DNA from: Luteimonas arsenica | GTDB taxonomy: Bacteria > Pseudomonadota > Gammaproteobacteria > Xanthomonadales > Xanthomonadaceae | Assembly (NCBI RefSeq): GCF_004352825.1 | Contig: NZ_SJRW01000002.1 | Location: forward strand, 124,001 to 188,000 | Direction of reading: 5' to 3' | Length of the DNA stretch: 64,000 bases | Shown here: in pieces, positions 1 to 64,000 of the stretch | Layout: each line of letters begins with the position of its first letter | Position numbering within the stretch: the stretch's first letter is position 1 | Notes under the pieces: model-generated | The model's input: the letters and a program-made list of their open reading frames with translations, nothing else | What the model was told of the DNA's origin: nothing | Databases searched by the model: none | Translations under genes and position numbers: made by a program

Positions 1-897
1 CAGTGGGCCAGCGTGCGTCGCGTCGTGGGGCTCGCCGGCCAGCCAGCGGTGGGCGTCGGCGACGGCCGCGGATTCGCGGTGGCCGAGGCCGAGGAAGTCG
101 AACAGCTTCGGGTCGGCCAGCTGCGAGGGCCGGATGTCGCCCAGCGCGCGCGCAATCTGGTCGATGCGCCCGGGCGTCTCGCGTTCCCACTGCGCCATCA
201 TCCTCTGCACCTGCTTGCGCTGCAGGTTCTCCTGCGAGCCGCAGAGGTTGCAGGGAATGATCGGGAAGTCCTTCGCCTCCGCGTAGGCGGCGATGTCGTC
301 CTCGCGCACGTAGGCCAGCGGGCGGATCACCACGTGCCTTCCGTCGTCGGACAGCAGCTTCGGCGGCATGCCGCTCAGCTTGGCGTGGAAGAACAGGTTG
401 AGGAAGAAGGTTGCCACCATGTCGTCGCGGTGGTGGCCGAGCGCGATGCGGGTGTAGCCGTGCTCGGCGGCATACGTGTACAGCGCGCCGCGGCGCAGGC
501 GCGAGCACAGCGAGCACATGGTCTTGCCCTCGGGCACCACCCGCGACACCACCGAATAGGTGTCCTGCTCGATGATGTGGAAGTCGACGCCGAGCGAGCG
601 CAGGTAGTCGGGCAGCACGTGCTCGGGGAAGCCGGGCTGCTTCTGGTCGAGGTTCACCGCGGTGATCGAGAACGACACCGGCGCCTTCTTCTGAAGCTGC
701 AGCAGGATGTCCAGCATCGTGTAGCTGTCCTTGCCGCCGGACAGGCAGACCATCACCCGGTCGCCGTCCTCGATCATGCCGAAGTCGGCGATCGCGCGGC
801 CCACCTGGTGGCGCAGGCGCTTGCCCAGACGCTGCGCCTCGTGGGCGGCACGGCGGGCGCGGGGGGCGGGTTCGGCGAGGGGCAGGACGATGCTCAT
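1..897 (-). CDS. ttcA: tRNA 2-thiocytidine(32) synthetase TtcA (3' end cut by window)
   Basis: ATP-dependent tRNA thiolase that converts C32 of some tRNAs to 2-thiocytidine in the cytoplasm. The visible 299 codons start at ATG 897 ([10 protein letters not shown]) and run off the left edge with no stop. The PP-loop motif SGGKDS lies near residue 55, followed by the two iron-sulphur CxxC motifs that define TtcA: MCSLCS (from about residue 129) and PCNLCG about 90 residues later. Only a few C-terminal residues should be missing judging from the family length of about 300. The next gene to the right (stop at 910) is on the same strand but unrelated in function. Confidence 0.95.
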
Positions 898-909
898 GGA
901 CCGGTCATT

Positions 910-2739
910 CTACCGGCTCGCTTCGGCGCCCCGTGCGGCCACCTCGGTGGCGGTGCCGGCGCGCGCGGACGCCGCCGTCGGCGCGGACTGGGCCGACGCC
1001 GGGCCGGGGCCGCAGGCCTGCGCGACCGCATCGGGGCGTGTCCACTGCGAGCGCAGGCAATCGGCTTCGGTCACCAGCGGATGTCCGGCGCCCAACCGCC
1101 CGCGGTGCCGGGCGTCGAATCCCGCCAGCAGGTCGCCGGCGCGCGTGCGGTCGCCGAGGGCGAAGGCCGTCCGCGCCCAGCGCAGGCTGCGCAGGCCGGC
1201 CATGCGGTCGTCGCCCTGCGTCCCGGGACCGTGCAGTGCCGACTGCAGCCGCTCGCCCGCGGTGCGGTGGTCGCCCGACATGGCCTCGGCCCAGGCCAGG
1301 TCGGCCTCCGCGCGCAGCCTGAGCGGATGGTCCGGCGACAGCCTGGCCTCCCAGGCCCGGATCTGGCCGCGCAGGATCGCGGCCGCCTGCGCCCACTCGC
1401 CGCGCCGCAGCCTCAGTTCGGCGCGCCAGGCCTGCGGCATCTGCGCCTCGACCTGGTCGCCGCCCTGGTTCTCGGAAAAGAGCGCATGCGCGGCCAGCAG
1501 CAGGGTTTCGGCGCGGTCGTAGTCGCCGAGCTCCACCAGCACGCTGCCCAGCGAGTTGTAGGCCCAGGCGGTCCAGGTGCTGCGCTCGCCGCCTTCGCGC
1601 GCGATCTCCAGCAGGGCGAGGAAGTGCTGCTTCGCCTCGCGGTGGCGGCCGAGGGCACGCTGGGCCAGCCCAAGAGCCCACTGCAGCTCGCCCGACAGCC
1701 GGGGTGCATCCACGAAGGCATCGTCCCGGTGCAGCGGGAGCAGGATCGCCAGCGCTTCGGCGTGGCGCCCCTGCTCGCTGCGCAATTGCGCCAGCTTGAG
1801 CTGGGCCAGTGCCTCGCGGTCCCGGCCTCCGCGCGCCTCCGCGAGCGCCGTGGCGCAGACCGCCTCCGCCTCCTCGAGGCGATTGCTGATCCGGTACACG
1901 TCGCACAGCGCGGTCCCGGCCCGGACCAGCGCATCGACGTGCCGTTTCCCGAGCGGCCGGTACAGGGCGCGGGCGCGTTCGAAGGCCGCCGCCGCTTCCG
2001 CATACCGGTCCTGGCCGAAGCGGATGGTGCCGAGCATGTGCTGGACCGCCGCCGCGGCGACGGGATCTTCGTCGAGCCTGTGCATGGCGCTGTCGGCGGC
2101 ATTGTCGATCGCCGTCTCGAGGGTCGCCGCGGGGCGCGTGCGTCCGTCGCGATAGGGGTCGGCCTGGCCGAGGATGTCGCGTGTGACGAAGTCGAGCATG
2201 GCCTGATGCCGGGTCGCCGCGTCCTCGGCGGCCTGCCGCGCGCGCTCGGCGGAGGCGTACATCAGGGTCGTCGAGAGCAGCCCGAGCACCAGCGCTGCGG
2301 CGATGCCGAGGTGGCGGCGGCGACCGGCGGCCTGTGCCCGGGAGGCTGGACCCGGCGCTGCCGGGACGCGGCCTTCCTCCCGCGGCGGGGCGTCGCCGTG
2401 GGCTGGATCGTCCGTCGGCGCGGGTTCGTACTGCGCATCGAGCGCCAGGCGGTAGCCGTAGCCGTGGATGGCGCGCAGCGCCTGCCCATCGGCACCCAGC
2501 GCCTGCCGCAAGCGGCCCACGGCCTTGGACAGCGAGTTCTCCGAAACCACGCGACCGGGCCACCCGGCTTCCAGCAGCTCGTCCTTGCCGACGACCGCGC
2601 CGGCCTGCCTCAGCAGGGCCAGCAGCACGTCGTGGCAGCTGCGGTCCAGGTCGATGCGTTCCCCGCCCACGACCAGCCGACCCGTGCGCTCGTCCAGCGT
2701 GGCGGCTCCGAAGCGCCAGACTCCCTGCACCTGCTGCAT
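910..2739 (-). CDS. Membrane-anchored winged-helix regulator with TPR-rich C-terminal region (CadC-like)
   Basis: 609 residues. Residues about 5-98 form an OmpR/CadC-type winged-helix DNA-binding domain (DVLLALLRQAGAVVGKDELL, then SENSLSKAVGRLRQALG and the wing HGYGYRL). A single hydrophobic segment lies at about 143-164, preceded by Arg-rich cytoplasmic residues, and the remaining 440 residues are Ala/Leu/Arg-rich helical repeats with TPR spacing, presumably periplasmic. I chose ATG 2739 (MQQVQGVW) because the domain begins directly after it; the open frame reaches back to 2955 but would overlap the divergent promoter region. No receiver domain is present, so the signal is probably sensed by the periplasmic repeats as in CadC. 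The divergent gene at 2955 is the obvious candidate target. Confidence 0.82.
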   Translation of the reverse strand: MQQVQGVWRFGAATLDERTGRLVVGGERIDLDRSCHDVLLALLRQAGAVVGKDELLEAGWPGRVVSENSLSKAVGRLRQALGADGQALRAIHGYGYRLALDAQYEPAPTDDPAHGDAPPREEGRVPAAPGPASRAQAAGRRRHLGIAAALVLGLLSTTLMYASAERARQAAEDAATRHQAMLDFVTRDILGQADPYRDGRTRPAATLETAIDNAADSAMHRLDEDPVAAAAVQHMLGTIRFGQDRYAEAAAAFERARALYRPLGKRHVDALVRAGTALCDVYRISNRLEEAEAVCATALAEARGGRDREALAQLKLAQLRSEQGRHAEALAILLPLHRDDAFVDAPRLSGELQWALGLAQRALGRHREAKQHFLALLEIAREGGERSTWTAWAYNSLGSVLVELGDYDRAETLLLAAHALFSENQGGDQVEAQMPQAWRAELRLRRGEWAQAAAILRGQIRAWEARLSPDHPLRLRAEADLAWAEAMSGDHRTAGERLQSALHGPGTQGDDRMAGLRSLRWARTAFALGDRTRAGDLLAGFDARHRGRLGAGHPLVTEADCLRSQWTRPDAVAQACGPGPASAQSAPTAASARAGTATEVAARGAEASR

Positions 2740-2842
2740 GGCCACGGCCCCCCACCGTGTTGCGTCGGGCGACAGCTTGGGGCCTTCCGGCAGGCTCCGC
2801 AACGGCCGCCACGCCGCGGATCCAGGGCGGCCGGGGCGCCGA

Positions 2843-2866
2843 TTCCGAAATTTTCCGAATCTTTCC
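2843..2866. promoter_or_regulatory. Tandem TTCC repeats at exact 10-bp spacing in divergent promoter region
   Basis: TTCCGAA occurs at 2843-2849 and again at 2853-2859, and TTCC recurs at 2863-2866, so three copies fall on one face of the helix. This short AT-richer stretch sits between the winged-helix regulator (start 2739, minus) and the exported protein (start 2955, plus). OmpR/CadC-type winged-helix proteins typically bind direct repeats spaced by one helical turn, so this is a plausible operator for the 2739 regulator; the assignment is inference. Confidence 0.5.
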
Positions 2867-2954
2867 AGCCCCGGCAAAGATTGCCGCCCCGTCGGCGCGC
2901 CACCCTCGGCCGGCGGCCCGGACGGGCCGTCACACATACAGACAGGGGAATGCA

Positions 2955-5144
2955 ATGCACGCGAAACGACGCAGGAACGGACCCGGCTCCGCCTGGGTGC
3001 TGCCGCTCGGCCTGCTGGCGGCCGCGCCGGCGCTGGCGGTCACCACCATCGATGCCCAGGCCGACCTGGCCGTCACCGCCGAAGGACGAGTGGTGCTGGT
3101 GGATGTTCTGGCCAACGACCCCGGGACCACCCCGGGCTCCGCGCTTTCGATCCACACGCGACCGGCGAACGGTACTGCGCGCGTGGTCAAGGGACGCCTG
3201 GAGTACACGCCGGCGCCCGGCTTCCAGGGGCGTGACAGCTTCAGCTACCTGGTCAAGGGCGTGCGCAGCCTCGGCACGGCCACGGTGACGGTGGACGTGG
3301 GCCGCGCCCTGGTGCTGCGCGGCAAGGTGACCGACGGCCCGATCGCCAACGCCGAGGTCCAGGCCTCGGTCGATGGCCACGTATTCACTACCCAGGCCGA
3401 TGCCGACGGCAACTACGGTCTCGAGATCATCGGCGTCGACGGCGGCATGGTGACCCTCGGCGCACAGGGCAGTGGCGACCAGGCGATCGTCAACTTCGTC
3501 AGCATCGTCGGCGGCTTCGACCGCCTGGCGAGCGAGGCCGGCGACGACGGCGAACTGAGCCGCGACGAGAACAACCAGGTCCAGGTGACCAATGTCAGCA
3601 CCGCCCAGGCCTACCTGATGGAGGTCGCCGCCGGCGGCGTCCCGATCACCGACGACGCCGCACTCGAGGTCGCTCGCGAAGCGATCGACAACGGGCAGCT
3701 GCTGACCGCTTCGGCCGCGATCAAGCTGGCGGTGGACGGCGGCTTCCCGCTGCCCGAGGGCACCACCGACACCCTGGCGCTGCTCAGCAATCCCGGCGCA
3801 CTGGAAGGCTTCCTGACCGAAGTCGAGGAGCAGGCGCCGGGCGCGCTGGCCGAAACCATCAACGAGATCGCCAGCGATCCGAACCTGACCGTGCCCATGG
3901 CCGCGGACGATATGGTCGGCACCTACACCCTGGTCCATGACCTGGGCGTGCCGGGGACCGTCAACACCGGGTACATCCAGGGTTCGCGCATGACCCTGGA
4001 TGCCGGGAGCGGTGGAGAGATGGTCGGCCCGTCGCCCAACCACGATCCATCGGTGACCTGGAGCTTCGATGAGGCCAGCGGGCGGGCGGTGGTCGTGCCC
4101 AACAGCCCCTTCGTGCTGGTCAGCTACGAGATCATCGACGGCATCGGCCAGGTCCGCCGCTTCGACGTCACTTCGCGCTACGAGGTGGCCAAGCTGTTCG
4201 AGGGCAACGGCCGTGACACGCTGGCGGTGACGACGACCACCGACTACAGCTATCCCGACAACCCCGGGATCCCCGGCGGTTCGCGCACGGGAACGGCCAC
4301 CAACATCGGCATCCGCGACGGTGCCGGCTCCTGGCCTTTCACCACCGGGGAGATCGCGGGAACCACGCGCAGCATGGCGATTTCGGACACGGCCTATGCG
4401 AACAGCAACTACAACGGCTCGGAGCTTTTCACCTTTGCCGCCGACGGCACCGGCAGCCGTGCCGATGGTCCTGCGTTCGACTGGGACATCGACGAAGCCG
4501 GCCGGCTTCGCGTGGTCTACGGCGACGGATCGACCGGAGCCTACGCCCGCGTGAGCAGCGACGGCCGCGGCGCGGAAGGCCTGGCCTTCGACTGGACCTC
4601 GGCCAACGGCAACCGCAGCGCCATGCTGCAGATCTCGGCGCTGGCCGACGGCTTCACGTTCGATGCAGGCACGGCACAGGCCGACTGGATGTCGGGCCAG
4701 AGCATCAGCCGGACCGCCTACCTCGCCAGCGATACCGGCTTCCATATCCTGCTGCGCGCCGGATACCTGGGGTGGACGCTCAGCCTTTCCGAAAGCGGCA
4801 TGTGGCCGGTCCCCGCGGGCTGGACGGTACAGGGTGGAGTGATGGACCTGACGATGTACCGCAACGGCAGCAATGAGCCCGTGCACTGGTGCCAGGTCGG
4901 CGTGGACGGCTGCTACATCAACATGGTGCGTCGCTGGCGCCCGGTGGCCTCCGACGGCAACCGTATCCATGTGATCGAGGAGTTCCTCTGGGATATCGAC
5001 GGCGACGGCGACCTCGACGTCACCAACCAGCGAGGCAACTTCTACGACAGCGGCATCGCCGTCCCGTTCGCGCCGCCGCGGCTGGACGTGCCGAAGGCCG
5101 TGGCCCGTCCGGCGACGAAGCCCGACACCCGATCCGGCCGCTGA
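2955..5144 (+). CDS. Exported protein with N-terminal bacterial Ig-like (Big_9/cadherin-like) domain
   Basis: 729 residues starting at ATG 2955 with a good ribosome site (AGGGGA) a few bases upstream. Residues 1-29 are a Sec signal peptide (Arg/Lys-rich start, LPLGLLAAAPALA). Residues about 35-115 match the repeat typical of bacterial Ig-like/cadherin-like domains of surface proteins (VDVLANDPG, then NGTARVVKGRLEYTPAPGFQGRDSFSY). A second small beta domain (VLRGKVTDGPIANAEV) resembles carboxypeptidase-regulatory-like folds. The long C-terminal half has many WxFD/GxWxF-like beta segments but I do not recognise its family. Probably secreted or surface-exposed; adhesion or polymer binding is possible but unproven. 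It is divergent from the winged-helix regulator, which may control it. Confidence 0.75.
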   Translation: MHAKRRRNGPGSAWVLPLGLLAAAPALAVTTIDAQADLAVTAEGRVVLVDVLANDPGTTPGSALSIHTRPANGTARVVKGRLEYTPAPGFQGRDSFSYLVKGVRSLGTATVTVDVGRALVLRGKVTDGPIANAEVQASVDGHVFTTQADADGNYGLEIIGVDGGMVTLGAQGSGDQAIVNFVSIVGGFDRLASEAGDDGELSRDENNQVQVTNVSTAQAYLMEVAAGGVPITDDAALEVAREAIDNGQLLTASAAIKLAVDGGFPLPEGTTDTLALLSNPGALEGFLTEVEEQAPGALAETINEIASDPNLTVPMAADDMVGTYTLVHDLGVPGTVNTGYIQGSRMTLDAGSGGEMVGPSPNHDPSVTWSFDEASGRAVVVPNSPFVLVSYEIIDGIGQVRRFDVTSRYEVAKLFEGNGRDTLAVTTTTDYSYPDNPGIPGGSRTGTATNIGIRDGAGSWPFTTGEIAGTTRSMAISDTAYANSNYNGSELFTFAADGTGSRADGPAFDWDIDEAGRLRVVYGDGSTGAYARVSSDGRGAEGLAFDWTSANGNRSAMLQISALADGFTFDAGTAQADWMSGQSISRTAYLASDTGFHILLRAGYLGWTLSLSESGMWPVPAGWTVQGGVMDLTMYRNGSNEPVHWCQVGVDGCYINMVRRWRPVASDGNRIHVIEEFLWDIDGDGDLDVTNQRGNFYDSGIAVPFAPPRLDVPKAVARPATKPDTRSGR

Positions 5145-5186
5145 GCGAGACACTGCCGTGGCCAGGCCACCGGCACGGCACGGCGT

Positions 5187-5212
5187 GGCGGTCCCCCCCG
5201 GGGGGGACCGCC
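5187..5212. repeat. Perfect 26-bp palindrome with seven C then seven G at its centre
   Basis: Arms GGCGGTCCCCCCC and GGGGGGGACCGCC are exact reverse complements with no spacer, in the 156-base gap between the exported protein (stop 5144) and the small DUF465-type gene (start 5301). It could act as a transcription barrier or a weak terminator for the upstream gene, but it is not followed by a T-tract. Confidence 0.6.
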
Positions 5213-5300
5213 CGCGCAGGTAACGCTCCGCGGGAAGACAGCCGCGTCTTCGCGCCCCGACGCGATGCCGTTGCCGCGCCGGGCGTGTAATCTCGGGGCG

Positions 5301-5516
5301 ATGCAGCCCGTCGATCCCGCCGAACAAGCCCGTCTCGCCCAGCGGCTCGTCGAGCTGCGGATCGAGCACCGCGACCTCGATGCCGCGATCTCGCGGCTGC
5401 AGCTGGATCCCGGCGCCGACGAACTGATGGTCAAGCGCCTGAAGAAGCGCAAGCTCCAGCTGAAGGACTGCATCGAGCGCCTGGAATCGGCGCTGATTCC
5501 CGACGAGCCGGCCTGA
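5301..5516 (+). CDS. Small YdcH/DUF465 family protein
   Basis: 71 residues beginning MQPVDPAEQARLAQRL. The protein is almost entirely alpha-helical with the DUF465 pattern: a first helix ending in RLVELRIEHRDLDAAI, a short turn with LQLDPGADEL, and a Lys/Arg-rich helix MVKRLKKRKLQLKDCIERLE. Members are 65-80 residue cytoplasmic proteins of unknown function, often near envelope or division genes. ATG 5301 was preferred over the upstream in-frame start at 5265 because the conserved helix begins here and GGGG lies just upstream. It stands alone between two unrelated genes. Confidence 0.8.
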   Translation: MQPVDPAEQARLAQRLVELRIEHRDLDAAISRLQLDPGADELMVKRLKKRKLQLKDCIERLESALIPDEPA

Positions 5517-5539
5517 GGCCGGCCCGCGCGGCAGAGGAT

Positions 5540-6145
5540 TCAGGGCAGCCAGATCTTGCGCCGGGCGAGGACGCTGGCGCTGATGCCCGCCACCCGGCCG
5601 TCGCTGCCGAACTCCACCTGCACTTCGTCGAAGCTGCTCAGCCAGTAGCGCCAGACGTCGGCATCGAGGTCGGGATTCTCGCTGCTCACCGGCCAGCCCA
5701 GCGCCATGCGCACCTGCTCGCGGGTCATGCCCTCGGTGATGCGCGCCGCGGCGATGGCCTCGCGGATCTTCTCCGGGAAGCCGGCTGCGACCACGCGAGG
5801 ATCCTCGGCCACGACGTAGCGCGCGGCGAACGCGGCTTCCGACAGATCCCGGCTGTAGTGGTTCTCGAGCACGTAGCGCTCGCTGCCGGCGGTGAACCTG
5901 AGCTTGCGGCGGGTCTGCCCGGTCACCGTGACCGGTGTGCCGTAGGGCAGCAGGTCCGAGCCGTCGCCCTCATAGTTGATGTCGTAGATCTCGTCGCCGA
6001 AGGCGATCATGTTGCAGCAGAGGAAGCCGCTGGTTCCGCTTCCGGATCCGGCCACCGGCTTGGCGCGGCCCTGTGCGTACGCCGGTGCGGTGGCGACGGC
6101 AAGGACCACGGTGGCCAGGGCGAGGGCAAGGTTTCTCGAGCGCAT
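5540..6145 (-). CDS. Exported protein with C-terminal BamE/SmpA-like fold
   Basis: 201 residues. Residues 1-25 form a Sec signal peptide (MRSRNLALALATVVLAVATAPAYAQ has the usual n, h and AxA cleavage regions), with no lipobox Cys at the cleavage point although a Cys pair occurs near residue 43. The C-terminal 60 residues carry the BamE/SmpA signature: ITEGMTREQVRMALGWP, then WRYWLSSFDEVQVEF and a final GRVAGI strand. This fold is common in small periplasmic proteins and does not by itself mean membership of the BAM complex. Start ATG 6145 gives the signal peptide; the longer frame does not. Role unknown. Confidence 0.7.
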   Translation of the reverse strand: MRSRNLALALATVVLAVATAPAYAQGRAKPVAGSGSGTSGFLCCNMIAFGDEIYDINYEGDGSDLLPYGTPVTVTGQTRRKLRFTAGSERYVLENHYSRDLSEAAFAARYVVAEDPRVVAAGFPEKIREAIAAARITEGMTREQVRMALGWPVSSENPDLDADVWRYWLSSFDEVQVEFGSDGRVAGISASVLARRKIWLP

Positions 6146-6292
6146 GGGATGTTCCTGTCGGATTGCGGCCGGACCCGCCGCGGACGTTGCTGTTCGCAGG
6201 AGGCGCTGCGCTTCTCCCCCTGGGCGCCCTGTCCCCCCATGGCGCCGCGGCATTGTGCCGCAGGCCCGAGCCCGCGCGTCACTACCGGTGCG

Positions 6293-8977
6293 TCAGCCCT
6301 TTGGCAAGCCCGGGTTCTCTCCTTCCCGCGCCGCCTCGGGGCTGATCTTCTCGATCGTGTGCCGCAGCTCGCGGCCGAGGATCACCTTCGCGTCGCGCGC
6401 GAACGTGGCCAGGCGCTCGTCGAAGGCGAGCTTGCTGTTGTGGTCCAGCTTCACCAGGCCCAGTTCGCGCAGCTTCTGGATGAAGCCGCGGAACAGCGCC
6501 TTGTCGAAGAACTCCGGCGCCGCCGGCGCGTACAGCAGGCTCAGCCGCTGCGCGGCCAGCTGGCACAGGCTTTCCAGTTCGCCGGCGCCGAGGGTGCCCG
6601 AACCGTTCTTGGCCAGCACCGAGATCGCGATGTAATAGCGCTCGAAGGCCTGCTGCAGCGGATGCCCGATCGCACGCAGGCGGAATACTTCGTCCGACTG
6701 CCCCGCCTGGCGGGCGATGATGCCGCCGTCGTCCTCGCCGACCTGCTCCAGCAGGCCTTCGCGGATGAACAGGCCGATGGTGGCGTCGATGCGCGCCGCG
6801 AAGCCGTCTTCGTCCCAGGGCAGGAACAGCTCGCCCTGCAGGAAGGGATACATGGCCCGGCCCAGGCGCAGCAGCGCGTCGCGCGACATGCGCCGGTTGT
6901 GCAGGAAGCAGCAGGCGATCCAGGCCGAGGCGGTGAACAGATGCACCACGTTGTTGCGGAAGTAGGTCAGCAGCACCGAGGTGTCGCCGTCCACGCGCAG
7001 CACGTCGCCCAGCGGGTGCGCGACGCGGTGCAGTACGCCGATCTCCTCGCCGTGGGCGATGATCTGCGCCGGCGAGTGCGGGGTCACGGTGACCAGCGGG
7101 CTGTAGGGCACCTCGGCCAGCAGTTTCTTCGACAGCAGGATCTGTGCGGTCAGGTCGCCCTCGCCCATGGCGTGCTTGGGCGTGGACAGCAGGGCCAGCG
7201 CCAGCAGGTTGATCGGGTTGACGTCGGCGGCGCCGTTCACGCGCTCCTGGATGCGCTGCGCGGTGGCGTCGACGGTGGCGGCCAGCCAGTCGGGCTTGTC
7301 CTCGTCGGGCAGCGGCTTGCCGTCCCAGGCCCCGGCATGCTCGGCAAGCACGTCCGACAGCGCGATCGGCTCGCCGAAGTTCACCACCACCTGGCCGTAG
7401 TTCTGCCGCAGCACCTTGGGGATGCCCCACAGCAGCGCCCAGATCGATTCCTTCTCCTTGGGCTTGCCGGAGAGTTCATCGAGGTAGCTGTTGCCCTCCA
7501 TCAGCTTCTCGTAGCCGATGTAGACCGGCTGGAACAGCACCGGGCGCGTGGGCTGGCGCAGGTAGGCGCGCACGGTCATCGCCACCATGCCGCCCTTGGG
7601 CTGGAGCAGGCGGCCGGTGCGCGAGCGCCCGCCTTCGATGAAGTATTCGATCGAATAGCCGCCGGCCACCAGCTGCGCGACGTATTCCGTGAACACCGCC
7701 GAGTACAGCGCGTTGCCGCGGAAGCTGCGGCGGATGAAGAACGCCCCGCCCTTGCGCAGGATGGTGCCGATCACCGGCAGGTTGAGGTTGATGCCGGCGG
7801 CGATGTGCGGCGGCACGATGCCGCGGGTATAGAGCAGGTAGCTCAGCAGCAGGTAGTCCATGTGGCTGCGGTGGCAGGGCACGTAGACGACCTCGTGGCC
7901 GGGCGCGGCGGCCTTGAGCGGGTCGAGGTGGTGCACCAGCACGCCGCGGAAGATCCGGTTCCAGACCGTGGTCAGCAGGAAGCTGGCCGAGCGCACCACC
8001 GGGTGCGAGTAGTCGGCGGCGATCTCGTAGGCGTAGCCATGGGCCTTCTTCCAGGCTTCCGCCCGCGCCTTGTCGCCGGCGCCGCTCTCGCGCCGCGCCT
8101 GGTCGGCGATGGCCTCGCGCACCGGCGCCGAGGCCAGCACCTTGTCCACCAGCAGGCGGCGGGTGGACAGGTCGGGGCCGATGATCGCGGCGCGGATGCG
8201 GTTGAAGTGCGTGCGCAGCAGGCGAGAGAGCTTGCGCACCTCGCGCTCGGGCTCCAGGCCCTCGGCGACGATGTCGCGCAGGGCCACCGGCGGCGAGAAG
8301 CGCACCAGGGTGTCGCGGCCGTTGAGCAGGATCGCCAGCAGGCGGCGGAAGCGGCCGACCAGCGCCCAGTTCTCCGAGAACAGCACCGAGAACCAGCCGC
8401 TGTTCTTGTCCGGGGCGCGGCCGACGAAGATCGACACCGGCACCAGCTGGACGTCGAGCACGGGATCGGCGCGGTGGGCCTCGAGCAGGCGGGCCAGCGA
8501 ATCGGAATGGCTCCTGTTGCGCTTCGGCCTGCGCTGGGTGGCGATCTGGGTGGCCAGGGCCAGCGCACCGGCGGTACTGCGCCGCGACAGCGCCACGTAG
8601 GCACGCCTGCGGCCCAGCGGATCGCCGGCCAGCGGCACCAGCGGCGAAGGCAGCCCGGCCTCGCGGCAGGCGCGGTCGAGGATCAGGGCATTGGAGAGGC
8701 CGTAGTCCTCCAGCACGTAGCAGACCGGGCGCTCGTCGATGGCTTCGCCGGGGCCCTGGGGCTCGATGCTCAGGCCGATCCAGGGCGAGAGCAGGCGCCC
8801 GGCCAGGCGCGCCCACCAGGGCCGCGCGCGCCGGCCGCGGCCGGGGCGCGGGTCGGCCGCGGGTACCGTGGCGGCGATGTCCGCCTCGCCATGGCGCACC
8901 GGCGCCGAGGCGTCGTCGTCCTGGGCACCGTCGGGGCGGGGTTCGAACAGGGAAGGTTGGGTCGGCATCGTCGGCAT
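6293..8977 (-). CDS. plsB: Glycerol-3-phosphate 1-O-acyltransferase PlsB
   Basis: 894 residues; PlsB enzymes are 800-890. Catalyses the first committed step of phospholipid synthesis, acylating sn-glycerol 3-phosphate at position 1 at the inner membrane. The four acyltransferase blocks are visible: catalytic HX4D in PCHRSHMDYLL, the GGAFFIRRSFRGN block, the FIEGGRSRTGR block and VFQPVYIGYEKL-type block. The C-terminal half (about 450-890) matches the long PlsB-only extension. The N-terminal 60 residues are Pro/Arg-rich and poorly conserved, so the start is uncertain: ATG 8977 (MPTMPTQ) or ATG 8968 (MPTQPS). A separate lipoprotein gene lies upstream on the same strand. Confidence 0.95.
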   Translation of the reverse strand: MPTMPTQPSLFEPRPDGAQDDDASAPVRHGEADIAATVPAADPRPGRGRRARPWWARLAGRLLSPWIGLSIEPQGPGEAIDERPVCYVLEDYGLSNALILDRACREAGLPSPLVPLAGDPLGRRRAYVALSRRSTAGALALATQIATQRRPKRNRSHSDSLARLLEAHRADPVLDVQLVPVSIFVGRAPDKNSGWFSVLFSENWALVGRFRRLLAILLNGRDTLVRFSPPVALRDIVAEGLEPEREVRKLSRLLRTHFNRIRAAIIGPDLSTRRLLVDKVLASAPVREAIADQARRESGAGDKARAEAWKKAHGYAYEIAADYSHPVVRSASFLLTTVWNRIFRGVLVHHLDPLKAAAPGHEVVYVPCHRSHMDYLLLSYLLYTRGIVPPHIAAGINLNLPVIGTILRKGGAFFIRRSFRGNALYSAVFTEYVAQLVAGGYSIEYFIEGGRSRTGRLLQPKGGMVAMTVRAYLRQPTRPVLFQPVYIGYEKLMEGNSYLDELSGKPKEKESIWALLWGIPKVLRQNYGQVVVNFGEPIALSDVLAEHAGAWDGKPLPDEDKPDWLAATVDATAQRIQERVNGAADVNPINLLALALLSTPKHAMGEGDLTAQILLSKKLLAEVPYSPLVTVTPHSPAQIIAHGEEIGVLHRVAHPLGDVLRVDGDTSVLLTYFRNNVVHLFTASAWIACCFLHNRRMSRDALLRLGRAMYPFLQGELFLPWDEDGFAARIDATIGLFIREGLLEQVGEDDGGIIARQAGQSDEVFRLRAIGHPLQQAFERYYIAISVLAKNGSGTLGAGELESLCQLAAQRLSLLYAPAAPEFFDKALFRGFIQKLRELGLVKLDHNSKLAFDERLATFARDAKVILGRELRHTIEKISPEAAREGENPGLPKG

Positions 8978-9026
8978 TATGCCCAAGCGTGGCGTCGGGC
9001 CTGGAGGGTGCGCGGCTGCGTCGCGC

Positions 9027-9980
9027 TCAGGGAGCGGCCACCGGCCCGGCCGGTGGCCCGGCCTCGGGCGCCGCCGGTTCCCCGGGAACGGCCGGCTCGA
9101 CCGGTTCCCCGATCGCCGCAGCGGCTTCGCGCGCGTGCCGCAGGTAGTCGGCGAGGTACCACTGGCCGTCGATGCGCTCCATGTCGACCACCGTGTCGAT
9201 GGCGGCGCCCGCCAGCGTATAGCGCAGGCGGACCGTGGCGCGGTCGCCCTGCTGCACCTGCAGGCCGGCCTCGACGCTGTCGAAGGTGGCGTCCAGGTCG
9301 AGGCCGTAGCCGGCCAGCACCGCCTTGGCCTCGTTGGCGAAGGCGCCGATGCGGGCCAGGGACGCGTCCATCCCGGCTTCGGCGATGCCCTCGGCGGTCG
9401 TCGGGCCCACTGCGCGCGCGGCCGCGGCCAGGCGCGGGATCGCCGCGTGGGCGCGCTCGCCGTCGGCCAGCGGTGCCTGCGCGGCCCACTGCGCCATCGC
9501 GGCCACCAGCTGTGCGTAGTGGTCGCGTTCGGCGTCACTGAAATCGCCCTGGTGCTCGACGTACTGGACCCCGAACAGGCCCAGGGTGGCGGCCGCGGCG
9601 CGGATCTCGCGGGTGGCGCCCGCGAACTGGCGGTCGAAGCCTGCGGCCAGCGCCGTTTCGGCGTCGGGTGCAGCCAGCGCGCCCAGCACTTCGGGCAGGC
9701 GTTCGGAGAACGGCAGTTCGTCCAGCGGCCAGCGGGTGTCGCCGGCGCGCCAGGCGGCCTGCAGCCGCGCGTGCAGCTCCGGCGGCACGGCATCGCGCGC
9801 GAAGGCGGCATAGTCACCGCTGCGCATGTGCCCGGTCAGCGCCTGCACCGCCAGGGCGGGTCGGCTGAGGTCGCTGCGCGCCGGGCCCTGGGGCTCGGTC
9901 GGCGCCGGGCGGCAGGCGGCGAGCAGGCCCGCCAGCGCCGCGGCGGCCAGCAGCGACCGCAGGGTTGGTGGCATCGGCAT
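9027..9980 (-). CDS. Lipoprotein of unknown function
   Basis: 317 residues. The start at ATG 9980 has an excellent ribosome site (GGAGGGGAT just upstream on the minus strand) and gives a lipoprotein signal peptide ending LAGLLAAC, with the lipidated Cys near residue 24. Asp is absent at +2 (CRPA), so outer-membrane sorting is expected. The body is Ala-rich and helical; a beta pair VRLRYTLAGAAIDTVVDMERIDGQWYLADY near the end resembles NTF2/DUF4878-like lipoproteins. The tail is Pro/Ala-rich. It lies 49 bases upstream of plsB on the same strand, so co-transcription is possible. No specific function can be named. Confidence 0.65.
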   Translation of the reverse strand: MPMPPTLRSLLAAAALAGLLAACRPAPTEPQGPARSDLSRPALAVQALTGHMRSGDYAAFARDAVPPELHARLQAAWRAGDTRWPLDELPFSERLPEVLGALAAPDAETALAAGFDRQFAGATREIRAAAATLGLFGVQYVEHQGDFSDAERDHYAQLVAAMAQWAAQAPLADGERAHAAIPRLAAAARAVGPTTAEGIAEAGMDASLARIGAFANEAKAVLAGYGLDLDATFDSVEAGLQVQQGDRATVRLRYTLAGAAIDTVVDMERIDGQWYLADYLRHAREAAAAIGEPVEPAVPGEPAAPEAGPPAGPVAAP

Positions 9981-10048
9981 CGCATCCCCTCCCCGGGAGG
10001 CAGGCCGCATCTTGGCCGCGGGTGGCTGCCCGCGGCAAGCCAACGCGG

Positions 10049-10726
10049 TCACAGGTCGCGGACGACCCAGCCGTGGGAGGTGCTGGCCGGGGCGTCGACC
10101 GCGGCCTCGGCCACGCGCTCCGGCGACTCGCCCGCGGCCCAGGCGGCGGCGATCGCGGCCAGGCGGTCGCGGGTGGCGCGGGTGTAGGCGCCCTCGAGCT
10201 CGTTCTGGGCATCGGCGGCCAGCTTCTGCGGGTACAGGCTGCGCGCGTCCTCGCTGCGGTTGAGCATCGCGATCATGCGCGCCAGGCTGGTGCGGAAGCC
10301 GTCGGGCGACAGCGCCGTGCGCTGGGTGCGCTGCAGGTGCCAGACCACCAGGTACTCGACGGGGCCGAGCATGCGTCGCGGGGTGGCGCCGAAGAAATGC
10401 CCCGACAGCGCGCTGGCGGCCACGGGCGCGCCGTGGTCGGGCAGGCCGGTCGCACCCCAGGAGCTGAGCGCGCCGCCGGGCAGGTCCATGCGCCGCAGCG
10501 CGGTGCCGAAGGTCTCCGCCAGCAGCCGCTGCGCGTGCTCGTCGTCGCTTTCGGCGATCACGCCGACGATGCGCAGGAACAGCGGGTACTGGTCCTCGCC
10601 CAGGCGCCGCGCGAGGCGCTTGAGCACGGCCAGGCGGTATTCGGGGTCGGTGTGCGCGGCCAGCGCCGAAACCAGTCGGTCGGCGGCGGTGCGCAGGGCA
10701 TCCGGGCTGGGCAGGGGGTCGATCAT
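10049..10726 (-). CDS. Unrecognised soluble protein
   Basis: 225 residues (MIDPLPSPDALRTAADRLVSAL). Predominantly helical, soluble, no signal peptide or membrane segment. Motif-like stretches include LAVLKRLARRLGEDQYPLFLRI, GHFFGATPRRMLGPVEYLVVWHLQRTQR and a C-terminal ATRDRLAAIAAAW. I cannot assign a family. Codon and base use match its neighbours, so it is likely a real gene. It is the last gene before the type III secretion locus; 39 bases separate its start from the stop of the next minus-strand gene, so it could belong to that transcript. Confidence 0.6.
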   Translation of the reverse strand: MIDPLPSPDALRTAADRLVSALAAHTDPEYRLAVLKRLARRLGEDQYPLFLRIVGVIAESDDEHAQRLLAETFGTALRRMDLPGGALSSWGATGLPDHGAPVAASALSGHFFGATPRRMLGPVEYLVVWHLQRTQRTALSPDGFRTSLARMIAMLNRSEDARSLYPQKLAADAQNELEGAYTRATRDRLAAIAAAWAAGESPERVAEAAVDAPASTSHGWVVRDL

Positions 10727-10765
10727 GGCCGCGGCATTATCGCGGCTGGCGGCGATGCGTGCGCG

Positions 10766-11086
10766 TCAGCTGAATGCGTCGAGCACCGCATCGACCGCGC
10801 TTTCCGCGGCCTGTGCCAGCGGCAGCGCGCCCAGGCGGCCCTCGAGGGCGAGGTCGCCGGAGAACATCCGGCTGCCGGCAAGGTCCCAGGCCGGTGCGGC
10901 CAGCACCCGCTCACCGGCGTCGGCCAGCGCGGCCGGGGCGGCGTCCGCCTCCGCGGCGGGGCTGCTGCCCTGGGCCTCGTGCGCCTCCCCGCCCTGCTGG
11001 CGACGCAGGTCGTCCAGCTGGCCGTCGATCCGGTGCAGGCCGGCGGCAAGGCTGAGGTGGGAGGAGTCGGGACCGATGGTGCTCAT
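10766..11086 (-). CDS. Small protein at edge of type III secretion locus, preceded by the shared TAGG box
   Basis: 106 residues starting MSTIGPDSSHLSLAAGLHRIDG. The N-terminus is Ser/Thr-rich, the centre a predicted amphipathic helix (RIDGQLDDLRRQQGG) followed by a low-complexity Ala/Glu/Gly linker and a C-terminal helix (LAQAAESAVDAVLDAF). No signal peptide. Length, lack of a Sec signal and the Ser/Thr-rich start are compatible with a type III secreted or rod/needle-like protein, but no family is recognised. The element at 11151-11174 lies 64 bases upstream and is nearly identical to the one before the transglycosylase gene at 27018, which ties this gene to the locus. Divergent from sctU. 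Confidence 0.6.
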   Translation of the reverse strand: MSTIGPDSSHLSLAAGLHRIDGQLDDLRRQQGGEAHEAQGSSPAAEADAAPAALADAGERVLAAPAWDLAGSRMFSGDLALEGRLGALPLAQAAESAVDAVLDAFS

Positions 11087-11150
11087 GGGGATGCTGCGGA
11101 ACCTTGGGGGGAGTCGGGGCGATGGGGGGACTTTATCGCCGCCCGTCGCG

Positions 11151-11174
11151 CTTGCCACCTCGGGCCGACCCTAG
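11151..11174 (-). promoter_or_regulatory. Shared TAGG box D
   Basis: Read on the minus strand: TAGG, then nine bases GTCGGCCCG, then AGG TGGCAAG. It matches box A (26928-26949) at TAGGGTCGG, at CC, at AG and at TGGCAA. The nearest downstream minus-strand start is 11086, at the same distance (64-82 bases) seen for the other three boxes. It could also influence the divergent sctU. Confidence 0.55.
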
Positions 11175-11302
11175 ACCGGCGTCGGCTGTTCAGCCTGGAG
11201 TGGCCTGTCGGCCCCGCGGCCGCTGCGGCACCGCCGCCCGGTGGCTGCAGACCCTCCACACGGCCATGTTAGCGTGCCCGGGAGATTCAGGCGGAGCACC
11301 CG

Positions 11303-12367
11303 ATGGCCAAGGACCAGGGCGCCGACAAGACCGAGCAGCCGACCCAGAAGAAGCTGCGCGACGCGCGCAAGGACGCCAACGTCAGCAAGAGCAGGGAGCT
11401 GACCAGCACCGTGCTCGTGCTGGGCTGGCTGGTGGGCGGCTGGATGCTGCTCGGCTTCATGTGGGACCGCATGCGCGCGCTGTTCGACACCAGCCTCGCG
11501 TCCATGGGCCGGCCGTTCATGGAGGCCCTGCCCGAAGTCGGCATGGCGGCCTTCTGGACCCTGGTGGCGCTGAGCGTGCCGCTGCTGCTGCTGGCCGTGT
11601 TCCTCGGCCTGATCGTGGAGTTCCTCCAGGTCGGCCCGGTGGCGAGCATGAAGAAGCTCACCCCGGACATGTCGAAGATGAACCCGGTCGAGGGCATCAA
11701 GAAGATGTTCTCGATGGACAACCTGGTCGAACTGGTGAAGGCCTTCTTCAAGAGCGCCGGCCTGATCTTCATCGGCGGCTTCGTGCTCTACGGCATGCGC
11801 CACAGCCTGCTGATGCTGCCGCACGCGCCACCGGAGGCGATGGGCACGGCCATCTGGCACGGCCTGGTGCGCATCGGCATCTGGACCATCGGCGTGTTCT
11901 TCTTCGTTTCCGTGCTCGATGCCTGGTACCAGAAGTTCTCCTACCTCAAGCAGCTGCGCATGAGCCGCCGCGACATCAAGCAGGAGGTCAAGGAGAACGA
12001 GGGCGACCCCTACGTGAAGCAGCGGCGCAAGCAGTTGCACCAGGAGTGGTCGCAGCAGAACATGCTCAATGCCGTCCGGGGGTCGAATGTCGTCGTGACC
12101 AATCCAACCCACATCGCTGTCGCGCTGCAGTTCGAGGACGGGGTCACCGACCTGCCGGTGGTCGTCGCCAAGGGCGAGGGCGCCACCGCCGAGGAGATCA
12201 AGCGCGTGGCCGAGGAGTCCGGCGTGCCGGTGCTGCAGAACATCCCGCTGGCGCGCGGGCTGCACGAGAAGGTCGAGGTGGATGATTACATCGGCAGCGA
12301 GTTCTTCGACGCCGTGGCCGAGGTGCTGTTCTGGGCCGAGGGCATCCGCCGCGGCGACGACGGCTGA
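11303..12367 (+). CDS. sctU: T3SS export gate switch protein SctU
   Basis: 354 residues. Autoproteolytic substrate-switch component of the export gate in the inner membrane. Four hydrophobic helices occupy about 30-210; the cytoplasmic domain holds the self-cleavage motif NPTH at residues 267-270 (SNVVVTNPTHIAVALQF), with cleavage expected between N267 and P268. N-terminal MAKDQGADKTEQPTQKKLRDAR is the typical SctU/FlhB start. The linker EVKENEGDPYVKQRRKQLHQEW is also diagnostic. ATG 11303 follows GGCGGAG. It is convergent with sctT: the stop codons at 12365-12367 and 12368-12370 abut with no spacer, so no terminator separates the two transcripts. Confidence 0.96.
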   Translation: MAKDQGADKTEQPTQKKLRDARKDANVSKSRELTSTVLVLGWLVGGWMLLGFMWDRMRALFDTSLASMGRPFMEALPEVGMAAFWTLVALSVPLLLLAVFLGLIVEFLQVGPVASMKKLTPDMSKMNPVEGIKKMFSMDNLVELVKAFFKSAGLIFIGGFVLYGMRHSLLMLPHAPPEAMGTAIWHGLVRIGIWTIGVFFFVSVLDAWYQKFSYLKQLRMSRRDIKQEVKENEGDPYVKQRRKQLHQEWSQQNMLNAVRGSNVVVTNPTHIAVALQFEDGVTDLPVVVAKGEGATAEEIKRVAEESGVPVLQNIPLARGLHEKVEVDDYIGSEFFDAVAEVLFWAEGIRRGDDG

Positions 12368-13150
12368 TCAGCCCAGCGCCTGCCGTATCAGGCCCAGCAG
12401 GAAGCGGTTGCTGCCCAGGCGCTCGAGCAGGATCTCGACGTACACGCCGATCAGCAGCAGGATCAGCGCGGTCGCCAGCCAGGCCTTGATCGGCAGGGTC
12501 AACGCGAACACGTTGAGCTGCGGCGCGTAGCGGTTCACCAGGCCGAAGGACAGGTCGATGATGAGCAGGATCACCATCACCGGCGCCGCCATCACCAGCA
12601 CCGTGGTCATCATGAAATCGAACTGGCCCACGAACAGGTTCATGCCCACCGCGGGCAGGTCCGGGAAGTAGGACGTCACCGGCCACAGCAGGTAGCTGCC
12701 CATCAGCAGGTCGAGGAACACCAGGAAAGCGCCGCTGGCCATGAACAGCCAGGTGGCCAGCTGCGACAGGAATTCGCCGTGCAGGGTGACCTGGTGGCCC
12801 TGGATGGGGTCGAAGATCTGCGCCATCGACATGCCCACCTGGGTGTCGATGACGCTGCCCACCGCGGCCACGGCCCAGAACACGATGCCGAAGCAGAAGC
12901 CGATCGCGACCCCGATGAAGACTTCCTTGAGCACGATCAGCGGCCATTCGATCGCGCCCAGGTTCTCCATCGGCGGCAGCCCGACCAGGGCCATCGGCAG
13001 GATCATGATGCCGAGGCTGACCATGAAGCTGTTGCGCACCATCGGCGGCACCGTCTGCTGGGTCATCAGCGGCAGCATCAGGAAGGCGCCGATGACCCGC
13101 GGCAGCACCAGCGCCAGCGCCAGCAGCGGGTTGCCGAGGAAGTCGAACAC
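12368..13150 (-). CDS. sctT: T3SS export gate protein SctT
   Basis: 260 residues, six or more hydrophobic helices, FliR/SctT family member of the inner-membrane export gate. Diagnostic segments are LPRVIGAFLMLPLM near the N-terminus, the GIVFWAVAAVGSVIDTQVG loop and FGLVNRYAPQLNVFALTLPIKAW in the C-terminal half, with a final VEILLERLGS. Length agrees with the family (about 260). It is the last gene of the minus-strand sctQ-R-S-T run; sctS ends four bases upstream, indicating tight co-transcription. Confidence 0.95.
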   Translation of the reverse strand: MFDFLGNPLLALALVLPRVIGAFLMLPLMTQQTVPPMVRNSFMVSLGIMILPMALVGLPPMENLGAIEWPLIVLKEVFIGVAIGFCFGIVFWAVAAVGSVIDTQVGMSMAQIFDPIQGHQVTLHGEFLSQLATWLFMASGAFLVFLDLLMGSYLLWPVTSYFPDLPAVGMNLFVGQFDFMMTTVLVMAAPVMVILLIIDLSFGLVNRYAPQLNVFALTLPIKAWLATALILLLIGVYVEILLERLGSNRFLLGLIRQALG

Positions 13151-13153
13151 GGG

Positions 13154-13420
13154 CTACTGCCGCACCAGGCCCGGGAAATCGCGGAAGATGCGCTCGGTGT
13201 AGCCGTACAGCGAGCCGCCGATCAGCGCCGCGGTCACGAACAGCATCAGCACGATCGCCAGGAACTTGCAGGCATAGGCGAACGTCTGCTCCTGCAGCTG
13301 GGTGGCGGCCTGCAGGAAGGCGATCACCAGGCCGATCAGCGCGGCGGCCGCGATCGGCGGCCCCGACAGCAGCATGACCAGGAACAGGGCTTCCTTGGTG
13401 AGCTCGAGGACCTCGTTCAC
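13154..13420 (-). CDS. sctS: T3SS export gate protein SctS
   Basis: 88 residues with two transmembrane helices (about 13-38 and 50-72), the FliQ/SctS pattern. LVMLLSGPPIAAAALIGLVIAFLQAATQLQEQT contains the conserved GLxxAxxQAxTQxQEQT core. Forms the export gate with SctR and SctT. Only one base separates its start from the stop of sctR and three bases from sctT. Confidence 0.95.
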   Translation of the reverse strand: MNEVLELTKEALFLVMLLSGPPIAAAALIGLVIAFLQAATQLQEQTFAYACKFLAIVLMLFVTAALIGGSLYGYTERIFRDFPGLVRQ

Positions 13421-13421
13421 C

Positions 13422-14483
13422 TCATCCGCCCCCGTAGGTCAGGACGAGGCCGTGGACCAGCTTGGCCCAGCCGTCGACCAGCACGAACAGCAGCAGCTTG
13501 AACGGCAGCGACACCGTGGTCGGCGAGAGCATCATCATGCCCAGCGCCAGCAGGATGTTGGCCACCACCAGGTCGATGATCAGGAACGGCAGGAAGATCA
13601 GGAAGCCGATCTGGAAGGCGGTGGTGAGTTCGCTGACGGTGAATGCCGGGATCACCACGATGAAGTCGTCGACGTCGAGGTCGTCGCGGTGGTCTGCGGG
13701 CAGCAGGCGCTGCGCGCTCCTCAGGAAGAAGGCGCGTTCCTTGTCGTTGGAGTGGTTGATCAGGAAGTTGCGCAGCGGTTCCTTGCCGGCCTCGAAGATG
13801 CCGAGCATGCGCACGGCGTCCATCGGCGCGCCGGCCGCGGGCGTCGGTGGCGCGGGGCTGCCAGTGGCGGTGATCACGATCGGGCCCTCGTCGCGGCCGC
13901 CGGTCGTCGCGGCGTCGCCTTCATCCGCGGGCGGTTCGACGCCGTTGCTGACGTTCGCGAACTGCGGTGCGCGCTGCGGACCCGGACCGGCCGGATCGGC
14001 GGCCTCGCCACCGCTCGCCCCCGCGGACAGGGCCTCGGCCTCGGCGCGCAGCGCGTCGGCCGCGGCAGGGCTCGCGGGTGGCGGTTCGTCGACGGCCGCT
14101 CCGGGGGCATCCTCCGCTGGGGTCTCGTCCGGTGCGGTGGGTGCGGCGGCGCGGCGCGCCGCGATACGCTCGGCGCGCGCGACCGCGCGCGCCTCGATCT
14201 GGGCCTGGATCTGCGGCGGCGGTGGCTGTCCCGCCATGTAGGCGCTGACCGCCGCGTGCGTGTCCAGGATCACCGGCGACATCACGTAGGCCGACAGCAC
14301 GATCGCCAGGCCGTTGATGACCACGTTCGGCGGCACCTGCTGCAGGCCCAGCGCGTTGCGCAGCAGGCTCAGCACCACCACGATCTTGGTGAACGAGGTC
14401 ACCATCACCGCCACGAACGGCGCCAGCGCGATGAAGACGACGGTGACGAGGACGACCGCCGGCGAGAAGGTGGTGAAGTCCAT
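13422..14483 (-). CDS. sctR: T3SS export gate protein SctR with a large Ala/Pro-rich insertion
   Basis: 353 residues against about 215 in ordinary SctR. The N-terminal 84 residues (FTKIVVVLSLLRNALGLQQVPPN) and the C-terminal 130 residues (FVVIPAFTVSELTTAFQIGF-type block, then ANILLALGMMMLSPTTVSLPFK and LLFVLVDGWAKLV) are standard SctR with all four helices. Between them, residues about 86-220 are a low-complexity Ala/Pro/Glu-rich segment (PPPPQIQAQIEARAVARAERI, then PAEDAPGAAVDEPPPASP) with no family resemblance. It falls in the periplasmic loop between helix 2 and helix 3. The frame is open throughout and composition is like the locus, so this is an insertion, not a frameshift. sctQ ends four bases upstream. 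Confidence 0.93.
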   Translation of the reverse strand: MDFTTFSPAVVLVTVVFIALAPFVAVMVTSFTKIVVVLSLLRNALGLQQVPPNVVINGLAIVLSAYVMSPVILDTHAAVSAYMAGQPPPPQIQAQIEARAVARAERIAARRAAAPTAPDETPAEDAPGAAVDEPPPASPAAADALRAEAEALSAGASGGEAADPAGPGPQRAPQFANVSNGVEPPADEGDAATTGGRDEGPIVITATGSPAPPTPAAGAPMDAVRMLGIFEAGKEPLRNFLINHSNDKERAFFLRSAQRLLPADHRDDLDVDDFIVVIPAFTVSELTTAFQIGFLIFLPFLIIDLVVANILLALGMMMLSPTTVSLPFKLLLFVLVDGWAKLVHGLVLTYGGG

Positions 14484-14486
14484 CCA

Positions 14487-14774
14487 TCAGCTCCAGGACA
14501 GCAGGCGCACGCCCAGGGTGTCGCCGACGGCGACCAGCTCGCCGCGACCGGCGACGCGGCCGTTGGCGCGGATGGTGACGTTGCTGCCCTCCAGCGCGGC
14601 CGCCAGCGGGAACACGTAGCCCGGCTGCAGGTCGGCGATCTCGCCCACGCTCATTTCCGTGCGGCCGAGTTCGAACTCGACATGGACCGGCAGGCTGCGC
14701 GCGGGGTCGGGCGCGGGCGGGGGTGGGTGGGGGGATTCGGGCGTGGCGCCGCCGTCGGGTTCCTGTTCGCTCAT
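14487..14774 (-). CDS. Internal translation product SctQ-C (SpoA domain alone)
   Basis: Within sctQ an in-frame ATG at 14774 (MSEQEPDGGATPESP) is preceded on the minus strand by GAGGA with seven bases CTCCCCC before the ATG, a textbook ribosome site that has no reason to be there otherwise. The product would be 95 residues: a Pro-rich linker and the complete C-terminal SpoA domain. Independent translation of the C-terminal part of SctQ is established in Yersinia YscQ, Shigella Spa33 and Salmonella SsaQ, where it joins full-length SctQ in the sorting platform. That this happens here is inferred from the site. Confidence 0.7.
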   Translation of the reverse strand: MSEQEPDGGATPESPHPPPPAPDPARSLPVHVEFELGRTEMSVGEIADLQPGYVFPLAAALEGSNVTIRANGRVAGRGELVAVGDTLGVRLLSWS

Positions 14775-15641
14775 GGGGGAGTCCTCGTTGTGGACAGGGG
14801 TGTTCAAGGGAGTGCCGTTCACGGCCCAGCCGCCGGCCACCGGGGCCAGCGGCCAGTCGCGCCCGGCGGCCCGGGCAATGCAGGCGGGCGGCTGCGAGCG
14901 GTGGCCGGCGACGATCACGTCGCCGGGGCGCAGCGCGCGCCAGTCGCGCTGGGCCAGCGGGATGGGGAACAGCAGCGAGACCTGCACCGGCCAGTCGCGC
15001 CAGCGCCCGGCGTCGGGAAGCGGGTCGTCCTCGTGCAGGGGTTCGGCGCGCGCGGCCAGGCGCTGCAGCCAGGTGGCCGGGAGGCGCAGCCGTGCGTGCG
15101 TGGCCGCGGGCGGGGGCGTGGCGGCGGGATCGTGGCCGGCCTCGGCTGGCGCATCCTCGATGCGCACCGCGAGCCACAGCGAGGGCGCGTCGTCCGCACC
15201 CGCCGCCTCGGCCTCGTTGTCGAGCACCGGCAGCAGCGACGCGCCCAGCCATTCGCTCAGCCGGCGCAGGGTGGTTTCCTGCGCCAGGCTCCAGGCAAGC
15301 ACGCGCGAGCGCCCGCCGTGGTCGCTCCAGCGCAGGCGCGCCTCGTCGTCGCCGGCCATGGCGGGCCCGTCGACGTGCAGCGCCAGCCGCGTGCCTTCGG
15401 CATCGATGGCGAAGGCCGCCGACGGCGCGGCGGCGGGCGACGCCTGCACCGCGGCGCCGTCGCCCAGCAGCCACCAGCGCGGCAACGAGAAGAACTGGCG
15501 CAGCGCCTCGCAGGCCGGCGCGTCGACCTCGGGCAGCAGCCCCCGCAGCGGACGCGCCGCTGGAACGGCCACGCTCGACGCCTCGGCCACGCGCGCGCGC
15601 CGGGGCTTGTCTGCGCGCGCGCCGCGCTCAGCCGTGGCCAA
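14487..15641 (-). CDS. sctQ: T3SS cytoplasmic sorting-platform protein SctQ
   Basis: 384 residues in the longest form. The C-terminal 75 residues are a SpoA domain (PVHVEFELGRTEMSVGEIADLQPGYVFPL, then RVAGRGELVAVGDTLGVRL), and a degenerate first SpoA-like domain lies around residues 205-280 (VQVSLLFPIPLAQRDWRALRPGDVIV). SctQ forms pods of the sorting platform with SctK, SctL and SctN. The start is uncertain: TTG 15641 overlaps the end of the response regulator by 14 bases, and in-frame GTG codons occur about 17 and 22 residues later. First gene of the sctQ-R-S-T run. It contains an internal start for a separate C-terminal product (see 14487-14774). Confidence 0.9.
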   Translation of the reverse strand: MATAERGARADKPRRARVAEASSVAVPAARPLRGLLPEVDAPACEALRQFFSLPRWWLLGDGAAVQASPAAAPSAAFAIDAEGTRLALHVDGPAMAGDDEARLRWSDHGGRSRVLAWSLAQETTLRRLSEWLGASLLPVLDNEAEAAGADDAPSLWLAVRIEDAPAEAGHDPAATPPPAATHARLRLPATWLQRLAARAEPLHEDDPLPDAGRWRDWPVQVSLLFPIPLAQRDWRALRPGDVIVAGHRSQPPACIARAAGRDWPLAPVAGGWAVNGTPLNTPVHNEDSPMSEQEPDGGATPESPHPPPPAPDPARSLPVHVEFELGRTEMSVGEIADLQPGYVFPLAAALEGSNVTIRANGRVAGRGELVAVGDTLGVRLLSWS

Positions 15642-16233
15642 GCGCCACCTTCATCAGCTCCGGCAGGGAGCGCACGCCCAGCTTGCTCATCATGTTGGCC
15701 CTGTGCAATTCAACGGTCTTGATGCTGATGCCGAGGATGTCGGCAATGATCTTGTTCGGCTTGCTCGCCACCACCAGGTCCAGCACCTGGCGTTCGCGCG
15801 GGCTCAGCTTCGCCAGCAGCTCGTTGGCCATGCCGCCGGTGCCGCCGCGGTTGCCGGCCCGGGCCAGGGCGGTGCGCAGCGCATCGACCAGTGCCTCCTC
15901 CGAGAACGGCTTCTCGAGGAAGTTCGACGCGCCCTTGCGCATGGCCTCGACCGCCAGCGGTACGTCGCCGTGCGCGGTCACGAACACCAGCGGCAGCTTG
16001 ATGCCGCGGCGCCCGAGCTCATCCTGCAGCTGCAGCCCGCTCATCTCCGGCATGCGGATGTCCGATACCAGGCATTCGCTGGCGTCGCCGTGGCGATGGC
16101 CGGCGTAAGCCTCCAGGAAGGCCGGGCCGGAGTCGAAGCTTTCGACCTCGAAGCCGGACGTTTCCAGCAGCCAGGCGGTCGAATCGCGGAATCCGTCGTT
16201 GTCGTCCACCAGGTAGACGCGTGTCACCGTCAT
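15628..16233 (-). CDS. FixJ-like response regulator of the T3SS locus
   Basis: 201 residues. Receiver domain at about 5-120 with phospho-acceptor D58 (CLVSDIRMPEMSG), acidic pair DDND at 10-13 and Lys in FLEKPF near residue 108. C-terminal LuxR/NarL-type helix-turn-helix (LSPRERQVLDLVVASKPNKIIADILGISIKTVELHRANMMSKLGVRS). The FLEKPF motif and the domain combination are those of the FixJ/TodT group. Its ATG overlaps the kinase stop by four bases (ATGA), and sctQ begins inside its 3' end, so kinase, regulator and sctQ-R-S-T form one transcription unit. Probably controls transcription of the secretion locus. Confidence 0.9.
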   Translation of the reverse strand: MTVTRVYLVDDNDGFRDSTAWLLETSGFEVESFDSGPAFLEAYAGHRHGDASECLVSDIRMPEMSGLQLQDELGRRGIKLPLVFVTAHGDVPLAVEAMRKGASNFLEKPFSEEALVDALRTALARAGNRGGTGGMANELLAKLSPRERQVLDLVVASKPNKIIADILGISIKTVELHRANMMSKLGVRSLPELMKVALGHG

Positions 16234-17336
16234 GTCCCATTCCCCCCGTCTTCCGAGGGCGGCAGGGTGAAGCCGAACACGCTGCCGCCGCCTTCGCGCG
16301 GCTCGAAGAACAGCCGCCCCTCGTGGTACTCGATGATCGAGCGGCAGATCGCCAGACCGATGCCCAGGCCGTCGCTCTTGGTGGTGAAGAAAGGCGAGAA
16401 CAGCTGCTTGCCCTGCTCCTCGCTCAGGCCCTCGCCGCGGTCGCAGACGCGGACCTCGACTTCGCCGTCCAGGTTCACCCGGCCCTCGATGCGCAGGCCG
16501 CGCTGCGCCGCAGGCACCTCGCGCATGGCTTCGATCGCGTTCTTGACCAGGTTGAGCAGCACCTGTTCGACCATCACCCGGTCGGCATGCACTGCCGGCA
16601 GGCCGGGGGCGAGCGCGAGCTCGATGCGCAGCTGCTGGCGCTCGGCCTCCAGGCGCAGCAGCTCGACCACGGTGTGGGTGATCTCGGCCACGTCGTGGGC
16701 GTCGCGCCGCGGCTCGCGCGCGCGGACGAATTCGCGGACGCGGGAGATCACCGCCGCGGCGTGCTCGGCCTGGGTGCGCGCGGCGACCAGGGCGCGCTCG
16801 ACCTGCACCGGGCCGCCGGCCTGGTCGACCAGGCGCAGGCTGCCGTTGAGGTAGTTCACGATCGCCGAAAGCGGCTGGTTGAGCTCGTGGGCCAGGGTCG
16901 CCGCCATCTCGCCCACCGACATCAGGCGGGAAGTGAACAGCAGTTTCTCCTGCTGGCTCTTGTGCGAATCCAGGGCTTCGATGCGGGCGCTTATGTCGAC
17001 CGCGGTCAGCAGGTCGAGCGCGGTGCCTTCGACCTCGGCCCGGCCCCAGTGCAGGGCGTACCAGCGGTTGCTGTGCGGCGCGTTGACCTCGCGCGGGGCG
17101 GTGGCGTCGCCGTCGTCGCCGTCGCCGCCATCGAGCGAGGCCAGCAGGCGCGTGCGGTCGTCATGGCCGTCGAGACCCGCGAAGGCTTCGCGATAGGCGT
17201 CGTTGGCGGCGGCCAGGCTGCCACCGCGGGAGAATGCGGCGCAGGGGAAGGGAATGGCCTCGAGCAGGGCGGTCACGGCGTCGCTGTCGCCCCCGGCCGC
17301 GCGTCGGCGGCCACCGGATCCGCGCGCGGGGGTCAC
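16230..17336 (-). CDS. Soluble PAS-domain histidine kinase of the T3SS locus
   Basis: 368 residues from GTG 17336, which has GGAG eight bases upstream; the open frame continues to 17741 but that part lies opposite the FliO-like gene and is spurious. Residues about 20-130 look like a PAS sensor (LLEAIPFPCAAFSRGGSLAAANDAYREAF). H-box phospho-acceptor H150 (MAATLAHELNQPLSAIVNYL) is of the HPK4/FixL type. The HATPase domain has the N box (LLNLVKNAIEAM), G1 (DRGEGLS) and G2 (SDGLGIGLAI). No membrane segment, so an intracellular signal (redox, ligand or protein contact) is likely. ATGA overlap with the response regulator gene marks them as cognate partners. Confidence 0.88.
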   Translation of the reverse strand: MTPARGSGGRRRAAGGDSDAVTALLEAIPFPCAAFSRGGSLAAANDAYREAFAGLDGHDDRTRLLASLDGGDGDDGDATAPREVNAPHSNRWYALHWGRAEVEGTALDLLTAVDISARIEALDSHKSQQEKLLFTSRLMSVGEMAATLAHELNQPLSAIVNYLNGSLRLVDQAGGPVQVERALVAARTQAEHAAAVISRVREFVRAREPRRDAHDVAEITHTVVELLRLEAERQQLRIELALAPGLPAVHADRVMVEQVLLNLVKNAIEAMREVPAAQRGLRIEGRVNLDGEVEVRVCDRGEGLSEEQGKQLFSPFFTTKSDGLGIGLAICRSIIEYHEGRLFFEPREGGGSVFGFTLPPSEDGGNGT

Positions 17337-17426
17337 GCAGCCGTCTCCGCCGGGTGCCTGGCCACCGGCCTGCGGTAGGCTGCGCGCGCGCCTTCCGCGC
17401 GTTCCCCGAGGCCGAAGCTTCCTGCC

Positions 17427-17816
17427 ATGTCCAAGCGAACCCTGACTGCCATCACCGCCATCCTGCTCCTCACAAGTGGCACCGCCGTGTCGGCGGAGGC
17501 CGTAACCGATGCTCCAGCGGCGTCGTCCCTTGCCGGGGAACTGATGGCCATCGTGTTGCCTCTGGCCTTCATCATTGCCGGACTGGTGGTCGTCCTGCGC
17601 CTGGTCCGCAAGCGCTATGGACTGACCGGCCCGGATGCTCCGCTGTCGATCCTGCAGATCCTTCCGCTCGGTCCGCGTGAACGCCTGGTGCTGGTGAAGT
17701 CGCGGTCGGGTCGCGTATTCACCGTGGGCGTCGCCGCTCAAACCGTGACGTTCATCACGGATCTGGAGGCGGAGGATGTTGCAAGCCCGGGTGAACCCGA
17801 GGGTGGTGCCGGGTAA
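17427..17816 (+). CDS. FliO-like small membrane protein in T3SS locus
   Basis: 129 residues. Possible N-terminal signal segment (1-23), then one transmembrane helix at about 38-60 (LMAIVLPLAFIIAGLVVVLRL), a basic stretch RKRYG and a short cytoplasmic beta domain with LQILPLGPRERLVLVKSRSGRVFTVGV. The last motif, [GP]LGPRERLVLV followed by a small strand, is the hallmark of FliO, the assembly chaperone for the FliP/SctR ring. FliO is normally a flagellar gene and is absent from most injectisome loci. It is divergent from the kinase gene and 271 bases upstream of sctV, which appears to have its own promoter. Confidence 0.72.
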   Translation: MSKRTLTAITAILLLTSGTAVSAEAVTDAPAASSLAGELMAIVLPLAFIIAGLVVVLRLVRKRYGLTGPDAPLSILQILPLGPRERLVLVKSRSGRVFTVGVAAQTVTFITDLEAEDVASPGEPEGGAG

Positions 17817-17941
17817 ACAGCCAACGCGGTCACGTTTCCCTGTTACCGCAAAATTTCCGTTTCACTACAGACGTTTGCCTCCACCTCCCCAGACCCTGTC
17901 CGGCGCTGGAGAGCGACCGCGGACTCAGAAATTTCCCACGA

Positions 17942-17970
17942 TTGCTCTTGCAATGAGACTATCGTAATTT
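17942..17970 (+). promoter_or_regulatory. Candidate sigma-70 promoter of the sctV operon with overlapping inverted repeat
   Basis: TTGCTC at 17942-17947, 17 bases, then TAATTT at 17965-17970, in a stretch of clearly higher AT content than the surroundings (17817-18087). ATTGC-TCTT-GCAAT at 17941-17954 is a perfect 5-bp inverted repeat overlapping the -35 hexamer, a possible operator. The leader to the sctV ATG would be about 110 bases. No PIP box (TTCGB-N15-TTCGB) of the Xanthomonas hrp type was found here. Confidence 0.5.
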
Positions 17971-18087
17971 GCCATAAAGTGACGCATGAGGTCAGCGATC
18001 GATGCGGCAAGCAGATGACGATACAGGGGGTGTGGCAGGAGGTGGCGGGCATACCGCCGCTCGCCCCTGCGTGGGAGACATGACTGC

Positions 18088-20124
18088 ATGCGCGCGCTGA
18101 TCGGCAACATCTTCGCGGCGCCGGCCAATACCCGGCGCATCAAGCTCGGCTACAGCGACATCGTGCTCGCCGTCGCCGCGGTCCTGATCATCAGCGTGAT
18201 GATCCTGCCGCTGCCGCTGGTGGTGATCGACGCCCTGGTCGCGGTCAACATCTCCATCGGCTTCGGCCTGTTGCTGCTGGCGATCTACATCCCCACGCCG
18301 GTGGCGTTCTCCAGTTTCCCCAGCGTGCTGCTGCTGACCACCCTGTTCCGGCTGGCGCTGTCGATCGCGATCACCCGCTCGATCCTGCTCGACGCCGAGG
18401 GCGGCCACATCGTCGAGACCTTCGGCGACATGGTGGCCGGCGGCAACCTGGTGGTCGGCCTGGTGGTGTTCATGATCATCACCGTGGTCCAGTTCATCGT
18501 GATCGCCAAGGGCGCCGAGCGCGTGGCCGAGGTCTCGGCGCGCTTCACCCTCGATGCCATGCCCGGCAAGCAGCTCTCGATCGACTCCGACCTGCGCTCG
18601 GGCCTGATCGACAAGGACGAGGCCAAGCGCAAGCGCCGCCTGCTGGAGAGCGAGAGCCAGTTGCATGGCGCGCTCGACGGCGCGATGAAGTTCGTCAAGG
18701 GCGACGCCATCGCCGGCATCGTCATCATCATCATCAACCTGCTCGGTGGCCTGGCCATCGGCGTGCTGCAGAAGGACATGGCGCTGGCCGACGCCACCCG
18801 CACCTACAGTATCCTGACCATCGGCGACGGCCTGGTTTCGCAGATCCCGGCGATCCTCGCCACCATCGCCGCCGGCCTGGTGGTGACGCGCACCACCAGC
18901 GAGGTCGACGACAAGCACCTGGGCGCCGCCATCGGCCGCCAGGTCAGCGGCCAGCCGCGGGTGATGCTGATCACCGGCATCCTGGCGCTGCTGATGACCC
19001 TGGTGCCGGGCTTCCCGAAGCTGGTGTTCCTGACCCTGGGCGTGGTCCTGATCGGTATCAGCGCCTGGCGCTACCGACACGGCTTCCAGGTGCTGCGCCG
19101 CGCCTTCCGCGTGCCCGAAGGCGAGGTCGCCGAGTCCGAACTGCCCACCCAGGTCGACGACCTTGCGCCGCCGGCGCCGCTGCAGCTCGACCTGTCGCCC
19201 TCGCTGGCGCCGATCCAGGACGCGCTGCTCGCCCGCGTGTCCGCGGTGGCGAAGGGCATGCGCGACGAGTTCGGCGTGCCGCTGCCGACGCCGAAGGCGC
19301 GCGTGGTCGACGGCCTGGACGAGGGCGGCTACCGGCTCAGCGCGTTCGGAGCGCGCTTGGCCTCGGGACAGCTGCGCACCGACGCCGCCTTCCGCCAGGC
19401 GCCCGCCACCGACGCCAACCGCCAGACCGGCTTCTTCCCGGCGCTGGCCGGCGAATGGGTCGCCGCCGGCAGCGAGGGCGCGCTGGCGGCCGACGACCTG
19501 CTGGCCGCGCACGCGCGGTCCGCGCTGCAGCGCCGGATGGGTGGCTTCATCGGCATCCAGGAGACGGCCAACCTGTTCGCGCGCATGCAGCGCGACTACC
19601 CGGACCTGGTCAAGGAGATGCTGCGCGTGGTCGCGCCGCAGCGCGTGGCCGACGTGCTGCGCCGGCTTGCCGAGGAAGGCGTGCCGATCCGCAACCTGCG
19701 CGACGTGTTCGAGGCGATCACCGATGTCGGTGGCCGCGAGAAGGACGTGGTGCTGCTCACCGAGTACGTGCGCGTCGCGCTCAAGCGCGAGATCGCCGAA
19801 CGGCACGCGGATGCGGAGCGCACGCTGCACGTGCTGCTGATCCATCCCGAACTCGAGGACAAGCTGCGCCAGTCGGTGCGCGTGGCCGGCGGCGCCAGCC
19901 AGCTGGCGATCTCGCCCGAACTCGCGTCGCGGCTGGGCAACGAGGTGCGCGCGCACCTGGCGCGGCAGGCGCCGGGGGTGCGTCCCGCGCTGCTGTGCTC
20001 GCTGGACGTGCGCAGGCACCTGCGCAAACTGATGGAAATCGATTTCTTCGAGCTCCCGGTGCTCTCGTACCAGGAACTCGCCCCCGACCTGCGCATCGTG
20101 CAGGCCGGCCAGGTCAACGCCTGA
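18088..20124 (+). CDS. sctV: T3SS export gate protein SctV
   Basis: 678 residues, the family length. Eight hydrophobic helices in residues 20-330, including the conserved FSSFPSVLLLTTLFRLALSIAITRSIL block and the FHIPEP-region equivalent ending FTLDAMPGKQLSIDSDLRSG; then a soluble C-terminal domain (about 345-678) that forms the nonameric ring docking chaperones and the SctN ATPase. ATG 18088 follows GGGAGA. First gene of the sctV-D-F?-I-J-K-L-N-O-P run, with its own promoter region upstream. Confidence 0.96.
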   Translation: MRALIGNIFAAPANTRRIKLGYSDIVLAVAAVLIISVMILPLPLVVIDALVAVNISIGFGLLLLAIYIPTPVAFSSFPSVLLLTTLFRLALSIAITRSILLDAEGGHIVETFGDMVAGGNLVVGLVVFMIITVVQFIVIAKGAERVAEVSARFTLDAMPGKQLSIDSDLRSGLIDKDEAKRKRRLLESESQLHGALDGAMKFVKGDAIAGIVIIIINLLGGLAIGVLQKDMALADATRTYSILTIGDGLVSQIPAILATIAAGLVVTRTTSEVDDKHLGAAIGRQVSGQPRVMLITGILALLMTLVPGFPKLVFLTLGVVLIGISAWRYRHGFQVLRRAFRVPEGEVAESELPTQVDDLAPPAPLQLDLSPSLAPIQDALLARVSAVAKGMRDEFGVPLPTPKARVVDGLDEGGYRLSAFGARLASGQLRTDAAFRQAPATDANRQTGFFPALAGEWVAAGSEGALAADDLLAAHARSALQRRMGGFIGIQETANLFARMQRDYPDLVKEMLRVVAPQRVADVLRRLAEEGVPIRNLRDVFEAITDVGGREKDVVLLTEYVRVALKREIAERHADAERTLHVLLIHPELEDKLRQSVRVAGGASQLAISPELASRLGNEVRAHLARQAPGVRPALLCSLDVRRHLRKLMEIDFFELPVLSYQELAPDLRIVQAGQVNA

Positions 20125-20183
20125 ACGGGGTATTCACCGCAAGGTAACGACGCAGCTGCAGGATTCGAACGACGGAGGCTCGC

Positions 20184-21377
20184 ATGGGTACTGGCAGGGA
20201 CAGGGATACGACGACGACGGAAGAGCGCGGCATCGTGCTGCGCGTCGTGTCGGGCCTGCATGCCGGTGCGGAGCGCGACCTCGCCGGCAGCGAGATGATC
20301 CTGATCGGCAGCGGCGACGACTGCGACATGGTGCTTGCCGATGCTGGCGTCGCCGCGCACCACGCGCTGCTGAGCTTCGTCGACGGTCGCTTCTCGCTGC
20401 GCGCGCTGGACGCGCCGCTGCACGTGGGCACGGCGATGATCCATCCCGGTGATCCGATCGAACTCGATCGCGTGCAGCGCGTCGGCATCGGCGAGTCCGC
20501 GATCGCCTTCGGTGCCGCCGACGACGCCGGCTGGGAGCGGCTGGTGCCCGGCGGGCTGGGCCCGCGCGCCGCACCTTCGCCACCCGCGCGTCCCTACCTT
20601 CGCCGCCTGCCGCTGGTCGCGGGCGTGGCGGTGCTGTCGCTGGCGTCGCTGGCGATTTTCGCCGCCGTGATGCCGCAGCGCGAAGCCACGCCGGATCCGC
20701 TCGAACAGCTGCAGCGGCTGGTGCCCGAGTACGGCATCGACGACGGCCAGGCCCGCCTCGACCTCAACGGCCACCTGGTGCTCAACGGCACCGTCCCCGA
20801 CACCGCGACCCGCGAGCGGATCGCGCGCCGGCTCGCGGAAGAACAGATCGACGCCCGGCTCGAACTGCGCACCGGCGACGACATCGCCGGCGACGTCGCC
20901 GAGATCCTGCGCGGCCAGGGCATCCGCGCGCGCACCCGCTACCTGGGCAACGGTGACGTCGAGATCGCCGGCAGCTTCGACGACGAAGCCGCGCTCAAGG
21001 CCGCCTCGCTCTCGCGCGCGATGCGCGAGGTCAAGGGCGTGGCGCGGCTGATCCCGGTGAACGTGTCGGAGGCCGCCGTTGCCCGCCGCCAGCAGCCTGC
21101 CGCTCCGCCGAAGCCCGTGCGCATCCGCATCGCCTCCATCGTGCGCGGCGACAATCCGCACGTGGTGTCCGGCAAGGGCGACCGCTACGAGGTCGGCGCG
21201 GACCTCCCGGGCATCGGCACCCTGGTGTCGATCACCGAGAACTCGGCGCACGCGTTGCGCGCCGACGGCAGCCTGGAGCGGCTGAAGCCGGAGCCGGCGC
21301 CGTCCACAGGCGAGAACGAAGTGGAACCGAAGGATTTTTCCAACGTGCGCAGCGAGGCAGCGCCCCTGCGCCTGTAA
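20184..21377 (+). CDS. sctD: T3SS inner-membrane ring protein SctD
   Basis: 397 residues. A cytoplasmic FHA-like domain lies at about 17-105 (VVSGLHAGAERDL, then LIGSGDDCDMVLADAGVAAHHALL), one transmembrane helix at about 140-160 (LVAGVAVLSLASLAIFAAV), and periplasmic ring-building (BON-like) domains follow (LNGHLVLNGTVPDTATRERI, RYLGNGDVEIAGSFDDEAAL). The C-terminal 80 residues contain a further beta domain (RIRIASIVRGDNPHVVSGKGDRYEVG). Forms the outer part of the inner-membrane ring around SctJ. Clear ribosome site GGAGG before ATG 20184. 59 bases after sctV. Confidence 0.92.
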   Translation: MGTGRDRDTTTTEERGIVLRVVSGLHAGAERDLAGSEMILIGSGDDCDMVLADAGVAAHHALLSFVDGRFSLRALDAPLHVGTAMIHPGDPIELDRVQRVGIGESAIAFGAADDAGWERLVPGGLGPRAAPSPPARPYLRRLPLVAGVAVLSLASLAIFAAVMPQREATPDPLEQLQRLVPEYGIDDGQARLDLNGHLVLNGTVPDTATRERIARRLAEEQIDARLELRTGDDIAGDVAEILRGQGIRARTRYLGNGDVEIAGSFDDEAALKAASLSRAMREVKGVARLIPVNVSEAAVARRQQPAAPPKPVRIRIASIVRGDNPHVVSGKGDRYEVGADLPGIGTLVSITENSAHALRADGSLERLKPEPAPSTGENEVEPKDFSNVRSEAAPLRL

Positions 21378-21419
21378 CGCAGTACAACCAACGACCAAGC
21401 AGAGAAGAAGGAGAGAACC

Positions 21420-21752
21420 ATGACCAACATCGCAGCAAGTAACGTCGGACTGGGCCAGTTCATCGCAGGCGCCGCGGCCACCGGTGGCGCGGGCGGCATC
21501 CGTGGCGGTTCGTCCGCCGGTGACCGCGGCAGCTGGTACGAAGCCATGTCCCGCGCCTGGGGCCAGACCCTGGATTCGCAGGCCGCCGTCATCACCGACA
21601 TGTCCTCCGCCATCAGCAACGGCAACGACCAGCCCTCGGACATGGTCCAGCTGACCGCCGCGAGCCTGAAGATGCAGTTCATGTCGAACAACGCCTCCAC
21701 CTCGCAGAACAGCGTGGGCCAGGCGCTGGAAACGCTGGGCAAGCGCAACTAA
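21420..21752 (+). CDS. Probable T3SS needle subunit (SctF position)
   Basis: 110 residues. The first 40 are Gly/Ser/Ala-rich (NIAASNVGLGQFIAGAAATGG), followed by helices SWYEAMSRAWGQTLDSQAAVITDMSSAI and a C-terminal helix MVQLTAASLKMQFMSNNAST. The pattern of a turn with N-x-P (NGNDQPSDMVQL) followed by a helix with a polar Ser/Asn-rich face resembles needle proteins, and the gene occupies the sctF slot between sctD and sctI. It is somewhat longer than usual needle proteins (80-90) and I see no decisive motif, so a rod or early substrate remains possible. Strong ribosome site GAAGGAGAG just upstream. Confidence 0.6.
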   Translation: MTNIAASNVGLGQFIAGAAATGGAGGIRGGSSAGDRGSWYEAMSRAWGQTLDSQAAVITDMSSAISNGNDQPSDMVQLTAASLKMQFMSNNASTSQNSVGQALETLGKRN

Positions 21753-21776
21753 ACGCGCTGCATAAGGGAGATAGAC

Positions 21777-22208
21777 ATGATCGAAGCCATCCAGGTGGCG
21801 GCCATGGACCCGGCGATGGCCGGGCAGGCCGGTACGCCGGGCGCGGGGGCGGGCGGCCTGTCGCAGGCCACGCCCTACGACATCCGCGATTTCGCCGCCG
21901 CGCTCGAGCGCACCGGCGGCGTCGCACCGCAGCAGGCGTCCGCGCCGGCACCGGTCGACCTCGCGCCGGCGCCGCCGTCCGAGGGCACCCGTGCGCTGAT
22001 CTCGGCCATCAACAACCTCAACACCGGTGCCGACAACATCAACGCGATCTCGCGGAGCATGAGCGGCAACGTCGCCGAGCTCACGCCCGGACAGATGATG
22101 GAAATGACGATGAAGTGCCATCAGTTCCTGTTCCAGGCCGAGCTGACGTCGAACGTCGCCAACCGCACGTCGGACGGCATCCAGCAGCTGTTCCGGCAGC
22201 AGTCCTGA
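21777..22208 (+). CDS. sctI: T3SS inner rod protein SctI
   Basis: 143 residues. The last 45 residues carry the SctI pattern: LTPGQMMEMTMKCHQFLFQ, then ELTSNVANRTSDGIQQLFRQQ, an amphipathic helix ending in a run of Gln as in YscI/HrpB-type rods. The first 80 residues are Ala/Pro/Gly-rich and disordered, as expected for an early secreted subunit. Lies between the needle candidate and sctJ, 24 and 16 bases away. The rod connects the export gate to the needle in the periplasm. Confidence 0.82.
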   Translation: MIEAIQVAAMDPAMAGQAGTPGAGAGGLSQATPYDIRDFAAALERTGGVAPQQASAPAPVDLAPAPPSEGTRALISAINNLNTGADNINAISRSMSGNVAELTPGQMMEMTMKCHQFLFQAELTSNVANRTSDGIQQLFRQQS

Positions 22209-22224
22209 CCGGGGGGAACACTCC

Positions 22225-22995
22225 ATGAAGTTCCTCCGATGGTCGCGGCCGCTGCGCGCGACGCTGTTCGCGTTCGCAGCCGCCGCGCTGCTCGCCGCCT
22301 GCGGCGGCAAGCCCCTGTACAGCCAGCTCGACGAGGGCCAGGCCAACCAGATCATGGGCGTGCTCATCGCCGCGGGTATCGACGCCGACAAGAACCCGTC
22401 GCCGTCGAAGGTGGGCTGGGAGGTGCGGGTGGCGACGTCCGACTTCCCGTATGCCATGCAGGTGCTCGGCGCGCACGGCCTGCCGCGCGCGCAGTTCGCC
22501 AACACCTGTGACGTGTTCAAGAAGGAAGGCTTCGCGTCCTCGTCCACCGAGGAGCGCGGCCGCGAGCAGTGCAGCCTGCAGCAGGAACTGGCCGACACCC
22601 TGACCCGCTTCCCGGGCGTGGTCGACGCGCGCGTGCACGTCACCCTGGCCGAGCGCGATCCGCTGGGCGGGTCCAGCCAGGACTCCTCGGCGTCGGTCGC
22701 GATCTTCGAGGCGCCGGGTGCCAGCGCGCGCGATCGCGAGGCCGACATCAAGCTCCTGATCAAGGACGCGGTGCCCGGCCTGGTCGATCTCAACAAGGTC
22801 ACGGTGAAGTTCGCAGAGGCGCCGGCGATGCCGGCGCGCAAGCCGCAGGGCCCGGCCCTGTCGGCGATCAGCCCGACTGCGCTGGCGATCGCCGCCGGCG
22901 TGGTGCTGCTGCTCGGCCTGCTGGTCGCGTTCCGTGGCCGCCTGCGCAACGCCGCGCAGCCGGCGAAGGCCTCGGACCAGGTCTGGAACGGCTGA
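22225..22995 (+). CDS. sctJ: T3SS inner-membrane ring lipoprotein SctJ
   Basis: 256 residues. Lipoprotein signal with lipobox LLAAC (Cys26), then two ring-building domains: KPLYSQLDEGQANQIMGVLIAAGI and the second starting about residue 90, with ELADTLTRFPGVVDARVHVTL characteristic of YscJ/PrgK/FliF-like rings. A C-terminal transmembrane helix lies at about 213-235 (TALAIAAGVVLLLGLLVAF). Forms the 24-fold ring with SctD. GGGG upstream of ATG 22225. Confidence 0.96.
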   Translation: MKFLRWSRPLRATLFAFAAAALLAACGGKPLYSQLDEGQANQIMGVLIAAGIDADKNPSPSKVGWEVRVATSDFPYAMQVLGAHGLPRAQFANTCDVFKKEGFASSSTEERGREQCSLQQELADTLTRFPGVVDARVHVTLAERDPLGGSSQDSSASVAIFEAPGASARDREADIKLLIKDAVPGLVDLNKVTVKFAEAPAMPARKPQGPALSAISPTALAIAAGVVLLLGLLVAFRGRLRNAAQPAKASDQVWNG

Positions 22996-22998
22996 GGC

Positions 22999-23649
22999 AT
23001 GTCGCTGCGGGCGCTGCTGGCGGAGGTCGATCCGGGGTGGCTTGAGGACGCAGGCGCCCCGCTGGACGAGGATCTTGTCCGGCGTGCCCGCGACAGCGCG
23101 CTCGGCCGCCGCCTGCTGGCCGGCTGGCTGGCAGGCGGTCCCGCCGCCTCGCTGCTGGCACCGGATCCGGTGCGCGGCCCCGACGCGACGCGTGCGCGCT
23201 GGACGCGCCCGCGCCTGCAGGCGCTGTGCCGCGACATCGGCATCCTCGCGCACGCGCCGCCGATCCGTGCCGAGGTCCGGCGCGAACCGGTGCGGCGGCT
23301 GAAGGCGGCCCTGGGCAACAGCTACCTGCTGGCCCTGGACCGCGGCGTCTGGGAGGGCCGCGTGCCGCCCGATCGCCTGCAGGCGCTGTCGGCCGACTTC
23401 GGCGGCGCGCTCTATGCCGCGCTGTCCACCGACGATCCGACGCCGCTGTTCGAACTCTTCGACCGCCAGGGCCGCGCCGAGCTCAAGGCCTGGGCGCGGC
23501 AACGCGACCCCGCGCTGGCGGACTGGTGCGACCTGCTGCATCCGCCGGCCGCGGACGCAGCCACCTGGCTGCCCGAGAAGCCGGTGCTTCGCGTCTACAC
23601 CCATCACGAATCGCGCGCCGCACAGGGGCGCATGGAATCCCCTGCATGA
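22999..23649 (+). CDS. sctK: T3SS sorting-platform protein SctK
   Basis: 216 residues, soluble, helical, Arg/Leu/Ala-rich. Identified mainly by its place between sctJ and sctL with overlaps typical of sctK, plus YscK-like features: an early W (VDPGWLED), LQALCRDIGILAHAPPIRAEV-type segment, and a compact middle helix KAALGNSYLLALDRG. SctK links the pods of SctQ to the SctD cytoplasmic domain. Starts three bases after the sctJ stop and overlaps sctL by four bases (ATGA). Confidence 0.75.
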   Translation: MSLRALLAEVDPGWLEDAGAPLDEDLVRRARDSALGRRLLAGWLAGGPAASLLAPDPVRGPDATRARWTRPRLQALCRDIGILAHAPPIRAEVRREPVRRLKAALGNSYLLALDRGVWEGRVPPDRLQALSADFGGALYAALSTDDPTPLFELFDRQGRAELKAWARQRDPALADWCDLLHPPAADAATWLPEKPVLRVYTHHESRAAQGRMESPA

Positions 23650-24335
23650 ACGTCGAATCCGCCACGTCCGCCGCCGCGACCGCCGACCGCTCCCCCGGAG
23701 CCGGCGGCGTGGCCGTGTTCGAGCAGCGGCGTTTCATGCGTTCGCTCGGCGCCAGCGTGGTTCCCGCTGCGGCCTGGGCGCAGCTGGCCGAGCTCGACGC
23801 CCTGCTTGAGCGCGTCAACGACCTGTACGGCGAAGCCAGCGCGGAGATCGCGCAGGCCCGCGAGCAGGGCCATGCCGAAGGCTTCGCCGAGGGCATCGCC
23901 GCGGCCAAGCTGCAGATGACCGAACAGCTGGCCTCGCTCAACGAACGCCGCGCACGCGTGCTGGGCGAGGCGTCGGGCCGCATCACCGAACTGGCCTGCG
24001 CGATCGTCGCGCGCATCGCCCCGGGCTTCGACGCGCGCAGCGTGGTGCCGCCGCTGGTGATGCAGGCGGTGGAAGCGGCGCAGGCCGAGCAGTTCCTGCT
24101 TATCCGCGTGCATCCCAGCGTGCGTGAAAGCGTCAGCGCCGGTCTGGGCGCGGTGCGCCAGGCGCACCCGGCGGTCGGTGTGATCGAGCTGGTCGATGAT
24201 CCCAGCCTCGATCCCACCAGCTGCGTGGTGGTCTCCGAGGCCGGCGAGGTCCGCGCCGGCGTGGCTCAGCAGATCGAGGCGATCCGCACGGCGCTGGCCG
24301 GCAGCGCCGCCGGCCACGCGGAGAGCCCGGCTTGA
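23646..24335 (+). CDS. sctL: T3SS ATPase stator protein SctL
   Basis: 229 residues. An Ala/Gly-rich N-terminus, a coiled-coil (about 50-110, ALLERVNDLYGEASAEIAQAREQGHAEGFAEGIAAAK) and a C-terminal FliH/SctL domain (ITELACAIVARIAPGFDARSVV, then FLLIRVHPSVRESV and ELVDDPSLDPTSCVVVSEAGEV). The GxxxG-like AREQGHAEGFAEGIAAA run is typical of the FliH/SctL/YscL family. Connects SctN to SctQ. Overlaps sctK and sctN by four bases each, so translation is coupled. Confidence 0.93.
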   Translation: MNVESATSAAATADRSPGAGGVAVFEQRRFMRSLGASVVPAAAWAQLAELDALLERVNDLYGEASAEIAQAREQGHAEGFAEGIAAAKLQMTEQLASLNERRARVLGEASGRITELACAIVARIAPGFDARSVVPPLVMQAVEAAQAEQFLLIRVHPSVRESVSAGLGAVRQAHPAVGVIELVDDPSLDPTSCVVVSEAGEVRAGVAQQIEAIRTALAGSAAGHAESPA

Positions 24336-25681
24336 GCGCCAGCGCGCCTTTCGCCGACGCGGCCGGCACGCCTGATCCGCTGCTGGATGCGCTGGCGCGG
24401 GTGCAGTCGATCGAGCGTGTGGGCCGCGTCGCCGAGGCCTACGGCACCCTGATCCGCGCCACCGGCCTGAAGGCCTCGATCGGCGAACTGTGCGAACTGC
24501 GCAATCCGCGCGGCGAAGGCGATGCCTCGTTCCGGCTGTCGGCCGAAGTGGTGGGCGTGTCCAAGCAGCTCACCCTGCTCACGCCGCTGGGTGCGCTCGA
24601 CGGCGTGTCCGCCACCACCGAGGTCTACGCCAGCGGCCGCCAGGCGGCGGTGCGCGTGGGCGCCGGCCTGCTCGGCCGCATCCTCGACGCCCACGGCGAG
24701 CCCATCGACGACCTCGGCCCGGTCGGTCCCACGGTCGATGCGCCGATCTACGCCGCCTCGCCCAATCCGCTGGCGCGAAGCCTGATCGAACGCCCGTTCT
24801 CCACCGGCGTGCGCGCCATCGACACCACCATGACCGCCGGCGAGGGCCAGCGCATCGGCATCTTCGCCGTCGCCGGCGGCGGCAAGAGCACGCTGCTGGG
24901 CATGCTCGCGCGCGGTGGCGACGCCGAGGTCAACGTCATCGTCCTGGTCGGCGAGCGCGGCCGCGAGGTCAACGAGTTCATCCACGACAACCTCGGGCCC
25001 GAGGGCCTGGCGAGGTCGGTGATCGTGGTCGCGACCTCCGACCGCCCGGCGCTGGAGCGCAGCCGTGCGGCCTGGGTCGGCACCGCGATCGCCGAGCATT
25101 TCCGCGACCAGGGCAAGCGCGTGCTGCTGCTGGTCGATTCGGTGACCCGCTTCGCGCGCGCGCTGCGCGACGTCGGCCTCGCGGTGGGCGAACCGCCGGC
25201 GCGGCGCGGCTTCCCGCCTTCGGTGTTCAGCGCGCTGCCGCGGCTGTTCGAGCGCGCGGGCAACAACGACAAGGGCTCGATCACCGCCTTCTACACCGTG
25301 CTCGCCGAGGACGAGGACGGCGGCGACCCGATCGTCGAAGAAGTGCGTTCGATCCTCGACGGCCACATCGTGCTTTCGCGCAAGCTCGCCGCCGCCTACC
25401 ACTACCCGGCCATCGACGTGCTGGTCAGCCTCAGCCGCACCATGCCGCGCGTGGTCGACCAGGCCCAGCTGCGCGCCGCCGGACAGCTGCGCAAGCTGCT
25501 GGCCAAGTACCAGGACATCGAGCTGCTGATCCAGCTGGGCGAGTACAAGCGCGGCACCGATCCCGATGCCGACGCCGCGATCGAGAAGATCGGCGCGATC
25601 CGCAAGCTGCTGCAGCAGTCCGCGCACGAGCTGGTGCCGTTCGAGCAGTCGGCCGACGCGATCCGGAAGCTGTTCCCGTGA
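24332..25681 (+). CDS. sctN: T3SS ATPase SctN
   Basis: 449 residues. Hexameric ATPase that detaches chaperones and unfolds substrates. Walker A is AGGGKST at 181-187 (K185), in IGIFAVAGGGKSTLLGMLAR; the Walker B-like strand is GKRVLLLVDSVTRFARALRDVGLAVGEPP, followed by the family signature PPSVFSALPRLFERAG-type block. The end KYQDIELLIQLGEYKRGTDPDADAAI is also conserved. Start TTG 24332 overlaps the sctL stop (TTGA); no ATG gives a complete N-terminus. Confidence 0.96.
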   Translation: MSASAPFADAAGTPDPLLDALARVQSIERVGRVAEAYGTLIRATGLKASIGELCELRNPRGEGDASFRLSAEVVGVSKQLTLLTPLGALDGVSATTEVYASGRQAAVRVGAGLLGRILDAHGEPIDDLGPVGPTVDAPIYAASPNPLARSLIERPFSTGVRAIDTTMTAGEGQRIGIFAVAGGGKSTLLGMLARGGDAEVNVIVLVGERGREVNEFIHDNLGPEGLARSVIVVATSDRPALERSRAAWVGTAIAEHFRDQGKRVLLLVDSVTRFARALRDVGLAVGEPPARRGFPPSVFSALPRLFERAGNNDKGSITAFYTVLAEDEDGGDPIVEEVRSILDGHIVLSRKLAAAYHYPAIDVLVSLSRTMPRVVDQAQLRAAGQLRKLLAKYQDIELLIQLGEYKRGTDPDADAAIEKIGAIRKLLQQSAHELVPFEQSADAIRKLFP

Positions 25682-26160
25682 AGCGCTATCCCCTGCAGAC
25701 CCTGGTCAAGCTGCGCGAACACCGCACCGAGGCCGCGCGCCAGAAAGTGCTGGAAAAGCAGCGCGAGGCCCAGGCCTGCCGCGACGCCTGCCTCAAGGTC
25801 GAGGGTGAGATCATCGCCCTGGACTTCGAGCAGAAGCAGCAGCGCGCGCGCCTGCTCGACGCACCGCCGCCGGGCGTGCCCTGGCCCAGCGCCCTGGCCC
25901 AGCGCGAGGCGCACATCGGGCTGCTGGGCGAGCAGGCCGAGGCCGCGCGCCAGCGCCTGTTCAAGGCGCAGGAGGTCCTGCGCGCCGCCGAGGTCGCGGT
26001 GGCCGAGGCACGCACCGCGTTCTTCCGCGCCAAGGGGCGGCTGGACGCACTCGAGAAGCGTCGCGACGTATGGCGCGGCGAACAGTCCGCGCTCGAAGCG
26101 CGCCAGGAAGAGGGCGCGGCCGAGGATCTGCTGCAGGCCCGCCACCTGGCGGGCACCTGA
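25678..26160 (+). CDS. sctO: T3SS central stalk protein SctO
   Basis: 160 residues, almost wholly a long antiparallel coiled-coil (LVKLREHRTEAARQKVLEKQ near the start, a Pro-rich turn DAPPPGVPWPSALAQ at the hairpin, and a return helix LFKAQEVLRAAEVAVAEART). FliJ/YscO proteins have exactly this hairpin and sit between SctN and SctV. Starts with GTG 25678, overlapping the sctN stop by four bases (GTGA). Confidence 0.9.
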   Translation: MKRYPLQTLVKLREHRTEAARQKVLEKQREAQACRDACLKVEGEIIALDFEQKQQRARLLDAPPPGVPWPSALAQREAHIGLLGEQAEAARQRLFKAQEVLRAAEVAVAEARTAFFRAKGRLDALEKRRDVWRGEQSALEARQEEGAAEDLLQARHLAGT

Positions 26161-26181
26161 GGCAGACAAGGAGACGCAAAG

Positions 26182-26883
26182 ATGTCGATCGAACGCAGCA
26201 GCAGCCAGAGTTCCACCGCCGAAGCCGCGCGCAGCCCGGAGGGCACGCAGGAGGCGCGCGAGCGCCCGCCGGCGAACCGGGAACAGACCGACCGCTTCCG
26301 CGACGCGCTCGACAGCGCGCGCCAGGGCGTGCAGTCGCAGCCGCAGCCGAAGGAACAGGGCGAGGCCAAGGGCGCTATCGAGCATGGCGAAGGCGAGGCC
26401 GCGGAACTGCGCCAGACCGCGACCGACGACGCGGTGCATCGCGCCAGCGACCGCGGTGAGCGCGGCGATGGCGGCGGCCACGGCCACGACGGCGCCGAAG
26501 GCGAGGCGAAGCTGCTCGACCCGGCCCTGCTCTGGCAGGCGCAGCACGCGCTGCGCGGCGACGCACCGGCGGCGATGCCGGCGACGGTGGGCGCCAGCAA
26601 TGCGGTGGTCGAGCTGATCGAGCGCCATGTCCGCCAGCTGGCGGTGGCGGGCGGGGCCACCGATCCGCAGGGCGATGGCCAGGTGCTGCTGCGCATGGCC
26701 GACGCCACCCTGCCCGGCACCGACCTCCTGCTCAGCCGCGAGGGCGATGGCTGGGTGCTGCGCGCCGACGTGCGTTCGCGCGCCAGCTACGACGCCATTC
26801 GCGACGCCGCGCCGGAGCTGTCCCGGCGTTTCGCCGAACGCGAACTCGGGACGCTGCGCGTGGATCCGCATTTCCACGGATGA
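26182..26883 (+). CDS. sctP: T3SS needle-length and switch regulator SctP
   Basis: 233 residues. The first 110 are disordered and rich in Glu, Gln, Ser and Gly (SSSQSSTAEAARSPEGTQEA), as in secreted ruler proteins. The C-terminal domain, about 130-225, is compact (NAVVELIERHVRQLAV, then VLLRMADATLPGTDLLLSREGDGWVLRADVRSR) and resembles the T3S4/HpaP-type switch domain that contacts SctU. Shorter than YscP, similar to HpaP-type members. Ribosome site AAGGAGA upstream. Last core gene of the sctV run. Confidence 0.8.
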   Translation: MSIERSSSQSSTAEAARSPEGTQEARERPPANREQTDRFRDALDSARQGVQSQPQPKEQGEAKGAIEHGEGEAAELRQTATDDAVHRASDRGERGDGGGHGHDGAEGEAKLLDPALLWQAQHALRGDAPAAMPATVGASNAVVELIERHVRQLAVAGGATDPQGDGQVLLRMADATLPGTDLLLSREGDGWVLRADVRSRASYDAIRDAAPELSRRFAERELGTLRVDPHFHG

Positions 26884-26927
26884 ATGCGACGGCGGTCGCG
26901 TCGTGCACGTGCACGGCGGCCGCGACT

Positions 26928-26949
26928 TAGGGTCGGACCTAGCTGGCAA
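26928..26949 (+). promoter_or_regulatory. Shared TAGG box A
   Basis: TAGG (26928-26931), nine bases GTCGGACCT, then AGC TGGCAA. It lies in the gap after sctP, about 68 bases upstream of the transglycosylase/LysM/M23 gene. Nearly identical to box D on the other side of the locus. The inner part TAGGGTCGGACCTA is itself an imperfect palindrome, compatible with a dimeric LuxR/FixJ-type regulator. Confidence 0.6.
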
Positions 26950-26975
26950 CGTGGCGACGGCATGCCTGTAATGGC

Positions 26976-27002
26976 GGCATGCGCGGCGTTTCGCCGCATG
27001 CC
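26976..27002 (+). promoter_or_regulatory. 5' leader hairpin ending just before a ribosome site
   Basis: GGCATGCGCGGCG and CGCCGCATGCC pair as an 11-bp stem with one bulged base and a TTT loop. The 3' arm ends at 27002, four bases before the AGGAG ribosome site (27006-27010) of the gene at 27018. It has no T-tract, so it may shape translation or transcript stability more than terminate sctP. Confidence 0.5.
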
Positions 27003-27017
27003 ACCAGGAGCCTACCC

Positions 27018-28667
27018 ATGGTCGGACCCGTCACCAGCAACGCCGGCGCGCAGAACGTCGCCGGCGACCACACCAGCCCTTCGGGCTTCGACTACAACCG
27101 GATCCAGGGCGTGCAGGGCAATGCCAATGTCACCCCCGCCTTCATCCGCGAAGTCGAGGCCATGGCGCAGCGCCTGGGCACGCAGCCCGAGTACCTGATG
27201 GCGGTGATGAGTTTCGAGACCGGCGGCAGCTTCAGCCCCGGCGTGCGCAACGGCGCCGGCAGCGGCGCCACCGGGTTGATCCAGTTCATGCCCAACACCG
27301 CGCGCGAGCTCGGCACCTCCACCGACGCCCTGGCGCGGATGAGCGCGGTCGACCAGCTCCAGTACGTGGAGCGCTACTTCAACAACCGCTCCGACCCGGG
27401 TGACCTCAACACCCTCGAGGGCGTCTACACCACGGTGCTCTACGGCAGCCCGCGGCCGGATCCGAACTCCACGCTGTTCAGCCAGGGCACCGCGGCCTAC
27501 CGCATGAATGCGCCGCTCGACCTCAACGGCGACGGCCGCATCACCGCCGGCGAGGCGACCTCCTTCGTCCGCCAGCGCATCGACGGCGAGGCGCCGCCGC
27601 CGGTCGACCGGCCCGCGCCAGGCCCGGGCGGCAACGATCCGGACCGGCCGACGCCCTCGCCCTCGCCTTCGGGCACGGTCACGGTGCGCGGCGGCGACAC
27701 GCTCTCCGGGATCGCGGCGCGCAACAACGTGTCGCTCGGCGACCTGCTTGCGGCCAACCCGCAGATCCGCAACCCGAACCTGATCTATCCCGGCCAGACC
27801 GTGCACCTGCCGGGCGGTGGCGGCGGCGAGGTCACCGTGCGCAGCGGCGACACCCTGTCGGGCATCGCGGCGGGCAATGGCGTGTCGCTGGGCGCGCTGC
27901 TCGGTGCCAATCCGCAGATCCGCAACCCCGACCTGATCCATCCGGGACAGACCGTGAAGCTGCCGGGCGGCGCCGGTGCCACCCACGATGTCACGGTGCG
28001 CAGCGGCGACACGCTGTCGGGCATCGCCGCGCGCAACGGCGTCGCGCTCGACGCGCTGATCGCGGCCAACCCGCAGATATCGAACCCGAATCTGATCCAT
28101 CCGGGCCAGACCGTCCACGTGCCCGGTGGCGGTGGTGGCGGCCAGGCGCCGTCACCCGCACCGGCGCCGGGTCCTGCCCCCGCACCGCCGCCGTCGGGCG
28201 AGGTGCCCACGTATGCGCCGTACACCGTCTACAGCACCGGCCACCAGCCCGCGATCTCGGTCTCGCATCCCGACCAGATGCAGCCGCACCACGACTACCA
28301 GACCAAGGTCCGCGACGGCCAGACGCTGGAGGTGCGCGACATCGTCCTGCACCGCAACGGACAGTCGCAAACCAGCCAGGCGATCCCCGCGCCGATCTCG
28401 GGCACCGTGATCCAGGCCGGTCCGAACGGCAACGCCGGCAACTCGGTGATCCTGCGCGGCGACCAGGGCCAGCTGGTCTACATCTTCCACATGTCGAGCA
28501 TCGATGTGCGCCAGGGCCAGCGGGTGGAGTACGGCCAGGACCTGGGCAACCAGGGCTCCACCGGCAACTCCACCGGCCCGCACGTGCACATCGAAGCTTC
28601 GGGTGCCACCATCGATCGATGGGTACACGACCTGCTCGACGGCCGCTTCGACGGCGTCCGCCGCTAG
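27018..28667 (+). CDS. Fusion of lytic transglycosylase, three LysM repeats and M23-like peptidase
   Basis: 549 residues. Residues about 25-150 are a soluble lytic transglycosylase-like domain: catalytic Glu67 in MAVMSFETGGSF, then GATGLIQFMPNTA at 83-95. An EF-hand-like DLNGDGRI is at 158-165. Three LysM repeats follow at about 221-265, 272-315 and 325-370 (each GDTLSGIA...NPQI.NP.LI.PGQTV), joined by Gly/Pro linkers. The end (about 430-549) is LytM/M23-like with H491 in FHMSSIDV and H522/H524 in TGPHVHIEASG; the first zinc motif HxxxD is not clear, so peptidase activity is uncertain. There is no Sec signal peptide, and the N-terminus is Ser/Asn/Thr-rich. ATG 27018 has AGGAG seven bases upstream. 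Presumed role: opening peptidoglycan for the injectisome, or acting as a secreted wall-degrading substrate. Confidence 0.88.
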   Translation: MVGPVTSNAGAQNVAGDHTSPSGFDYNRIQGVQGNANVTPAFIREVEAMAQRLGTQPEYLMAVMSFETGGSFSPGVRNGAGSGATGLIQFMPNTARELGTSTDALARMSAVDQLQYVERYFNNRSDPGDLNTLEGVYTTVLYGSPRPDPNSTLFSQGTAAYRMNAPLDLNGDGRITAGEATSFVRQRIDGEAPPPVDRPAPGPGGNDPDRPTPSPSPSGTVTVRGGDTLSGIAARNNVSLGDLLAANPQIRNPNLIYPGQTVHLPGGGGGEVTVRSGDTLSGIAAGNGVSLGALLGANPQIRNPDLIHPGQTVKLPGGAGATHDVTVRSGDTLSGIAARNGVALDALIAANPQISNPNLIHPGQTVHVPGGGGGGQAPSPAPAPGPAPAPPPSGEVPTYAPYTVYSTGHQPAISVSHPDQMQPHHDYQTKVRDGQTLEVRDIVLHRNGQSQTSQAIPAPISGTVIQAGPNGNAGNSVILRGDQGQLVYIFHMSSIDVRQGQRVEYGQDLGNQGSTGNSTGPHVHIEASGATIDRWVHDLLDGRFDGVRR

Positions 28668-29254
28668 TGCGGCCGGCGCGGGCCGGGCTGGCGGCGCTGC
28701 TGGCCGCCGGCTTCGTGCTTGCCGGCTGCGATCGCGGCCCGCAGCTTGCGGAGCCGGCACCGCAGCCTGCCCCGGCACCGGCGCACACCGCCGCCGCAAT
28801 CGCCGCGGATGCCGCCGCCGCCGCGCCGGGCCGCCGCTACGTGGCCGGCCAGATCGACCCGGGCGAGGCCTTGCCCGACGACATCGCCCGCGGCCTGGCC
28901 ACCGATGCCCGCGTGCTCGACTGCGCCGATGGCGTGGTCGACGGCCAGTCGGCCTTCGAGTCCGGCTGGGTCGTGGCGCATCCGCTGGACCTTGATGGCG
29001 ACGGCCGCGACGACTGGCTGGTCGAAGGCCGTCATCGCTGCCTTGCCGGCAACGACGGCGCGGACTGGTGGGTCTATGCCGGCGAAGATGGCGGCCATCG
29101 CCTGCTCACGGCCGCGGCGCGCGCGCGCGCACTGGAACTGCTGCCGGTAGGCGACGGTTTCAGCGATCTGCGCCTGCAGCGCGACGCCGCCGGCGACATG
29201 CTGCTGCGCTACGAAGGCACGGCCTACGTGCCCGCGCCTGCCGCCGGTGACTGA
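28667..29254 (+). CDS. Lipoprotein of unknown function downstream of the transglycosylase fusion
   Basis: 195 residues from GTG 28667, which overlaps the preceding TAG stop by one base, so translation is coupled. Signal VRPARAGLAALLAAGFVLAGC has a lipobox LAGC (Cys21). A Pro/Ala linker (25-55) is followed by a small domain with an EF-hand-like LDLDGDGRDDWLVEG and aromatic strands (DGADWWVYAGEDGGHRLL). No family recognised. Its coupling with a wall-cutting enzyme suggests an outer-membrane partner of the same process. The 3' end overlaps the convergent acetyltransferase gene by 31 bases. Confidence 0.65.
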   Translation: MRPARAGLAALLAAGFVLAGCDRGPQLAEPAPQPAPAPAHTAAAIAADAAAAAPGRRYVAGQIDPGEALPDDIARGLATDARVLDCADGVVDGQSAFESGWVVAHPLDLDGDGRDDWLVEGRHRCLAGNDGADWWVYAGEDGGHRLLTAAARARALELLPVGDGFSDLRLQRDAAGDMLLRYEGTAYVPAPAAGD

Positions 29255-29796
29255 GCGCCGCGGCGACGCACCCCGCGCCAGTCCTCGCGGCGCAGCCGCA
29301 TGCGCAGCGCTGGCTTCCCGAACTGTTCGGTGCGACCGTCCGGGCTGAAGCCCAGGCGCGCCAGCAGCGGCGGCACCGAGCGGTTCTCCGGATCGCACAG
29401 CCCCACCAGCGCCGGCAGCCTGAGCGTGTCGAAGGCATGCGCGCACAGCGCCGCGCCGCCCTCCAGCGCATAGCCGCGGCCCCAGGCGCGCGGCAGCAGG
29501 CGGGTGCCGATCTCGACCTCGCTGCCGGGCAGTTCCGCCACCAGCGAGAAAAAGCCCAGGAAGCCGTCGGCGTCGTCCGCGCGCCAGAAGCCCAGACCGG
29601 GCTTTTCGCGCTGGATGTGCTGCGCGGCCTCGATCAGGGCGCAGGCGGACGCGATGTCATCGACGCGAGCGTCGAGCAGCGCATGCGAGACCCGTGCGTC
29701 GCGGCCCAGGCGCTGGAGATCGAAGACGTCGGCGTGGCGCAGTCCGCGCAGGACCAGCCGGCGGGTGCGCAGGAATTCGTCGTCGACGGTGACCAT
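29224..29796 (-). CDS. GNAT family N-acetyltransferase
   Basis: 190 residues from ATG 29796. RimJ/RimL-type GNAT: RTRRLVLRGLRHADVFDL at the N-terminus, the strand GFLGFFSLVAEL, the acetyl-CoA loop ARAWGRGYALEGGAAL-like segment (LLPRAWGRGYALEG) and NRSVPPLLARLGFSPDG near the end. Substrate unknown; such proteins acetylate N-termini of ribosomal proteins or small amines. The only minus-strand gene in this part of the locus and likely a passenger. Overlaps the 3' end of the lipoprotein gene. Confidence 0.85.
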   Translation of the reverse strand: MVTVDDEFLRTRRLVLRGLRHADVFDLQRLGRDARVSHALLDARVDDIASACALIEAAQHIQREKPGLGFWRADDADGFLGFFSLVAELPGSEVEIGTRLLPRAWGRGYALEGGAALCAHAFDTLRLPALVGLCDPENRSVPPLLARLGFSPDGRTEQFGKPALRMRLRREDWRGVRRRGAQSPAAGAGT

Positions 29797-29849
29797 GCCC
29801 GGAGTATGCCTCCCGGCAAGCGCCCGCGCGCCGGGCCCGGGGCGGCCCC

Positions 29850-29874
29850 TAGGTCGGGTACGCACTAGCTTGCC
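29850..29874 (+). promoter_or_regulatory. Shared TAGG box B
   Basis: TAGG (29850-29853), 13 bases, then AGC TTGCC (29867-29874). The downstream half is identical to box C (AGCTTGCC). It lies 81 bases upstream of the glycine-zipper gene at 29956. The longer spacer makes it the least certain of the four boxes. Confidence 0.45.
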
Positions 29875-29955
29875 GCGGTTGCGGGGGCGCGGAAACTGCG
29901 AACTGCGCCCGGAGTCCACCGGGCCCAACCAACCCACTACTGAGAGGACACGGAC

Positions 29956-30165
29956 ATGGGTAGTCAGATCGGTTCGATCGTCGGCGGTCTCGTCGGCTCC
30001 TTCTTCGGCGGCCCCGCCGGCGCGGCCATCGGCCAGCAGATCGGCTCCTGGCTCGGCGGCGTCATCGGCGGCGAGAGCTCGGGTGATTCCGGCGGCTTCG
30101 ACTTCGGCTCGCTGTTCGGCAACGCCTACTCCGGCGGCTTCGACCTCGGCTTCGGGGACGCCTGA
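29956..30165 (+). CDS. Small glycine-zipper protein in T3SS locus
   Basis: 69 residues. Residues 5-40 are a glycine zipper (GSIVGGLVGSFFGGPAGAAIGQ, then GSWLGGVIGG), two hairpin-forming hydrophobic stretches that can insert in membranes; the tail is Gly/Asp/Phe-rich (GGFDFGSLFGNAYSGGFDLG). No signal peptide, so export by Sec is unlikely. Ribosome site GAGAGGA before ATG. Together with the upstream box this fits a small type III secreted pore-forming or harpin-like protein, but that is inference; a membrane scaffold role is equally open. Followed after three bases by the next small gene. Confidence 0.65.
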   Translation: MGSQIGSIVGGLVGSFFGGPAGAAIGQQIGSWLGGVIGGESSGDSGGFDFGSLFGNAYSGGFDLGFGDA

Positions 30166-30168
30166 CGC

Positions 30169-30471
30169 ATGTCCATGGACGGCGCCCCGCCCAGAAGCCG
30201 CGAGGAGCTGGTCGAGCGCCTCGCCGACCTGCGCCTGCAGGGCATCCTCGACACGCATGAAGAGGAACGCCTGCTCGAGCAGTTCGACGCCATGCTCCGC
30301 GATGTCAACGATGAGAAGGCGCGGCTGGAGCCGGAGTACAACCGCCGGCTTCGCGACGACGGTCTGGAGTCCGCCAACGAATGGCTGCGCGAGGCCGCGA
30401 CCGAACTCGGACGCCGCCACGGCGAGGCCACCCGGGCGATCACCGACCAGTTGCGGGTGGTGACCGGCTGA
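30169..30471 (+). CDS. Small charged helical protein, possible chaperone
   Basis: 100 residues (MSMDGAPPRSREELVERLADLR). Very rich in Glu, Arg and Leu and entirely helical, with a strong coiled-coil (EEERLLEQFDAMLRDVNDEKARLEPEYNRRL). Starts three bases after the glycine-zipper gene and is surely co-transcribed. Small acidic helical proteins next to a hydrophobic secreted protein are often its chaperone or partner; no family match is evident. A second ATG at 30175 could be the start. Confidence 0.55.
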   Translation: MSMDGAPPRSREELVERLADLRLQGILDTHEEERLLEQFDAMLRDVNDEKARLEPEYNRRLRDDGLESANEWLREAATELGRRHGEATRAITDQLRVVTG

Positions 30472-30494
30472 GGCCGGGCCGGATGGCCCTTCGC

Positions 30495-30516
30495 TAGGGG
30501 TTTCCCCCAGCTTGCC
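30495..30516 (+). promoter_or_regulatory. Shared TAGG box C
   Basis: TAGG (30495-30498), ten bases, then AGC TTGCC (30509-30516). CTAGGGG-TTT-CCCCCAG inside it is an almost perfect inverted repeat (6 of 7 bp). It lies 73 bases upstream of ATG 30590. Confidence 0.55.
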
Positions 30517-30589
30517 GGCCGTGTTCACGCTGGACAGACTCGATCACAGGCAATCCTTGGCCCCACGGCCACCCGCATCGGAGCAGCAG

Positions 30590-31192
30590 ATGTCCCGAAC
30601 CAAGACCCCCGCGGAGATGCAAGCCTGGGCCGGCGCCAACGCCGGGACCGGCGGCGCGCCCGTGCAGGGTCCGGCGGAGGGTGCGCAGGGCGGCTTCGAT
30701 CCCGCAGCGGCGATGAGCCAGCTGCTGGGCGAGTTCGATGCCCTGCTGGCCGGCAATCCCGCGGTGGACCGCGAGACCCGCGACCAGCTCCACGCCGAGT
30801 TCGCGCGCGCCCTCGAGGATGCGGCCGCCACCGCGGCCACCGCCACCGCGGCGCTGCCTGATCGTGCGTCCTGGTCGGAAACGGTCCAGGCCCTGCACGA
30901 GAACGGCGCCATCGGCGACGACGAGGCCAACAACCTCATCCGCACCTTCGATGCGTCCCTGCAGCCGCTGGAGCGGCGGGAATCGCGGGTTGCGCTGGAA
31001 TTCGCACGCCGCCTGGCCTCCGAAGGCGAGGAGCAGGCCCTGGCCTGGTTCCGCAGCCAGGCGGTGAGCGCGTCGGCGGGCGGTGCCAGCGCCATCCCGG
31101 GCCGCTCGCAGCTCGATGACAGCGTCCGCGTGCTGCGCAGCGAAGTGACCGGCTCGAAGTCGCGTCGCCTGAGGGGGCCGCCGGGACGCTGA
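30590..31192 (+). CDS. Unrecognised helical protein of T3SS locus
   Basis: 200 residues starting MSRTKTPAEMQAWAGANAG, with GGAG six bases upstream of ATG 30590. The first 40 residues are Gly/Ala/Thr-rich and flexible; residues 45-165 are helical (MSQLLGEFDALLAGNPAVD, SWSETVQALHENGAIGDDEANNLIRTFD, RVALEFARRLASEGEEQALAWFRSQ); the tail is Ser/Arg-rich. No signal peptide or membrane segment. The flexible N-terminus and the box upstream suggest a secreted substrate or an effector-like protein, but no enzyme motif is visible. Confidence 0.6.
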   Translation: MSRTKTPAEMQAWAGANAGTGGAPVQGPAEGAQGGFDPAAAMSQLLGEFDALLAGNPAVDRETRDQLHAEFARALEDAAATAATATAALPDRASWSETVQALHENGAIGDDEANNLIRTFDASLQPLERRESRVALEFARRLASEGEEQALAWFRSQAVSASAGGASAIPGRSQLDDSVRVLRSEVTGSKSRRLRGPPGR

Positions 31193-31269
31193 CGCGCCGA
31201 AGCCGCACCCGCGGCCGCCGGCATGCGCAGTCCCGCAAGACCCCCTTCAGCATTCAAAGGAATACGACC

Positions 31270-31629
31270 ATGAGCGAGATCAACAGCTACACCTTCTCTT
31301 TCGTCCAGAACGTCCAGTCGCAGCGCCAGAACGAAGCGCAGGCGGCCAAGGGCAATGGCAGCTACCTGATGGCCCTGGCCCTGATGCTGGGCGAGATCGC
31401 CGACAAGATGCTCGACCGCGTCATGGACCTGGCCGGCGACCTGGACAACCTCCAGGACAAGAAGGCCGAGATGAAGAACGACAAGAAGGATCCGGGCGGC
31501 ATGGGTGAGAACAAGCTCACCGCCGAGCTGCAGGCCCAGACCCAGATCATGAACATGTTCATGCAGGCGATGACCACCGTGATCAAGAGCGTGGGCGAAG
31601 CCAACAAGGACGTGGCCCGCAAGCAGTAA
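31270..31629 (+). CDS. Short EspA/SseB-like filament or translocator candidate
   Basis: 119 residues. A hydrophobic helix (SYLMALALMLGEIADKMLDR), a polar coiled segment (DLDNLQDKKAEMKNDKKD) and a final amphipathic helix (IMNMFMQAMTTVIKSVGEAN) ending DVARKQ. The order resembles SseB and EspA, whose N-terminal helix has a similar YGVLLILLMVIQAI character and whose C-terminus ends in a coiled helix with IAQK; here the middle domain is much shorter (119 against about 190 residues). No signal peptide. Good ribosome site AAAGGAA. A terminator follows directly. Assignment as an extracellular filament or tip subunit is inference. Confidence 0.55.
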   Translation: MSEINSYTFSFVQNVQSQRQNEAQAAKGNGSYLMALALMLGEIADKMLDRVMDLAGDLDNLQDKKAEMKNDKKDPGGMGENKLTAELQAQTQIMNMFMQAMTTVIKSVGEANKDVARKQ

Positions 31630-31650
31630 TCCCGCGGGTAGAGCGTTACC

Positions 31651-31686
31651 GAACGGTCCCGGAGCAATCCGGGACCGTTCCTGTTT
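31651..31686 (+). terminator. Rho-independent terminator after the 31270 gene
   Basis: A perfect 13-bp stem (GAACGGTCCCGGA and its complement) with a GCAA tetraloop spans 31651-31680 and is followed by CTGTTT. It closes the transcript carrying the small genes 30590-31629, 15 bases before the lipoprotein ribosome site. Confidence 0.88.
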
Positions 31687-31701
31687 CCGGAGGAGGAGTC
31701 C

Positions 31702-32415
31702 ATGCGCAAACCCCGGCCCGAGGTCCTGGTCCTGCTGCTGCTCCTGGTCGTGCCGCTCGCGGGTTGTGCGAAGCCGGATGCCTCGACCGATGCGGCCGGG
31801 GACACGGGAGGGGCCGCTGCGGCCGCCGCCGCCACGGACGACGGTGCGGAAGATGCAGCGGACGCCGCGGATATCCGGGCGTTGGCCGATGGCGCCTACT
31901 TCGGCCTGGTGAGGTCGCAGGTGCTGCCGCCGGAAGGGTCGGGAACCCGCAGCCTCCGGCGCAGCGGCAAGGCGAGCGCCGAGCTGCAGCCCTCGGGCCG
32001 TTTCATGGTGGTGGGCAGTCTGGAAGAGGATGCCGACGCAGGCTTCGCGGCCGAAGGCGACTTCGCCGGCGGCGGCTGGTCGGGCGGCAGCGACGGCGTC
32101 GAGCTGCGGATCGCCCCCGGCGGCGCCATCAGCGGGGGCGGTCTGGCCGGCGGCAACCGGATGACGATCGAAGGCACGCTGACCCGACGCAAGCTCGATC
32201 TGTACTTCGAACTCGAGCTGCAGGCCCCGAGCGCGGGGGGCTTCCCTGCGGGTACGCGCTTCCGGTTCGGTTACGAACTCTGGCGGCCCTACGAAGGAGG
32301 CGCGCAGGCGGCCGGTGACGATGACTGCCGCGAGGTCGTGTACCGGACCAAGCTGGTGCCCAATCTCAGCGGAGGCGCGATGGGCATGGTGCAGGTGCCG
32401 GAGTGCCGCTACTGA
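31702..32415 (+). CDS. Lipoprotein of unknown function
   Basis: 237 residues. Lipoprotein signal MRKPRPEVLVLLLLLVVPLAGC with lipobox LAGC (Cys22), a 35-residue Ala/Asp-rich linker, then a beta-rich domain (SAELQPSGRFMVVGSL, GGWSGGSDGVELRIAPGGAIS, LDLYFELELQAP, RFRFGYELWRPYEGG) with two late Cys (DDDC, VPEC) that may pair. Ribosome site GGAGGAGG is very strong. Placed between the terminator and the convergent repeat protein gene (one base between stops). A pilotin-like role for a secretin encoded elsewhere is possible but unsupported by motif. Confidence 0.65.
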   Translation: MRKPRPEVLVLLLLLVVPLAGCAKPDASTDAAGDTGGAAAAAAATDDGAEDAADAADIRALADGAYFGLVRSQVLPPEGSGTRSLRRSGKASAELQPSGRFMVVGSLEEDADAGFAAEGDFAGGGWSGGSDGVELRIAPGGAISGGGLAGGNRMTIEGTLTRRKLDLYFELELQAPSAGGFPAGTRFRFGYELWRPYEGGAQAAGDDDCREVVYRTKLVPNLSGGAMGMVQVPECRY

Positions 32416-33963
32416 TTACTGGCCAGGCGTGTCCTGGTCCCTGTGCGGATCTTCGCCGCGCGTGATGCCGCGTGCGAACCACCAGGCCCCCACCCCTGCG
32501 AGCAGGCCGGCGATGGCGAAGCCGCCGGTCCAGCTGCGGTTGCCGACCACGCCGGCACCGCTGGATCCCAGGCTGCCCGGCGGCAGCAGGCCGATGATCG
32601 CGAAGGCCACGCAGGCATAGGCGATGATGGCCAGCAGCCAGAACAGCCACTGCAGGGCGGTCTCGCGGAGCTCGCGCTCGACCGCCGCGGGGTCGCGGCC
32701 GGCGCCGGTCATGCCGCCCTGGGCGCCGAGTGCAACCAGCAGGCTGGACAGTCCGCCGCTGGACAGCGTGCTTATCGAACGGCGCAGACGGCCTCGCGGG
32801 CCGTCGCCGGTGTAAGTGCCTGCCACGTCGGGGCGGCCGATGACCTGGCCGCGATCGGCCGCTGCCAGCGGATTGCTGGCATTGCGCCCCTCCACGCCCT
32901 GCGCCTGTGCTGCTGCCTGCGTGGCACCCGGAGCCGCGGCTGCCGTACTGGCGACGGGCGCATTGGCAGCCGTGGCGCCGGGCGCCGTGCTGGAGGCCGG
33001 TCCGGTGGCGGCGGTGTTGGCCGGCATCGGTGCCGGGCCCGTCGGCGCACGCTGCAGGGCAGCGGCGTCGGCGCGCGGGAGGGGCGCCGCATCGGCGCGC
33101 GGCGGCATGGCCAGGGCGGCTTCGCCACGCACCGCGACGCCGGGTTGCGCCAACTGGGCCGGCGCGACGTCGGCGCGGGCCGTCATTGCGCCCGGCTGGG
33201 CTACATGGCCCTGACCCTGCTGGAACAGGGTCGCCTGTTGCGGTGCTTGTGCCTGCACGACGGCCGCGTGCATGGCCACGTTTCCTGCGTGCGCGCCCGT
33301 GAGCACGGCCGCGGGCGCGGCCTGCTGCATCGGTACGGCCTGCGCGTATTGCGCGTGCTGGGCATGCACCGGAGGTGGCAGGCTTGCCTGCGCCTGCTGC
33401 GCCTGGCCGTAGTGGCCATATGCATGGCCCTGAGGCGGACTGCCCGTCTGGCCGAGGATCTGCCCCGGCAAGGCGAGGACGTCGCGGACCAGTCCCTGTC
33501 CCGGCAGGCCATAGCCCGGTCCGCCCCGATCCGCGCCGTGGTTGCCGCCGTGGCCGTAGCCGTTCCCGGGGCGGTCGACGCCGTGGTTGCCGCCATGGCC
33601 GTAGCCGTTCCCGGGGCGGTCGACGCCGTGGTTGCCGCCGTGGCCGTAGCCGTTCCCGGGGCGGTCGACGCCGTGGTTGCCGCCGTGGCCGTAGCCGTTC
33701 CCGGGGCGGTCGACGCCGTGGTTGCCACCGTGGCCGTGGCCGTTCCCCGGGCGGTCGGCACCTTGGTTGCCGCCCGGGCCGTGGCCGTTCCCTGGGCGGT
33801 CGACGCCATGGTTGCCGCCGTTGACGGGGAAGTTCTGGTTGCCACCACCTTCGTGGGGCCCTTTGTGGCTGTTCGGCCATTGGGTGCCGTGAGAGCCGTG
33901 CGGACCGCGTTCCGCCGGCTGCTTGGTGACAATGTCCGGAACGTGGTTGAGCTCAACGGACAT
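32416..33963 (-). CDS. Gly/His-rich repeat protein with C-terminal membrane hairpin
   Basis: 515 residues. The N-terminal 50 residues are polar, then seven 15-residue repeats of the form NHGVDRPGNGYGHGG span about 51-155. A Gln/Ala/Pro-rich disordered region (160-390) follows, and the C-terminus carries two hydrophobic helices at about 440-462 (LQWLFWLLAIIAYACVAFAI) and 478-498 (GGFAIAGLLAGVGAWWFARG). No N-terminal signal peptide. The two-helix hairpin recalls hydrophobic translocators but sits at the wrong end, so I do not assign one. The His/Gly repeats could bind metal. The frame is open through the repeats and composition matches the locus. Convergent with the lipoprotein gene. Confidence 0.6.
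   Translation of the reverse strand: MSVELNHVPDIVTKQPAERGPHGSHGTQWPNSHKGPHEGGGNQNFPVNGGNHGVDRPGNGHGPGGNQGADRPGNGHGHGGNHGVDRPGNGYGHGGNHGVDRPGNGYGHGGNHGVDRPGNGYGHGGNHGVDRPGNGYGHGGNHGADRGGPGYGLPGQGLVRDVLALPGQILGQTGSPPQGHAYGHYGQAQQAQASLPPPVHAQHAQYAQAVPMQQAAPAAVLTGAHAGNVAMHAAVVQAQAPQQATLFQQGQGHVAQPGAMTARADVAPAQLAQPGVAVRGEAALAMPPRADAAPLPRADAAALQRAPTGPAPMPANTAATGPASSTAPGATAANAPVASTAAAAPGATQAAAQAQGVEGRNASNPLAAADRGQVIGRPDVAGTYTGDGPRGRLRRSISTLSSGGLSSLLVALGAQGGMTGAGRDPAAVERELRETALQWLFWLLAIIAYACVAFAIIGLLPPGSLGSSGAGVVGNRSWTGGFAIAGLLAGVGAWWFARGITRGEDPHRDQDTPGQ
33499..33813 (-). repeat. Seven tandem 45-bp coding repeats
   Basis: Units of 45 bp encode NHGVDRPGNGYGHGG and variants; the four central copies are nearly identical at DNA level, the outer copies diverged (GHGPGG, NQGADRP, GADRGGPGYGLPG). 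The unit length is a multiple of three, so copy-number change keeps the frame. Confidence 0.9.
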
Positions 33964-34098
33964 CAGGCGCCTCTCTGACTGGCGGGAACGGCCGTGCCGT
34001 TGCCCGGAGGGATCCCCGGTCCGACGCTAATGCGTTCCCGGCTGGCGCGCACCCTCGGGCAAACCCCAGGGTGGGGTGTGCGCAGGGCGCGCGCGCAT

Positions 34099-34127
34099 AA
34101 AAAACGGGAGGCCGGAGGGCCTCCCGT
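34099..34127 (-). terminator. Rho-independent terminator of the acid phosphatase gene
   Basis: ACGGGAGGCC and GGCCTCCCGT pair around a GGAG loop (34104-34127). On the minus strand the stem is followed by a T run (complement of AAAAA at 34099-34104). It lies about 105 bases after the phosphatase stop at 34232. Confidence 0.88.
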
Positions 34128-34196
34128 GAAGCCGGCCGGGGCCGGAGGACTGTGTTGTGGCGCGGACAGCCTACTCCGCCCGGTTTTCTTATGCAA

Positions 34197-34233
34197 TACC
34201 TTAGGTATCATCATCTAAGTTATTGAAATAACT
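34197..34233. repeat. AT-rich patch with two short palindromes
   Basis: TACCTTAGGTA (34197-34207) and AGTTATTGAAATAACT (34218-34233) lie within about 60 bases of strikingly low GC content in a region otherwise near 70 percent GC. The second palindrome overlaps the stop codon of the phosphatase gene. It could be an operator, a remnant of an integration site, or a promoter pointing left. Confidence 0.5.
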
Positions 34234-35128
34234 ATCTGTCGATCCGCAGGGCATCACGCTTGCGCTGGCGTCGCTCATCGCGCGGGAGGCTCCAGTCGCC
34301 GTTGAACTGCGCCGGTTCCCAGGCACCATAGGTGGGATTGGGCAGCACCCACCAGCGCTCGCCGAACCAGGTCTGGTACTCGGCGTGCAGCGCGTCGTGC
34401 TTTGCCGGCGTGTTGGCCGAGGGCTGCACGAAGTCGCCCAGCTGGTCGCCGAACTGCATCAGCACGCGGTGGCCGCGCCCCACGAGCTGCCGCCGGCAGG
34501 TCTTGCCCGAACCCTTCTGCTCGCAGCCCGGCACCTCCATGCCCAGGCCGAGGAACACGCCCCCGTCCTTCACCGGCAGGCCCTGGCTGCGCAGGTTGTC
34601 GAGCGTCGCATCGGTCTGCGTCGCCAGCCGGTTGGAGATGTAGAACACGGTGATGCCCTTGTCCGCGGCAGCGCGGGTGAAGGCCGCCGCGCCCGGCACC
34701 GGGACCGCCTTGCGCTCCTCCACCCAGGCCTCCCAGGCCGGGTCGGCGAACTCCTGGCCGTCGACCACCAGGCGCGCCTGGTAGGCGGAGTTGTCGAGCA
34801 CGGTCTCGTCGATGTCGAGGATGATCGCCGGCGGCAGCTTCGAGGCGTCGCCGGCGGCGGCGCGCTCGGTGGGAACCAGGGCGTCCCAGGCCGGGTCGGC
34901 CAGGGCCGCGTCCAGGCGCTCGGCGGCGGCGCGGAACACGGTTTCCGACAGCGCCCGGTATTCCATCGAGCGCTGCAGCCAGAGCACGGCGTTGAGGTTG
35001 TCGTCGGCGGGGACGGCCTGCGCGGGCGCGGTGGACTGCGGCGCGTCGGCCGGTGCGGGCAGGGTGTGGCAGCCGGCCAGCGCCAGCGCGGTGGCGAGCA
35101 GGGCCACGGTGTGCAGGGATGTACGCAT
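34232..35128 (-). CDS. HAD superfamily acid phosphatase lipoprotein (class B/OlpA-like)
   Basis: 298 residues. Lipoprotein signal ALALAGC (Cys near 20) from ATG 35128. The HAD motifs are present: motif I with nucleophile in AIILDIDETVLDNSAYQ, motif II in ITVFYISNRLATQ, and the late acidic motif in VLMQFGDQLGDF. This is the outer-membrane nonspecific acid phosphatase (e(P4)/OlpA) pattern, dephosphorylating nucleotides and other phosphomonoesters at the cell surface. The C-terminal WWVLPNPTYGAWE block is typical. Single gene with its own terminator. Confidence 0.92.
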   Translation of the reverse strand: MRTSLHTVALLATALALAGCHTLPAPADAPQSTAPAQAVPADDNLNAVLWLQRSMEYRALSETVFRAAAERLDAALADPAWDALVPTERAAAGDASKLPPAIILDIDETVLDNSAYQARLVVDGQEFADPAWEAWVEERKAVPVPGAAAFTRAAADKGITVFYISNRLATQTDATLDNLRSQGLPVKDGGVFLGLGMEVPGCEQKGSGKTCRRQLVGRGHRVLMQFGDQLGDFVQPSANTPAKHDALHAEYQTWFGERWWVLPNPTYGAWEPAQFNGDWSLPRDERRQRKRDALRIDR

Positions 35129-35228
35129 GGAGATACCGGGATCCGGGACAGGCGCCGAGTCTAGCCGACGCCGGTGACCGGCCATGCGCCCGCCACGGTT
35201 GCCGCGCAGCCAGGCGCAGCGCCGGGCC

Positions 35229-37208
35229 TCAGCCCTCCAGCAGCGCCCTGATCGCCGCGAAGCCGACGTCGGCGCGCTCCTTCTTGCGCGCGGCATCAGC
35301 CACCGGGTCGGCACCGTCGCGCTGCAGCTCGGCGGCCGGCAGTTCGTCCAGGAAGCGGCTCGGCACCAGCTTCAGGCGCTCGCCCCAGCGCTGCGCCTCG
35401 CGCGGCCAGGACAGCCACAGCTGCTCCTTGGCGCGGGTGATGCCGACGTAGAGCAGGCGCCGCTCCTCGTCGATGCGGCCCTCCTCGACGCTGGCCTCGT
35501 GCGGCAGGGTGTCGTCGTCGACGCCGATGATGAAGACGTAGCGGAACTCCAGGCCCTTGGCCGCGTGCAGGCTCATCAGCCGCACCTGGTTGCCGGCGTC
35601 ACCCTTGTCGGCGTGGCTGAGCAGGGCCAGCGAGGCGGCGAGCTCGCCCGGGCCGGCACCGCCGCGGGCACCGTCGAACCAGTCGGCCAGCTCGTCGAGG
35701 TTGCCGCGGCGGATGCGGAACATTTCCTCGCTCTTGCACTGCGCGCGCAGCGCGGCGAGCAGGCCCGAGCGCTCGTTGAGCACGCGCACCAGCTCGGCCG
35801 GCGGCAGCCGCGAGGCCTCGGCGCGCAGCCCGCGCACCAGGTCGGCGAAGCCCGACAGCGCCGAGGCCGCGCGCGGCGCCAGTTGCTTGAGAAGACCTAT
35901 CGACTCGATCGCCCGCGACATCGGCATGCCGGCATGGCGCGAGAGCTCGGCCAGCTTCGCCAGCGTGGTCGCGCCGACGCCGCGGCCCGGCGACTGCACC
36001 GCGCGCAGGAAGGCCGCGTCGTCGTCGGGGTTGGCGAGCATGCGCAGCCAGGCCAGTGCGTCCTTCACCTCGCCCCGATCCAGGAACGCCGTGCCACCGG
36101 AGAGGTGGTAGGGCACGCGCAGCATCTGCAGCGCCTTTTCCAGCGCGCGCGACTGGTGGTTGCTGCGGAACAGGATGCAGAACTCGCTCCACTCGGCCTT
36201 GCGCGCGGCGTTGGTGAACTGGATCTCGGCGGCCACGCGCTCGGCCTCGTGGGCGGCGTCACGGCACTCCCAGATGCGGATGCGCTCGCCGTCGGCGTTG
36301 GCGCTCCACAGCGTCTTCAGGTGTTCGTGCGGGTTGTTGGCGATCAGCGCGTTGGCCGCGCGCAGCACGCGGTTGCTGCAGCGGTAGTTCTGCTCCAGCT
36401 TCACGATCCGCAGCGCCGGGTAGTCGCGTGCCATCTGCGAGAGATTCTCGGGGTTGGCGCCGCGCCAGGCGTAGATCGACTGGTCGTCGTCGCCCACGGC
36501 GGTGAAGTTGCCCTTGTCCCCGGCCAGCGCGCGCAACAGGCGGTACTGGGCGTCGTTGCTGTCCTGGCATTCGTCCACCAGCAGGTAGCCGATGCGCTCG
36601 CGCCAGGCCAGCGCGCAGTCTTCGTCGTTCTCCAGCAACTGCACCGGCAGGCGGATCAGGTCGTCGAAGTCGACCGCGTTGAAGGCCGCCAGCCGCGCCT
36701 GGTAGAGCTCGTACAGCATCGCCGCCTCGTGCTCGGGCGTGGAGCGCGCCAGCGCGCGCGCCTGCTCCGGCGACAGCCCGGCGTTCTTGGCCCGCGACAC
36801 CAGGCCCTGCATGGCCTGCACCGCGTCGGGCTTCGCGCCCGGCATCAGGTCGCGGAACTGCGCCGTGGCATCGTCGGAATCGAAGATCGAGAAGCCGCGG
36901 CGCAGGCCGGCGCGCTCGTGCTCGATCTGCAGCATGCGCAGGCCCAGGGCGTGGAAGGTGGAGACGGTCAGGCCCTCGGCGGCGTCGCCGCGGATGCGCC
37001 GGGCGACGCGCTCGCGCATCTCCTTCGCCGACTTGTTGGTGAAGGTGATCGCTGCGATCCGTTTGGCCGGATAGCGCCCGGAGCCGATCAGGTGCGCGAT
37101 CTTCTCCACGATCACCCGGGTCTTGCCGCTGCCGGCGCCGGCGAGCACGAGGAGCGGGCCTTCGCAGTGCATGACGGCCGCGGATTGCTGGGGATTGAGG
37201 CCGTGCAT
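35229..37208 (-). CDS. rep: ATP-dependent DNA helicase Rep
   Basis: 659 residues; Rep is about 670. Superfamily 1A 3'-5' helicase acting at replication forks. Walker A AGAGSGKT at 23-30, motif Ia ITFTNKSAKEM, motif II VDECQDSND, motif III AVGDDDQSIYAWRGA, motif IV LEQNYRCS, motif V VRLMSLHAAKGLEFRYVFI and motif VI RRLLYVGITRAKEQL are all present in order. MHGLNPQQSAAV at the start matches Rep rather than UvrD. The C-terminus lacks a long UvrD-type tail. Confidence 0.95.
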   Translation of the reverse strand: MHGLNPQQSAAVMHCEGPLLVLAGAGSGKTRVIVEKIAHLIGSGRYPAKRIAAITFTNKSAKEMRERVARRIRGDAAEGLTVSTFHALGLRMLQIEHERAGLRRGFSIFDSDDATAQFRDLMPGAKPDAVQAMQGLVSRAKNAGLSPEQARALARSTPEHEAAMLYELYQARLAAFNAVDFDDLIRLPVQLLENDEDCALAWRERIGYLLVDECQDSNDAQYRLLRALAGDKGNFTAVGDDDQSIYAWRGANPENLSQMARDYPALRIVKLEQNYRCSNRVLRAANALIANNPHEHLKTLWSANADGERIRIWECRDAAHEAERVAAEIQFTNAARKAEWSEFCILFRSNHQSRALEKALQMLRVPYHLSGGTAFLDRGEVKDALAWLRMLANPDDDAAFLRAVQSPGRGVGATTLAKLAELSRHAGMPMSRAIESIGLLKQLAPRAASALSGFADLVRGLRAEASRLPPAELVRVLNERSGLLAALRAQCKSEEMFRIRRGNLDELADWFDGARGGAGPGELAASLALLSHADKGDAGNQVRLMSLHAAKGLEFRYVFIIGVDDDTLPHEASVEEGRIDEERRLLYVGITRAKEQLWLSWPREAQRWGERLKLVPSRFLDELPAAELQRDGADPVADAARKKERADVGFAAIRALLEG

Positions 37209-37300
37209 GGAGGCTCCGGAACGGCCGGCGATTGTAACCAATGTCACAGGACAGCCCTTTCTGCAGTCTCCACTATGAGACCCACGAAACGGAGCCCAGC

Positions 37301-38074
37301 ATGCGCCAGGAAGCCACCCTTGCCGTCGCCATTGTCCTTGCCGCCCTCGCATCCGCCGTTCCCGCAGCGGCTGCCGGTGCCGCTGCGGGCCAGGACGCCG
37401 GGGCGCCGGTCGAAGCCCACGCCGACAGCGGCCGCGGCCGCTTCATCCCCGAGCTCGACCCGGCGGTGATCACCGCCGGCATGCTCGAGGCACACCCCGA
37501 CCTCGCCGGCCGCCAGCGCGGCATGGACGCCCTGCTCGACGGTCGCCCGGAGGATGCGCTGGACCAGTTCCGCCGCGGCGCACGCTACGGCGACAAGCCC
37601 TCGCAGGCGATGCTCGGCGAACTAAACTGGACCGGACAGGGCACGCCAGTGGACCGCGTCGCCGGCTATCTGTGGATGTTCCTGGCCGCGGAGCGCGGTT
37701 ACCACGAGTTCCAGGTCTGGGCGCAGATGTACTGGGAGCAGCTCGACGAGGCCGAGCGCGCCGAGGTGGCCGCGCGTGGCCCGGTGCTGAAGGCCGAGTT
37801 CGGCGATGAGGCCGCCGCCCCGCGGCTGGCCCGGGTGCTGCGCCGCGAGCGCCAGCGCGGCACCGGCAGCATGCTGGATGCCTCCGGGCAGGCCGCCACC
37901 ATCACCGCCTACGAGAACGGCAAGCCGGTCGCGATCGACGGACGCAAGTTCTACGCGGAGGAGAACTTCGACGCCGCGGCCTACCGCCAGGTGCAGGACC
38001 GGCTGTGGACGGCGCCGCTGGAAGGCCGGGTCGACGTGGGCGAGGTGGAGAAGGTGGAGCAGCCGCCCCGGTAG
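37301..38074 (+). CDS. Exported Sel1-like repeat protein
   Basis: 257 residues. Signal peptide of about 26 residues (LAVAIVLAALASAVPAAAAG) from ATG 37301, which has ACGGAG upstream. Residues about 75-140 contain one or two Sel1-type helical repeats (ALDQFRRGARYGDKPSQAMLGELNWTGQGTPVDRVAGYLWMFLAAERG). The C-terminal part has RKFYAEENFDAAAYRQVQDRLW. Probably a periplasmic scaffold protein of unknown partner. 9 bases upstream of tdk and likely co-transcribed. Confidence 0.75.
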   Translation: MRQEATLAVAIVLAALASAVPAAAAGAAAGQDAGAPVEAHADSGRGRFIPELDPAVITAGMLEAHPDLAGRQRGMDALLDGRPEDALDQFRRGARYGDKPSQAMLGELNWTGQGTPVDRVAGYLWMFLAAERGYHEFQVWAQMYWEQLDEAERAEVAARGPVLKAEFGDEAAAPRLARVLRRERQRGTGSMLDASGQAATITAYENGKPVAIDGRKFYAEENFDAAAYRQVQDRLWTAPLEGRVDVGEVEKVEQPPR

Positions 38075-38083
38075 ACTTCGCCG

Positions 38084-38707
38084 ATGGCCAAGCTCTACTT
38101 CTACTACTCGGCGATGAACGCCGGGAAGACCACCACCCTGCTGCAGTCCGCGCACAACTACCGCGAGCGCGGGATGCGGGTGCTGATCCTGGCGCCGGCA
38201 CTGGACGACCGCGCCGGCAGCGGCACGGTGGCCTCGCGCATCGGACTGCAGGCGGAAGCGCTGGCCTTCGGTCCGGCCGATGACCTCCAGGCCATCGTCG
38301 CGCGCGACATCCAGGCGCAAGGTCGGCTCCACTGCGTGCTCGTGGACGAGGCGCAGTTCCTGGCGCGCCCGCAGGTCTGGCAGCTGTCCGAGGTGGTCGA
38401 TGCGCTGGGCGTGCCGGTGCTCTGCTACGGCCTGCGCACCGACTTCCGCGGCGAACTGTTCGAGGGCAGCCGCCACCTGCTGGCCTGGGCCGACGAGATC
38501 CAGGAGATCAAGACCATCTGCCACAGCGGCAGCAAGGCGACGATGACCGTGCGCGTGGACGACCAGGGCCGCGCGGTGCAGGACGGGCCGCAGGTGGAGA
38601 TCGGTGGCAACGAGCGCTACGTCTCGGTCAGCCGCGCCGAGTTCAAGCGGGTGATGCGCGGCGAGGGCCGGATCGAGCCGGCGCAGCCGGACCTGCCGCT
38701 GGACTGA
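38084..38707 (+). CDS. tdk: Thymidine kinase Tdk (class II)
   Basis: 207 residues. Phosphorylates thymidine in nucleotide salvage. P-loop [13 protein letters not shown] at the N-terminus, Walker [10 protein letters not shown] with the catalytic Glu, the [15 protein letters not shown] lasso and [12 protein letters not shown] at the end are standard. The structural zinc site is eroded: the CxCG of E. coli Tdk is CHSGSK here and the late Cys of VSVCR is Ser, so only one of these ligands remains. Confidence 0.95.
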
Positions 38708-38719
38708 GCGGCGGGCCCT

Positions 38720-41545
<2,826 letters not shown>

Positions 41546-41570
41546 CGGCCGCGCGCCCGCCGGCGCCCCC

Positions 41571-42134
41571 TCAGTCCGACTTCAGGGAGGCCAGGAGGTA
41601 CAGCCTCGCCTTCTGCCAGTCGCGGCGGATGCTGCGCTCCGAGCGCTTGAGCAGTTCGGCGATCTCGAGCTCGGAGAGGCCGCCGAAGTAGCGCAGCTCC
41701 ACCACCTGGGCCAGCCGCGGGTCGACCGCGGCCAGGCGGGTCAGGGCGACGTCGAGCGCGAGCATGTCTTCGTCCAGGCGCAGGCCACCCTCGATGTCCT
41801 CGGGCAGGTCGGTGACCCGGTGCAGGTCGCCGCCGCGCTTCTGCGCCATGCGCTGGCGGGCGTAGTCGACCACCACGCTGCGCATGGCCGAGGCGGCGTA
41901 GGCGAAGAAGTGGGCGCGGTCGTCGAACTGGGCTTCGCGGCGGCCGATCAGCTTGAGGTAGGCCTCGTGCACCAGGGCGGTGGCGTCGAGCGTCTGCCCG
42001 TACTGTCCGGCCAACTGGCGCCGGGCCATGCCGTGCAGCTCCTGGTAGAGCGTGGCCAGCACGCTGTCGAGCGCGCCGCGGTCTCCGCCGCGGGCGGCAT
42101 CCAGCAACAGGGTGATCTCGGCGGTATCGACCAT
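41571..42134 (-). CDS. ECF-type RNA polymerase sigma factor linked to a Ser/Thr kinase
   Basis: 187 residues from ATG 42134, with GGGGAG before it on the minus strand. Region 2: LDATALVHEAYLKLIGRR followed by FFAYAASAMRSVVVDYARQRMAQKRG. Region 4: LAQVVELRYFGGLSELEIAELLKRSERSIRRDWQKARLYL. The DATALVHEAYLKL and YAASAMRSVVVDYAR motifs are typical of the ECF group found beside Ser/Thr kinases. No anti-sigma factor gene is present, consistent with control by phosphorylation by the kinase encoded next. Confidence 0.92.
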   Translation of the reverse strand: MVDTAEITLLLDAARGGDRGALDSVLATLYQELHGMARRQLAGQYGQTLDATALVHEAYLKLIGRREAQFDDRAHFFAYAASAMRSVVVDYARQRMAQKRGGDLHRVTDLPEDIEGGLRLDEDMLALDVALTRLAAVDPRLAQVVELRYFGGLSELEIAELLKRSERSIRRDWQKARLYLLASLKSD

Positions 42135-42178
42135 GAGCGCTCCCCGCTCCCCTCGAGGCACGATCATAGCGCCTGCGC

Positions 42179-43003
42179 TCAGCGCTGGCAGGTTCCGCAC
42201 CAGACGGTGGCGCGTTGGGCGACCAGGGCCTGGCGCAGCGGGCGGCCGCAGCGCGGGCAGGGCTCGCCGCCGCGGCCGTAGGCCGACAGCTCCTGCTCGA
42301 AATAGCCCGGGGCGCCGTCGGGGGAGATGAAGTCGCGCAGCGTGGTGCCACCGCGGGCGATCGCGTGCGACAGCACCGCCCGGATCTCGTCGGCGATGCG
42401 CGCGTAGCGTCCGCGCGAGACCTGGCCGGCGGGCCGCAGCGGCGACACCCCGGCGGCAAACAGCGCTTCGGCGACGTAGATGTTGCCCACACCCACCACC
42501 ACCTGCTGGTCCATCAGGAAGGCCTTCACCGGCGCCTTCCGGCCGCGGCTGCGGGTGAACAGGTAGTCGCCGTCGAAGTCGTCGCCCAGCGGCTCCGGGC
42601 CGAGGCGGGCGAGCAGCGGGTGGGTCTCGCCCGGCGGCTGCCACAGCAGGCAGCCGAAGCGCCGCGGGTCGGCGAATCGCAGCACACGGCCGGCGCCGGA
42701 ACGGCCGGCGAGCGCGATGTCGACGTGGTCGTGCGGCTTCACGGGCGTGCCCGCGGGCAGCACGCGCAGGCTGCCGGACATGCCCAGGTGCAACAGCGCG
42801 CTGCCGGCGGCGGTGTCGAGCAGCAGGTACTTGGCGCGGCGGCGCACGGCGTCGATGCGCTGCCCGGGCAGGTGTTCGCCGACTTCGGGCGGGATCGGCC
42901 AGCGCAGGTCGGGGCGGCGCAGCAGCACGTGGGCCACGCGCGCGCCTTCCAGGTGCGGGGCCAGGCCGCGGCGGGTGGTCTCGACTTCGGGCAGTTCGGG
43001 CAT
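42179..43003 (-). CDS. mutM: Formamidopyrimidine-DNA glycosylase MutM
   Basis: 274 residues. Removes 8-oxoguanine and formamidopyrimidines and nicks the abasic site. N-terminal MPELPEVET gives the catalytic Pro (residue 2) and Glu (residue 3); the H2TH region includes [18 protein letters not shown] and the C-terminal zinc finger is CPRCGRPL...CGTCQR. Starts at ATG 43003. Located upstream of the ECF sigma gene on the same strand with a 44-base gap. Confidence 0.96.
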
Positions 43004-43155
43004 GGCCTGCAGCGTGGGGGCGCGTCCGGGCGCTGGCAAGCGGCGTCGCGGGGCCGTCATCGTGAACGAAGGCGCGCGGATTGCCGTGGCGGGGTGGCAA
43101 TCGACGCGGGCGCATTCCATGATGGCGGACGAATTCCCGCACAACTGTCTACGCC

Positions 43156-44364
43156 ATGCCCGCTTCCCTGCTCGACGTCATCGCCGGCGGCCTCGTCCAG
43201 TCCGGCATCTGGGGCCTGTTGGCCTACCTGCTGGTGGTCACGCAGCTGACCATCTTCACGGTCACGCTGTACCTGCACCGCAGCCAGACCCACCGCGGCG
43301 TCGATTTCCATCCGGCGCTGGCGCACTTCTTCCGCTTCTGGTGCTGGCTCACCACGTCGATGATCGTGAAGGAGTGGGTGGCGATCCATCGCAAGCACCA
43401 CGCGCGCTGCGAGACCGAAGAGGATCCGCACAGCCCGATGCACAAGGGCATCCGCGAAGTGTTCTGGAAGGGCGCCGAGCTCTACCGCGAGGCGCGCACG
43501 CACCGAGCCGACATGGAGCAGTACGGCCGCGGCACGCCCGACGACTGGATCGAGCGCCATCTGTACACGCCGCACGCCAACCTGGGACCGGTGCTGATGC
43601 TGGCCATCAACGCCACCCTGTTCGGCGCGGCCGGCATCGCGATCTGGGCGATCCAGATGCTGTGGATCCCGTTCTGGGCCGCGGGCGTGGTCAACGGCCT
43701 CGGCCACTGGTGGGGCTACCGCAACTTCGAGACCACCGACACCGCCACCAACCTCAGTCCCTGGGGCGTGTGGATCGGCGGCGAGGAACTGCACAACAAC
43801 CACCACGCCTTCCCGAGCTCGGCCAAGTTCGCGCTGCGCCGCTGGGAGTTCGACATCGGCTGGGCCGCGATCAAGGGCCTGCAGGCGCTGCGCCTGGCCA
43901 AGGTGCTGCGCGTCGCGCCTTCGCTGGACGTGCGCCCGAACATCAACGTGCCCGACGGCGACACGCTCAAGGCCCTGCTGGCGCTGCGCTTCCAGGCCAT
44001 GACCGACTACCAGAAGCGCGTACTCAAGCCGGCGCTGCGCGAGGAAGCCGCCGCCGCCGGTGCGAAGCTGCGCGCGCTGCTGCCGCGCAAGCTGCGCCGC
44101 GGCCTGGTCGACGACGGCCGCTGGCTGAAGCCCGATGCCCGTGCGCAGCTGCAGGACTGGGTGGCCGCGCGTCCGCGCATCCGCACCCTGGTCGAATACC
44201 GCGCGCGACTGGCCGCGCTGCTCGAAGCGCGCAGCCACAACGCGTCCGAGTCGCTGGCCCAGCTGCAGGCCTGGTGCCGCGAGGCCGAGGCCAGCGGCAT
44301 CCGCGCGCTGCAGGACTACGCCGCGCGGCTGAAGGGCTATTCGCTGCAGCCCGCGCGCGGCTGA
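43156..44364 (+). CDS. Fatty acid desaturase with C-terminal extension
   Basis: 402 residues. An integral-membrane di-iron desaturase: histidine boxes HRSQTHRG (about 37-44), HRKHHARC (about 79-86) and HNNHHAFP (about 215-222), with hydrophobic helices at about 10-35, 55-75 and 145-180. Likely inserts a cis double bond into acyl-CoA or phospholipid acyl chains (delta-9 type). Residues about 285-402 are a helical, Arg-rich soluble extension ([20 protein letters not shown]) not needed for catalysis but seen in proteobacterial members. Single gene; divergent from mutM. Confidence 0.9.
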
Positions 44365-44374
44365 GGCGGTGGCG

Positions 44375-44785
44375 ATGCCGACCGTGGCACCCGGCATCGG
44401 CGTGGGCCCTGGCGTGATGCGGGCGATGTATGCGCTGCGTGCGCCGCGGATCCTGGCCCTCGCGGTCGCGTGCACCGTGGCCGCAGTGGTCGCGCCGGCC
44501 GCGGCCCAAGTGACCGCGACCTCCGAGTACCTCGAGCGCATGGACACCGATGGCGACGGCCGCGTGTCGCTGCCCGAGTACCTGGACTGGATGGGCTACG
44601 CCTTCCGCGAAATGGACCGCGACGGCGACGGCGTGCTGGCCGCGCACGAACTGCCCGGTGGCCGCGGCGGTCCGATCACGCTTGCGCAGCACCGCGAGCG
44701 GCTCGCGGCGCGCTTCGCGAAGCAGGATGCGAACGGCGACGGCGTCCTCGACGCCCGGGAGCTGGCCGCGCCGCCGCAGCGCTGA
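44375..44785 (+). CDS. Exported EF-hand protein
   Basis: 136 residues from ATG 44375. An N-terminal signal sequence (LRAPRILALAVACTVAAVVAPAAAQ), then three EF-hand loops: DTDGDGRVSLPEY, DRDGDGVLAAHEL and DANGDGVLDAREL, each with the DxDxDG calcium-binding pattern. Probably a periplasmic calcium-binding protein; its partner is unknown. Another possible start is ATG 44417 just ahead of the signal helix. Ten bases downstream of the desaturase gene. Confidence 0.78.
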   Translation: MPTVAPGIGVGPGVMRAMYALRAPRILALAVACTVAAVVAPAAAQVTATSEYLERMDTDGDGRVSLPEYLDWMGYAFREMDRDGDGVLAAHELPGGRGGPITLAQHRERLAARFAKQDANGDGVLDARELAAPPQR

Positions 44786-44852
44786 GGCAGCCGGTGGTGC
44801 GGCGCCCAACTGGTAGTATCGGTCGCATGCGGGGATGTGCGGGGCTTCGTCC

Positions 44853-46109
44853 ATGAATCCGGCGACGATCGAAATCGTCGCCACCGTGCTGTTCGCCCTC
44901 GCGATCGTGCACACCTTCAGCACCAAGTATTTCCTGCGCCTGGCCCACCGCCAGCCGGCGCATGCCGGCAGTTGGCACCTGCTGGGCGAAGTGGAGGTGG
45001 TGTTCGGCTTCTGGGCCCTCGTGCTGGTGGTGGCGATCGCGCTGTTCGAAGGCGTGCCCGATGCCACCGCGTACGTGGATTCACGCAACTACACCGAGCC
45101 CATGTTCGTGTTCGCGATCATGGTGATCGCCGGCACGCGGCCGATCCTGTGGGCGGCCACGCACCTGGTGGACGGGCTCGCGCGGCTGCTGCCCTGGCGC
45201 AACGGCCTGGAATTCTGCTTCAGCGTGCTGGCGCTGGTGCCGCTGCTGGGCTCGTTCATCACCGAGCCGGCGGCGATGACGCTGGCGGCGATGATGCTGG
45301 CCCGCCGCGTCTATGCGGTGAACGTGTCCAACAAGGTCAAGTACGCGCTGCTGGGCACGCTCTTCGTCAACGTCTCGATCGGCGGCGTGCTGACCCCGTT
45401 CGCCGCGCCGCCGGTGCTGATGGTGGCCGGCAAGTGGAACTGGGACATCGCCTTCATGATGGCGAACTTCGGCTGGAAGGCCGCGATCGCGGTGGTGGTC
45501 AACGCCGCCCTGGTGGTGTTCGTGTTCCGCAAGGAGCTGGGCCGGTTGCCTTCGCCGGAGCAGGGCGCGAGTGCGCCGATGTCGATCCCTCTGGTGGTCG
45601 TGCACCTGCTCTTCCTGCTCGGGCTGGTGGTGTTCGCGCACCATCCGGCGGTGTTCATGGGCATCTTCCTGCTGTTCCTCGGCGTGGCCACCGCGTACAG
45701 CCGGTACCAGGACCGCCTGATCCTGCGCGAGGGCCTGCTGGTCGCCTTCTTCCTGGCCGGCCTGGTGGTGCTGGGCGGCAAGCAGCAGTGGTGGCTGGAG
45801 CCGCTGCTGATGAACATGAGCAGCGATGCGGTGTTCTTCGGCGCGGCCGCGCTGACCGCGCTCACCGACAACGCCGCGCTGACCTACCTGGGCTCCCTGG
45901 TCGAGGGCCTGAGCGACGAGTTCAAGTACATGCTGGTGGCCGGCGCGGTGTCCGGCGGCGGCCTGACCGTGATCGCCAACGCCCCCAACCCGGCCGGCAT
46001 GTCGATCGTCCGGCGCTACTTCAACGACCAGTCGGTGCATCCGGGGGGGCTGCTGCTCGCGGCGTTGCCACCCACGCTGGTGGCGATCGTGGCGCTGCGC
46101 TGGCTGTAG
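44853..46109 (+). CDS. Putative Na+/H+ antiporter family membrane protein
   Basis: 418 residues, about 11-12 hydrophobic helices. It has the two-repeat look of ion-transporter superfamily carriers: SFITEPAAMTLAAMMLA in the first half and ALTDNAALTYLGSLVEG in the second, each with Pro/Asp/Asn residues that interrupt a helix, and SGGGLTVIANAPNPAGM near the end. These match the putative Na+/H+ antiporter family of proteobacteria. Ion specificity cannot be told. ATG 44853 (MNPATIE) was preferred; ATG 44835 would add six residues. Confidence 0.82.
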   Translation: MNPATIEIVATVLFALAIVHTFSTKYFLRLAHRQPAHAGSWHLLGEVEVVFGFWALVLVVAIALFEGVPDATAYVDSRNYTEPMFVFAIMVIAGTRPILWAATHLVDGLARLLPWRNGLEFCFSVLALVPLLGSFITEPAAMTLAAMMLARRVYAVNVSNKVKYALLGTLFVNVSIGGVLTPFAAPPVLMVAGKWNWDIAFMMANFGWKAAIAVVVNAALVVFVFRKELGRLPSPEQGASAPMSIPLVVVHLLFLLGLVVFAHHPAVFMGIFLLFLGVATAYSRYQDRLILREGLLVAFFLAGLVVLGGKQQWWLEPLLMNMSSDAVFFGAAALTALTDNAALTYLGSLVEGLSDEFKYMLVAGAVSGGGLTVIANAPNPAGMSIVRRYFNDQSVHPGGLLLAALPPTLVAIVALRWL

Positions 46110-46118
46110 CGCCTCCGG

Positions 46119-46643
46119 CTACGGCCGGAAGTCGCAGACCTTGCGGAGTACGCGGTCGTCCGCGGGCAGCTGCACCCAGTCCGCGTTCTCCAGGCGCCCG
46201 CCCTCGGCGAGCCCGACGTCGTCGAGCAGGTCGGCGCGGCGGTGCGCGTTGCAGTCGTACACCGCGCCGTACTGGCGGGTCGGTTCCCAGCGCCCGGCAA
46301 GGATCACGCGGGTCAGGACCTGCCCCGGCGCATCGGCATGGCGGCGGTCGAAGCGGTGGTCGACCGCGATCAGGCGGTTGGTGAGCGGCACCACGTAGGT
46401 CCAGGGCCGGTACCAGCTGCGCGTCTGGTTCGTGGACGCCACCTCGACGCCGTCAGGGAAGGTGGCCGTGGTGCGGTCGAGCCACGAGTACTCGAACCAC
46501 ACCGCCATCAGCAGCATCCCGGCACCCGCCGCCGCCGGCACGATCCACTGCGGGAGGCGCCTGCGCAGCGCGATGTTGATCGAGAGCGCGATGCCGGCCA
46601 GGCCGAAGCCGGCGGCGATGATGGCGATGAACTCCAGCAGCAT
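46119..46643 (-). CDS. Small inner-membrane protein of unknown function
   Basis: 174 residues. Two hydrophobic helices at the N-terminus (about 3-24 and 34-50), then a soluble domain of about 120 residues with several aromatic strands (SWYRPWTYVVPLTNRLIAVD, GRWEPTRQYGAVYDCNAHRRADLL, WVQLPADDRVLRKVC). Two Cys in this domain could form a disulphide. No family recognised. Convergent with the antiporter gene. Confidence 0.65.
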   Translation of the reverse strand: MLLEFIAIIAAGFGLAGIALSINIALRRRLPQWIVPAAAGAGMLLMAVWFEYSWLDRTTATFPDGVEVASTNQTRSWYRPWTYVVPLTNRLIAVDHRFDRRHADAPGQVLTRVILAGRWEPTRQYGAVYDCNAHRRADLLDDVGLAEGGRLENADWVQLPADDRVLRKVCDFRP

Positions 46644-46719
46644 GGATGCTCCCGATGCATTGGCAGGGCGGTGGGTGGGGATTGTAGTGCGGGGCCGGCG
46701 CGCGGCATTGCCCGCCCCC

Positions 46720-46757
46720 AAAAGGGCGGCCCGCCCCGTTGCCGGGAGCGGGCCGCC
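46720..46757 (-). terminator. Rho-independent terminator of the symporter operon
   Basis: On the minus strand GGCGGCCCGC pairs with GCGGGCCGCC (46748-46757 with 46725-46734) and is followed by CTTTT. It lies about 20 bases after the symporter stop at 46779. Confidence 0.85.
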
Positions 46758-46778
46758 GTTGCAGCGCGTCAGGCCGGA

Positions 46779-48557
46779 TCAGTGATGGCCGGTGGCCACG
46801 CCTGCGCCGCGCGGGACGCGGATGTCCTCGACCAGGTGCTGGATGTGCTCGGGCACCGGCTTGGTGAGCTTCATCGTGATGTAGGCGGCGATGAAGTTCA
46901 GGACCGCACCGACCGCACCGAAGGCCAGCGGCGAGATGCCGAACAGCCAGTTCTCCGGGGTGTCGGCCAGCATGTTGGTGCCGGCGATGAAGAACCAGCC
47001 CTTGTAGGTGAACAGGTACACGCTGGTGGAGATCAGGCCGACCAGCATGCCCACGACCGCGCCGGTGGAGTTCATCTTCGTGGAGAAGATGCCCATCATG
47101 ATCGCCGGGAACAGCGAGCTGGCCGCCAGACCGAAGGCGAAGGCCACGGTCTGGGCCGCGAATCCGGGTGGATTCATGCCCAGCCAGGTCGCGACCACGA
47201 TCGCGAATGCCATCGACACGCGTGCCGCCAGCAGCTCGCCCTTCTCCGTGATGTCGGGCTTGAACGTCTTCTTGATCAGGTCGTGGCTCACCGCCGACGA
47301 GATCGCCAGCAGCAGGCCCGCCGCCGTCGACAGTGCCGCCGCCAGGCCGCCGGCCGCGATCAGGGCGATCACCCAGCCGGGCAGGCCCGCGATCTCCGGG
47401 TTCGCCAGCACCAGGATGTCCTGGTTGAAGGTGACCATCTCGTTGCCCTGCCAGCCACGCTCGGCCGCCACCGCCGCGAACTCGGTGCTGCCCTCGTTGT
47501 AGGACTGGATCATGCCGTCGCCGTTCTTGTCCTCGAACTTCAGCAGGCCGGTCTGCTCCCAATTGTGCATCCAGTCCGGGCGAGCCTCATAGGTCAGCGA
47601 CTCGGCGGCGCGGGTGCCCTCGGGGTAGATCGTGGTCAGGATGTTCAGGCGCGCCATCGCACCCACCGCCGGGGCGACGGTGTAGAGCAGGGCGATGAAC
47701 ACCAGCGCCCAGCCTGCCGATTTGCGCGCGTCGGACACCTTGGGCACGGTGAAGAAGCGGATGATCACGTGTGGCAGGCCGGCGGTGCCGACCATCAGCG
47801 ACAGCGTGAACAGCGTCATGTTGAGGGTGGAATCGTGCAGCCCGGTGTAGTCGGCGAAGCCGAGGTCGACCAGGATCTGGTCCAGCCTGGCCAGCAGCGG
47901 CATGCCCGAATCGACGTGGGTCGAGAACAGGCCCAGCTGCGGGATCGGGTTGCCCGTCAGCTGCAGGGAGATGAACACCGCCGGGATGGTGTAGGCGATG
48001 ATCAGCACGATGTACTGCGCCACCTGGGTGTAGGTGATGCCCTTCATGCCGCCCAGCACCGCGTACACGAACACCACAGCCGATGCGATCAGCAGGCCGG
48101 TGTTGGTGTCCACCTCCAGGAAGCGCGAGAACGCCACGCCGGCGCCGGTCATCTGGCCGATCACGTAGGTGATCGAGATCATCAGCAGCGCGGCCACCGC
48201 CACCAGGCGCGCGGTGCGGCTGTAGTAGCGGTCACCGATGAAGTCGGGCACGGTGAAGCGGCCGAACTTGCGCAGGTAGGGCGCCAGCAGCATCGCCAGC
48301 AGCACGTAGCCGCCGGTCCAGCCCATGAGATAGGCCGAATTGCCGTAGCCGACGAAGGCGATCAGGCCGGCCATCGAGATGAACGAGGCCGCCGACATCC
48401 AGTCCGCGGCGATCGCCATGCCGTTGGTGACCGGATGCACGCTGCGGCCCGCGGCGTAGAACTCCGACGTGGACGCCGCGCGTGCCCAGATCGCGATCGC
48501 GATGTAGAGCAGGAACGAGCCGCCGACGAAGATGAGATTGAGAGTGAACTGGTCCAT
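46779..48557 (-). CDS. Sodium:solute symporter family protein (VC_2705-type, large subunit)
   Basis: 592 residues, about 13 hydrophobic helices, SSS/SLC5 fold. EFYAAGRSVHPVTNGMAIAADWMSAASFISMAG carries the typical sodium-site helix; QMTGAGVAFSRFL and ALSTAAGLLLAISSAVSHDL match the family. A hydrophilic loop with an EF-hand-like DKNGDGMIQSY (about 330-345) is distinctive of the subfamily that pairs with a small DUF4212 protein. Transports a small carboxylate, most likely acetate given acs, crbR and crbS nearby (inference). Ten bases after the DUF4212 gene. Confidence 0.93.
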   Translation of the reverse strand: MDQFTLNLIFVGGSFLLYIAIAIWARAASTSEFYAAGRSVHPVTNGMAIAADWMSAASFISMAGLIAFVGYGNSAYLMGWTGGYVLLAMLLAPYLRKFGRFTVPDFIGDRYYSRTARLVAVAALLMISITYVIGQMTGAGVAFSRFLEVDTNTGLLIASAVVFVYAVLGGMKGITYTQVAQYIVLIIAYTIPAVFISLQLTGNPIPQLGLFSTHVDSGMPLLARLDQILVDLGFADYTGLHDSTLNMTLFTLSLMVGTAGLPHVIIRFFTVPKVSDARKSAGWALVFIALLYTVAPAVGAMARLNILTTIYPEGTRAAESLTYEARPDWMHNWEQTGLLKFEDKNGDGMIQSYNEGSTEFAAVAAERGWQGNEMVTFNQDILVLANPEIAGLPGWVIALIAAGGLAAALSTAAGLLLAISSAVSHDLIKKTFKPDITEKGELLAARVSMAFAIVVATWLGMNPPGFAAQTVAFAFGLAASSLFPAIMMGIFSTKMNSTGAVVGMLVGLISTSVYLFTYKGWFFIAGTNMLADTPENWLFGISPLAFGAVGAVLNFIAAYITMKLTKPVPEHIQHLVEDIRVPRGAGVATGHH

Positions 48558-48567
48558 GGTCGGTCCC

Positions 48568-48825
48568 TTAGTCTTCGTGCACGTCGTACTCGCGATCGAG
48601 CCGGTTCATGTACCAGGTGTAGTAGAAGATCAGCACGATGAAGGTCAGGATCGACCCCTGCTGGGCGAACCAGAAACCCAGGTCGGTGCCGCCGATGCGG
48701 ATGCCCGCGAGCAGCGGGCGCAGGATGATGCCGAACCCGTACGAGACCAGCGCCCAGATCCCCATGCAGATGAAGATGATCCGGAGATTGGCCTTCCAGT
48801 AGTTGCTTGATGATTTCTCGGACAT
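48568..48825 (-). CDS. DUF4212 small symporter subunit
   Basis: 85 residues with two transmembrane helices (about 13-38 and 50-74). The pattern YWKANLRIIFICMGIWALVSYGFGI, then GFWFAQQGSILTFIVLIFYYTWYMNRLDREYDV is the DUF4212 signature, always found directly before a VC_2705-type sodium:solute symporter. It probably forms a complex with the product of 46779-48557. Located between the porin gene and the symporter gene, so the three form one unit. Confidence 0.93.
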   Translation of the reverse strand: MSEKSSSNYWKANLRIIFICMGIWALVSYGFGIILRPLLAGIRIGGTDLGFWFAQQGSILTFIVLIFYYTWYMNRLDREYDVHED

Positions 48826-48855
48826 GTCTGTCTTTGCCCCCCTCAGGCAGGTCGA

Positions 48856-50226
48856 TCAGAAGCTGTACTTGACAGTGGTCTGGATGCGCTTGAGGTCGCC
48901 CTTGCGGTCGTCCTCGAGCTCACGCTCGGCCCAGCCGATCTCCGCGCCGATGTCGAGCTTCGGGAACGGCGAATAGATCAGGTTGGCGTGGAAGGACTGC
49001 GCGCGCTCGGTGGCGGCGAAACTGCCCGGCCCCCAGCCCGCGAGCCCGCGGTCGTTGTCGAACTCGGCGACCGAATACATCAGGTTGCTGCGCAGCTTGT
49101 CGCTGAACGCATGCCGCCAGGCGACGAAGCCGCCGGCACCGTCCTGCGCGTGCAGGTTGCCGTTGGCGTCGACCACCGTGTCGGTGCCCAGGCCGAAGCC
49201 GAGGTAGCGGCCGATGCCGCTGCCGTAGTTCGCCATCCAGCGGATGTCGTCGTTGGCGCCGATGTTGAAGCGCCCCGACAGGCTGAACGCGGCACCGGTT
49301 TCGCTCTCGTCGCCGTACTTGAGCTGGCGCAGCAGGCCGGCGGCGCTGAAGTGGCCCCACTTGCCCGAGGTCACGTAGCGCGCGGTCACGTCGGGCATCG
49401 AGTCGCTGCCGCCGGCGTTGAAGCGGGCCGCGGTGGCGATGTCGCTGACGGTCGTGTGCGGGTTCTCCAGCGCGACCGAGAACGGGCCGTTGGTGTAGCG
49501 GATCTGCGCCTGGCGGACGAAGGTCGTGCCTTCGGTGACGCCGACGAAGTCCACGGCCTCGGGCAGCGCCGCCACGTCCTGGAAGTTGGACCAGGTCTGG
49601 CCGGCCAGCCAGTTGTTCCAGCTCACGTAGGCATGGCGAAGGGTGATGCCGTGGGTGTTGGTGGACACCTCGTTGCCCAGGTTCGAGGTGCCGCCGCCGA
49701 ACATGTCTGCCTCGATGAAGGCACGGAACTTGTCGCCGCCCTCGGTGGTGTGGTCGGCCGCGAACCAGAAGCGCGAGAAGGCGGCGTGGAAGTCGGTGTA
49801 GGGATCGCTGTCGGGCTCCGCGCCGTTGGCGGTCACCGGGATCGTGCTGGGCACGTAGAACATGCGTCCCGCGGAGCCCTCGGCGATCGGGCCGTCGCTG
49901 GTGTCGGTGACCATCGCATCGAACTTGATGAAGCCGCCGTAGGTGAACACCGCATCCGGGTTGGCCAGGATCGGCTTGGACTGGACCGGCTTCGCCGCCG
50001 GCTGGGCGACCTGGACCTCGTCCAGGCGGGTCTGCGCCTGGGTGATGCTTTCCTGCTGCTGTTGCTGCGCCTGCAGCAGGGTCTGGATCTGCGCTTCGAG
50101 CTGGGCGACACGGGCCTCCAGCTCGGCTTCCTTCGCGGTCTGCGCGAAGGCCACGCCGGGTGCCGCAAGCGCGACCAGCACTGCGGTGGCCAGCAATTTC
50201 CGTGAATTGCGTCGTTTCGTCATCAT
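48856..50226 (-). CDS. DcaP-like trimeric porin
   Basis: 456 residues. Sec signal peptide (about 1-28, LLATAVLVALAAPGVAFA), an N-terminal periplasmic coiled-coil (EAELEARVAQLEAQIQTLLQAQQ), then a beta-barrel starting at FTYGGFIKFDAM with alternating strands and a C-terminal Phe (IQTTVKYSF), as in DcaP proteins. DcaP-type porins admit organic acids through the outer membrane. Two consecutive ATGs (50226, 50223) follow GGGAGGGAG. Upstream of the symporter subunits, so it likely supplies the same substrate. Confidence 0.9.
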   Translation of the reverse strand: MMTKRRNSRKLLATAVLVALAAPGVAFAQTAKEAELEARVAQLEAQIQTLLQAQQQQQESITQAQTRLDEVQVAQPAAKPVQSKPILANPDAVFTYGGFIKFDAMVTDTSDGPIAEGSAGRMFYVPSTIPVTANGAEPDSDPYTDFHAAFSRFWFAADHTTEGGDKFRAFIEADMFGGGTSNLGNEVSTNTHGITLRHAYVSWNNWLAGQTWSNFQDVAALPEAVDFVGVTEGTTFVRQAQIRYTNGPFSVALENPHTTVSDIATAARFNAGGSDSMPDVTARYVTSGKWGHFSAAGLLRQLKYGDESETGAAFSLSGRFNIGANDDIRWMANYGSGIGRYLGFGLGTDTVVDANGNLHAQDGAGGFVAWRHAFSDKLRSNLMYSVAEFDNDRGLAGWGPGSFAATERAQSFHANLIYSPFPKLDIGAEIGWAERELEDDRKGDLKRIQTTVKYSF

Positions 50227-50295
50227 TTCTCCCTCCCACAGGACGTCCACGCAGCGCGCGGTCCCCCGAGACTGACCGGGTGGCCGGGGCTCGCC

Positions 50296-50315
50296 TATTC
50301 GCCATTGGTCGAATA
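50296..50315. promoter_or_regulatory. Inverted repeat in the porin promoter region
   Basis: TATTCG and CGAATA flank an 8-base centre CCATTGGT about 70 bases before the porin ATG (minus strand). It may be the operator for the porin-symporter operon. Confidence 0.4.
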
Positions 50316-50340
50316 CGCCGGCAGGCGGAGCGGCGGCGGA

Positions 50341-50970
50341 CTACCGGCCCGGTCCCGCCGCGTGGGGCCGGTGCGGGGTCTGCAGCGCCAGCCAGCACAG
50401 GCCCACGGTGACCGCGTCGCCCAGCGCGCTGTGGCGGCCGAGCACGGGCACGCCGAGGCTGTCGGCGATGTGCTGGAAGTCGAGGTTGGGCGGCGCGTTG
50501 GGCTGGGCGCGGCGGGCACGCGCCGCGAAGGCGTCGGCCAGGTCCACGCGCGGATTGGGCAGCGCGAAGCCGGTCAGGCCGCGCACGTGCGGCGACAGCA
50601 TCGCCAGGTCGAAGCCGAGGTGGTAGCCGAGCAGCCTGCGTCCCTGCAGCCAGTGCAGGAACTCGCGCACGGCGGTGGTGACTGAAACGCCCCCGGCGGC
50701 CTCTTCAGGCGTGATGCGGTGGTGGCGGATGGACTCGATGCCGAAGTCGCGGTCGGCGCGGATGCGCCGCTCGAAGCGCGCGGACGTGAGCACGCGCCCG
50801 TCGCGCACGGGCACCGCGGCGAGGCTGAGGATGTGGTCCTGCCTCGGGTCCAGGCCGGTGGTCTCCAGGTCCAGGCTGACCCACTCGCCGGGCGGCGCGG
50901 GCCGCAGCAGGCCGGCCCATTCGCCCTTGCCGGCCCGCCGTCCCAGCCACCAGCGTTGCAGCGCGTGCAT
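50341..50970 (-). CDS. DnaQ-like 3'-5' exonuclease
   Basis: 209 residues. DEDDh exonuclease motifs: SLDLETTGLDP (Exo I), LLGYHLGFDLAML (Exo II), and HSALGDAVTVGL (Exo III with His). The N-terminus is a short basic helix (MHALQRWWLGRRAG). Its ATG at 50970 overlaps the stop of the CNMP/CBS/DUF294 gene by one base, so the two are translated together. This exonuclease/DUF294 pair is commonly found beside VC_2705-type symporters; its role there is not established. Confidence 0.9.
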   Translation of the reverse strand: MHALQRWWLGRRAGKGEWAGLLRPAPPGEWVSLDLETTGLDPRQDHILSLAAVPVRDGRVLTSARFERRIRADRDFGIESIRHHRITPEEAAGGVSVTTAVREFLHWLQGRRLLGYHLGFDLAMLSPHVRGLTGFALPNPRVDLADAFAARARRAQPNAPPNLDFQHIADSLGVPVLGRHSALGDAVTVGLCWLALQTPHRPHAAGPGR

Positions 50971-52787
50971 CAGTCGCGCAGGTGGAAGCTTTGGCGGACG
51001 TGGGCGCGGAAGTCCTTGACCACGTGCAGCGCGTCGCGCATGAGTTCGCGGTCGAGGCGGCGCAGGCGCGAGGGGTCGATGTGGTTGTCGGCCTGGCGGC
51101 CCTCGGCGAGCGCGGCGAACTGTGCGTCCAGGCGCATGTGCTGGAACACGTTGAGCGCCTGCGGCAGGTCGCGCCCCAGCGCCGGCGACAGTTCGCCGCA
51201 TTCCACCAGCGCGGCGCAGCGCTCGCGGCTGTTGGTGGCCGTGATCCCGTGGCGCAGCGCCAGGCAGCGCAGACCATGCACCACCGGGAAGATGCCGCCC
51301 TTCTTGATGTCGGTGCCGGCGCCCCCGCTCCTGACCCGTCCGAAGAAGGTCAGCGGGGTGGCGAATTCGAGCGTGGCCGCGGCCAGGTGGTGGAGCAGGA
51401 TCTCGTCGTCGCCCAGCGCCATCAGCGCGTCCTTGACGGGCGCGAACAGCGCCGCATTGCCGGCCACCGGCCGCGCATCGAGCGCGATCGACAGGTCGAG
51501 CGCACCCTGCCCGCCGTGCACGCGCTTCCACTGCCCGATGCGATCGCGCCACTCCGACGCGGCCATCCGCCAGTGCGGGTTGTCGACCATCACGCGGCCC
51601 GGGCAGGGCGGATAGCCGACCTTGGCCAGCGCGGCGCTGAAGCGCTCCATCGCCGCCGCGAGCCCCGGCCAGTCGAGGCCGTCGGCGAGCACCAGCGCGT
51701 TGTCCTGGTCGGTCTTGAGCAGCTGCTCGCGGCGGCCTTCGCTGCCCATGACCAGCAGGCAGACGCGGTCGTGCAGCTCCGCCGGCACGACCAGCTCGAA
51801 GATGCGGCCCATGATGCGGCTGTTGAGCGCGCTGACCAGCTCCATCATGTAGGGGATGCGCGTGCCGTTGACGTTCAGGCTGCGCACCAGGCGGGTCATG
51901 CCGGAGGCGGCATCGGCGATCGCGTCGATGTCGCGGGCGCGGGCCAGGCCCAGGCTGATCAGGTGCGAATGGCTGGCGAAGTGGGCCAGCACTTCGGCCA
52001 TGCCCAGGGTTCCCGCGATCCGGCTGCCTTCGGTGACCACCACGCGCTCGATCTCGCGCTCGGTCATGTCGATCAGGGCCTGGAACAGCACTTCGCCGGT
52101 GCCGATGCTGACCAGCGGGCGGCTGGCCAGCGGCCCGATCGGCGCGTCCAGCGGCAGGCGCTGCCGGGTCAGCGCCTCCAGCAGGTCGGTGCGGGTGACG
52201 ATGCCCGGCGCATCGTGCGCCGGGTCGTAGACCAGCAGGCAGTCCACGTGGCGCTCGCGCAGGCGCGCGCTGGCCTCGGCGATGCTGGTGTCGGCGTCGA
52301 CGCGCTCAGGCGGCGCAAGCCCGGCCTCGCCGACCCGGATCACCATCAGTTCGGCCGACTCGCTCCGCTCCGCGCCGCTGGACAGCCGGCCCTTGGTCGC
52401 CAGCCCTTCGTGGAAGTACGCCGCCACTGCGGGGTTGTCGGCCAGCAGCTGGCGGAAGACCTCAGCCGGGATCAGGTGGCTCAGGCAGTCGCCGTCGCTG
52501 CGGTAGCTCAGGCGCGCGCGGCCGGCCATCACCGCCCAGGCGCCGATGACGTCGCCCGGGCCGTAGTCGGCAAAGCGCTCCTCGCGCCCGCGGTCGTCCA
52601 CCTGGAAGGCGTGCACCAGACCCTTGAGGATCACGAAGACGTGCGGCGAGGCCTTGCCGGCCTCGATCAGGGTGGTGCCGCCGGGATGGAAGCCGATGTC
52701 GACGCTGGCCTGCAGGCGCCGGCGCCCCGCATCGTCGAGCAGGTCGAACGGCGGCAGGCTGAGGTCCAGGCCGGGCACGGGGTCCAT
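50970..52787 (-). CDS. Cyclic nucleotide-binding/CBS/DUF294 nucleotidyltransferase-like protein
   Basis: 605 residues. Residues about 15-130 are a cyclic nucleotide-binding domain (GTTLIEAGKASPHVFVILKGLVHAF, FADYGPGDVIGAW). Two CBS motifs at about 155-275 follow (DTSIAEASARLRERHVDCLLVYD and VSIGTGEVLFQALIDMTEREIERVVV). DUF294 nucleotidyltransferase-like domain: LLVMGSEGRREQLLKTDQDNAL (about 345-366) with the GSxxRxE...DQD motif. C-terminal helical domain. Probably a nucleotide-sensing regulator of acetate or energy metabolism. ATG 52787 lies in the divergent region from acs. Confidence 0.92.
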   Translation of the reverse strand: MDPVPGLDLSLPPFDLLDDAGRRRLQASVDIGFHPGGTTLIEAGKASPHVFVILKGLVHAFQVDDRGREERFADYGPGDVIGAWAVMAGRARLSYRSDGDCLSHLIPAEVFRQLLADNPAVAAYFHEGLATKGRLSSGAERSESAELMVIRVGEAGLAPPERVDADTSIAEASARLRERHVDCLLVYDPAHDAPGIVTRTDLLEALTRQRLPLDAPIGPLASRPLVSIGTGEVLFQALIDMTEREIERVVVTEGSRIAGTLGMAEVLAHFASHSHLISLGLARARDIDAIADAASGMTRLVRSLNVNGTRIPYMMELVSALNSRIMGRIFELVVPAELHDRVCLLVMGSEGRREQLLKTDQDNALVLADGLDWPGLAAAMERFSAALAKVGYPPCPGRVMVDNPHWRMAASEWRDRIGQWKRVHGGQGALDLSIALDARPVAGNAALFAPVKDALMALGDDEILLHHLAAATLEFATPLTFFGRVRSGGAGTDIKKGGIFPVVHGLRCLALRHGITATNSRERCAALVECGELSPALGRDLPQALNVFQHMRLDAQFAALAEGRQADNHIDPSRLRRLDRELMRDALHVVKDFRAHVRQSFHLRD

Positions 52788-52822
52788 GGCCGCATTGTGC
52801 GTCGCCGCCGCCGGGTGGTGAA

Positions 52823-52836
52823 TAGACCAAGGTCTA
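52823..52836. promoter_or_regulatory. Perfect TAGACC-AA-GGTCTA palindrome between acs and the DUF294 gene
   Basis: 14-bp perfect inverted repeat located 60 bases before the acs ATG and 36 bases before the divergent DUF294 start. Symmetry and length suit a dimeric LuxR/NarL-type regulator, and the CrbR gene is directly downstream of acs. The link is inference. Confidence 0.55.
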
Positions 52837-52896
52837 AACCGCGTCGCGCTGCAATGCGGCAAACTGGGGCGGCCACGTTCCAGAGGATGAAACGCC

Positions 52897-54840
<1,944 letters not shown>

Positions 54841-54846
54841 AGCCAC

Positions 54847-55515
54847 GTGCCCACCCTGCTGATCGCCGATGACCACCCGCTGTTCCGCGAAGCATTGCGG
54901 GGCGCGGTCGCGCGCGTGCTGCCGGGGGCCACCCTGCGCGAAGCGGACAACGTCGACCGGCTGTATGCCCTGGTCGAGTCCGAACCCGACGCCGACCTGC
55001 TGCTGCTCGACCTCAACATGCCCGGCGCCCAGGGCTTCAGCGCCCTGGTGCACCTGCGCGCGCAGCATCCCGAGCTGCCGGTGGTGGTGGTGTCCGCGCG
55101 CGAGGAACCGGCGGTGATGCGCCGCGCGCTCGACCACGGCGCGATGGGCTTCATCCCCAAGTCGGTGGACTCGGCCACCCTGGGCCAGGCGCTGACCCAG
55201 GTGCTGGAAGGCGACCGCTGGGCGCCGGCCGCGGCGCAGGGCGCGCCGGCGGCCGCGGCCGACGAGCACGATGCCGCCCAGCGCGTGGCCGACCTCACCC
55301 CGCAGCAGTTCCGCGTGCTGCAGATGCTGGGCGAAGGCCTGCTCAACAAGCAGATCGCCTGGGAACTGGGCGTGTCCGAGGCCACCATCAAGGCGCACAT
55401 GACCGCGATCCTGCGCAAGCTGGGCGCCAGCAACCGCACCCAGGCCGTGTTGATCGCCGGAAAGCTGGCGCTGGAGCCGGGCGAGCTGGTGCCGCAGCCC
55501 GACGAGGGCGACTGA
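54847..55515 (+). CDS. crbR: LuxR-type response regulator, CrbR-like
   Basis: 222 residues from GTG 54847. Receiver domain about 3-120 with phospho-acceptor D55 (LLLLDLNMPGAQG) and Lys in GFIPKSVDS; helix-turn-helix at about 150-205 (LTPQQFRVLQMLGEGLLNKQIAWELGVSEATIKAHMTAILRKLGASNRTQ). Placed six bases after acs and convergent with a CrbS-like transporter-kinase. In Vibrio and Pseudomonas CrbR activates acs in the acetate switch; this gene has the same neighbours. Confidence 0.88.
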   Translation: MPTLLIADDHPLFREALRGAVARVLPGATLREADNVDRLYALVESEPDADLLLLDLNMPGAQGFSALVHLRAQHPELPVVVVSAREEPAVMRRALDHGAMGFIPKSVDSATLGQALTQVLEGDRWAPAAAQGAPAAAADEHDAAQRVADLTPQQFRVLQMLGEGLLNKQIAWELGVSEATIKAHMTAILRKLGASNRTQAVLIAGKLALEPGELVPQPDEGD

Positions 55516-55566
55516 TCACCGGCGAGGGCGCGCGGTCATGGACGCCCCGGCGGGGCGATCCCGCGA

Positions 55567-58500
55567 TCAGGGGGTGTGCCCGGCCACGTGCGCACTGCGC
55601 TGCGCCGCCAGGAACGCCCGCAGCGACGCCGGCTTGATCGGCTTGGTCAGCACCCGGTAGCCGCGCGCCCGCGCATCGCGCTTGACCTGGTCGCTGCCGT
55701 CGGCGGTCACCAGGGCGCCGGGCACGCGCGGGCCCTGCTCGCGCAGGGCATCCAGGGTGTCCAGGCCGTCCAGGCGGTCGTGCAGGTGGTAGTCGACCAG
55801 CAGCACGTCCGGCGCCTCGGCCATCTTCTCCAGCGCCTCGTCGACGGTGGTCGCGCGCAGCACCTCGATCTTCCAGCGACCCAGCAGCAGCACCATGCCG
55901 GCGAGGATGTCGACGTCGTTGTCCACGCACAGCACGCGCATGCCCTCCAGCGAGTCCGGCAGGGCGGCCTCGGGCACCGGCGCACGCGGCAGCACGGCGC
56001 TTTCGGAGCGCTGCACGCGGATCGAGAACATGCTGCCGTGGCCGGCGCGCGAACGCACGTTGAGCGGGTGGCCGAGCACGTTGGAGATGCGCTGGCAGAT
56101 TGAAAGCCCCAGGCCCAGGCCCTGGGCATCCCAGCTGCCGGGCTGGTCGATGCGGAAGAACTCTTCGAAGATCTGCGCCAGGTGGTATTCGGGGATGCCC
56201 GGGCCGGTGTCCCAGACCTGCAGCTCGACGTAGCCGCCGCGCCGGCGCGCGGCCAGCACGATGCGGCCCTCGCGGGTGTAGCGCAGGGCGTTGGCGAGGA
56301 AGTTCTGCAGCACGCGGCGCAGCAGGCGGCGGTCGCTGCGCACCGCCAGGCTGCGTGCGTGCACGCGCAGGTCGATACCGCGGGCGGCGGCCAGCGGCGC
56401 GTACTGCGCGGCGAGGTCGTCGAGCAGTTCGGCGGCGTCGAAGTCCGACAGCTGCGGCTCCAGCGCGCCCGCGTCCAGGCGCGAGACGTCGAGCAGGCCT
56501 TCCAGCAGCTCCTCGGCGGCGCGCAGCGAGGTGTCCACGCGCTCGGCCAGGTGCCGCTGTTCGGCGACGGTGTCGCTCTCGCGCAGGGCCGAGGCGAACA
56601 GGCGCGCGGCGTTGAGCGGCTGCAGCACGTCGTGGCTGACCGCGGCCAGGAAGCGGGTGCGCGAGGCCTGCGCGGCCTCGGCCTCGCGGGTGCGCCGGGC
56701 CACGCGCTGCTCCAGGGTCTCGTTGACCTCGCGCAGCTCGCGCTCCACGCGCTTGTACTCGGTGACGTCGCTGTAGCTGGTGACGTAGCCGCCGCCGGGC
56801 AGCGGCTGGCCGCGCATCTCCACCACCTGGCCGGTGCTGCGCACGCGCTCGAAGACGTGCGGCGAGCCGATGCGCATGTACTCGATGCGCTTGGCGACCT
56901 CGGCCTCGATGTCGGTGTTGCCGCCGCCGAGCTCGCCGCGCAGCGCGTTGTAGCGGATCAGGTCGGCCACCGGGCGGCCGACGTAGAGCATGCCCTCGGG
57001 ATACTCGTACATCTCCGCGTAGCGCAGGTTCCAGGACACCAGGCGCATGTCGCGGTCGACCACGCTGACGCCCTGGTCGAGGTTGTCGAGCGTGGCCGAC
57101 AGGATCGCGCGGTCGAAGCGCAGGTCCTGGCCGGCCTCGTCCAGCACCGCCACCACCTCGGCCACGTCCATGCCCGAGCCCTTGAGCGCGCTGGTCATCA
57201 CCAGGCGCGCCGACGAGGCGCCGATGGCGGCGGCCAGCAGGCGCTCGGTGAACTGCGCCCAGCTGCGGTCGGTGGGCGCCGAGGGGTCGGGACTGCGCCC
57301 GCTGGCGGCGGCGTGGTCGGCGAAGGCGCGACGCGCGGTGGTTTCGCCGACGATGCGCCCGGCCAGCGCCATCAGGTCGCCCAACTGCGCGCTGCTGTGC
57401 GGCACGCCGCTGCCCGGCAGGAGCTGCGCCGAGGCATAGGGATCGAGGAAGGGCGCGCTGCGCAGGCGCTCCTCGAAGCTCGGCCGCCAGCGCGCGGACA
57501 CCAGGAACAGCGCGCCGATGTTGGCCAGCAGCGACCAGAAGGTGCCGTGGGTCAGCGGATCCCAGCCGGTCAGGCCGAACAGCTGCTGCGGCCGCAGCCA
57601 GTCGATGCCGAAGGGGCCCTGGTACAGCCAGTCGTCGGCGAACCAGCCGGCCTCGGTCAGCGTCGGCAGCAGCAGGGTGTAGATCCACATCGCGAAGCCC
57701 AGCAGCAGGCCGGCCTCCACGCCGTGGCGGCTGGCGCCGCGCCAGTACAGGCCGCCGATCAGCGCCGGCGCGAACTGCGCCACCGCCGCGAACGACATCA
57801 GGCCGTAGGAGGCCAGGGTGGTGTCGCTGCCGCTGACCCGGTAGTAGCCGTAGGCCATCCCCGCGAAGCAGAAGATGGCGACGCGGCGGATCCACAGCAC
57901 GGTGGAGGCGACGTTGCCGCCGTGGCGCTGCGCCCAGCCGCGGGCGAGCAGGGGCGGCATCACCAGGTCGTTGGAGACCATGGTCGCCAGCGCCACGCTG
58001 GACACGATCACCATGCCGGTGGCGGCGGAGAAGCCGCCGACGTAGGCGAACAGCGCCAGCAGCTTGCGGCCCTCGGCCATCGGCAGGCTCAGCACCAGGG
58101 TGTCGGCGGAGACGTCGGGGGTGCCGCCGTGCATCGCCAGGCCGGCGGCCGCGATCGGCACCACCGCCAGCGACACCAGCATCAGGTAGCCGCCGAACAG
58201 CCAGCGCGCGCGGCGGATGTCGGCGACGTCCATGCATTCCACCACCGCGACATGGAACTGCCGCGGCAGGCAGATGATGGCGGTGAAGGCGAGCAGGGTC
58301 TGGCCGATGAAGCCCACCGGCGGCGACTGCGTGAACAGGGTGGTGGTGGCTTCGCCCAGCGGCAGCTCGTGGTCGCTGAACCAGAACACCGCGAACACGC
58401 CCACGAACACCAGCGCCACCAGCTTGACCATCGACTCCAGCGCGATCGCGAGCATCATGCCGGGGCGATGTTCGGTGGCGTCGACCTGGCGGGTGCCGTA

Positions 58501-59025
58501 GAGGATGGCGAACACCGCCATCAGCACCGCCACGTACAGCGCCGGGTCACCGACGCTGGCCAGCAGCTCGTCGCCGCCGCCGAGCACATGCAAGCTCAAC
58601 GTCACCGCTTTGTACTGCAACGCCAGGTAGGGCACGACCGCGATCAGCGCGATCAGGCTGACCAGCGCCGCCAGCCGCTGCGCGCGGCCGTAGCGGGCGG
58701 CGATGAAGTCCGAGATGGAGACCGTGCTCTGGCTCTGCGCGATCAGCGCCAGGCGCTCGAGGATGCGCCAGCCGAACAGCAGCATCAGCAGCGGGCCAAG
58801 GTAGATCGCGAAATAGCCGATGCCGCTGCGGCTGGCCGAGCCGACCGCGCCGTAGAAGGTCCACGACGAGCAGTACACTGCCAGCGACAGGCTGTAGACC
58901 AGCGGCCGCAGCCAGGTGCCGCCGGCGCGCATGTGCACGGGATTGCGGTCGCCCCACCAGGCCACGGCGAACAGAAGCGCCGCATAGCCCAGCGACACCA
59001 GCAGCAGGATCCAGCCCGGCAGCAT
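55567..59025 (-). CDS. crbS: Sodium/solute symporter-fused hybrid histidine kinase, CrbS-like
   Basis: 1152 residues. Residues about 1-520 are an SSS/SLC5 transporter-like domain of about 13 helices; a linker STAC-type helical region (about 520-620) follows; PAS domain about 640-770 (SATLDNLDQGVSVVDRDMRLVSWN); HisKA with H798 (FLAAVSHDVLQPLNAARLF); HATPase with DTGPGIPE and AQGLGLGLSI; C-terminal receiver with D1078 (VLLVDYHLHDRLDG). This exact layout is that of CrbS/CbrA-type sensor kinases. It likely senses acetate availability or transport and phosphorylates the CrbR-like protein. Downstream of it, on the same strand, the frame is clear of overlap with its neighbours. Confidence 0.92.
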   Translation of the reverse strand: MLPGWILLLVSLGYAALLFAVAWWGDRNPVHMRAGGTWLRPLVYSLSLAVYCSSWTFYGAVGSASRSGIGYFAIYLGPLLMLLFGWRILERLALIAQSQSTVSISDFIAARYGRAQRLAALVSLIALIAVVPYLALQYKAVTLSLHVLGGGDELLASVGDPALYVAVLMAVFAILYGTRQVDATEHRPGMMLAIALESMVKLVALVFVGVFAVFWFSDHELPLGEATTTLFTQSPPVGFIGQTLLAFTAIICLPRQFHVAVVECMDVADIRRARWLFGGYLMLVSLAVVPIAAAGLAMHGGTPDVSADTLVLSLPMAEGRKLLALFAYVGGFSAATGMVIVSSVALATMVSNDLVMPPLLARGWAQRHGGNVASTVLWIRRVAIFCFAGMAYGYYRVSGSDTTLASYGLMSFAAVAQFAPALIGGLYWRGASRHGVEAGLLLGFAMWIYTLLLPTLTEAGWFADDWLYQGPFGIDWLRPQQLFGLTGWDPLTHGTFWSLLANIGALFLVSARWRPSFEERLRSAPFLDPYASAQLLPGSGVPHSSAQLGDLMALAGRIVGETTARRAFADHAAASGRSPDPSAPTDRSWAQFTERLLAAAIGASSARLVMTSALKGSGMDVAEVVAVLDEAGQDLRFDRAILSATLDNLDQGVSVVDRDMRLVSWNLRYAEMYEYPEGMLYVGRPVADLIRYNALRGELGGGNTDIEAEVAKRIEYMRIGSPHVFERVRSTGQVVEMRGQPLPGGGYVTSYSDVTEYKRVERELREVNETLEQRVARRTREAEAAQASRTRFLAAVSHDVLQPLNAARLFASALRESDTVAEQRHLAERVDTSLRAAEELLEGLLDVSRLDAGALEPQLSDFDAAELLDDLAAQYAPLAAARGIDLRVHARSLAVRSDRRLLRRVLQNFLANALRYTREGRIVLAARRRGGYVELQVWDTGPGIPEYHLAQIFEEFFRIDQPGSWDAQGLGLGLSICQRISNVLGHPLNVRSRAGHGSMFSIRVQRSESAVLPRAPVPEAALPDSLEGMRVLCVDNDVDILAGMVLLLGRWKIEVLRATTVDEALEKMAEAPDVLLVDYHLHDRLDGLDTLDALREQGPRVPGALVTADGSDQVKRDARARGYRVLTKPIKPASLRAFLAAQRSAHVAGHTP

Positions 59026-59050
59026 CCGCCCGTCCTCCCTTTGCCGGGCC

Positions 59051-60154
59051 TCAGCCCTCCGTGGCCGGCGCCGCCAGCCGCTTCTGCACGTCCTCGCGCA
59101 GCTGCGACAGCTCGACTTCGGCCTGGCGGCGCGCCTGCATGCCGTCGCGGTGGATGGTGCGCACTTCCTCGACGGTCTGGATCAGCTGCTCGTGGACGTG
59201 GCGCAGGGTGGCGATGTCGATCACCGCGCGCTGGTTGGCCTTGGCCGTTTCCACCGAGGTCTGCCGCATCAGGTCGGCGTTCTTGCGCATGATCTCGTTG
59301 GTGGCGTCGTCGATGGCGTTGGACAGCTCGACCGCGTTCTTCTGCTCGTTGAGCGAGAGCTGGATCGCGAACTGGCGCTTCCACGACGGGATGGTGATGT
59401 TGCGCACCGCGTTGAACTTCTCGATCAGCTGGATCGCATTGGCCTGGATCAGGCGGATCATCGGCAGCGACTGGTCGGCGGCGTGCTGCATCACGCCCAG
59501 GTCGCCGACGCGCTTGTCGAGCAGGCGGATGGCGTTCTCGACCTCTGCGCGGCGGTCGCGCGAGGCCGGGTCTTCCAGGCCGGCGAGCGCCTGCTGCTCC
59601 GCGGCCAGCTCGGCCAGGCGGACCTTGCCGGCGGCGACGTGCAGCCCCAGGGCGTGGCGCTCCTCGCGCACGATGTCGTGCATGCGGTCGAACTCGCCCA
59701 CGCGCTGGGCCTGGGTGCCCTGCTTCTGCGCCACGTCGCGCATCAGCTGCTCGATCTGCTGGTTGGTGCTGCTGAACTTGTGCACCAGGTCGTCCTTCGA
59801 GGCGCGCAGGCGGTCGATCAGGCCGCCGATCACCGGCACCTTGGAGCGACCGACGAAGCTCTCAAGATCCAGCGAGCGCGCGATGCGCACCACTTCGCCG
59901 AGCTTGTCGCCGGCCTCGTCGAGGTCGCGGTTGCGGACCTGGTCGAGCATCTGGCTGGAGAACGCGGCGGTCTTGCTGGCGGCCTCGCGGCCGAAGACGT
60001 GCAGGTTGCCGGGGGTGATGTCCTGCAGCGACCGGCCGATCTCGGCGATGGCGCCGGTGTCGTCGGCGGTCAGCCCGAGGCCCTTGAGCGTGGCGTCGTC
60101 GAGCACGTCGGCGGCGGGGACGAGGGCGCCGTGGTCCGTGGGGTCCTGGCTCAT
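59051..60154 (-). CDS. TelA family (toxic anion resistance) protein
   Basis: 367 residues, soluble, helical. TelA/YaaN pattern: VPVIGGLIDRLRASKDDLVHKFSSTNQQIEQL, LRLLDKRVGDLGVMQHAADQSLPMIRLIQANAIQLIEKFNAV-like block and IPSWKRQFAIQLSLNEQKNAVELSNAIDDATNEIMRKNADL. TelA proteins are linked to tellurite resistance and to ter-type stress systems; their mechanism is unknown. Located 33 bases downstream of a coiled-coil gene and the large AAA ATPase gene, all on the minus strand, suggesting one complex. Confidence 0.9.
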   Translation of the reverse strand: MSQDPTDHGALVPAADVLDDATLKGLGLTADDTGAIAEIGRSLQDITPGNLHVFGREAASKTAAFSSQMLDQVRNRDLDEAGDKLGEVVRIARSLDLESFVGRSKVPVIGGLIDRLRASKDDLVHKFSSTNQQIEQLMRDVAQKQGTQAQRVGEFDRMHDIVREERHALGLHVAAGKVRLAELAAEQQALAGLEDPASRDRRAEVENAIRLLDKRVGDLGVMQHAADQSLPMIRLIQANAIQLIEKFNAVRNITIPSWKRQFAIQLSLNEQKNAVELSNAIDDATNEIMRKNADLMRQTSVETAKANQRAVIDIATLRHVHEQLIQTVEEVRTIHRDGMQARRQAEVELSQLREDVQKRLAAPATEG

Positions 60155-60187
60155 GCGGGTTCTCCGTGGATGGGTCGTCGGTCGGGA

Positions 60188-60934
60188 TCAGTCGAGTTTA
60201 GCGGCCATCGCATCGACTTCGGATTCGATGGCCGCCCAGGCTTCGGCGGCGGCCCGGGCGCGGTGCTGCCCCGCGGCGCCGGCGTCCGCGAGCGCCTGCT
60301 GGCGCCAGGCCGGCAGCAGCACGTCGCGGATGCGGCGGTAGCGGGCGAGCAGTTCGAGGTCCTGGGCACGGAGCAGGGCCAGCTGGCGCGCGCCGAGTTC
60401 GCGCGTGGCCTGCACGGTGGCGAGCTGTTCCAGGCGGCGCTCCAGGCCCGCGCGCGGCGGAAGGATGCCCTGCCGCGCGGTGCCATCGGCGCTGGCGCCG
60501 GCCTCCGGATGGGCGTCCAGCCAGTCGCGCGCCCGCGCGATCACCGCGGCGAGCCCGGTCACGGCCGCGGCGGCCTCGTCCTGCAGGCCTTGCAGGACGG
60601 TGCCACGCGCCTCCAGCGCTTCGGCGCTGCGGTCGGCGGCGACGACCAGGGTGCCCATGCGCGCGCGCAGGCCCGCGGCCTCGGACTCGGCCTGCACGTC
60701 GTGGCCCATCAGGCGCCCGAACAGCCCCACGCCGCGGCGCGAGCTGCGCGGATCATCGGCCTGCAGCGCGCGGCGCAGTTCGTCCAGGCGCGCCACCAGC
60801 GCGGTGGCCGCGGCGTGGTCGAGCGCGGCGGCCATGCGTGCTTCCAGTCCTTCGTCCAGCGCGTCGTCGCCGTAGCGCAGCACGGCCAGGGCGTCGTCGA
60901 GGTCGACCGGCGGATCGGCGTGCGGCCCGGGCAT
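60188..60934 (-). CDS. Coiled-coil protein between TelA and AAA ATPase genes
   Basis: 248 residues from ATG 60934 (MPGPHADPPVDLDDAL). Helical, Ala/Arg/Leu-rich, with coiled-coil segments (MAAALDHAAATALVARLDELRRALQ; AQDLELLARYRRIRDVLLPAWRQQALADAG). The C-terminal part IRDVLLPAWRQQ resembles the TelA segment ITIPSWKRQFAI, so it may be a degenerate TelA relative. Starts two bases after the ATPase stop. No catalytic motif visible. Confidence 0.68.
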   Translation of the reverse strand: MPGPHADPPVDLDDALAVLRYGDDALDEGLEARMAAALDHAAATALVARLDELRRALQADDPRSSRRGVGLFGRLMGHDVQAESEAAGLRARMGTLVVAADRSAEALEARGTVLQGLQDEAAAAVTGLAAVIARARDWLDAHPEAGASADGTARQGILPPRAGLERRLEQLATVQATRELGARQLALLRAQDLELLARYRRIRDVLLPAWRQQALADAGAAGQHRARAAAEAWAAIESEVDAMAAKLD

Positions 60935-60936
60935 GC

Positions 60937-63900
60937 TCAGACCTCGTCCGGCTTCTCGCCGTTGCGGATGCGAAGCTGGCGCAGCAGCTCCTCCAGCTCG
61001 ATCTCCTGCGCGGTCAGCGTGCGTTTGCGTCGCGATGAGGGTGCGGTTCCGGTCGCGGGGGCCTCGCCCATCCTTGTGCGCAACAGGTCGAGGATCCGCA
61101 CCAGCGCGGTATTGAGCTCGGCCTGGCGCTCCTGGCTGCCGGACAGATGTCGCAGCACCGGCTCGAAGGCGCCGCGCATCGCTTCGGGCAGGGCCTGCAG
61201 GAGGTGGGGAATCTCGGCGGGGACCGGCTTGTCCGCGCGCAGCGAGGACAGAAGCTGCTCCCACGGCACCTCGGCCTGCACCGGCGCCGATGCACGCACG
61301 TCCTGCAGCGACTGCAGGTTGGACGCGATGTCGGCCAGCTGCGCGACCACGCGTGCGCCGGTGTCGGCGTCCTCGCCGCCCATGGCCTTGTTGCGCAGGA
61401 AGTCGCGCTTGACCTGCGCCCAGCGCTCGGACTGCGCCTCCGTCATGGCGCCGCGCAGCTCGGCCAGCTTGAGCAGGTTCTCCTCGGCGCCGGTGGTCAG
61501 CAGCTGCGACTCGCCCATGTAGTGGTCGGCGATGAGCTGCTGCAGCTCGGCGGCGTTCATCACCGGCGAGACCTTCTCGGCCAGCTTGTTCATGTTGCGG
61601 TAGCTGCCCTGCAGCTTGAACGGCGGCTCGGTGCGGTAGCGGTCGGCCTGCGCGGCGCTGGCGATGTACTGCTGGTTGACGCGGTAGACCACGTCGCGCA
61701 CCTGCATCAGCCGCTGCAGGGTGGCGACGATCTCGTTGACCTCGGCGCCGCTGTAGGCGTGCGAGAGGTTGTTGGTCGACACGTCACGGCCTTCGGCCTT
61801 CTCCACCAGCAGGTGCAGGTCGGCGAGGTCGCGGGTGGCCAGCGGCGCCAGCACCGGGCTGGAGGTCAGGCTGTTCTCGATGTAGCTGAGCTTGAACGCC
61901 TCCTCCATGCCGCCAAGCACGTCGCCCAGGTTGTAGATGTCGGCGCGGTTGGCGAGCATGTCCGGGATCCGGAACACCTCGCCGGACTCGGTGTAGGGGT
62001 TGCCGGCCATGACCACGCAGAACTTCTTGCCGCGCATGTCGTAGGTCTTCGTGCGGCCCTTCCACACGCCCTCGATGCGGCGGGTGCCGTCGCACAGCGA
62101 GATGAACTTCTGCAGGAACTCGGGATGGGTGTGCTGGATGTCGTCGACATACAGCATGGTGTTGTTGCCCATCTCCAGCGCGAGGTTGAGCTTCTCCAGC
62201 TCCTGGCGCGAAGTGGCGTCGGGCGCCTGCTCGGGGTCGAGCGACTTCACCTCGTGGCCCAGCGCCGGGCCGTTGATCTTCATGAAGACCAGGCCCAGGC
62301 GGTTGGCCACGTACTCCATCAGCGTGGTCTTGCCGTAGCCGGGCGGCGAGATCAGCATCAGCAGGCCCATCAGGTCGCTGCGCTTGTCCTCGCCCACCGT
62401 GCCCATCTGCTTGGCGAGGTTGTCGCCGATGATCGGCAGGTAGACCTGGTCGAGCAGCCTGTTGCGCACGAACGAACTCAGCGGCCGCGCCTTGAACTCG
62501 GACAGCCGCAGCGCGTCGCGCTCGCGCGCGGCGATGCGCTGGCGGATCGCCTGGTAGCCCTCGAAGCCGGGGATGAAGTGCCCGCGGTGCTGGCGGAAGC
62601 GCAGCAGGAAATCGTCGACCGACAGGGCCATGCGGCCCTCGCGGATGCGCGGGTGTTCGCCGAGCAGGCCCTCGACCCGCGCGATCAGGGTCGCGTCGAC
62701 GATGCGGTGGCGCAGCGCGCGCCCGGTGAGCAGCAGGGCGATGGCCTCGGGCACGTAGCCGGCCAGCTCCGCCTGCGTGCCGTCGGCGCACATCGCCTGC
62801 AGCCACTGCGCGGCCAGCGCCCACTGCGCCGCGGGGCGGCCGGCGAGCCGTTCCAGCGAACGGTCGAAGGACTCCTCCATGCCGGCGCCCTGCAGCCGGG
62901 CGCGCAGGGCGTCGACCAGGTCGCGGGCGTAGTGGCTGAAGCCGAAGGTCGGGTCGCCGCCGCGCAGCTCCTCGACCAGGTAGTCGGCGGCGATGCCGGC
63001 GAGCGCGTCGTCGACCGGGAGCGCGGCCCCGGCGACGAAGGCCGACAGCCGCGTCGAGATCTCCGCGCGCAGTGCGTCCAGCGCCTCGCGCGAGGCGAAC
63101 AGGCGCTGCACGGCGTCCGCGCCGACCGCGCGCTGCGACCAGGCCGCGACCTCGGCGTCGTCCTGCAGCTGCTGCCAGGCGACCAGCGCCAGCGCGCGCG
63201 CGGCCGGCGCGTGCACCAGGGCGCCGGCGCCGCGGTGCAGCGGCAGCAGCGCGCGCAGCAGCAGGGCGGCGTCGTGGTCGTGGATGCCCTTCTCGTAGCC
63301 CTCGCGGTAGCGCGGCGCGGCGAAGTCGCGGACGAGTCGTTCCAGCGCCTCCGGGTTCGCGGCGGCCTGTTCCAGCGCGTCCATGTCGAGGCCGTCACGG
63401 CCGTGCGCCGCGGCGTCCAGCACCAGGCCGGCCAGGTACTCGCCGCGATACAGCGCCGGCGATTCGGATTCCAGCGCGACCTGCCACCAGTCGCGCAGGG
63501 CCTCGAGCTCGGGGTCGTGCAGGGTTTCGTAGTAGTCGGTGCCGGTGAGGTGGATCGCCAGCGCATCGCCGCGCGGCAGGATGGTCAGGTCCAGCGGCTG
63601 GGTGTTGACGCTGAAGCGGTGCCGCGGGCCGAGGCGGATGACGCTGCCGCCGTCCTCGAACAGGTCGCTGCGGTCGCGCAGGCTGCGCACGGCCTGGTCG
63701 CGCACGCCTTTCAGGCGCGCCTCGACGTCGTCGGCCTTGACGCTGTCGCGCAGCTCGCGCAGGCGCCCGGCCAGTTCGCGCAGCTTGAGGATCAGCGGAT
63801 CGCCGGCGAAGAAGGCGTTGAGCTCGTCGGCGCCGGTGAAGCGCTCGGTGCGCCGCGGCAGGCCGTCGAGGATGCGCGCCGCCGCGTCGGCCACCGCCTG

Positions 63901-64000
63901 CGCGCGGCGCTGGCGGTCGTCGAGCAGGGTCTGCTTGTGCGCCTCGAAGGTGTCCAGCAGCTCCTCGCGCTTGGCGAGGATGTCGCCCAGGAACTGCTCG
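60937..64000 (-). CDS. Large AAA ATPase (5' end outside window)
   Basis: 1020 codons visible; the frame enters from the right edge (EQFLGDILAKREELLDTFEAHK) with a coiled-coil. The N-terminal 450 residues are helical and unrecognised. The AAA core follows: Walker A SPPGYGKTTLMEYVANRLG, Walker B TMLYVDDIQHTHPEFLQKFI, sensor-like VVMAGNPYTESGEVFRIPDMLANRADIYNLGD. The tail is helical and basic (SSRRKRTLTAQEIELEELLRQLR). It resembles predicted DNA repair ATPase/MoxR-like proteins. Directly upstream of the coiled-coil and TelA genes. Confidence 0.85.
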   Translation of the reverse strand, partial: EQFLGDILAKREELLDTFEAHKQTLLDDRQRRAQAVADAAARILDGLPRRTERFTGADELNAFFAGDPLILKLRELAGRLRELRDSVKADDVEARLKGVRDQAVRSLRDRSDLFEDGGSVIRLGPRHRFSVNTQPLDLTILPRGDALAIHLTGTDYYETLHDPELEALRDWWQVALESESPALYRGEYLAGLVLDAAAHGRDGLDMDALEQAAANPEALERLVRDFAAPRYREGYEKGIHDHDAALLLRALLPLHRGAGALVHAPAARALALVAWQQLQDDAEVAAWSQRAVGADAVQRLFASREALDALRAEISTRLSAFVAGAALPVDDALAGIAADYLVEELRGGDPTFGFSHYARDLVDALRARLQGAGMEESFDRSLERLAGRPAAQWALAAQWLQAMCADGTQAELAGYVPEAIALLLTGRALRHRIVDATLIARVEGLLGEHPRIREGRMALSVDDFLLRFRQHRGHFIPGFEGYQAIRQRIAARERDALRLSEFKARPLSSFVRNRLLDQVYLPIIGDNLAKQMGTVGEDKRSDLMGLLMLISPPGYGKTTLMEYVANRLGLVFMKINGPALGHEVKSLDPEQAPDATSRQELEKLNLALEMGNNTMLYVDDIQHTHPEFLQKFISLCDGTRRIEGVWKGRTKTYDMRGKKFCVVMAGNPYTESGEVFRIPDMLANRADIYNLGDVLGGMEEAFKLSYIENSLTSSPVLAPLATRDLADLHLLVEKAEGRDVSTNNLSHAYSGAEVNEIVATLQRLMQVRDVVYRVNQQYIASAAQADRYRTEPPFKLQGSYRNMNKLAEKVSPVMNAAELQQLIADHYMGESQLLTTGAEENLLKLAELRGAMTEAQSERWAQVKRDFLRNKAMGGEDADTGARVVAQLADIASNLQSLQDVRASAPVQAEVPWEQLLSSLRADKPVPAEIPHLLQALPEAMRGAFEPVLRHLSGSQERQAELNTALVRILDLLRTRMGEAPATGTAPSSRRKRTLTAQEIELEELLRQLRIRNGEKPDEV

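Follow-up and report, generated by a model that had tools for sequence, protein, structure and literature searches.

How the cargo genes of a type III secretion system (T3SS) are marked for expression, and which protein would read the mark, is the question raised by a locus of Luteimonas arsenica that encodes a little-studied protein-injection system of Luteimonas- and Lysobacter-type bacteria. The window analysed here is a stretch of 64,000 nt (contig NZ_SJRW01000002.1, positions 124,001 to 188,000), in which the T3SS core genes sctU to sctP surround a two-component pair (11303..26883, both strands). In the passages concerned of PMC4657364, PMC10384520 and PMC13163355, the T3SS cluster of Lysobacter consists of sct genes with an internal histidine kinase and response regulator whose function was not elucidated; the same passages report that no relatives of known effectors were identified (2015) and that four neighbours were predicted by software (2026), and they describe neither a box nor a dispersed regulon. 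As far as the corresponding parts of PMC4657364 and PMC10384520 go, T3SSs in Lysobacteraceae of biocontrol and environmental origin have been on record for years, with neither an effector set nor a role for the two-component system assigned to them. An initial annotation of the window proposed that four copies of a box, TAGG followed at a variable gap by TGGCAA or TTGCC, precede accessory genes of the locus, mark its secreted or accessory set and are probably read by the FixJ-like regulator.

The element is a 16-bp inverted repeat

All four boxes are genuine, and the strings lie where they were reported, 64–82 nt upstream of the respective ATGs. The consensus drawn from them, by contrast, proved to be the wrong motif. 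The loose pattern TAGGN{9,13}AGSTKGC has four matches in the window; 100 shuffles gave 0.19 on average and never as many as four, but this comparison is not independent because those very sites had given rise to the pattern. Genome-wide it has eight matches versus 20 for the reversed control, and by the annotation's own refutation test, a scan of the whole genome, it would fail. These eight include the four original sites, two identical 22-mers on one small contig and the promoter of a lipase-like gene. Lacking genome-wide enrichment, the loose consensus was dropped; its gap is variable because registers were mixed. The rarity of the pattern relative to its control would favour the view that four GC-rich strings are alike by chance, to which we give practically no credence, since it is refuted by conservation, by genome distribution and by the ranking of the sites with a held-out matrix.

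The element is an inverted repeat, CTAGGG-N4-CCC(T/C/G)AG (6-4-6). TAGG forms part of its half-sites, and TGGCAA/TTGCC belongs to the adjoining −35 region. All window positions on both strands were ranked with a matrix built, independently of the window sites, from 70 distinct sites that all come from relatives. First was the single operator A (CTAGGGTCGGCCCGAG, 11159..11174, minus strand), upstream of g11086 (10766..11086, minus; 106 aa, unmatched in Pfam and NCBIfam), and second the single operator B (TTAGGGTCGGACCTAG, 26927..26942, plus; register TTAGGG-TCGG-ACCTAG), upstream of g27018 (27018..28667, plus), whose product has SLT transglycosylase, three LysM and M23 peptidase domains. The third, box F (CTGGGGTTTGCCCGAG, 34054..34069, minus), is a fifth window site that had been missed; it precedes g32416 (32416..33963, minus; 515 aa, no family match). 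Site C is real, but the TAGG assigned to it at 29850 belongs to the upstream member of a tandem pair, as its right half. The proximal member C2 (GTCGGGTACGCACTAG, 29853..29868, plus) ranks fourth, and the upstream member C1 (CCGGGGCGGCCCCTAG, 29837..29852, plus), ranked 15, is degenerate here and intact in the three relatives holding g29956 (left half CTAGGG, ATAGGG or TTAGGG). This gene (29956..30165, plus) encodes a 69-aa glycine-zipper-like protein and is closely followed by g30169 (30169–30471). Box D (CTAGGG-GTTTC-CCCCAG, 30494..30510, plus) has a 5-bp spacer and ranks 12 when scored in the 4-bp register (30495, plus); behind it lie g30590 (30590..31192, plus; 200 aa, no family match) and g31270 (31270–31629).

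Several other candidates were set aside. The site at 17801–17786 (minus), rank 7, lies inside the 3′ end of the ORF 17427–17816, is not conserved before the kinase gene or sctV (0/20 each) and was taken as chance. An ungapped motif anchored on the −35 region, GGGT-N5-C-N-AG(C/G)-T(G/T)GC, has eight exact matches in the genome, five of promoter type, and 64 matches versus 23 for the control when one mismatch is allowed; three of the exact matches (L015, L016, L021) have no convincing downstream gene. The palindrome pattern with up to two mismatches gave 51 matches in this genome versus 55 for the reversed control; several sites there are degenerate. Since this list is not enriched, only sites with promoter context were kept, and these were later checked by protein-family searches. 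Among individual sites, L120 (C2:1260868) has in its range no start codon that opens an ORF of at least 80 aa, and L011 (CTAGGGTGGCCCCAG) is surrounded by other genes and lacks the −35 part. A boxed T3SS secretin was also dismissed: the genome holds three secretin genes, none of them in the window, and no box with up to two mismatches was found at these loci in the 1500 bases upstream of the domain.

The box lies at a nearly fixed distance from the predicted −10 hexamer

The 3′ end of the box lies 23–24 bp upstream of a σ70-type −10 hexamer, and the box centre near −44. The predicted hexamers are TAAAGT (11130..11135, minus), 23 nt after box A, an offset that is also the peak of the TANNNT distribution; TGTAAT (26967..26972, plus), 24 nt after box B; the weak GAAACT (29892..29897, plus), 23 nt after box C2; CAGACT (30535..30540, plus), 24 nt after box D, a position that reads TAGACT or TACACT in relatives; and TAGCGT (34024..34029, minus), 24 nt after box F. 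The same spacing recurs away from the locus. Among 86 off-locus strand-sites, TANNNT begins at offset 23 in 11 cases and at 24 in eight, with at most one at every other offset up to 60; 19 of the 86 thus carry it at the fixed place, and the strict hexamer is missing there in 67. The off-locus box regions examined among the matches listed numbered 75, of which 70 came from T3SS-positive and five from T3SS-negative genomes. Some of these latter strand-sites represent the unused strand of a palindrome or arose by chance within coding sequence.

Because of this spacing, the box ends at about −36 and abuts or overlaps a poor −35 region. A protein bound there could also block the polymerase, as would be the case if the box were a repressor operator at which a dimer silences the effector promoters until a signal arrives. 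We regard this as improbable, given that the position is classical for class II activation, that the adjoining −35 sequences are poor and that FixJ-type regulators are mainly activators. In some promoters, namely those of g29956, many M91 peptidase genes and several DUF1521 genes, a pair of boxes is arranged end to end, presumably for a second dimer.

Conservation and restriction to T3SS-bearing genomes

For comparison of promoters, the T3SS locus was taken from 20 of 39 T3SS-bearing relatives, with all genes named here covered and sctL left out. The box is upstream of the orthologues of all four genes of the initial annotation, in 13/13 relatives for g11086, 4/4 for g27018, 3/3 for g29956 and 17/18 for g30590, as well as in 8/14 for g32416. 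In the sctU/g11086 intergenic region it occurs in 16/16 relatives and in 32 of 34 named loci; across the latter, the T at position +17, which was not used for picking the box, is invariant while the flanks drift. The two loci L233 and L236 have no box before g11086 despite the presence of the T3SS and the regulator. No box was found in the relatives before sctT, sctR, sctQ, the kinase gene, sctV, sctI, sctJ or sctK (0/20), nor before sctN, sctO or sctP (0/19). The suggestion that the box always precedes non-core genes holds for the window set, but not strictly in relatives, because the needle-like gene g21420 (6/20) and sctD (2/20) carry it in some of them.

The box is restricted to T3SS-bearing genomes. 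Among sampled genomes of the family, CTAGGGN4CCCNAG is present in 40/40 with a T3SS versus 22/257 without, with means of 8.3 and 0.09 strand-matches per genome, respectively. Within the three genera of mixed T3SS status, it occurs in 33/33 positive and 1/12 negative genomes.

The FixJ-like regulator as candidate reader

The locus encodes a response regulator (15628..16233, minus) with a Response_reg receiver domain and a GerE helix–turn–helix, next to its partner histidine kinase (16230..17372, minus, start codon provisional; HisKA and HATPase_c), an arrangement that places it in the NarL/FixJ class. Its closest solved relatives are the StyR-type 1yio (E 8.6e-44) and FixJ 5xso (E 4.2e-43), from which its T3SS neighbourhood sets it apart; it scores 213.5 bits against the NCBIfam FixJ equivalog NF006900, below the 255-bit cut-off. 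The regulator is present in 46/46 named T3SS loci, a count that is weak on its own because these loci were found with the regulator as query. It was also found in each of the 20 T3SS regions retrieved from relatives by means of sctD (77–82% identity), and nine T3SS-negative genomes yielded no close relative, only proteins of 31–41% identity. The recognition-helix stretch KTVELHR(A/S)NMM is identical in all 46 named loci, those of Rudaea and Dyella included, and recurs in the FixJ relative L248, whose contig of 5 kb showed no sct gene.

We favour the reading, with a probability of roughly 0.8, that the boxes are copies of one operator, which governs a regulon of effector and accessory genes and at which this regulator, the likely reader, binds in a class II position. 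The adjacent kinase would phosphorylate the response regulator, a dimer of which would bind the 16-bp operator and recruit RNA polymerase to the promoters of T3SS accessory and unlinked effector-like genes; end-to-end pairs would take a second dimer. Alternatively, the box may be a true T3SS-linked operator with another reader encoded elsewhere, the FixJ-like protein controlling, for instance, the core operons. This would agree with the lack of a box before most core genes and before the kinase–regulator operon (0/20, with one two-mismatch site before fixJ in G072), which also leaves autoregulation unsupported. It nevertheless seems unlikely to us, since a co-occurring candidate of the NarL/FixJ family, whose members bind short inverted repeats, is already encoded in the locus.

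Comparison with known systems

The PIP box (HrpX), hrp box (HrpL), tts box (TtsI) and hrpII box (HrpB) are promoter elements shared by T3SS effector genes and serve as genome-wide predictors of them; their readers are AraC-type regulators, an ECF sigma factor and a response regulator of another kind. The sequences of these boxes are unrelated to that of the present one, which is an inverted repeat beside a σ70-type −10 hexamer. A closer likeness is offered by the palindrome of SsrB, the regulator of Salmonella SPI-2, described in the relevant part of PMC2837388 as an 18-bp inverted repeat (7-4-7). Both systems have a two-component T3SS regulator of the NarL/FixJ class and an inverted repeat of 4-bp spacer (here 16 bp, 6-4-6), and in both a single box, conserved across species, connects the locus to many unlinked genes for effectors, here candidate ones (PMC2837388, in part). 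The present box probably serves its T3SS much as the SsrB box serves SPI-2. The half-sites, however, are unlike in sequence, and the present regulator stands nearer to FixJ and StyR than to SsrB. Moreover, according to that part of PMC2837388, SsrB boxes keep no strict distance from the start site, whereas the distance from the present box to the −10 hexamer is nearly fixed, and SsrB boxes also drive the SPI-2 core operons, whereas here most core genes lack the operator, which only g21420 and sctD carry in some relatives. No description of a CTAGGGN4CCCNAG box was found in the literature searched, most of it at the level of listings; the CTAGGG in the portion of PMC6821963 concerned is part of a primer.

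Unlinked boxed genes and the candidate effector set

The same element precedes T3SS-linked genes and unlinked candidate effector genes. When genes were picked by protein family alone, the box was found before 28 of 30 M91 peptidases and seven of eight DUF1521 genes. Most unlinked boxed genes look like T3SS effectors, judging by families known as such elsewhere, and on the basis of these domain families we infer secretion of the boxed products through the T3SS. Of the 79 ORFs downstream of boxes, some of which are surely not genes, 19 were checked against Pfam. Together with conservation at orthologous promoters and restriction to T3SS-bearing genomes, these effector-family genes support the proposal of a regulon box for the accessory or secreted set.

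We consider it probable that, in the T3SS of non-pathogenic Luteimonas, Lysobacter and relatives, one box defines the effector arsenal through an orphan FixJ-type two-component system. If so, secretory core and cargo would be wired apart, the machine mostly box-free and the cargo boxed, and a scan for the box would give dozens of unlinked cargo candidates, such as lipase-like hydrolases, M91 metallopeptidases, DUF1521 self-cleaving proteins, proline-rich nucleases and LysM proteins. The box would offer a simple sequence rule by which further scattered cargo genes could be located across genera, and by tying the effector set to the two-component system of the locus it makes both directly testable. 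The L. arsenica genome itself holds, besides the five window promoters, at least six unlinked candidates: one DUF1521 gene, one M91 gene (G000, C2:485251–485790) that matches Peptidase_M91 (PF14891) above the Pfam cut-off with an E value of 1.7e-48, and four lipase-like paralogues, three of which carry the box with up to two mismatches and the fourth with three.

Sequence and promoter geometry of the box

Ungapped alignment from the −35 side, together with orthologous promoters in relatives, gave CTAGGG-N4-CCC(T/C/G)AG, a 16-bp inverted repeat with N-T and then a poor −35 after it. Box A reads CTAGGG-TCGG-CCCGAG, box B TTAGGG-TCGG-ACCTAG and box D, with a 5-bp spacer, CTAGGG-GTTTC-CCCCAG. Site C consists of two boxes end to end (29837–29852 and 29853–29868), and its upstream box is clearly readable in the three relatives having the gene. 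A fifth site, box F, lies on the minus strand at 34069–34054, upstream of the accessory gene g32416. A matrix trained on relatives alone (70 distinct sites, taken off-locus and from M91 promoters) was run over the window on both strands and ranked A first, B second, F third, the C2 box of site C fourth and D twelfth; several of the remaining top ranks were opposite strands of the same palindromes.

The initial annotation had described the element more loosely, as TAGG-N(9–13)-AGC/AGG followed by TGGCAA or TTGCC at four sites, each in front of an accessory gene of the locus, and had proposed a regulon box probably read by the FixJ-like regulator encoded there. All four strings are present in the window, and the TAGG at 29850, then read as the start of site C, belongs instead to the upstream box of the tandem pair. 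The loose pattern is enriched in the window (four matches versus 0.19 expected), having been fitted to these same four sites, but not in the whole genome, where eight matches versus 20 for the reversed control mean that, taken literally, it would fail the random-frequency test set beforehand. Two identical loose-pattern matches, at C3:1358–1379 and C3:16051–16072, form a repeat on a 20.7-kb contig of the L. arsenica assembly; no tRNA was found near them.

When 86 off-locus strand-sites were examined for TANNNT downstream of the box, the hexamer occurred 11 times at offset 23 and eight times at 24, and no other offset up to 60 had more than one. The window hexamers at offsets 23–24 are TAAAGT, TGTAAT, GAAACT, CAGACT and TAGCGT. 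With the −10 placed at −12 to −7, the box centre falls near −44, touching the −35, which puts the box in the place of a class II activator. An ORF of at least 100 aa was in range at 55 strand-sites, and at 43 of these its first ATG was 50–89 nt downstream. The coding sequence of g32416 contains tandem repeats of a His/Gly/Asn-rich unit (33540–33810).

Conservation at orthologous promoters

Twenty relatives were fetched around sctD from the 39 other T3SS-positive genomes, and a box was called at up to two mismatches within 300 nt upstream of a gene. As the initial annotation would have it, the element stands before the orthologous accessory genes: g11086 in 13/13 relatives, g27018 in 4/4, g29956 in 3/3 and g30590 in 17/18, with g32416 at 8/14 and g31270, which follows g30590, at 4/14. 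The gene sctU, which has its intergenic region in common with g11086, was boxed in 16/16. No box was found upstream of sctT, sctR, sctQ, the kinase gene, g17427, sctV, sctI, sctJ or sctK in 20 relatives, nor upstream of sctN, sctO or sctP in 19; the needle-like g21420 had one in 6/20, sctD in 2/20 and fixJ in 1/20.

When named genomes were collected with the regulator as query, 34 loci included the sctU/g11086 region, and 32 of them carried a box there. The T at +17, unused in picking boxes, is invariant in all 32, and the flanks upstream of the box are mostly below 0.5 bit. Two Lysobacter loci (L233 and L236; regulator 70–71% identical) have a T3SS and no box before g11086, possibly reflecting a changed operator. 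At up to one mismatch, a box was present in 29/46 named T3SS loci, Rudaea and Dyella among them, and in 0/32 loci of more distant FixJ relatives in which no sct gene was seen. In Dyella choica the stretch from the kinase gene to the sctV side contains a perfect CTAGGG-N4-CCCTAG (L241:8213), where Luteimonas has none; core genes may belong to the regulon in Dyella.

The window, 11303–34069 included, has no secretin gene. Three secretins are encoded elsewhere in the genome, with no box in the upstream DNA examined. One paper describes Lysobacter T3SS clusters without a secretin, and another places the secretin with the T2SS.

Distribution across genomes and genes outside the locus

CTAGGGN4CCCNAG occurs in 40/40 T3SS-positive genomes (333 strand-matches, mean 8.3) versus 22/257 T3SS-negative ones (24 matches, mean 0.09). 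The Fisher value for this co-occurrence overstates the evidence because the genomes are related; within the three genera that include both kinds, the box is found in 33/33 T3SS-positive versus 1/12 T3SS-negative genomes. The L. arsenica genome has a single exact match to this strict form, so its own boxes are more degenerate than most.

Off-locus boxed genes include members of a lipase-like family with a GHSLGG-type motif (Mbeg1-like in Pfam, barely above the cut-off in P0001 and L123 and below it in L170). Among the others are genes for a proline-rich DNA/RNA endonuclease, for M91 peptidases, which Pfam names Effector protein, and for DUF1521, DUF4474, DUF4329 and LysM proteins. NleD, a T3SS effector, belongs to M91. 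At one locus (L142) a housekeeping pyrophosphatase gene lies downstream of the scanned site and the same genome's M91 gene starts on its other side; being palindromic, the box can serve either side.

Conversely, genes were picked by protein family without use of the box. M91 genes occur in 38/40 T3SS-positive versus 15/257 T3SS-negative genomes, and 28 of 30 M91 loci, each from a different T3SS-positive genome, had an upstream box at up to two mismatches. As background, such a box turned up in 86 of 7441 115-nt tiles from the relatives' T3SS regions, true sites counted in. The two remaining loci, one of them in L. arsenica (contig C2:485251–485790), have tandem boxes with three mismatches, read by eye. 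DUF1521 was found in eight genomes, all T3SS-positive, with a box in seven; the L. arsenica gene (C2:1170863–1171342) stands behind tandem boxes with three mismatches each. Four scattered lipase-like paralogues of L. arsenica with GHSLGG or GHSQGG (C1:62073–62903, C1:67908–68474, C1:936751–937746 and C2:869501–870274) all have a box by the matrix (best per-position p, 7.8e-6 to 6.3e-5), 54–69 nt before the ATG, three of them at up to two mismatches. The box is of good practical value for finding candidate effectors. Five Luteimonas-type genomes (L141, L148, L156, L171 and L185) have a conserved gene for an 89-aa lipoprotein-like product with an Lpp-like coiled coil and a near-perfect box about 119–153 nt upstream.

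Known systems and the putative reader

Among known systems, SsrB of Salmonella SPI-2 comes closest: its palindrome, 18 bp long and arranged 7-4-7, stands upstream of effector genes (PMC2837388). Compared with SsrB as described there, the present box has another half-site and a nearly fixed spacing to the −10, and most core genes lack it. The Lysobacter T3SS papers, as far as consulted, note the two-component pair with unknown function and no known effectors (PMC4657364, PMC10384520, PMC13163355). Since no description of this box was found among the open-licence matches listed, we take it as new, and T3SS regulon operators as a known kind.

The FixJ-like response regulator beside the kinase (15628–16233, minus strand) is the only transcription factor recognised in the T3SS locus, and our best inference is that it reads the box. 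It is 77–82% identical across the 20 relatives; its matches reach 77–82% in five T3SS-positive genomes and only 31–41% in nine T3SS-negative ones. There was no sign of box control of its own operon in the 20 relatives. Close relatives of solved structure are StyR-type 1yio and FixJ 5xso, and the best named match is from Luteimonas colneyensis (95%). The stretch KTVELHR(A/S)NMM is the same in 46/46 named T3SS loci, and also occurs in L248, a 5-kb contig with no sct gene seen.
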